Part shown: positions 1 through 24,853 of the stretch, in pieces
Layout of the letters: the number at the start of each line of letters is the position of its first letter
Numbering within the stretch: the first letter of the stretch is position 1
From: Saccoglossus kowalevskii
Lineage: Eukaryota > Hemichordata > Enteropneusta > Harrimaniidae
Assembly: GCF_000003605.2 (NCBI RefSeq)
Contig: NW_003132350.1
Location: 207,001-231,853 of the forward strand
Direction: 5' to 3'
DNA length: 24,853 bases
Program-made: the position numbers and the translations under genes
The notes under the pieces: model-generated
What the model was told of the DNA's origin: nothing
Seen by the model: the letters and a program-made list of their open reading frames with translations, nothing else
Database searches by the model: none

Positions 1-1779
1 AAAATATTTCATTAACAATCCACGATCTCAAACCAATGCTACCGAAGCACACTGAAAAACTAACATGCGGGGGTTGGTTGGACACCATGCATACACACGC
101 TTGCACGTCATGGAATAATGTTTAAGAATTAGACTTTTGTGTAGTAGTTGATCAACTGTGCTGCAGGTTTGCCATATATTAAAGAAAATATAAAAACTGA
201 AAATGTTTTAATCTTTGACAGAGTTGTTCGTTCTACAAACACGGCATCTTACAACATTCACCTGATCTGATAGACCAGATCAGGGGGCCTTTACCCCAAT
301 GTTACTCGAAGGTATGGATTTCTTGGTCTATTCATGGAATATACTCGGTTATTAAGCAACATTTTAATGGATACCCATACCCAATCGTAGGTTCCAGTCA
401 CACACGCAGTCATATTTACTTTTTTACTAACATGGTAATTAGTATAAATTTAGTTTCGGGGAGAACTTAGCTGGTCGAGGGAGTATTTGCGTTCTGAATT
501 TGTCGGAAAAAAGTGTTTTAAAATTCTAAAATTTGGAGGGACTTCTTAAAACAGGCAGGCATTTGTATTAGTGGAAGACCTTGTCGTGTTGGAAATTTCA
601 ACTTGAACCAAAACCCCACAAAATGCACAGAAACATTCGAAAAGAGTGGGGATTCATTTTCGAGTTGTTAGGATTGTTTTTATTTTTCAGTTTGGCAGAA
701 CACCCACCCCGAATGTCGCTTGCATTTTCGCCACTGTTACTCATCCTCGGGCGACCGGTGAGCCGCCTACAACGATAGACTGGAAAATTAGCTCATAGAA
801 CTGCGTATTCAGGGCGTTTGTGACACCGATTATCTGTTACTTAACCCAATTGAGATGAAGAAATAAAGTTATTTTTGAGTCATGTAGAAAACATGAATGG
901 ATAATGGATACATCAGATAACGTTGTGCTGTTATTTGCCCAAATGTGAATAATGATATCAGTAATATAAATAATGGAATACAAGCTTTTCATGTCAATCT
1001 CTTAAGGAATTATTAGGAATTACAATATTTAATGATATTTAGTAGCTTCAGAAATCATAAAATAATTATTATAATGTATATAATTGTTGCTTCCTCGGCG
1101 GTAGCCGGCAAATTCGACCATGACGAGTCTAAATAGCGCTACTGCGCAAATCTAGAGGGACTGCATTGCTAGTGCGCAACCCATGAAGGTGTCAGAATAA
1201 AAACAACAAGGGCAGTGTTCCTTATTCAATGTTTTGTCTGTACAAACTTTGAACAAATTGATTAAAAGAGAACATGGAGAAATTGTTATATGTGATCTTC
1301 ATAGCCTTACTTGATAGAGGTGAAAGGGATACTAGACCATCAGCAACTTATACAGATTTCTGGGCTGACCCTCCTTAAATCAAATCTCACCAATTCACAT
1401 GGTCTTATGCTACGTTTTTTGCAATTCAATTTATTGGAGTAAGTATATTAGAAGCTATACCACACGTTATTATGATTTTTCCTTTGATTAGGAATCGGCA
1501 ATACTCAAAAACCACACACTGCCAGTTCCACCATTATCGCGCTGCCGTTGATATAGGCTTATATAACTAATGGGTTTTCAAAAGGTGACAATGTTCACGT
1601 ATGAATAGATTTTTATATGAAAATGCTAAATAAAGTCTTCATGAGCACTGGTTGTTTTGTACGTACAATAACAAACACTGCATATACATATTGGTTATTT
1701 TACTTTAACTAATATTGTGTGTACACACAAAAATGTTTCCATGAATGACGATCATAAGCTGATGTTGATAAATAATTTG
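1..1779. other. Region with no gene recognised
   Basis: AT-rich sequence. Open frames are short (65 codons at 581..778) with no domain resemblance, no strong splice context and biased only by base composition. Apart from the hairpin at 261-284 I see nothing functional. Confidence 0.6.
261..284. repeat. Perfect 9-bp stem hairpin
   Basis: CCTGATCTG, a six-base loop ATAGAC, then CAGATCAGG. No coding context and no T-run, so no function is assigned. Confidence 0.4.
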
Positions 1780-1995
1780 AGTTGTGTGTGCGCGTCGCAA
1801 AATTATCATTACGATCTATGCAGCTACTGTGATTCGTGCCTTGGGGTAGGGATGCTACGTCATATACATATATCCCATAATAGTGAGTGGCAATGACGTC
1901 ATTGTAAAGATGCCACCACCCCCCCTCTAATTTAAAATTCTGCATCTGCCCCTGTTTTTTAAACATATATGCGGCTAGAGTAAGATTCGTGACTG
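1780..1995 (-). repeat. Inverted single copy of the TGACGTCA repeat unit
   Basis: On the minus strand it reads AGATGCAG..TTTAAATTAGAGG, then GGCATCTTTACAATGACGTC and ATTGCCACTCACTATTATGGG, matching the central unit at 24.42-24.54 kb. The 14-mer palindrome is at 1891-1904. It marks the outermost recognisable homology of the left arm. Confidence 0.6.
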
Positions 1996-2376
1996 ACAAA
2001 AATTATACCTACTCAGTTTTACCAAAAGTGCAGGATGATAGCAAAGAATTGTTTCTAGAAAAAAAATCGGTTTTTCAAATTAAATATCAATGGCCAAATG
2101 GCCAATATCGTACAGTTAAACCCGTAAAATTGATGGCCTGTGGAGCTTTAAGAAATTGCCATCTATATACAAGTGGGTAATTAGTTGATTCATGAATAAA
2201 CATAGGACAACAATTTTAGAGCGATTGTATCCCGAAAAGTGAGAGTAAATAACAATTCTTTTCTTAGATAAATTTTATAATGCCAGTGTAGCTGCTAATG
2301 CAAAACACTATCCATCATTCTGGTCTCGATACAGATTCACCAAACCAGCGTGAGTGCCAAAGAGTACGTGGCGTTA

Positions 2377-2520
2377 GACAGGTGGCGTTTATATACAAGT
2401 GATTGTACATGTAAATATTTGGACTGTACAAAGATGATCAAAGGTGAACAGGTGGTCTTTATATAAAGATGTTCAACAACACAGACTTGTCTGTAATTGT
2501 AACACCAAGGACCAATGCTA
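2377..2520 (+). repeat. Two-copy ~70-bp tandem repeat
   Basis: GACAGGTGGCGTTTATATA (from 2377) recurs as GAACAGGTGGTCTTTATATA (from 2446), a period of 70. Degenerate, non-coding, within the left arm. No counterpart was obvious in the right arm. Confidence 0.45.
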
Positions 2521-3540
2521 TCGAATGTCACATGTTTTTTGTTGGTTGAGAAAAGGCTTTAAGACTTTGTATAGGGATGTACCCAAATACACTTGAATTA
2601 CAAATAGTCATATACCGTGTTGTTGATTAGTCAGAGGCTTCAGTTTCTATATACTGTGCCCAGTGCATTTTACTACTTGAAAGTTCAATTTGCGTAACGT
2701 GGTGGTTGTGGCTCCTTGAACGTTTTGTATTATTCTCAGTGTTTCAACACTGAAAGTACTGCAATGACAATGAATGCGAGAATGTGAAATCAGGAAAGGA
2801 CAGTGTATGTGGTCACTGATTTTGCCAATAATCTAAGCATTATAAATAAATATTATACGAAAGTAAGTTAACAACCCATGTTTACCAGCGGGTTTCGGCC
2901 TCATGGACTTGCAAGGCAAAGTGAGTAAATATCACATCAGTCCGCGATCGAGAATATTCGATTGAGTTGGATGGCACCATTTCAATAACTATTACATTTA
3001 CGCTATTCAACTGCAGCGCAGTCTTCACATAAATAATGCGACATTGTAAATTTCAGATATTTAATTATAAATGTACAGGTTGGTCCTAGTAATGTTAATG
3101 ATATTTTCAATTACATTTCTTTAGAACCGCAGAACTGTGCATTAGTATACTTAGTAGCTGGAAATAAACATTAAAAGTTACTCTGCTCTGTGTAAGTCTA
3201 AGAGCAACTAATTATCGAGTACTATATCCATAGCTAAACAATTCTCTATAATGATTACTCAAAAGTGCACATCAGGCCGAAGACGAGTCACATGATAACA
3301 ATTCAATGGTAATATCATGTATATTTTATGATAACAGCAATTTTGAAACTCACTTGACTTGTGAAATTATTTTATAAACAAATGCTGAAAATAATATGTT
3401 CGCATTATGACATATGCATATCATTAACAGGCGTCTCAGCACAAATATTACAACCGATGTGTTTCATTTATTATCGTGGTAGCTGCTATACTATGTAGTG
3501 AACGTACTCATGCTAGTTTTTGGAAATGTGTTGTTAACAT

Positions 3541-3592
3541 TCGCCACGTGAAGAATGGAACAGAGCATGCGTGGATTAATTTATGTTTGTGG
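3541..3592 (+). promoter_or_regulatory. Conserved upstream block with CACGTG E-box (gene A)
   Basis: CACGTGAAGAATG (E-box at 3545-3550) and GAGCATGCGTGGAT with AATTTATGTTTGTGGG following are nearly identical in the right arm (E-box at 23110-23115), while flanking upstream sequence has diverged much more. CACGTG lies 233 and 216 nt before the two ATGs. This looks like a retained cis-regulatory element, possibly bHLH-bound. Confidence 0.4.
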
Positions 3593-3693
3593 GCGGTTAT
3601 CTCCTAAACCAATTGAAACTTTACCAAATGGAGGGATTAGACGGAAAAAAGGGCACATCAGCCAAACCAATCTTTATAATCAAACGATCTGAT

Positions 3694-3777
3694 CATATCT
3701 ATCAGTAGAACGATCACTTCACTCAAGGCTCTGCATACTATTTCACGTTGAAGAGTATTACACCGACGACGGCAACG
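3694..3777 (+). promoter_or_regulatory. Gene A core promoter and 5' UTR (conserved in both arms)
   Basis: CATATCTATCAGTAGAAC, then the block CGATCACTTCACTCAAGGCT, is almost unchanged in the inverted copy, where the first part reads CATATATATC (22961-22970), a better TATA-like box. The spacing suggests initiation near CACTTCACTCAAGG, leaving a short 5' UTR before the ATG. This copy has about 15 extra bases in the leader (near 3733-3747). Inference from conservation, not mapped. Confidence 0.45.
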
Positions 3778-3837
3778 ATGTTGCATTTACTAGTCATCCT
3801 TTCGGTTACCAGTTTTACACTAGCAGCCTCACAAACG
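3778..3837 (+). CDS. Gene A exon 1: signal peptide
   Basis: Sixty coding bases from ATG to a GTGAGT donor, ending in phase 0. The product begins MLHLLVILSV and ends TLAASQT: a hydrophobic h-region followed by small residues suited to signal-peptidase cleavage (A-A-S). Start choice: this ATG is conserved in the inverted copy at 22899 and has A at -3. Where the other copy has a further in-frame ATG 30 nt upstream, this copy has TTG. The donor and the first ~200 bases of the intron are also conserved between copies. Confidence 0.85.
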
Positions 3838-6800
3838 GTGAGTTGACTTACTTACTAGTATATTTATAGGCGTCTCGCATATATTTATGTTGACACGTTA
3901 GCGGTTTTCATAGCGGAATAAAGTGTATAACATACACAAGGAGTTATGTGCTGATGCTGTTAACTGGTGTTCTAGTTATAATGGTTCTGAAACATTACCA
4001 TGTTACCATATACAAAAAGAGAACCAAAATCAGATTCAAGTGAACAATCGGCAGAGACGGAGTTGTCTCCCACTCAGTTAATTTACCATAATAGTGCTTC
4101 CTGGTCAAATTGCAAGTACTGATTTTAAAAATCGATGAAATATTTCTGCTCAGTTCAGCTCAGGCTTTTTTCTAGTGTTCAAAACATTGCACTTTAAGAG
4201 GGGATTCAGAAAAGTGAGAGTTTGAATACTGGTTTCAAATTTTGTGTTTTGTCTAAAGTCAGCCTCATCCTGGCCCTCCACTACTTAATAGTATAATATT
4301 GTATCGAACTGACTCGTTATACACGCATCCTATCTTATTTATTTTTTGCATAAAACAATGTTTTAATGGTCCGCCAGGAAAATATCTCATTTTTTCTACA
4401 AAATTAAGAAAAAAAGAAAAGATCTATTACTATCTGTTGCCTGTTTCCCGCAAATTACGTACTTAATGTTTATGACAACATACATACGTCATCGTTTAAT
4501 TTGTGTATACGAAGTTTAAATTAATGCATTGTAGTTTGTAGTCATTGTTAATATAAAGGAGACGTGTGCGTTACATGATGAATGACATGCAGTTAATTTT
4601 ATACGCTGGCATACCCATATGATGTTGTAATGTAACTGAATCCTAACCTGATCATATATACAAGTAGCACCTGGTGCACACGTGGGCGTTGTTTATTCAT
4701 CGCCGAGTCCACAAATTGTACGATCCAAATATAAGCATAAGATGCACAAGACTCGGACGTGGCCTTGTTATTTAAGCAATTTACAGAGAAAGACATTAAG
4801 GCATACTAGTAACCTGGATCTGTGCTCATGAGCAACTCTGCTGTAACTCTTGCTAATTTGTATATGTTTCTTAGCCATGCATGTCCATATCTGCCAGCAC
4901 GTCATCAGATTGTCAAACGATTTTACCTGGCAGATTGTATCTGTATCTGATTGCTGTTGCCATTCATTGCCATTTATTTCTAATAGCTCATAATTGTAAG
5001 TGAGTGGCATATCAAGATAGCCTAGTTTGTAGAAGAAATACATGGTTCTCTGGAATGAGACACAGTTGATTTGCCACCCACTCATAAACAACAGATATAA
5101 TGATTGGCATTTACCATTATCGAAATGCAACATTTACCTTGTTTACCCGACAGCATTTTACGGGTGTCCAACATCTAGAGCCAGCAAAAACCGCTATCAG
5201 CTAAAGCCCAATCGGCTTCGACTTTGGGTTGGGCTCAGATAGAACTGGACCGACGGACTAAAATTGGGCTAAAATCACCTGCTGCAAATCACGCTCCATT
5301 CAAACCATGGGATTTCAGTAGTCGACTTCGTTTTAGATGGACGATTGCAGTCTCTCGATCGTGAAAATAAGTGTTGTTCGTCGGTTGGTCTGTTTCAAGC
5401 AAAAGAAGAGACTTGTTGATGAACTGACTTTGAACTGAAACTGCGTGTCTCAATCGGTCTCAATGGCGTCTCCATTAGAGGATCGATGGAGACAACATAT
5501 GTGTAACTAATAACTAATTTCACGCATTTATGTGATGTGATGTCTTTTTGTGTGAAGCGAATATGCTTAATAACCAGTTGATAAGCCTACCGCAAAGAGC
5601 CAATCTAGTTGTTGGTAGGTTTTACAAACAACTGCTGATATTAATCTGAATGCTTCCATGCTGACGACTGACGACAGATTAATTGAACAATCCTTGTTCA
5701 GCATTTGTCATTGCTGTATTTGTCATTTATACAAACTTTTGGTATAGATATTTCCAAGTAATCCTATATTACAACAGTTATGTTGTGAACTTGAGGAAAC
5801 GAAACACGGGCGAAATGATACAATCCACAGCCTCAGTGGTTCCACAGAGGGCGGTATCATTCATCTTCATGCCATTGTGTTCAAAAGAGCGGGAATACGT
5901 TATTGGGTTAAGTAGGGTTTCCATAGCTATTTATCAATTGTGCAGCATTTAGGCTTGAGAAACTGTTTTTATATAAATCATGTAAATAAAATACGAGTAA
6001 TATAGCGTATCCTGATTCTTTTCTAGTGTACAATAACTGTTATCGTATTCAGTATTAGTGTATGCGAGGCACCACATTTTGGTGAAAATCACGGCCCGGG
6101 GGTCTAAATTCATCCTCTGAAATAATAAACCATCAAGAAGGTCAGAGAAACAAGAGGTGATATATTTAGGTAATGGTATAGCCTTAGCCAATTGTCTCTT
6201 TCCAGCACTTTCCAGTTATTGCCAGTCAATTCTTGTCTTTCAAATAAAAAATACTTAGCAAAAATGTATCGCATTCTCTGTATTAGACATCCATCGTTTA
6301 CAATAAATTACATTAGTCTGATAATAATATGGATATAATCCATGGACAAAATCCCTTATCCAGCTGATACATATGTTTTGACGTCGCTTGTTTTTGTTGT
6401 ACACCTTGTTGGCAGTATTTAAGCCATTATTTGGCTTTTTAATTGGTGGTAGTATTGCAAGTGATGTTTTATTTTTATTATTAAAACAAATGAGCAAGCT
6501 GACGCTGTATATTATCGAAATGAAACAGCAAGCGGCAAACATTTTCCCAGTTATATTGGAAGGTACAATGTAATAATAAGTGAAACAGTTTTACTTGAAT
6601 AATTTATTAATATTTATTACTGATACTCATTAGCTATATTTTACTGCTCAGAAAGTTGGTGGATAACTATGTGTTCCGGCAGTAAACTTGGTGGGCTCGG
6701 TTGAAATGTAATTTCAAACACTGTTTGTGTACAATGATATTTGTTTTGCGATAGTTTCCTTTTGGTTCAAACCGAGCATAATATTCCCTAGACAGAATTC

Positions 6801-9800
6801 CATAAACGTCTAGCTGTAGTTCTTATACTGTAAGTAAAATGGTACGTCGATTGCATTGATTAATTGCCGACGAATCTTCGGTTGCATGTTGGGTCGGCAA
6901 GGGGTATTTTCGTAAGCTGTAATCAATTGTTTTTATTTTCGTAATAATGTAATTTAAATAAATAAAAGACGTGGGCAATGTATAATATGTAATCGGATAT
7001 TTATTCGTCTGTAATTTGTACAAAGATATTATTGTTTGTAATCGTATAAACATTTTCTGTATTAAATGTCGTAATTCGTACGCAATTTTCAATTTTGATT
7101 CTTAAACACAAATTATGAAAAATATTATATGAATGTAAAATGTTATTAGGCATTTGCTATATCTGTATAGTGTAAAAACCTTTTTTTACTGTAAATGGAA
7201 CTTTCATTTTATTTCCTGTAAAAATGTTAAATGCCGTGTTTATTTCCTGTAACCTGTACCAGCTAACGAACCTTGTCCCATCTTGTAATACTTTCTCAAA
7301 ATACCAATGACATTCGGCAGAAGAAATTTCGCCTACCACCATGTTGGAGATACATTTGCCACGCAAATAAGTTTATTGAGTTATAAAACGACGAGAATAA
7401 AATCGGATGAGTTGTAGAAAATATAGACTCAAATTTAATATTTAAATCAGACACGAAAATGGACAACAACTCGGCTACAGCTGTAATAACAACAATAATC
7501 AATGATCGCGGCACTACATCGCCTGTTTCAGTCGAAACATGTAACCCCTTATAGTGTATAGAGAAAAGGGGTTTTATTTATTCAATTGAGTTTTACATAG
7601 TAGTGCTACTCATTACTTTTACGTAAATAAGAAACTCTTGGAGGGACGATTACAGAACAACTGTGCAAGATATTGTTTCATTCCCTCAGTTGCGTGCTAT
7701 TTATGTTTGCATAGCGATTTTGACTGTCTCTGTGATGTCTGGCGCACCTAACATGCATGCGTACGGGAAATGCCCAGTATATGCAACGTTGGCGTTCAGT
7801 TGGAACACTACCATTTCACATAAAGAGACACATTCTTGCGTATACTTAAACTGTGTATATCATCGACGAAACAATCATATCATTGATTTAAGCTTAATGT
7901 TACAGACATAGATGACTAACTTGAGTGGTAGTTTCGCTGCGCTCCTGTGTATAATAATAATATACGTATACAGGCAGGAAAAACTCACCAGTCTGGAGAG
8001 CATCTTAATGAAAAAAAAACTTCACACCAAATATTAATTTTGTGATATAGTCAAACGGCTGAAATCAAGTGTGATTTAGTGACAGGATGTAAGTAAAGAT
8101 GCTTAACAGTCAATCACAACCAAATATAAGAAACTGTTATGATTAAGTGTATTATTTTAATTATAACGTACCGACGTTTTGTTCCATTTAAAATGAAACG
8201 CGACAAAAACAAATGGTCTAATCAGGAATTAATTATACTCAATCAAGTGATCATTCATTAACTAGTAGCAGGTGTTCGTAGTCATTGTTAATTATTTTAT
8301 ATAACCAGATGTTTTTAGATAAAGTATCCTTTTCAATTATAGAAATGAATACAGAGAAAGAGAGATAGTACGAAACACGCGTTATGGCTAAAATGTTGAA
8401 ATATGACAAGCGCGTCAAATTACAATCGCTGGAAATGATGTGAACAATTCATGAAATTTAGTATTCTTCCGTGCGTCTAAGTTTATTTTCGTTGACAAAA
8501 TAAAACACACTCTTGAATGGACATATCTGAAACGTTATGTTCCCTAGAACTAAAACCCGACAGGGCGGCTCTCTTGCCTAGTATACCACAGACTATAAAA
8601 AAGCGACCCCATCCCACACAATGAGAACTGTTACCAGCATACTATATATAATAAAATAAATCACATCATAGTGACGCAATCTGTATTACTCTTGTCGGCA
8701 ACATTAGCGTTAGAACCTCTGTTTAATAAGTATGCGTCTATGTATGATATGTTTGTTTTATATATTTTCATTTCGTTTCAGAAAGTACTTCAAACAAGGA
8801 GTTACGGTATGTAAATATTTTAACAGAATAATGAATGAATAGATGGATGGGTTCATTAATGAGTGAGTGGGTGAGTGAGTGAGTGAGTGAGTGAGTGAGT
8901 GAGTGAGTGAGTGAGTGAGTATAATACATTGTTTGTTTTTTTCAAATAGATCCATCTATGGTTGCATTCTGGCCTTTGAATGCAGACCATGGCACCGTTG
9001 ATCAAATCGGTTCAAATGACGGCCTCCCAACTGGTGTTACAGTTGATAATACAAAACATGGTGATATTTGTAGTGCATACAGCTTCGCTGGTAATAAAAA
9101 CTCATTCATCGAATTTCCCAACGACGGTGGCTTTGATACACACTATTCAATAACATTACTTGTATACGTTTACCCAACTGGTGCTGCTGGGCCAATATTT
9201 AATTTTAAACGAGATGGATGGGGGAGTCATCTGTGGCAAACCGGTGCAAATCAGGAATTTGTTCGCATGACGCGACGTAGCACCCTTTCATTCACTGAAG
9301 ATCTAAGGGCCGATGTACTCGTCCAGAACGAATGGAATTTTTTGGGAGCAACGTACGACTACAATAGTGGCGAGGAAAAACTATATTTGAAAGGTGTTGT
9401 AGTGAATAGTCGTAATATTGGTTCAATGGAAATTTCAACTAATTATGAAGCTCGTATGGGAGTACATGATACTGATACCCGGTATTATAAGGGTTTGATA
9501 ACATGTATGCAAGTATATAACCGTGCGTTGTCGCCTGACGAAATAATAGAAGCTGAGAAGCTATGTACTAAATGTCCAGCAGGTACGTAAATTCCATCAA
9601 CAACAGGCTACTTACTCACTGTGTGGTAGTGTTCTAATATCTTTGGATAGTATGTAAATTACAAACAGCATAATCAATATAGAAAAAATAAAGTCAAAAA
9701 CATCACATGAGACGAATCCAATATTCTATGTCTGTTTTGTACATTGTAAATTCCACTTGTATTCTGTTACTTTCAAATTAAAAATAGACAGTACAAAAGT

Positions 9801-11209
9801 AGTTTTATTTGTTTCATTAATAAAGTTGTAAGTGGTGATCCTCATTTGACAACCTTTGATGGACGTGCGTATAGTTTCCAAGGTACATGTTGGTATACAC
9901 TGGTGAAGGACTGCTTAAATACTAATCCTGAATTTGAAATCCGTGCTAATTTTGCTCCCCGGGATGATGTTGACGTTCTGAAGACGAGAACTGTTGCTAT
10001 AAATGTAACTGTTGGCGATGAAAGCATTATTGTGGACAGAAGCAACAAAATATCTGTAAGTAAAAAAAATACATCGTGTATATTATTAACAGGGAAGGTT
10101 ATTTGTGTGTTATGACTGCAAAATGTTTGCATCGCAGTGTAAGTTTTGTTTTTAGAACAATCTAAATAAATAATTAGCTATTGGTTTTTAATTATGTTAC
10201 ACTAAAAGACATGTGACCGACAGTACGTGTTTGTGCTAATATTGTATCAATAAAAATACTTGTCAATAAACAATCCACTCTCATATGCAATTGACCTATT
10301 TGTGACAGAACATGCTCTGGGTGATCTGACCATCTAGTTGCGTCCGTAGAAAATATGGACCACTCCATTACTGAATATTAACCACCGAGGTCAATTATAT
10401 CAGGATTAAACTGTCGGGAATGAATATACCTGTATACATTATGTCACGTATTTTGGTTCACTTATGCTTTCTGTACCTTCTGTATTCCAAATGACCCAGT
10501 TATTTATTTGTAATATAACAGTATGTATGTAATAAATTTTTTTTTAATTGTTCTTTAATACAAATTATGTATCATCCAATTTTTAGTGTGCGTGTTTGGT
10601 AAATGTTGACACTGAAGTTGCCGCCCGACTAAAATGTGCAATGTTTAATAGCTGAATCGAGTAACAAACTGAATTGTTCAGCATCTTTGTCTTTATATGT
10701 TTTTACCATAGGGTAATACCAACGATTTAAAGTCCTGGCAAAGAAATATAGATGTAAGCTTCAATAACAATACAGTCATGATATCATTCACGGTGATGGA
10801 TACAACGTTCACTCTGCACTGGAAGGGAAGGAAACACATCTTCACTGCAGACGTTTCAGATATAGCATACCATGGGAAAGTTTGTGGTTTGCTTGGCAAC
10901 GCTGATGGTGATCCTCACAATGATTTTATGATGCCTGATGGCAAAGTGTCTAAAGATGTAAATGAATTTGGAGTGACTTGGAAAGTAGCTGACACGAGGT
11001 AAGACGTGATAAATGTGTGGCTCGCTGTCGACACAGTTGAATTCCTACAACTATGCATGAGGCGTATGCTTTGTCGATTGCTTCAACACAGAGTAAAATA
11101 AATCATACCAAACACATCAGAGCGAGAGCATGGTGCTTTATCACAATATTTAATTTTTATCCCTATTCATGTATTTCAAATTATTTATGTTTTTTTCAGA
11201 TGTGAGTAG
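3778..11209 (+). CDS. Gene A: secreted LamG-like plus VWD domain protein (six coding exons)
   Basis: Predicted spliced gene: 3778..3837, 8782..8806, 8950..9582, 9826..10055, 10712..10998, 11200..11209. The sum is 1245 nt, giving 414 residues plus TAG. Every intron is GT..AG and phases match throughout (0, 1, 1, 0, 2). The order is signal peptide (residues 1 to ~18), short linker, LamG/concanavalin-like jellyroll (~31-235), then one VWD domain (~241-413) opening with GDPHLTTFDG and containing CGLLGNADGDPHNDF. The product should be secreted; no membrane segment follows the signal peptide. LamG folds usually bind glycans or matrix proteins, and VWD domains occur in mucins, vitellogenins, IgGFc-binding proteins and BMPER-like proteins. 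An adhesive, matrix, mucosal or immune role is inference only. The fold calls and exon chain are firm; the terminal 10-nt coding exon is less so. Signal-peptide exon and upstream DNA are duplicated inverted at 22.8-24.7 kb. Confidence 0.85.
3838..8781 (+). other. Gene A intron 1 (4.9 kb)
   Basis: Runs from the GTGAGT donor after the signal-peptide exon to the pyrimidine-rich acceptor before the 25-nt exon. The first ~200 bases match intron 1 of gene B; the rest does not. ORFs on both strands (4768..5133 -, 5683..5952 +, 6255..6542 -, 7157..7366 -) overlap each other or lack recognisable domains; I do not call them. A small palindrome around AGCCCAA...TTGGGTTGGGCT is near 5203-5236. Confidence 0.6.
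8782..8806 (+). CDS. Gene A exon 2: 25-nt microexon
   Basis: The tract TTTCATTTCGTTTCAG precedes it and a GTATGT donor follows. It enters in phase 0 and leaves in phase 1, coding KVLQTRSY plus the first base of an Asp codon completed by exon 3. Without it, exon 1 (phase 0) could not join the LamG exon (which needs phase 1) in frame. That is the main argument that it is real. It is separated from exon 3 by a 143-nt intron holding a GAGT microsatellite. Confidence 0.75.
8861..8920 (+). repeat. (GAGT)n microsatellite in gene A intron 2
   Basis: About 15 GAGT units with one imperfection, ending only 29 nt before the acceptor of the LamG exon. The 29 nt between hold the pyrimidine tract. Each GTGAGT in the array resembles a consensus 5' splice site. 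Confidence 0.9.
8950..9582 (+). CDS. Gene A exon 3: LamG / concanavalin A-like domain
   Basis: One 633-nt exon holds the complete jellyroll domain, with acceptor TTTTTTTCAAATAG and donor CAG|GTACGT, phase 1 in and out. Family landmarks in order: VAFWPLNAD at the start, SFAGNKNSFIEFP, the core strand YSITLLVYVYP, NEWNFLGATYDYNSGEEKLYLKG, and the closing GLITCMQVYNRALSPDEI. This is the usual LamG_3-type pattern (W.f.a.yD...lY.nG, then f.G.i..v.iy.raLs..Ei). It ends with a Cys pair in LCTKCPA that could form a disulfide or hinge before the VWD domain. Phase 1-1 symmetry makes it a classic shufflable module. Confidence 0.92.
9826..10055 (+). CDS. Gene A exon 4: VWD domain, N-terminal half
   Basis: Codes V-SGDPHLTTFDGRAYSF then QGTCWYTLVKDC. 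This is the diagnostic VWD opening (GDPH..TFDG..Y.F.G.C.Y.L..DC), and its Asp residues fit the calcium-binding start of the fold. Acceptor TTTCATTAATAAAG, donor TCT|GTAAGT. It enters in phase 1, so the split codon GTT makes Val, and leaves in phase 0. The reading frame runs open into the intron until about 10115, but the strong donor and the homology break at KIS support the splice. Confidence 0.92.
10712..10998 (+). CDS. Gene A exon 5: VWD domain, C-terminal half
   Basis: Acceptor TTTTTACCATAG, donor GAG|GTAAGA; phase 0 in, phase 2 out. It starts GNTNDLKSW and contains VCGLLGNADGDPHNDFMMPDG followed by NEFGVTWKVADT. This is the second VWD signature (usually CGLCGN.n.d..dDf..pdG). The second Cys of the canonical CGLC is Leu here (residue 377 of the protein). 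The acidic and Asn residues of the calcium loop are retained. Confidence 0.92.
11200..11209 (+). CDS. Gene A terminal coding exon (R-C-E-stop)
   Basis: A strong polypyrimidine acceptor (ATTTATGTTTTTTTCAG) precedes A-TGT-GAG-TAG. Joined to the phase 2 end of exon 5 it gives Arg-Cys-Glu-stop. The Cys right after TWKVADTR fits the Cys that usually closes a VWD domain, so the stop falls at a sensible domain end. Only ten coding bases, so the support is the acceptor strength and phase. The rest of the exon would be 3' UTR. Confidence 0.65.
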
Positions 11210-13072
11210 AAATATCATATATGGCACACATCGATGGATTGCGTGGTTCATTGGAGTGGGTTTGCGATTTGTGATTTTTGATCGAATGAAATATAGGGGT
11301 TATGCGAAATTGAACTATTTTATTAGAAATACTCTTTGTTTTTGATCATTGCAATATTTAGCTGATAATTTCATGGTGATACATACTATGTTAGACATTG
11401 TAAAACAATATTCAATCCAAGAATACAGTGTTGTGCTGTTTCAATTTATAATATAAAAGCAAAAGCACTTATATATTAGACAACGAGCGTGAAGGTATAT
11501 TTTATTCATTTTCAATTTCGGGTGGAATGAAGATAGAATGTATAGTAAAATCATGCTCGTTCGATTATTGCTTTAAATTAAAATGCATAAAAGAAATGTA
11601 ATTTTCTTTTTCAATTTAAATCATTTTACTTACAGATATAACACTATTGTAAGTCACTTAAATAATATTAAAATGTAAAATCATTGAATGAAGACAGGAG
11701 ACACAAACCTAATATTATCATAGCAAAATACAAACTGTAACATTGTGCACAGTGAGTCGGTAAGTGGGATGCTTCTTTGAAGGATACTTTGGCAGTTCAG
11801 AGTAGAAAATGAATAAATTATTACCGTATTACGGAATAGCTAGTTATTCTCGTTTAACGGCCTTGAGTGAGAACGTTTTGTGCCCACGTGAGCACCATCT
11901 GGTCAAGTAATAACCGATACATATCAAATCGAATCAAACAATAAAACCGGAGCACTGTAAACAAAAACATGCGAACACGCAAATGGAAAATGTATGAAAG
12001 TGGTAAAGAAAAGAAAATTTACATGAAAACATAGATGGAGGAAACAAAGGAATTGGTCATGTTATTTGAATGATGGAGAAACCTGAAGTGGTACTAATAA
12101 AGTTTTCTAAACATACTAGAAGATCTCTATGTGAAAATTATGCCGGGATCAAATTTTAACCGCAACTATTTAACCAAGGCAGATTTATGTAGTGGAGTGT
12201 TACAATAAACACTGAATAGCTTTGATATGGTATCATTCCGGAAAAACGAAATGTTATTCTTACACAATCGGTGTTTCGTACAACTTCCCATTCTTTCAAA
12301 CATAGCCATGCTATTTTCAAATGCTTTTGACCAAACAGGCTTTAACACTTGGACAAACATTGGCACGGCATATGTACCTCGAATATATAATGTTTCAGAA
12401 GGTATATGATTGTTATAGTAGCATCCTTAGTAACCCTTGGGAATACATGAGTGGTATTCCTTGATATATGAATAAACAAAAGACTAGTAAATGAATCACT
12501 CTAATATCTTACTTATATTAATAAATAATCAAACACTATATAACAGAAATACAAGAAAAGAATTTCAGTTCAAAGGTAAAACCTTTGGGCTATGCCTTGA
12601 TTATATTAGCCAATAAGCGGCTTATTCATAAGAATTTCAGTTTTTCGTAATCGGCGGTGTCGATCTGTGGTAAGGGGTAGTAACATTTAGTATCGCTCAT
12701 TGTGCATAAGCATTAAGAATAATTAAGTTGTTGATATTTCTCTAACATACAACACGGGGGATACACATTATATTATTTTGTATGATATCTCAACAAGATT
12801 TTGTGTCTTTTAAATACATATTATTAATTGTATGAATATCAAGGTGAATGTAGGTAAATGTAAACTTAGCCGGTATACCAACACACCATTCTTAGAGACA
12901 CAATATAAATGGTGGCCTGAAATAAAAGGGCATTCTACTCTCTTTACAAAGTCTCTAGATTCAGGAATGTTGGCCAGTGATGATATCTGGATTTGGTAAC
13001 CTTTGTTCCCAATGAAGTGGCGTAGCCGACCCCCAAGAGATTAATATTTCATACTACAACTGTCCGACTTTC
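11210..13072. other. Non-coding region 3' of gene A
   Basis: Probable 3' UTR up to about 11.8 kb, then AT-rich intergenic DNA. A frame at 12299..12402 ends at a possible donor (GAAG|GTATAT) with text such as FNTWTNIGTAYVPRIYNVSE, but cannot be joined in phase to gene A, and I do not recognise it. Confidence 0.5.
11812..11817 (+). terminator. Candidate poly(A) signal for gene A
   Basis: AATAAA about 600 nt after the predicted stop. The sequence between is AT-rich with no ORF worth calling. Other near-matches exist in the region, so the true cleavage site is unknown. Confidence 0.3.
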
Positions 13073-13181
13073 TGTCCGTTCGTCCATCAGTCTACCCGCC
13101 CATCCGTCCGTTCGTTCGTTCCTCGTCCGTCCTTCAATCTTTCCGTCCATCCATCCATCCATCCATCCATCATCCATCCAT
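13073..13181. repeat. CCAT/CCGT-type degenerate tetranucleotide repeat
   Basis: Mixed CGTC, TTCG and CCAT units, becoming a pure CCAT run at the 3' end. The minus-strand frame MDGWMDGW... is a by-product of the repeat. Confidence 0.85.
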
Positions 13182-14013
13182 TTCTGTTGCAGATTTTGTG
13201 ACGTGACTGCATTGTGTGATTTGTTTTTGGTTTACTAGACCAGATGATAACATTGTTTAAAAATCGCACGATTGTTACATTAAAGATAAATAAAAATAAA
13301 ATGCACTCCATCTAAATGATGTTATCAGCATATACTTCGTTGATCTAACTAAAAGTTATAACTAATGAGGGGACTGCACAGTGTTACATTAGTTACACTT
13401 AATTTGTGATCGAAAAAATAAAGTTCATTTTTATACAACTGTAGCAACAAGAAGCACAATATAATCCTAATATTTTTTGAGGGAGTCGCTGTATCTAAGG
13501 TTATCTATGAGAAGTGGTAGACTCTTCCCATATATCGAAACTTCAATATAAGTTTTACGCGCCGTCTACAATTCTTGACAATGCTAATGAAGTATTATGC
13601 TGTTAATATGCCTGGTTTTGGCATGAAAATATGATTGGTTCTAGAATATTCATGTGCAGTGTTGTGGTTGATGCATTAGAGTCAGCTAAAGGCGATGGTG
13701 TAGACTTTTCATCTGAAGTGAAGGGTGTCATTGTCGTGGTGTTCCTTTAGCGGTGAGGCTACAAGTATAGGACTTACACCATCTTGAGTGGTGATGGATG
13801 GATCGGTAACATTGTATGAGTTTTCTAAGTCTGTGTTGAGCTGTAAGAATGAGCCTGCGCGTACCTTGAGAAATTATTGGTGACTTTTAAAATGTTTTCA
13901 ACGCTTTATTTTATTGGAAGTTTCAAGTATTTAACAAAAACGTTAAGTCACGTATAAATGTGAATGGACATGAGCTAATTGGAGTTAATTGAACAAAAAT
14001 TATATGATTACCT
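13182..14013. other. Region with no gene recognised
   Basis: AT-rich, no ORF of note, no repeat family recognised by eye. Confidence 0.5.
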
Positions 14014-14226
14014 TTAACTGTTAAGTACAAAAAGAATAAATTGAGGTATTATAGGCAGTGTCATTTGTTGAGTGGCCTGTGCCATGGAGAGGGTGCGCAT
14101 ACTCATTTTCAGCCAATCAGGCGTGCCGAAACAGCGAGTATTTCCTTGATTTACCCAGAACGCTGTGCGAATCCCTCTTGATTCTGGCTGCTGGCCATTT
14201 TCGTTCATGAAATCGTCTGATATCAT
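14014..14226 (-). other. Unassigned open frame, 70 codons
   Basis: The translation (MNENGQQPESRG, then TAFWVNQGNTRCFGTPDWLKMS) has more balanced composition than most frames here and could be an exon or a fragment of a mobile-element ORF. No family recognised and no convincing splice pair seen. Confidence 0.2.
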
Positions 14227-14541
14227 CAGAAAACGCAGGATTTGTGCAGTTTTGAATAAAACTAAGTTAACGATTATGAACAGTGGTTATTAACGTAACA
14301 CCTGATCCCCTCTAAAAAATGTTATTTCAAATTTTAAGGTAAGAAATCGAAATTTAAAACCGACAGGGTGTCGATTTACTAGGTGCCATGTTTCACAACT
14401 TGTTTATTTATATACGTATAGCGGATGATTTTTGTTTTAATTAGTATTTATTGATTTTCAGCCCCCAAGTGACTGTGAGTACAACTCACCACTCTGCGTT
14501 CATGTACAATCGCGCCCTGAACGTACAACTCTCTGTGTATT

Positions 14542-14760
14542 TTATATAATGAAAATTGCATGCAGTGACTTGTGTAAATATTGTTGATCAACTAAAATAT
14601 CACCCATGCGATTCCCAGAAAGTACTCTCAAAGCCAAGCAATATACCCCAATTTCAAACCAGACAGCGTCACTCATCTCCTCATCCATCATCAATCCAAA
14701 CCCAATAGAGAACAGGCCCGCGACCACAATAACATAGTGTGAGAATCCAAAGGCGATATC
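14542..14760 (-). other. Possible orphan exon with one hydrophobic segment
   Basis: A candidate acceptor TATTTCTTCAG precedes an open frame of 73 codons (14760 down to 14542). It starts DIAFGFSHYVIVVAGLF, a plausible membrane span ending in FGLMM, followed by an acidic DEEMSD and a second hydrophobic stretch (FEIGVYCLALRVL). No family recognised and no clear donor. Could be an isolated exon, a pseudogene piece or chance. Confidence 0.25.
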
Positions 14761-16050
14761 CTGAAGAAATACATTTGAAAGTGTAGATGTTCCTCAGACT
14801 GGTGACAGTATGACAGGTAAATGTAATTAGAAAACACAACAATGAAAGATCATGTTTTTTATTATAGTGAGGGTGAATTGCAACTGTACGTGTATTAGTT
14901 TTGTATAGTAACCGGCGATTACAAGGTCGTCAGGCTCCAAAGGACAAACATTAGTTCATCAGCAAGTTCTACAAGTTCAATAAGCTTTTCAATTCGTGCA
15001 TTACACAAGTTATGCTACGTTCCTGTGAGAATTTGCGAAGTTTTAGAACTTCCTTGGAACTGAGATTATTCACAATGTTTTGCCTCGGTGGAACATTAAA
15101 AAACAACCCCACTTACAGTGCGCCCGCAAGCATTCAAATCTTGAAATGCTTATTGAAATGAGTAGCCATTGGGAACTCGAAAGTAAGGAATGTATCAATT
15201 GTGCGCTATGAACTGACCAATTACTTACATGCGTGCATTTTTATCCTCATTAATCATTCAAAATCACTATTGAAGACGAACGGGAGTTGCAGTTGCTGGC
15301 TGGGGTAGGATCTACAGTGATACATTTCAAATGATAGGAATACATTAGTTAGGTGTGGGCATCAAATTATTGTAAATTTAATCGTTACCGCATTATGTGT
15401 GAGTAAATGCGTCGTTCAACAACGTTATTCGTATCAGAGATTTAAAGTCATTCAGTCCTTCAGTCTGGTTCGGTCTGAGGTGAGGTATTAGTATCAGTCT
15501 CGCATCAGATACACATCTGCCCCTCAACGAACAGTTGACAACACAGCTTTCAACCATTTTGTTTTTTAGTGCTGCGGACACTTTCAGCCCCGGGCTTCTA
15601 CGTAAATTTAGCGTAATACCATTATTCACCCTTAGCAGTCCCTGGTCTATACTGGTCTATATGGATATTCTGAACAGCAGCCCTAATAAGTCTATTACAA
15701 AAGTGTGGCGAAATGGAAGCACTATTAGCCTTTCGAATCAGAGCTAATCAGAGCATGTCACTCGGACGGCTCGGTCATGAGATTGGTAGGGATATACTCC
15801 CTGTTGTGGGGTGTTCTTCAGCCGAGCGAATGCTCAGCTAAAAAAAATCTACAGTAACTCATATGACAAATTACATCAAAGGCAAAAACGAAATAAAGAG
15901 GTTCGTGCCTCTAAAGAGATTGTTCTTGTAGGTCGGAGGGGACATCTGGTTCAATTCATAAATTTGCAAGCCATGCATGACATAGTCCCCGTTATTTATC
16001 AAATTTAAGATATATAATTTTGTTTATAGTAATATAGTTGGAATATAAAC
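14761..16050. other. Region with short unassigned frames
   Basis: Frames at 15393..15629 (-) and 15811..16008 (+) are 65-78 codons. The latter contains a basic stretch (DKLHQRQKRNKEVRASKE). No domain recognised and no splice partners identified; possibly mobile-element remnants. Confidence 0.35.
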
Positions 16051-16760
16051 ATGTCAGAAGTATGGATTCAGAAGATTATGATGATTTTTTAACATTAAAA
16101 TGATTGACATCTTGTATCTGATCGTGAAACGAGTACTGATTGAAATATTTTGCTCTGAAACAGCATTAATTCAAACAAAATGGCCACCAGTCGGCCATTT
16201 TGAATATTTATAAAATGATGTAAAAAGAATATATAAAATTTGAACATAATCAGTCAGAGCATATCACAGTGCATTCATTTAAACAAAACGGCCGCTAGTC
16301 AGCCATTTTAAATCCAATCTGAAAAATAAAATGATGTGCATCCGGAATCCATAATCTTTAATGTATGTACCAAGTTTGAACAACATCCATCCATAAACGC
16401 CAAGATCAAGTTCTGGAATGTCAGAAGTGCTGAATTTTTGATGATTTTTTAGCACAAAATGGCTGCCATTTGGCCATTTTGAATCAGACAGTCAAACCAA
16501 TATATCTACGTCACGATGTATAAATAAAATTTGATCATAATCAGTCAAAGTATGGCAGATATATGGCACTAGAACTGCATTCATTAAAACAAAATGACCG
16601 TCAGTCGGCCATTTTAAATTGGATCTGAAAAATAAAATGATGTGCATCAAGGTCCTATATTGTCCAGCGTATGTACCAAGTTTGAACAAATTCCATCCAT
16701 AAACGCCAAGATCTAGTTCTGGAATGCCAGAAATGCTTTATTTTTGAAGATTGTTCAAGA
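16048..16760. repeat. 306-bp tandem repeat with AAAATGGCC hairpins
   Basis: GGAATGTCAGAAGTGCT at 16415 recurs as GGAATGCCAGAAATGCT at 16721 (period 306). A weaker first unit begins near 16050 (ATGTCAGAAGTATGG...GATGATTTTTTA). Each unit carries two AAAATGGCC...GGCCATTTT-type stem-loops, four in all (near 16177, 16285, 16456 and 16591). The first is a perfect 9-bp stem with a 7-nt loop (16177-16201). Further shared blocks: AAAATAAAATGATGTGCATC and CATCCATAAACGCCAAGATC. Confidence 0.8.
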
Positions 16761-16964
16761 GAGTCTCAATAACTCGCTCAAAGCACAGTTTTTTGACAGC
16801 TGTTTTTTTCAGCTGCGGTTGCCAGGCAGTGAAAATGTCTGAATGTTCGCTCCTGATAATAGAGGGACTGACGCTGACCAAATCACTTTGAGGAGGCCGA
16901 TAACTAGTAGTAATGACTAGTAACTAGTACCATATCCTGATTGCCCATCACTCTTATTTAAAAC

Positions 16965-17200
16965 CTGATTACAATAAGCCCTATTTCTCTTGGTTACCTG
17001 ACGTCAGCGCAAATTATCACGTGGTCGATCTATATTTATAAAGTAGGGGTTTCCTTTAGCTCGCGAGTGTTGCTCAATTATAAAACTGTTTTGTTTGTAA
17101 GAATTTTATTAACATTTTGTACACTTTTATAAATGGTTACGTGAATGCGTGCAAAATAGAATCAACATGTTCAGTACAGAATATCTGTTTAAAACTCCAT
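16965..17200 (+). promoter_or_regulatory. CRE plus TATA unit, copy 1 of a direct repeat
   Basis: TTGGTTACCTGACGTCAG (TGACGTCA at 16999-17006), then GGTCGATCTATATTTATAAAG (TATA-like at 17031-17043). The leader, with TTTTGTTTGT and ATAGAATCAACATG, also matches copy 2, 601 bp downstream. A CRE about 25-30 bp before a TATA box is a typical promoter layout. The ATG at 17167 opens only a 33-codon frame; no gene recognised downstream. Confidence 0.4.
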
Positions 17201-17559
17201 ACTCCTGTTATATGTTCACCAATATTATCCAGAGGACAGGATGGCTGGATTGTGATTTACTAGCCTGACCAGTATTGTGGGCAACTATGATGGGTATATT
17301 TTTAGAATTGCCCATTGATGGCGCTGTATACATAATAAAGCTGGGATATAACAACAATTATTGACCAGGGATGAAGTGGTTGCTAGGTAAACAGAGAACC
17401 AAACATTTAAAATTGCGCTAACAGGCTCTATTCTCATTTCCAGAGTTCCTTGCGGCTAGAACACGGAAAGTATATACCTAGAAATAGAACTCTGCCTGGG
17501 AGATTGGGTAGAGTCATCTCTAAAAATTGCTCATCACTTTCTTATTCTCGTCTCGTTTC

Positions 17560-17810
17560 GTTTCTTCTATTACATTAAACCCTGTTTCCCTTGGTTACCT
17601 GACGTCAGTGCTTACATTCATAGTCGACCTATATATAAAGCAGAGGTTTAGCTGTCAAATGTTGCACGAATATATTACTATTTTGTTTGTTATTATTTTG
17701 CACAAAAATAGCAAGAAATGTTATAACCATCTCAAGTACAAAGGGGCGGACTAAATAGAAATGGCGTTATTGAAATATTACAGAAACGTTTACGAAAATG
17801 GAACTTGGAA
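17560..17810 (+). promoter_or_regulatory. CRE plus TATA unit, copy 2 of a direct repeat
   Basis: TTGGTTACCTGACGTCAG (TGACGTCA at 17600-17607), AGTCGACCTATATATAAAG (TATA-like at 17630-17640), then the related leader with ACTATTTTGTTTGTTATT and ATAGAAATGG. A 61-codon frame follows (17761..17946) with no recognised domain. Copies 1 and 2 align over roughly 230 bp. A weak third resemblance, CGTCAG...GGTCGGCCATATATTA, is near 18361. Confidence 0.4.
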
Positions 17811-17949
17811 TGTTTTTCAAATTATTTCACTCAGTCGCCTAGGTTACAATATTACATACATGATTTTACAAGCAAAGTACATAGCTTCAATTAACATACG
17901 TCACTCCGGTGATTACCGACTGTCCTATGATTGGTGGGTCTGGTAACTG

Positions 17950-19085
17950 TTGTCAGTATAATACAGATTCGATGGGGCAGTGAAAGCTGGGTTTGGGAGA
18001 GGTTTTCGATTGACTGTTTGGAAGTGACGGCGTGCTTTGTTGATGCTGCACTGAGATATGTACATGTAGCGTCATCCATGTCACAACATTGACAACCAAC
18101 ATCTGAACTTGTACTCTATATATATATGTCACACTTTTGGTATTTAATTTATATTCGTGATTGGGTGCACGTAACGTAGGTGATACATTATACGTGATTG
18201 AACAATGCAAACCAGATGGCGTGTTGCCACTAGTGCATTGATTGTTGGAACCACCTGGGGTTATTGAATTAATTAACGTATTTAAACTTCACACATGCGT
18301 GTGGTCGGGCACTTTTGCCAGAGGTTGTTGGAGAGTACATGCTTGCTGTACGATCGTTGCCGTCAGTTTAGGTCGGCCATATATTATTTTATACAGTTGT
18401 ATTGATTCGTATTAAATATGGAAAGGTAAGGTAAACACAAACTGTTTGTGTCATTTTCTCCAGTACTTTTTATATGATATCAAAGATAATCAGCAAGGTC
18501 GTCTATCCATTAAAAAAGTTAAAATATGCATACACGGACGTAACAATAATTTTTATTTTTATTGTACTTGATAACAGGGGCATTCTGATTGGCTGAACCT
18601 TTCTCTATTTCATCTGTGGCGGCCCAACACCACTTTTATATAAGATACTTCAAAGTAATATGTGAAGGTGGTAAGCTGGAACATTATACGTTGAAAAAAT
18701 GACCAATCGGGTTGAATATAATTATTAGAATGGCGAGAACAAAGAGAATTCGTTTTAGAACATTCTTGTTATGACAACACATTTTTGAAGTAATGTTCTC
18801 AATTTAAGACTTTTACTAAGACTTTTTTGTTGTATGCTTTTTATGTTGATTTTCTCCGACTGGTAAACACAAGCTGGTCGTTCTGATTGTCAGACGACGA
18901 AACACGAAATGAAAACACGTCGTATTGTACTACTACTCAGTTTCGCAGCCAGTCCATGTAGTCGACACGACAATTATGCAAATTTATGCCCATAAATTTA
19001 ATATAATATTTAGCATAGGGTCACTCAAAAACATGCCAATGTATGTGTTCTACATCAATATTAGAGTGAAAAAGCTTGTACAAGA
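17950..19085. other. Region with no gene recognised
   Basis: Short overlapping frames on the minus strand (17891..18210) lack domains. ATGGAAAG|GTAAGG at 18418 could be a donor after a tiny first exon, but nothing supports it. The rest is AT-rich intergenic sequence. Confidence 0.4.
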
Positions 19086-19089
19086 TTTT

Positions 19090-19210
19090 CAACTTTGGTA
19101 GGGCTTTGCATAAATCGAGAAGTTAGTTCGAAATTTGGGTTTCCAACTTTGGTCGGGAACTACATAAGCGGTTAGTTAAGGAGGTTAGTTAATTGGAATG
19201 TTGGGTTGCC
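19090..19210. repeat. Degenerate ~55-65 bp two-copy tandem repeat
   Basis: CAACTTTGGTAGGG...CATAA.CGAGAAGTTAGTT is followed by CAACTTTGGTCGGG...CATAAGCGGTTAGTT, each ending near TTGGGTT. Non-coding. Confidence 0.5.
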
Positions 19211-19636
19211 AAACATCTCCAAATCTTCTCTTTCATAGTTATATTGCCTTTTGTTTTGTTTTGTTTTCATTGCCCTAAGTACGGCGCTTATTAATAGTTT
19301 AACAATTGTTACGAAGACACCCACTGGGTTCAATTGACTGTTTTCAACTCAGAGGCTCACACGCCGGGAGGTTTTACTAAAATAAAATCGGATTAATCGG
19401 TATGTGTGCAAATAACCCGTTGAATAACTATGTTATATCACGAATTTGTCAAGTTTCACTATTTTCCATAATCCATTTCATTAGCTGTTGGTGATTTGTC
19501 TACAAACCCATATTAATTCCAGCTGTGTATGTTATGCAACTCCTTTTTGCAGATGGAAAAGATAAAGTGCATGTGTAATAACGAGCCACTCGATGCATTC
19601 CTTTTTTACTCGACCTTTCCGTTTAGATTTCTACTA

Positions 19637-19721
19637 CTATTCTATTCTATTCTATTCTATTCTATTCTATTCTATTCTATTCTATTCTATTCTATTCTAT
19701 TCTATTCTATTCTATTCTATT
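19637..19721. repeat. (TCTAT)n pentanucleotide microsatellite
   Basis: About 16-17 uninterrupted units. Likely polymorphic in length. Confidence 0.95.
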
Positions 19722-19954
19722 TACACATTATGTACATATATCACTATATGATTATGTAGTTACAAGAGCATGTTATTTTCTACACATGATTAACCATTCC
19801 TGAAAACAAGATCACATCATTTTTGAATAATTCATCAGACTGATGGAATGGCCAAACAGCCCGTTCGTCACCGCGCATGCGTCCACCAAAATATTCCTTG
19901 GATATGTATGTCGAACGCCAGGCATATATTTGAAGATTGGCAAATATGGTGATG

Positions 19955-20006
19955 ATAGACTACTGTGTATATATATATATATATTAGAATATATACACAG
20001 GTCTAT
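19955..20006. repeat. AT-rich inverted repeat (hairpin)
   Basis: ATAGACTACTGTGTATAT at 19955-19972 pairs with ATATACACAGGTCTAT at 19991-20006 across a TA-rich loop. No terminator or element context identified. Confidence 0.6.
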
Positions 20007-20053
20007 ATTTATATCCATAAATATATAAATAAAATGCATTAATATGCCAGAGA

Positions 20054-20059
20054 TTTATT
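20054..20059 (-). terminator. Candidate poly(A) signal for gene B
   Basis: AATAAA on the minus strand (TTTATT on +) about 290 nt past the predicted stop. No independent support. Confidence 0.25.
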
Positions 20060-20345
20060 ACATCATGATAAACGTGGAATGAAAATAAAAACCAAAGAAC
20101 ACCTAGAGTTTAGACAGTGATTTTCCTAATAACAATCTACTGAATAAATATGTTTAAAGATTGCTGCATAGCGTGCAGACTTTGACCTTTGACATGTTCT
20201 GGTCTTAACTCACACTCCCCGAAATAATTCAATCTCGAGATGGTTTTCGCAAAATTCCACTTATAAATTTAGGACTTGGTTAATAAGATGTAGTTTATCA
20301 AAATAGAATGAAATTACAATCTTGGGGGGGTGTTAACTCCGAAAT

Positions 20346-20486
20346 TTATAATAGTATAACACGTGCTTTCCAGATAATTCTCATATAAAACTGGCAATAA
20401 ATCTTACTAAGCCTAAATATAGACTCCATAGTCCAAGAGGTGCATTCACCCCCAATTAATCTGTTTGAGTTAGGATATTCCCTTTC
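20346..20486 (-). CDS. Gene B candidate terminal exon
   Basis: Acceptor ATTTGTATTCTCAG, open in phase 0 to TAA at 20346-20348. Its end, KIYCQFYMRIIWK, resembles the closing strands of C-type lectin domains (C......ICE), but TGG (Trp) stands where TGT or TGC (Cys) is expected. Two further in-frame AG sites inside the exon (after CAAACAG and GGCTTAG) would give shorter versions in the same frame, so the 5' boundary is uncertain. Confidence 0.5.
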   Translation of the reverse strand, partial: EREYPNSNRLIGGECTSWTMESIFRLSKIYCQFYMRIIWKARVILL

Positions 20487-22899
20487 CTGAGAATACAAAT
20501 ATTGAATAGTATCTATTAATGTTCCGCATAATATTAAGCACAACAAGTTCCCCACATACAACTCAACAGCACAGAAGACATACCGGGATGACATTCCTAA
20601 GAAGAAGAAAAATATACGTATGTATAAATGAAATACAACTTACAATTGTATACAGTCTTGTTCTCCATCCCAACTGTTTGGTTGAAAAATCGCGAAGTTA
20701 CTGTATATAATTGTCGAATCATCTCTGGCGTAAGTGAATATATCTTCATGGTTTAAATCGGTAATGCCAATCCAATATGTTTCTAGCGATAGATGGTAAT
20801 TAAGTAAGGCAAATAAAATGACAGAAATATACATTTTATACAAAATCTGTTAATTAATTTATTTATAATCATTTATATTCATTTATAAGTTTAAATTGAT
20901 TTACCTGACGCACACAAACTCTCCATTTTGACATTTTCCGCCGGAGTGTGGGGTTCCGCCAGAAAGCCACCCATCTTTTCACATTCTTGTTTTGCCTCAA
21001 GCCATGTAAATTCACCATATACAATTTCATATGATGGAACTAATTAAAAATGTATATTTATTAATTAAAAGGAGATTAAAGAACATTTACTACTTTTATA
21101 TGTTGTCACATTGGTCTTGCAATGGCATAACATACATTAAATAAGATATAATGAAATATATTAAATATTACGTATTTTCATGTTTGTTGTTTTGTCAACA
21201 TTTCATAAACACCAATACTTATTTCTGTACAGTTCTTGAAAATGTATCAAATGTATACGTATAATAGGTCGGTCTAAATAACCCCTATTCAATTATACAC
21301 AAATCAATTGAATTGTCTCGTGGATTACAATCCAAAATGTATGTACTTGAATTAAATCATCAAACATATCGTGCATATTTCTCATAAATCACGCAAATAA
21401 TATAATGGTTGATTTAATAACTATTAACACAAATATTATATATATTTGTACTTACGTGACTTCTCATTCTGTAAAAAAAAACACAAAAAAATAGGTCAGA
21501 TAAATTTCCGTAGAGAGAATTTCTTTGTATGTTAGTATTGTAACTTATGACGAAAATATACATACCCTATTACAAAATTATAATTTTATCGGAGTCGAAC
21601 CTTTGCTAATCACACTAACTAACGCTTGTGCGTTTATATGGTTGGGCGGAAGGAAAGCCGCGTTCGTTCTATTCCGTTTTGAGCCGAACGAATCAGCTTC
21701 TCCAAATGCTTGGGACAGAGGCGAGAGGTTGGAGACCAGATCTCGCCCCTCAATATAAAATTACGTGCCACCTCCTCTGTGGGATCAAGTTCGGAGACAA
21801 CACCTCCTAGGTAATGATGTCATCCGATGACCTTAGAAATTCTTGTAATATTTTGGCAAGACAAAGACGAACAACACTTATGTTCGCGATGGGGGTACTG
21901 AATTCGATCATTTACGGTTTCTGCACATTTATCGATATCGACTCATGAGATACTACGGTTTGAACTCTGAATCGAGATATGCCAATACCACGCCTGGCAT
22001 TTGATGGATTGGACAGAAATATGTGGTGTATGGCAACAGTGGTGGATCCAGCAAAATGTATTGGGGGCAGGCTTCGCTTAACATTACGGAGCTAGACTTG
22101 CAAGTCTAATACGGAGCGAAAATCGCAGAGAAGCTATGCGTACTCCAGATGATATGAATCGTCATGCGTTTGGGGGGCCATGCCCCCCCTGGATCCGCCA
22201 CTGTATGGCAACAACAATTGCCGTGGTACATATACAATCTGCCTGGAAAAATCGTTCGGCAATCTAATGACATGCTGGTAGCTATTGACATCCATCTTGA
22301 CGACAGAATGGAACATACACAACAGCTGAAATTACTCTCTAGAGAACGCCGGAGCTCAGGTCCAAGTTACTAGTATTACTAATAGCCAATTTCCAGTCTT
22401 TATAGCATCTCATGTATTTATTTTAATCGTACAATTTGCAGAGTTGACGATAAACAACAAAACCCACATGTTCACTAGATGCTAATACATATTCATGTGA
22501 ATAGATTAGGATTCAGTTACAAAAGCCAATAACATTAGAACTCCAATACATCATTGCAAACAACTTCGTCTATGCACGATGAACATGTACATGGTATTGG
22601 AGCGCCAGGCTTAGGCTGCTTCAGAGAAAGCCGACTTTGACACAAGTGACTAAAGTTGATCAAAATTCTCCTTTTGTTATACATGGCAATGTTTCGGAAC
22701 TATTTCAACTAGAACCACAGTTAGCACAAAAAGCACATATCACCTTGTAGTACATTTTGCATGACAGTTAGTAACGTAAAATGGAAAGATATGTGAGGAA
22801 CCTACTAAAAATACATTACTAGTAAGTAAGTAAACTTACCCATTGTGACGCTGTTAGTGTAAAACTGATAGCCGCAAGGATGACTAGTAAATGTAACAT
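20346..22899 (-). CDS. Gene B: secreted C-type lectin-like domain protein
   Basis: Predicted exons on the minus strand: 22899..22840, 21468..21456, 21039..20905, 20782..20644, then 20596..20584 and 20486..20346. The sum is 501 nt, 166 residues plus TAA. The first four exons join with phases 0, 1, 1 and have clean GT/AG sites. The order is signal peptide (1 to ~18), short linker, then one C-type lectin-like domain. Landmarks: FTWLEAKQEC (C44), GGFLAEPHTPAEN, YWIGITDL (72-79), a QPN tripeptide (103-105) where sugar-binding CTLDs have EPN or QPD, and EQDCIQL (C113). Sugar recognition is possible but unproven. The last part reads KIYCQFYMRIIWK, resembling a CTLD end, but Trp159 stands where the final Cys is expected. 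The last one or two exons are therefore tentative: a wrong acceptor, a decayed end, or a real variant. Confidence 0.75.
20584..20596 (-). CDS. Gene B candidate 13-nt microexon (exon 5)
   Basis: Acceptor TTCTTCTTCTTAG and donor GTATGT flank GAATGTCATCCCG. It completes the phase 2 codon from exon 4 as Leu, adds NVIP and leaves in phase 0, which fits the next open frame. Skipping it and using a phase 2 acceptor inside exon 6 is also possible. Confidence 0.4.
20644..20782 (-). CDS. Gene B exon 4: C-type lectin domain, WIG and QPN segment
   Basis: Acceptor CTATCGCTAG, donor CAATT|GTAAGTTG; enters in phase 1, leaves in phase 2. Codes YWIGITDLNHED (the WIGL-type core) and FQPNSWDGEQDCIQ. QPN is where the sugar-specificity tripeptide (EPN or QPD) lies, and DC is the conserved third Cys region. 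A usual W-S-D-G segment before QPN is weak here (YARDD). Confidence 0.85.
20905..21039 (-). CDS. Gene B exon 3: C-type lectin domain, N-terminal part
   Basis: A 135-nt exon, acceptor TTTTTAATTAG, donor CAG|GTAAAT, phase 1 in and out. It codes PSYEIVYGEFTWLEAKQECE and then KMGGFLAEPHTPAEN and SLCAS. Matches the canonical opening of a C-type lectin-like domain: the aromatic strand, W..A...C with the first conserved Cys, then GG.La....EN. Confidence 0.88.
21061..21455 (-). other. Gene B intron 2
   Basis: AT-rich spacer between the 13-nt exon and the first C-type lectin exon (the intron proper runs 21455 down to 21040). No coding potential or repeat recognised. Confidence 0.6.
21456..21468 (-). 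CDS. Gene B exon 2: 13-nt microexon
   Basis: On the minus strand a run of T then ACAG precedes AATGAGAAGTCAC, followed by donor GTAAGTAC. It codes N-E-K-S plus one base; with TT from exon 3 it completes a Leu codon. It converts the phase 0 end of exon 1 to the phase 1 entry of exon 3, the same job as gene A exon 2. Very short, so support is splice-site strength plus phase. Confidence 0.7.
21469..22839 (-). other. Gene B intron 1
   Basis: Holds the hAT-type MITE, a GAGGCGAGA...TCTCGCC hairpin near 21718-21750, and, next to exon 1, ~200 bp homologous to the start of gene A intron 1. The plus-strand frame 21525..21758 has no recognised domain. Confidence 0.6.
22037..22203. mobile_element. Non-autonomous hAT-type MITE (167 bp) in gene B intron 1
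   Basis: Terminal inverted repeats CAGTGGTGGATCCAG (22037-22051) and CTGGATCCGCCACTG (22189-22203) differ at one of 15 positions. They are flanked by a perfect 8-bp target duplication TATGGCAA (22029-22036 and 22204-22211). The CAGTGG terminus and 8-bp duplication are hAT hallmarks. The interior is too short for a transposase and includes a GGGGGGCCATGCCCCCC palindrome. The ORFs across it on both strands are not genes. Confidence 0.88.
22840..22899 (-). CDS. Gene B exon 1: signal peptide
   Basis: Sixty coding bases beginning MLHLLVILAA and ending TLTASQW, then donor GTAAGT in phase 0. Same length, phase and layout as gene A exon 1: 52 of 60 bases and 15 of 20 residues identical. An in-frame ATG 30 nt upstream (22929) would add MKSITPKTAT. 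I chose 22899 because that ATG is shared by both copies and has A at -3, while the upstream ATG has T at -3. Confidence 0.85.
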
Positions 22900-22970
22900 C
22901 GTTGCCGTCTTCGGTGTAATACTCTTCATGTAGAGCCTTGAGTGAAGTGATCGTTCTACTGATATATATG
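22900..22970 (-). promoter_or_regulatory. Gene B core promoter and 5' UTR (conserved in both arms)
   Basis: On the minus strand, CATATATATCAGTAGAACG is followed by the same CGATCACTTCACTCAAGGCT block as gene A, then a leader containing the in-frame ATG at 22929. The TATA-like run lies about 65-70 nt before the chosen ATG. Inference from position and conservation. Confidence 0.45.
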
Positions 22971-23072
22971 ATTAGCTCGTTTGATTGTAAAAGCTGTTTT
23001 AGCTGGCATGTTTTCCCCTCCAATTTCTCTATTTGAAAGCGTTTCGATTGGTCCAGGTGAAATCAACCCACA

Positions 23073-23115
23073 AACATAAATTCATCCACGCATGCTCAGT
23101 TTCATTCTTCACGTG
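23073..23115 (-). promoter_or_regulatory. Conserved upstream block with CACGTG E-box (gene B)
   Basis: Mirror of the gene A block: on the minus strand CACGTGAAGAATG, then GAGCATGCGTGGAT and the AATTTATGTTTGTGGG run. Conserved in order and spacing. Confidence 0.4.
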
Positions 23116-24229
23116 ACGAATGTTAACGACACAGTTTCTGGCATTCAGCAAAAACTAGTATGAATACGTTCACTACAAAGTAAACCACCTATCACGCTAA
23201 TAAATGAAACACATCAGTTTTAATATTTGTGCTGAGGGGCCTGCTAATAATATGTATATGCCATAATGCGAACAGATTTCGTTTTCATCATGTATTCATA
23301 ATGAGAGTCGAGATGATTTCTAAATTGTAATTATCATATCGTGTTATTCAACTATGTGCATTGCTTGTTTTAATGTGACTCGTTCGCGGCCTGGTACGCA
23401 CTTTTGTGTAATCAGTATCGAGAATTACAGTACTCACTGAATAGTTGCATCGAGACTTTCAGAGAACCAGCAAATTTACTCTCCGTTCTTGTAGAACTAT
23501 TTTTAATATTTATTTCCGGCGACTAAGTATATTAAATTACCTTGCTGCGCGGGTCTTACAAAATGTAATGAAAAACAAAAATTACAGAAAAGTACCAACC
23601 TGTTCAATTTACTAATATTATAATATTTGTTGATGTATTATTAAGCTGGTGATAATAGAAAGTCACATCATTTACGTGACGACTGCAGAACCAAGTTGAC
23701 TAGTGTATATAATTATCATATTGAAATGGTGTCGCCCCAGTCACTTTCAAATGTTCTTCATGTTCTTTCCCAATTCGCGGGTTAAGTGTATGATGCTCTC
23801 GCTTATTGAGGAAAGCATGATGAAAGCCGCTGGTGAAACATTGGCAGTTAATTTACTAATTTGCTTTAATGTTGTGTATCCAAGTTTTTAAATTTGTAGC
23901 CTGAAATAAATGTGATTTTATAGGCGAAAATATTATCACTAACATCTTGTTTAGATACTCTCGGTCGAGAATATCGACCAAATCACTGCCGTTCTTCAAG
24001 GATTTATCTCTCTGTACCACACACGTGCTTTACATGCACTGAACACAGTATATACAAACTCAACCAACATAGTATAGTGCAGTTGATGGCAGTCTGGTTT
24101 AAGCAGCCATGTGACTATTTTTAATTCAAGTGTATTCGGGTACATATAGAGAACAATTTCTTAAAAGTACCATGGGTTGTCAACTTGTACGGCAATTTGT
24201 GGCAACACTGAAATAGACTTGCTTCAAGT

Positions 24230-24690
24230 CTTCATACCCACAATTCTGAGGCTCAGACACTAATTATTCCTTAGCTGCATGGATGTATTCAGTAAGGTGA
24301 AAGCACAATTACAATGACGTCATTGCTCCACTGTATTATAATAAGACTGCATAGGATAAATGTGTATGACGTAACATCTTCAAACCTCAGATTCGATTCA
24401 CCTAGCTACATAGATGTGTAATCAGAGACAGAGGCAGGGTGTTCATTTAGAAGGGGTGCACATTTACAATGACGTCATTGCCGCATTGCATTGTGGTAGA
24501 TACGTACCTGCCATAGGATTTCCCCACTCCAAGGCTCGGGCCTTCCGCTACCTGCATAAGTGTGTAACCAGCGGGAGATTACGATGTTCAGCTTAGAGGG
24601 TTATACATTTAAATTGACGTCATTTCCGCATGTCATTGTGGTATGTATATGTATTGCCACCTCCCTGATATATGTGTGTAATACTGCAAT
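24230..24690 (+). repeat. Three diverged ~150-bp tandem units, each with a TGACGTCA octamer
   Basis: Units align on the core ACATTTACAATGACGTCATTGCCGC...CATTGTGGTA.ATA and on GATGTGTAATCAG-like ends. The octamers lie at 24315-24322, 24470-24477 and 24615-24622 (spacing 155 and 145). In the first two the palindrome extends to the 14-mer CAATGACGTCATTG. A fourth copy, inverted, lies at 1.78-1.99 kb. Either part of the inverted duplication that later expanded or a small interspersed element. Confidence 0.65.
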
Positions 24691-24853
24691 AGATTAATTT
24701 TAAATCTATAAACCCGAAATTCTATTCAATGATGTCAAATGATCTTTTTTACCAGAAACCATGCTTTAAACCAATATGTGTACAACACTAAAATAGACGT
24801 AATTCCAAATAATACAACCTAAAGCTTAATATTACCATTCATAACAAATATTA

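Follow-up and report, generated by a model that had tools for sequence, protein, structure and literature searches.

At one locus of the hemichordate Saccoglossus kowalevskii, two predicted genes that converge on each other begin with almost the same signal-peptide exon and continue into unrelated extracellular modules, which raises the question of what was copied here: the 5′ end of a gene, a whole gene or a dispersed repeat. The window, by which we mean the whole stretch of 24,853 nucleotides analysed, carries the first of these genes (gene A) on the plus strand and the second (gene B) on the minus strand, with their signal exons 19 kb apart. We consider it probable that an inverted duplication of the 5′ end of a secreted-protein gene placed the same start in front of both genes. 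The copied unit would comprise the promoter, the leader and the signal-peptide exon, together with ~1.5 kb or more of the first intron, corresponding to the following features.

2862..3777, plus strand: left arm, upstream of gene A and presumed to hold its promoter and 5′ leader; conservation strongest at 3378-3777; 579-bit match to the complement of 22666-23857
3778..3837, plus strand: gene A exon 1, putative signal peptide MLHLLVILSVTSFTLAASQT with a hydrophobic stretch; phase 0 donor ACG/GTGAGT, score 10.0
3838..5391, plus strand: stretch of gene A intron 1 with piecewise homology to intron 1 of gene B, from the arm comparison
22900..23857, minus strand: right arm, upstream region of gene B, from the arm comparison and the identity profile
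22840..22899, minus strand: gene B exon 1, putative signal peptide MLHLLVILAAISFTLTASQW; phase 0 donor TGG/GTAAGT, score 8.9
21859..22839, minus strand: stretch of gene B intron 1 with piecewise homology to intron 1 of gene A, from the arm comparison

Self-comparison of the 24.9-kb window, which the sequence-only reading had proposed, recovers the inverted homology between the arms, aligning 3240-4023 with 23426-22666 at 75% identity over 806 columns. Pairwise comparison likewise bears out the identity of 52 of 60 nucleotides claimed between 3778-3837 and the complement of 22840-22899. Under a looser scoring scheme, the arm comparison gives nine rows in all, the longest unbroken match running from 2862 to 4023 against 23857-22666 (579 bits). 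Within intron 1, 4631-4969 matches 22521-22199 (122 bits), and the innermost row, 5334-5391 against 21914-21859, reaches 42.5 bits, only modestly above the controls. Further upstream, 2558-2613 matches 24165-24109 (49.7 bits), and three places in 24654-24296 match a repeat-like piece at 1808-1984 (71.1, 51.1 and 38.3 bits, the last being marginal). Two of the nine rows (2122-2168, 29.7 bits; 5284-5330, 28.3 bits) are individually no better than the controls, among which the reversed arm gave three matches (best 36.8 bits), the opposite orientation one (29.7 bits) and 100 dinucleotide shuffles a top score of 32.6 bits, against the observed 579. The arm homology is collinear and inverted from 2862 to 5391 and lies far above the shuffles. 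Its claimed extension into intron 1 stands, over about 1.5 kb and in pieces, whereas the extension over more than 1 kb upstream holds in pieces only, the unbroken match stopping at 0.9 kb. As a separate observation, a single copy of a ~116-bp unit, built around a palindromic TGACGTCA core, lies upstream of gene A (1808-1984), and three successive degenerate matches to it lie upstream of gene B (24296-24654).

Conservation is uneven along the arms. Identity amounts to 66-72% in the distal upstream part (2862-3377, 327 of 493 aligned columns) and in the intron 1 stretch 3844-4027 (119 of 166), and rises to 241 of 296 columns in the proximal presumed promoter (3378-3677) and to 82 of 87, plus 13 gap columns, in the 100 nt leading up to the ATG. 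Between the arms, similarity is higher in the leader than in intron 1 (Fisher p 1.3e-5); the proximal promoter exceeds the distal part (p 4e-6) as well as intron 1 (p 0.019), and exon 1 also exceeds intron 1 (p 0.022), while no significant difference separates leader from exon 1 (p 0.14). These p values are descriptive, because the identity bins were set after the profile had been inspected. The longest exact word shared by the arms also lies close to the start.

3700..3732, plus strand, and complement of 22932-22964: 33 identical nucleotides common to both arms, presumed core promoter or leader

The two exon 1 copies share a reading that starts MLHLLVIL... and differ at eight bases in seven codons, of which two are synonymous and five residue-changing (six of the eight base changes). 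With five of seven differing codons altering the residue, the protein sequence of exon 1 appears to be without special constraint. What was kept would chiefly be the DNA around the presumed transcription start, which fits a shared promoter and leader; the identity peak at the start could alternatively have been caused by past gene conversion. The two exon 1 donors differ in their letters, yet each fits the consensus, the donor scores given throughout resting, like the hydropathy values, on a matrix and a scale entered from recall. Both exon 1 copies read as putative signal peptides. Gene B has a further in-frame ATG at 22929, 30 nt upstream of the shared start, which gene A does not have. We infer that the kept block may act as a working promoter from which both genes would be transcribed, spliced as modelled and co-expressed.

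Paired arms of this kind might also arise as an artefact of assembly, from a haplotig or a mis-join. Haplotypes are as a rule far closer to each other than these arms, whose divergence, accompanied by numerous indels, is 28-34% in the intron and distal parts and 19% in the proximal promoter. In addition, a transposon-like insert is present in one arm only.

22037..22203, no strand assigned: transposon-like insert of 167 bp in gene B intron 1, with inverted ends CAGTGG(C/T)GGATCCAG and the 8-bp flanking duplication TTGCCATA

This insert, which we take to be hAT-like, is not seen in the gene A arm and probably postdates the duplication. The divergence of 28-34%, the indels and the one-sided insert together indicate an old duplication; a haplotig was rejected on the arm divergence and the insert, and an assembly artefact of either kind appears highly improbable. 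Judged from the sequence, the arms are an old paralogous duplication in which the leader has been kept best.

Downstream of the shared exon, gene A is predicted to continue through five further exons.

8782..8806, plus strand: gene A micro-exon 2, 25 nt (3n+1), leading from phase 0 to phase 1; alternatively the 3′ part of a rival first exon (8740/8749-8806)
8950..9582, plus strand: gene A exon 3, Laminin_G_3 (concanavalin A-like) domain, Pfam 3.4e-15, or 2.3e-14 within the whole protein
9826..10055, plus strand: gene A exon 4, first half of the VWD domain, Pfam 1e-14; donor score 5.6, the weakest of the model
10712..10998, plus strand: gene A exon 5, second half of the VWD domain, Pfam 7.4e-10
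11200..11209, plus strand: tentative last coding exon of gene A, picked by eye, frame kept

Joined to exon 1, these exons give an open reading of 414 residues closed by TAG, the open frame being partly by construction since the exon bounds were chosen by eye to keep it. Pfam confirms the assignment of LamG plus VWD to one of the genes, the spliced VWD domain matching over its full length (positions 2-156 of 156, 1.5e-27); a Sialidase match at 0.014 is below its Pfam cut-off. All 33 solved sequences that match the gene A protein have their best stretch in the VWD part, the top ones being the Fc fragment of IgG binding protein, von Willebrand factor and mucins. Against IMG/VR, the LamG exon has one distant relative, 32% identical over residues 127-201, which is not informative.

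Gene B is predicted to leave the same kind of first exon (22899-22840) for a different module on the minus strand.

21456..21468, minus strand: gene B micro-exon 2, 13 nt (3n+1), leading from phase 0 to phase 1
20905..21039, minus strand: gene B exon 3, first part of the C-type lectin-like domain, from the Lectin_C match of the joined reading
20644..20782, minus strand: gene B exon 4, second part of the C-type lectin-like domain, from the same match, ending in phase 2

The joined exons give an open reading that matches Pfam Lectin_C at positions 4-83 of 107 (6e-10); among solved chains, surfactant protein D and other lectins come nearest to it. The C-type lectin-like domain claimed for this gene is therefore recognised by Pfam, but it is incomplete as found. 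Pattern and acceptor scans of the minus strand between 20643 and ~11210 failed to reveal the last lectin exon, which is expected to carry the closing cysteines. No rows came from a strict W-N/D pattern, two from a closing-cysteine pattern and three from a looser W-C-C pattern; an acceptor-based scan in the right phase gave seven, none of these rows being convincing by eye. Gene B may accordingly be truncated or decayed, or may end in an unrecognised exon.

Several other features of the window were recorded alongside these models. Direct repeats of ~180 nt, 306 nt apart, lie at 16145-16755, are transposon-like and include short copies of a motif ending in GGCCATTTT; repeat copies of ~130-140 nt with 74% identity occur 600 nt apart at 16968-17107 and 17569-17699; and microsatellites are found at 8860-8920 (TGAG), 13142-13181 (TCCA) and 19637-19721 (CTATT). 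Rfam at gathering thresholds gave no matches.

The downstream coding exons are unrelated, and the extent of the original copy has to be weighed. A whole gene may have been duplicated in inverted orientation, its downstream exons being later swapped or lost in one or both copies, and an ancestor with all three modules is conceivable. The gradual fading of the homology in intron 1, where no sharp edge is seen, leaves the end of the duplication unfixed and would suit such a history. If it were so, remnants of LamG, VWD or lectin sequence might persist near the other gene, but outside exon 1 neither protein matches the other gene better than E 4.1, the rows at and above that value being chance rows. 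Six-frame Pfam scans of 1-9002, 11000-20998 and 20900-24853 (18 translations) contained no remnant of the other gene's modules, their single match, NrfD_2 at E 0.054, being below the cut-off; this is weak evidence where domains are split, as two of the scans also missed the known lectin exons. Duplication of the whole gene is on this evidence unlikely. We infer, as we would for the direction of copying, that the 5′ end was copied and not a whole gene with downstream exons replaced later.

A copied 5′ end must also join its new modules in frame. In both gene models, exons 1, 2 and 3 are in frame and free of stops. Whereas the copied signal exon ends in phase 0, the exons for LamG and lectin start in phase 1; a direct splice would break the frame, and the micro-exons of 25 and 13 nt must bridge it. 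Each gene would thereby splice from the same phase 0 donor, via a 3n+1 micro-exon, to a phase 1 module, which would be LamG_3 plus VWD in gene A and the C-type lectin-like domain in gene B. The micro-exon donors score 7.7 (gene A) and 8.0 (gene B), and the pyrimidine tracts stand at 74% and 84%, respectively. In classic exon shuffling, phase 1 is the usual phase of signal exons and of shuffled extracellular modules. The copied exon departs from this pattern, ending in phase 0 and reaching its phase 1 modules only through the micro-exons. The two micro-exons have no detectable homology to each other (the observed score is equalled or exceeded in 205 of 300 and 86 of 300 shuffles), nor does the remainder of intron 1 in gene A against gene B rise above shuffles (71 of 100 equal or exceed it), and the shared block therefore ends, as far as visible, inside intron 1.

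The micro-exon of gene A can also be read as the end of a longer exon with a start of its own.

8740..8806 (ATG at 8740 or 8749), plus strand: rival first exon of gene A, MYDMFVLYIFISFQKVLQTRSY, in frame, with a hydrophobic start and a phase 1 donor

From either ATG, the reading crosses the putative acceptor at 8781 in frame into exon 2, giving MYDMFVLYIFISFQ-KVLQTRSY-D. Gene A might thus own a first exon, 8740/8749-8806, with its own signal peptide and promoter, the exon at 3778 being an alternative or a relic; this we hold to be possible, if on the doubtful side. Its first exon would then end in phase 1. From the rival ATG the frame agrees with the phase 1 donor at 8806 and stays open into LamG, and the hydrophobicity is 2.59; with comparable starts at 10 of 300 combinations of acceptor-like site and frame in the window (the rival site itself included among the 300), a chance origin is possible but not comfortable. 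However, similar candidates are not rare, 14 being found on the plus strand and nine on the minus strand of the whole window, including one in phase 1 at 4881-4995 in intron 1, and a pyrimidine tract inherently encodes hydrophobic residues. The candidate scan of 3000-8949 returned seven rows: exon 1, two at 4881, of which one is in phase 1 with its hydrophobic stretch late, and four ending at 8806, two of them in the right phase. Exon 1, moreover, retains a strong donor that would otherwise be without a known partner, and gene B has no comparable start, an in-frame stop lying upstream of its exon 2. With a rival start in gene A only, gene A may not need the copied exon, and dependence on the copied leader is firmer for gene B, while completeness of the protein is firmer for gene A. 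As the rival exon could serve as an alternative first exon, it is compatible with a copied 5′ end, and the likelihoods we attach to the explanations do not add up to certainty.

A further explanation sees in the arms two instances of a dispersed repeat that happens to contain or overlap the exon and would have many copies with no gene function. Transposon-like sequences lie nearby, and the far upstream piece is tandemly repeated in one arm, as might be expected of such an element. Nevertheless, self-comparison at E 1e-5 finds no third copy of the arm in the 24.9-kb window, conservation peaks at the leader, and both copies retain an open signal exon and its donor, which together make a dispersed repeat decidedly unlikely. 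The exact leader 30-mer had no match in IMG/VR or in GTDB contigs, as expected for an animal sequence, records of the animal's own genome possibly being left out of these collections.

Wider still is the idea that the promoter and the phase 0 signal exon form a travelling cassette, placed before many different recognition-type modules in the genome and replacing resident leaders, which we regard as a long shot. On such a scheme, the T-rich signal codons of a resident first exon would double as pyrimidine tract and acceptor, a role open to 8749-8781, and a new leader would replace the old one in frame with no need for a new splice site. For the locus itself, a copied regulatory and secretion cassette, as the sequence-only reading had put it, is the best reading of the DNA in view of the arm homology and the identity peak; what tells against it is the phase 0 exon, the rival start of gene A and the lack of a last lectin exon in gene B.

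A duplicated 5′ end in front of unrelated secreted genes is a known route to new genes, and the present pair is well supported but has precedents. A gene family of Schistosoma japonicum shares a similar signal sequence and core promoter (PMC3434034). That family is dispersed, with 27 UniGene entries and retroelement flanks, and no similar domain was found in other organisms (PMC3434034), whereas here one inverted pair is in view and the modules are known extracellular ones. The WFDC, semenogelin and SPINT3-5 genes have a homologous first exon encoding the signal peptide and dissimilar secreted parts, and a Kunitz gene was proposed to be a product of exon shuffling in which a WFDC gene supplied the regulatory sequences (PMC3209443). 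The second exon of mouse Spint5 measures nine nucleotides (PMC3209443) and may be likened to the micro-exons described here. These genes also have a conserved third, untranslated exon and shown epididymal expression (PMC3209443), in contrast to the present genes, which are predicted and have no known shared 3′ exon. The KQY and KHI cassette effectors of the pea aphid combine a conserved signal-peptide region with divergent coding sequences, as here, but belong to multi-gene families in which miniature exons supply the divergent parts (PMC7495047), unlike the large known domains of this single pair. In rodents, the abstract on formyl peptide receptors describes the capture of vomeronasal receptor regulatory sequence by an unrelated gene, which resembles the present pair, although the genes concerned are receptors and the abstract mentions no shared signal exon (PMC7873101).

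If transcripts confirm the models, the locus would provide a clear pair in which a secretion signal and a promoter were copied as a unit, bringing unrelated binding modules under one control. If true, the combination of a phase 0 exon, differing 3n+1 micro-exons and a possible resident signal peptide acting as acceptor would offer a concrete route by which leaders can be swapped in animal genes.
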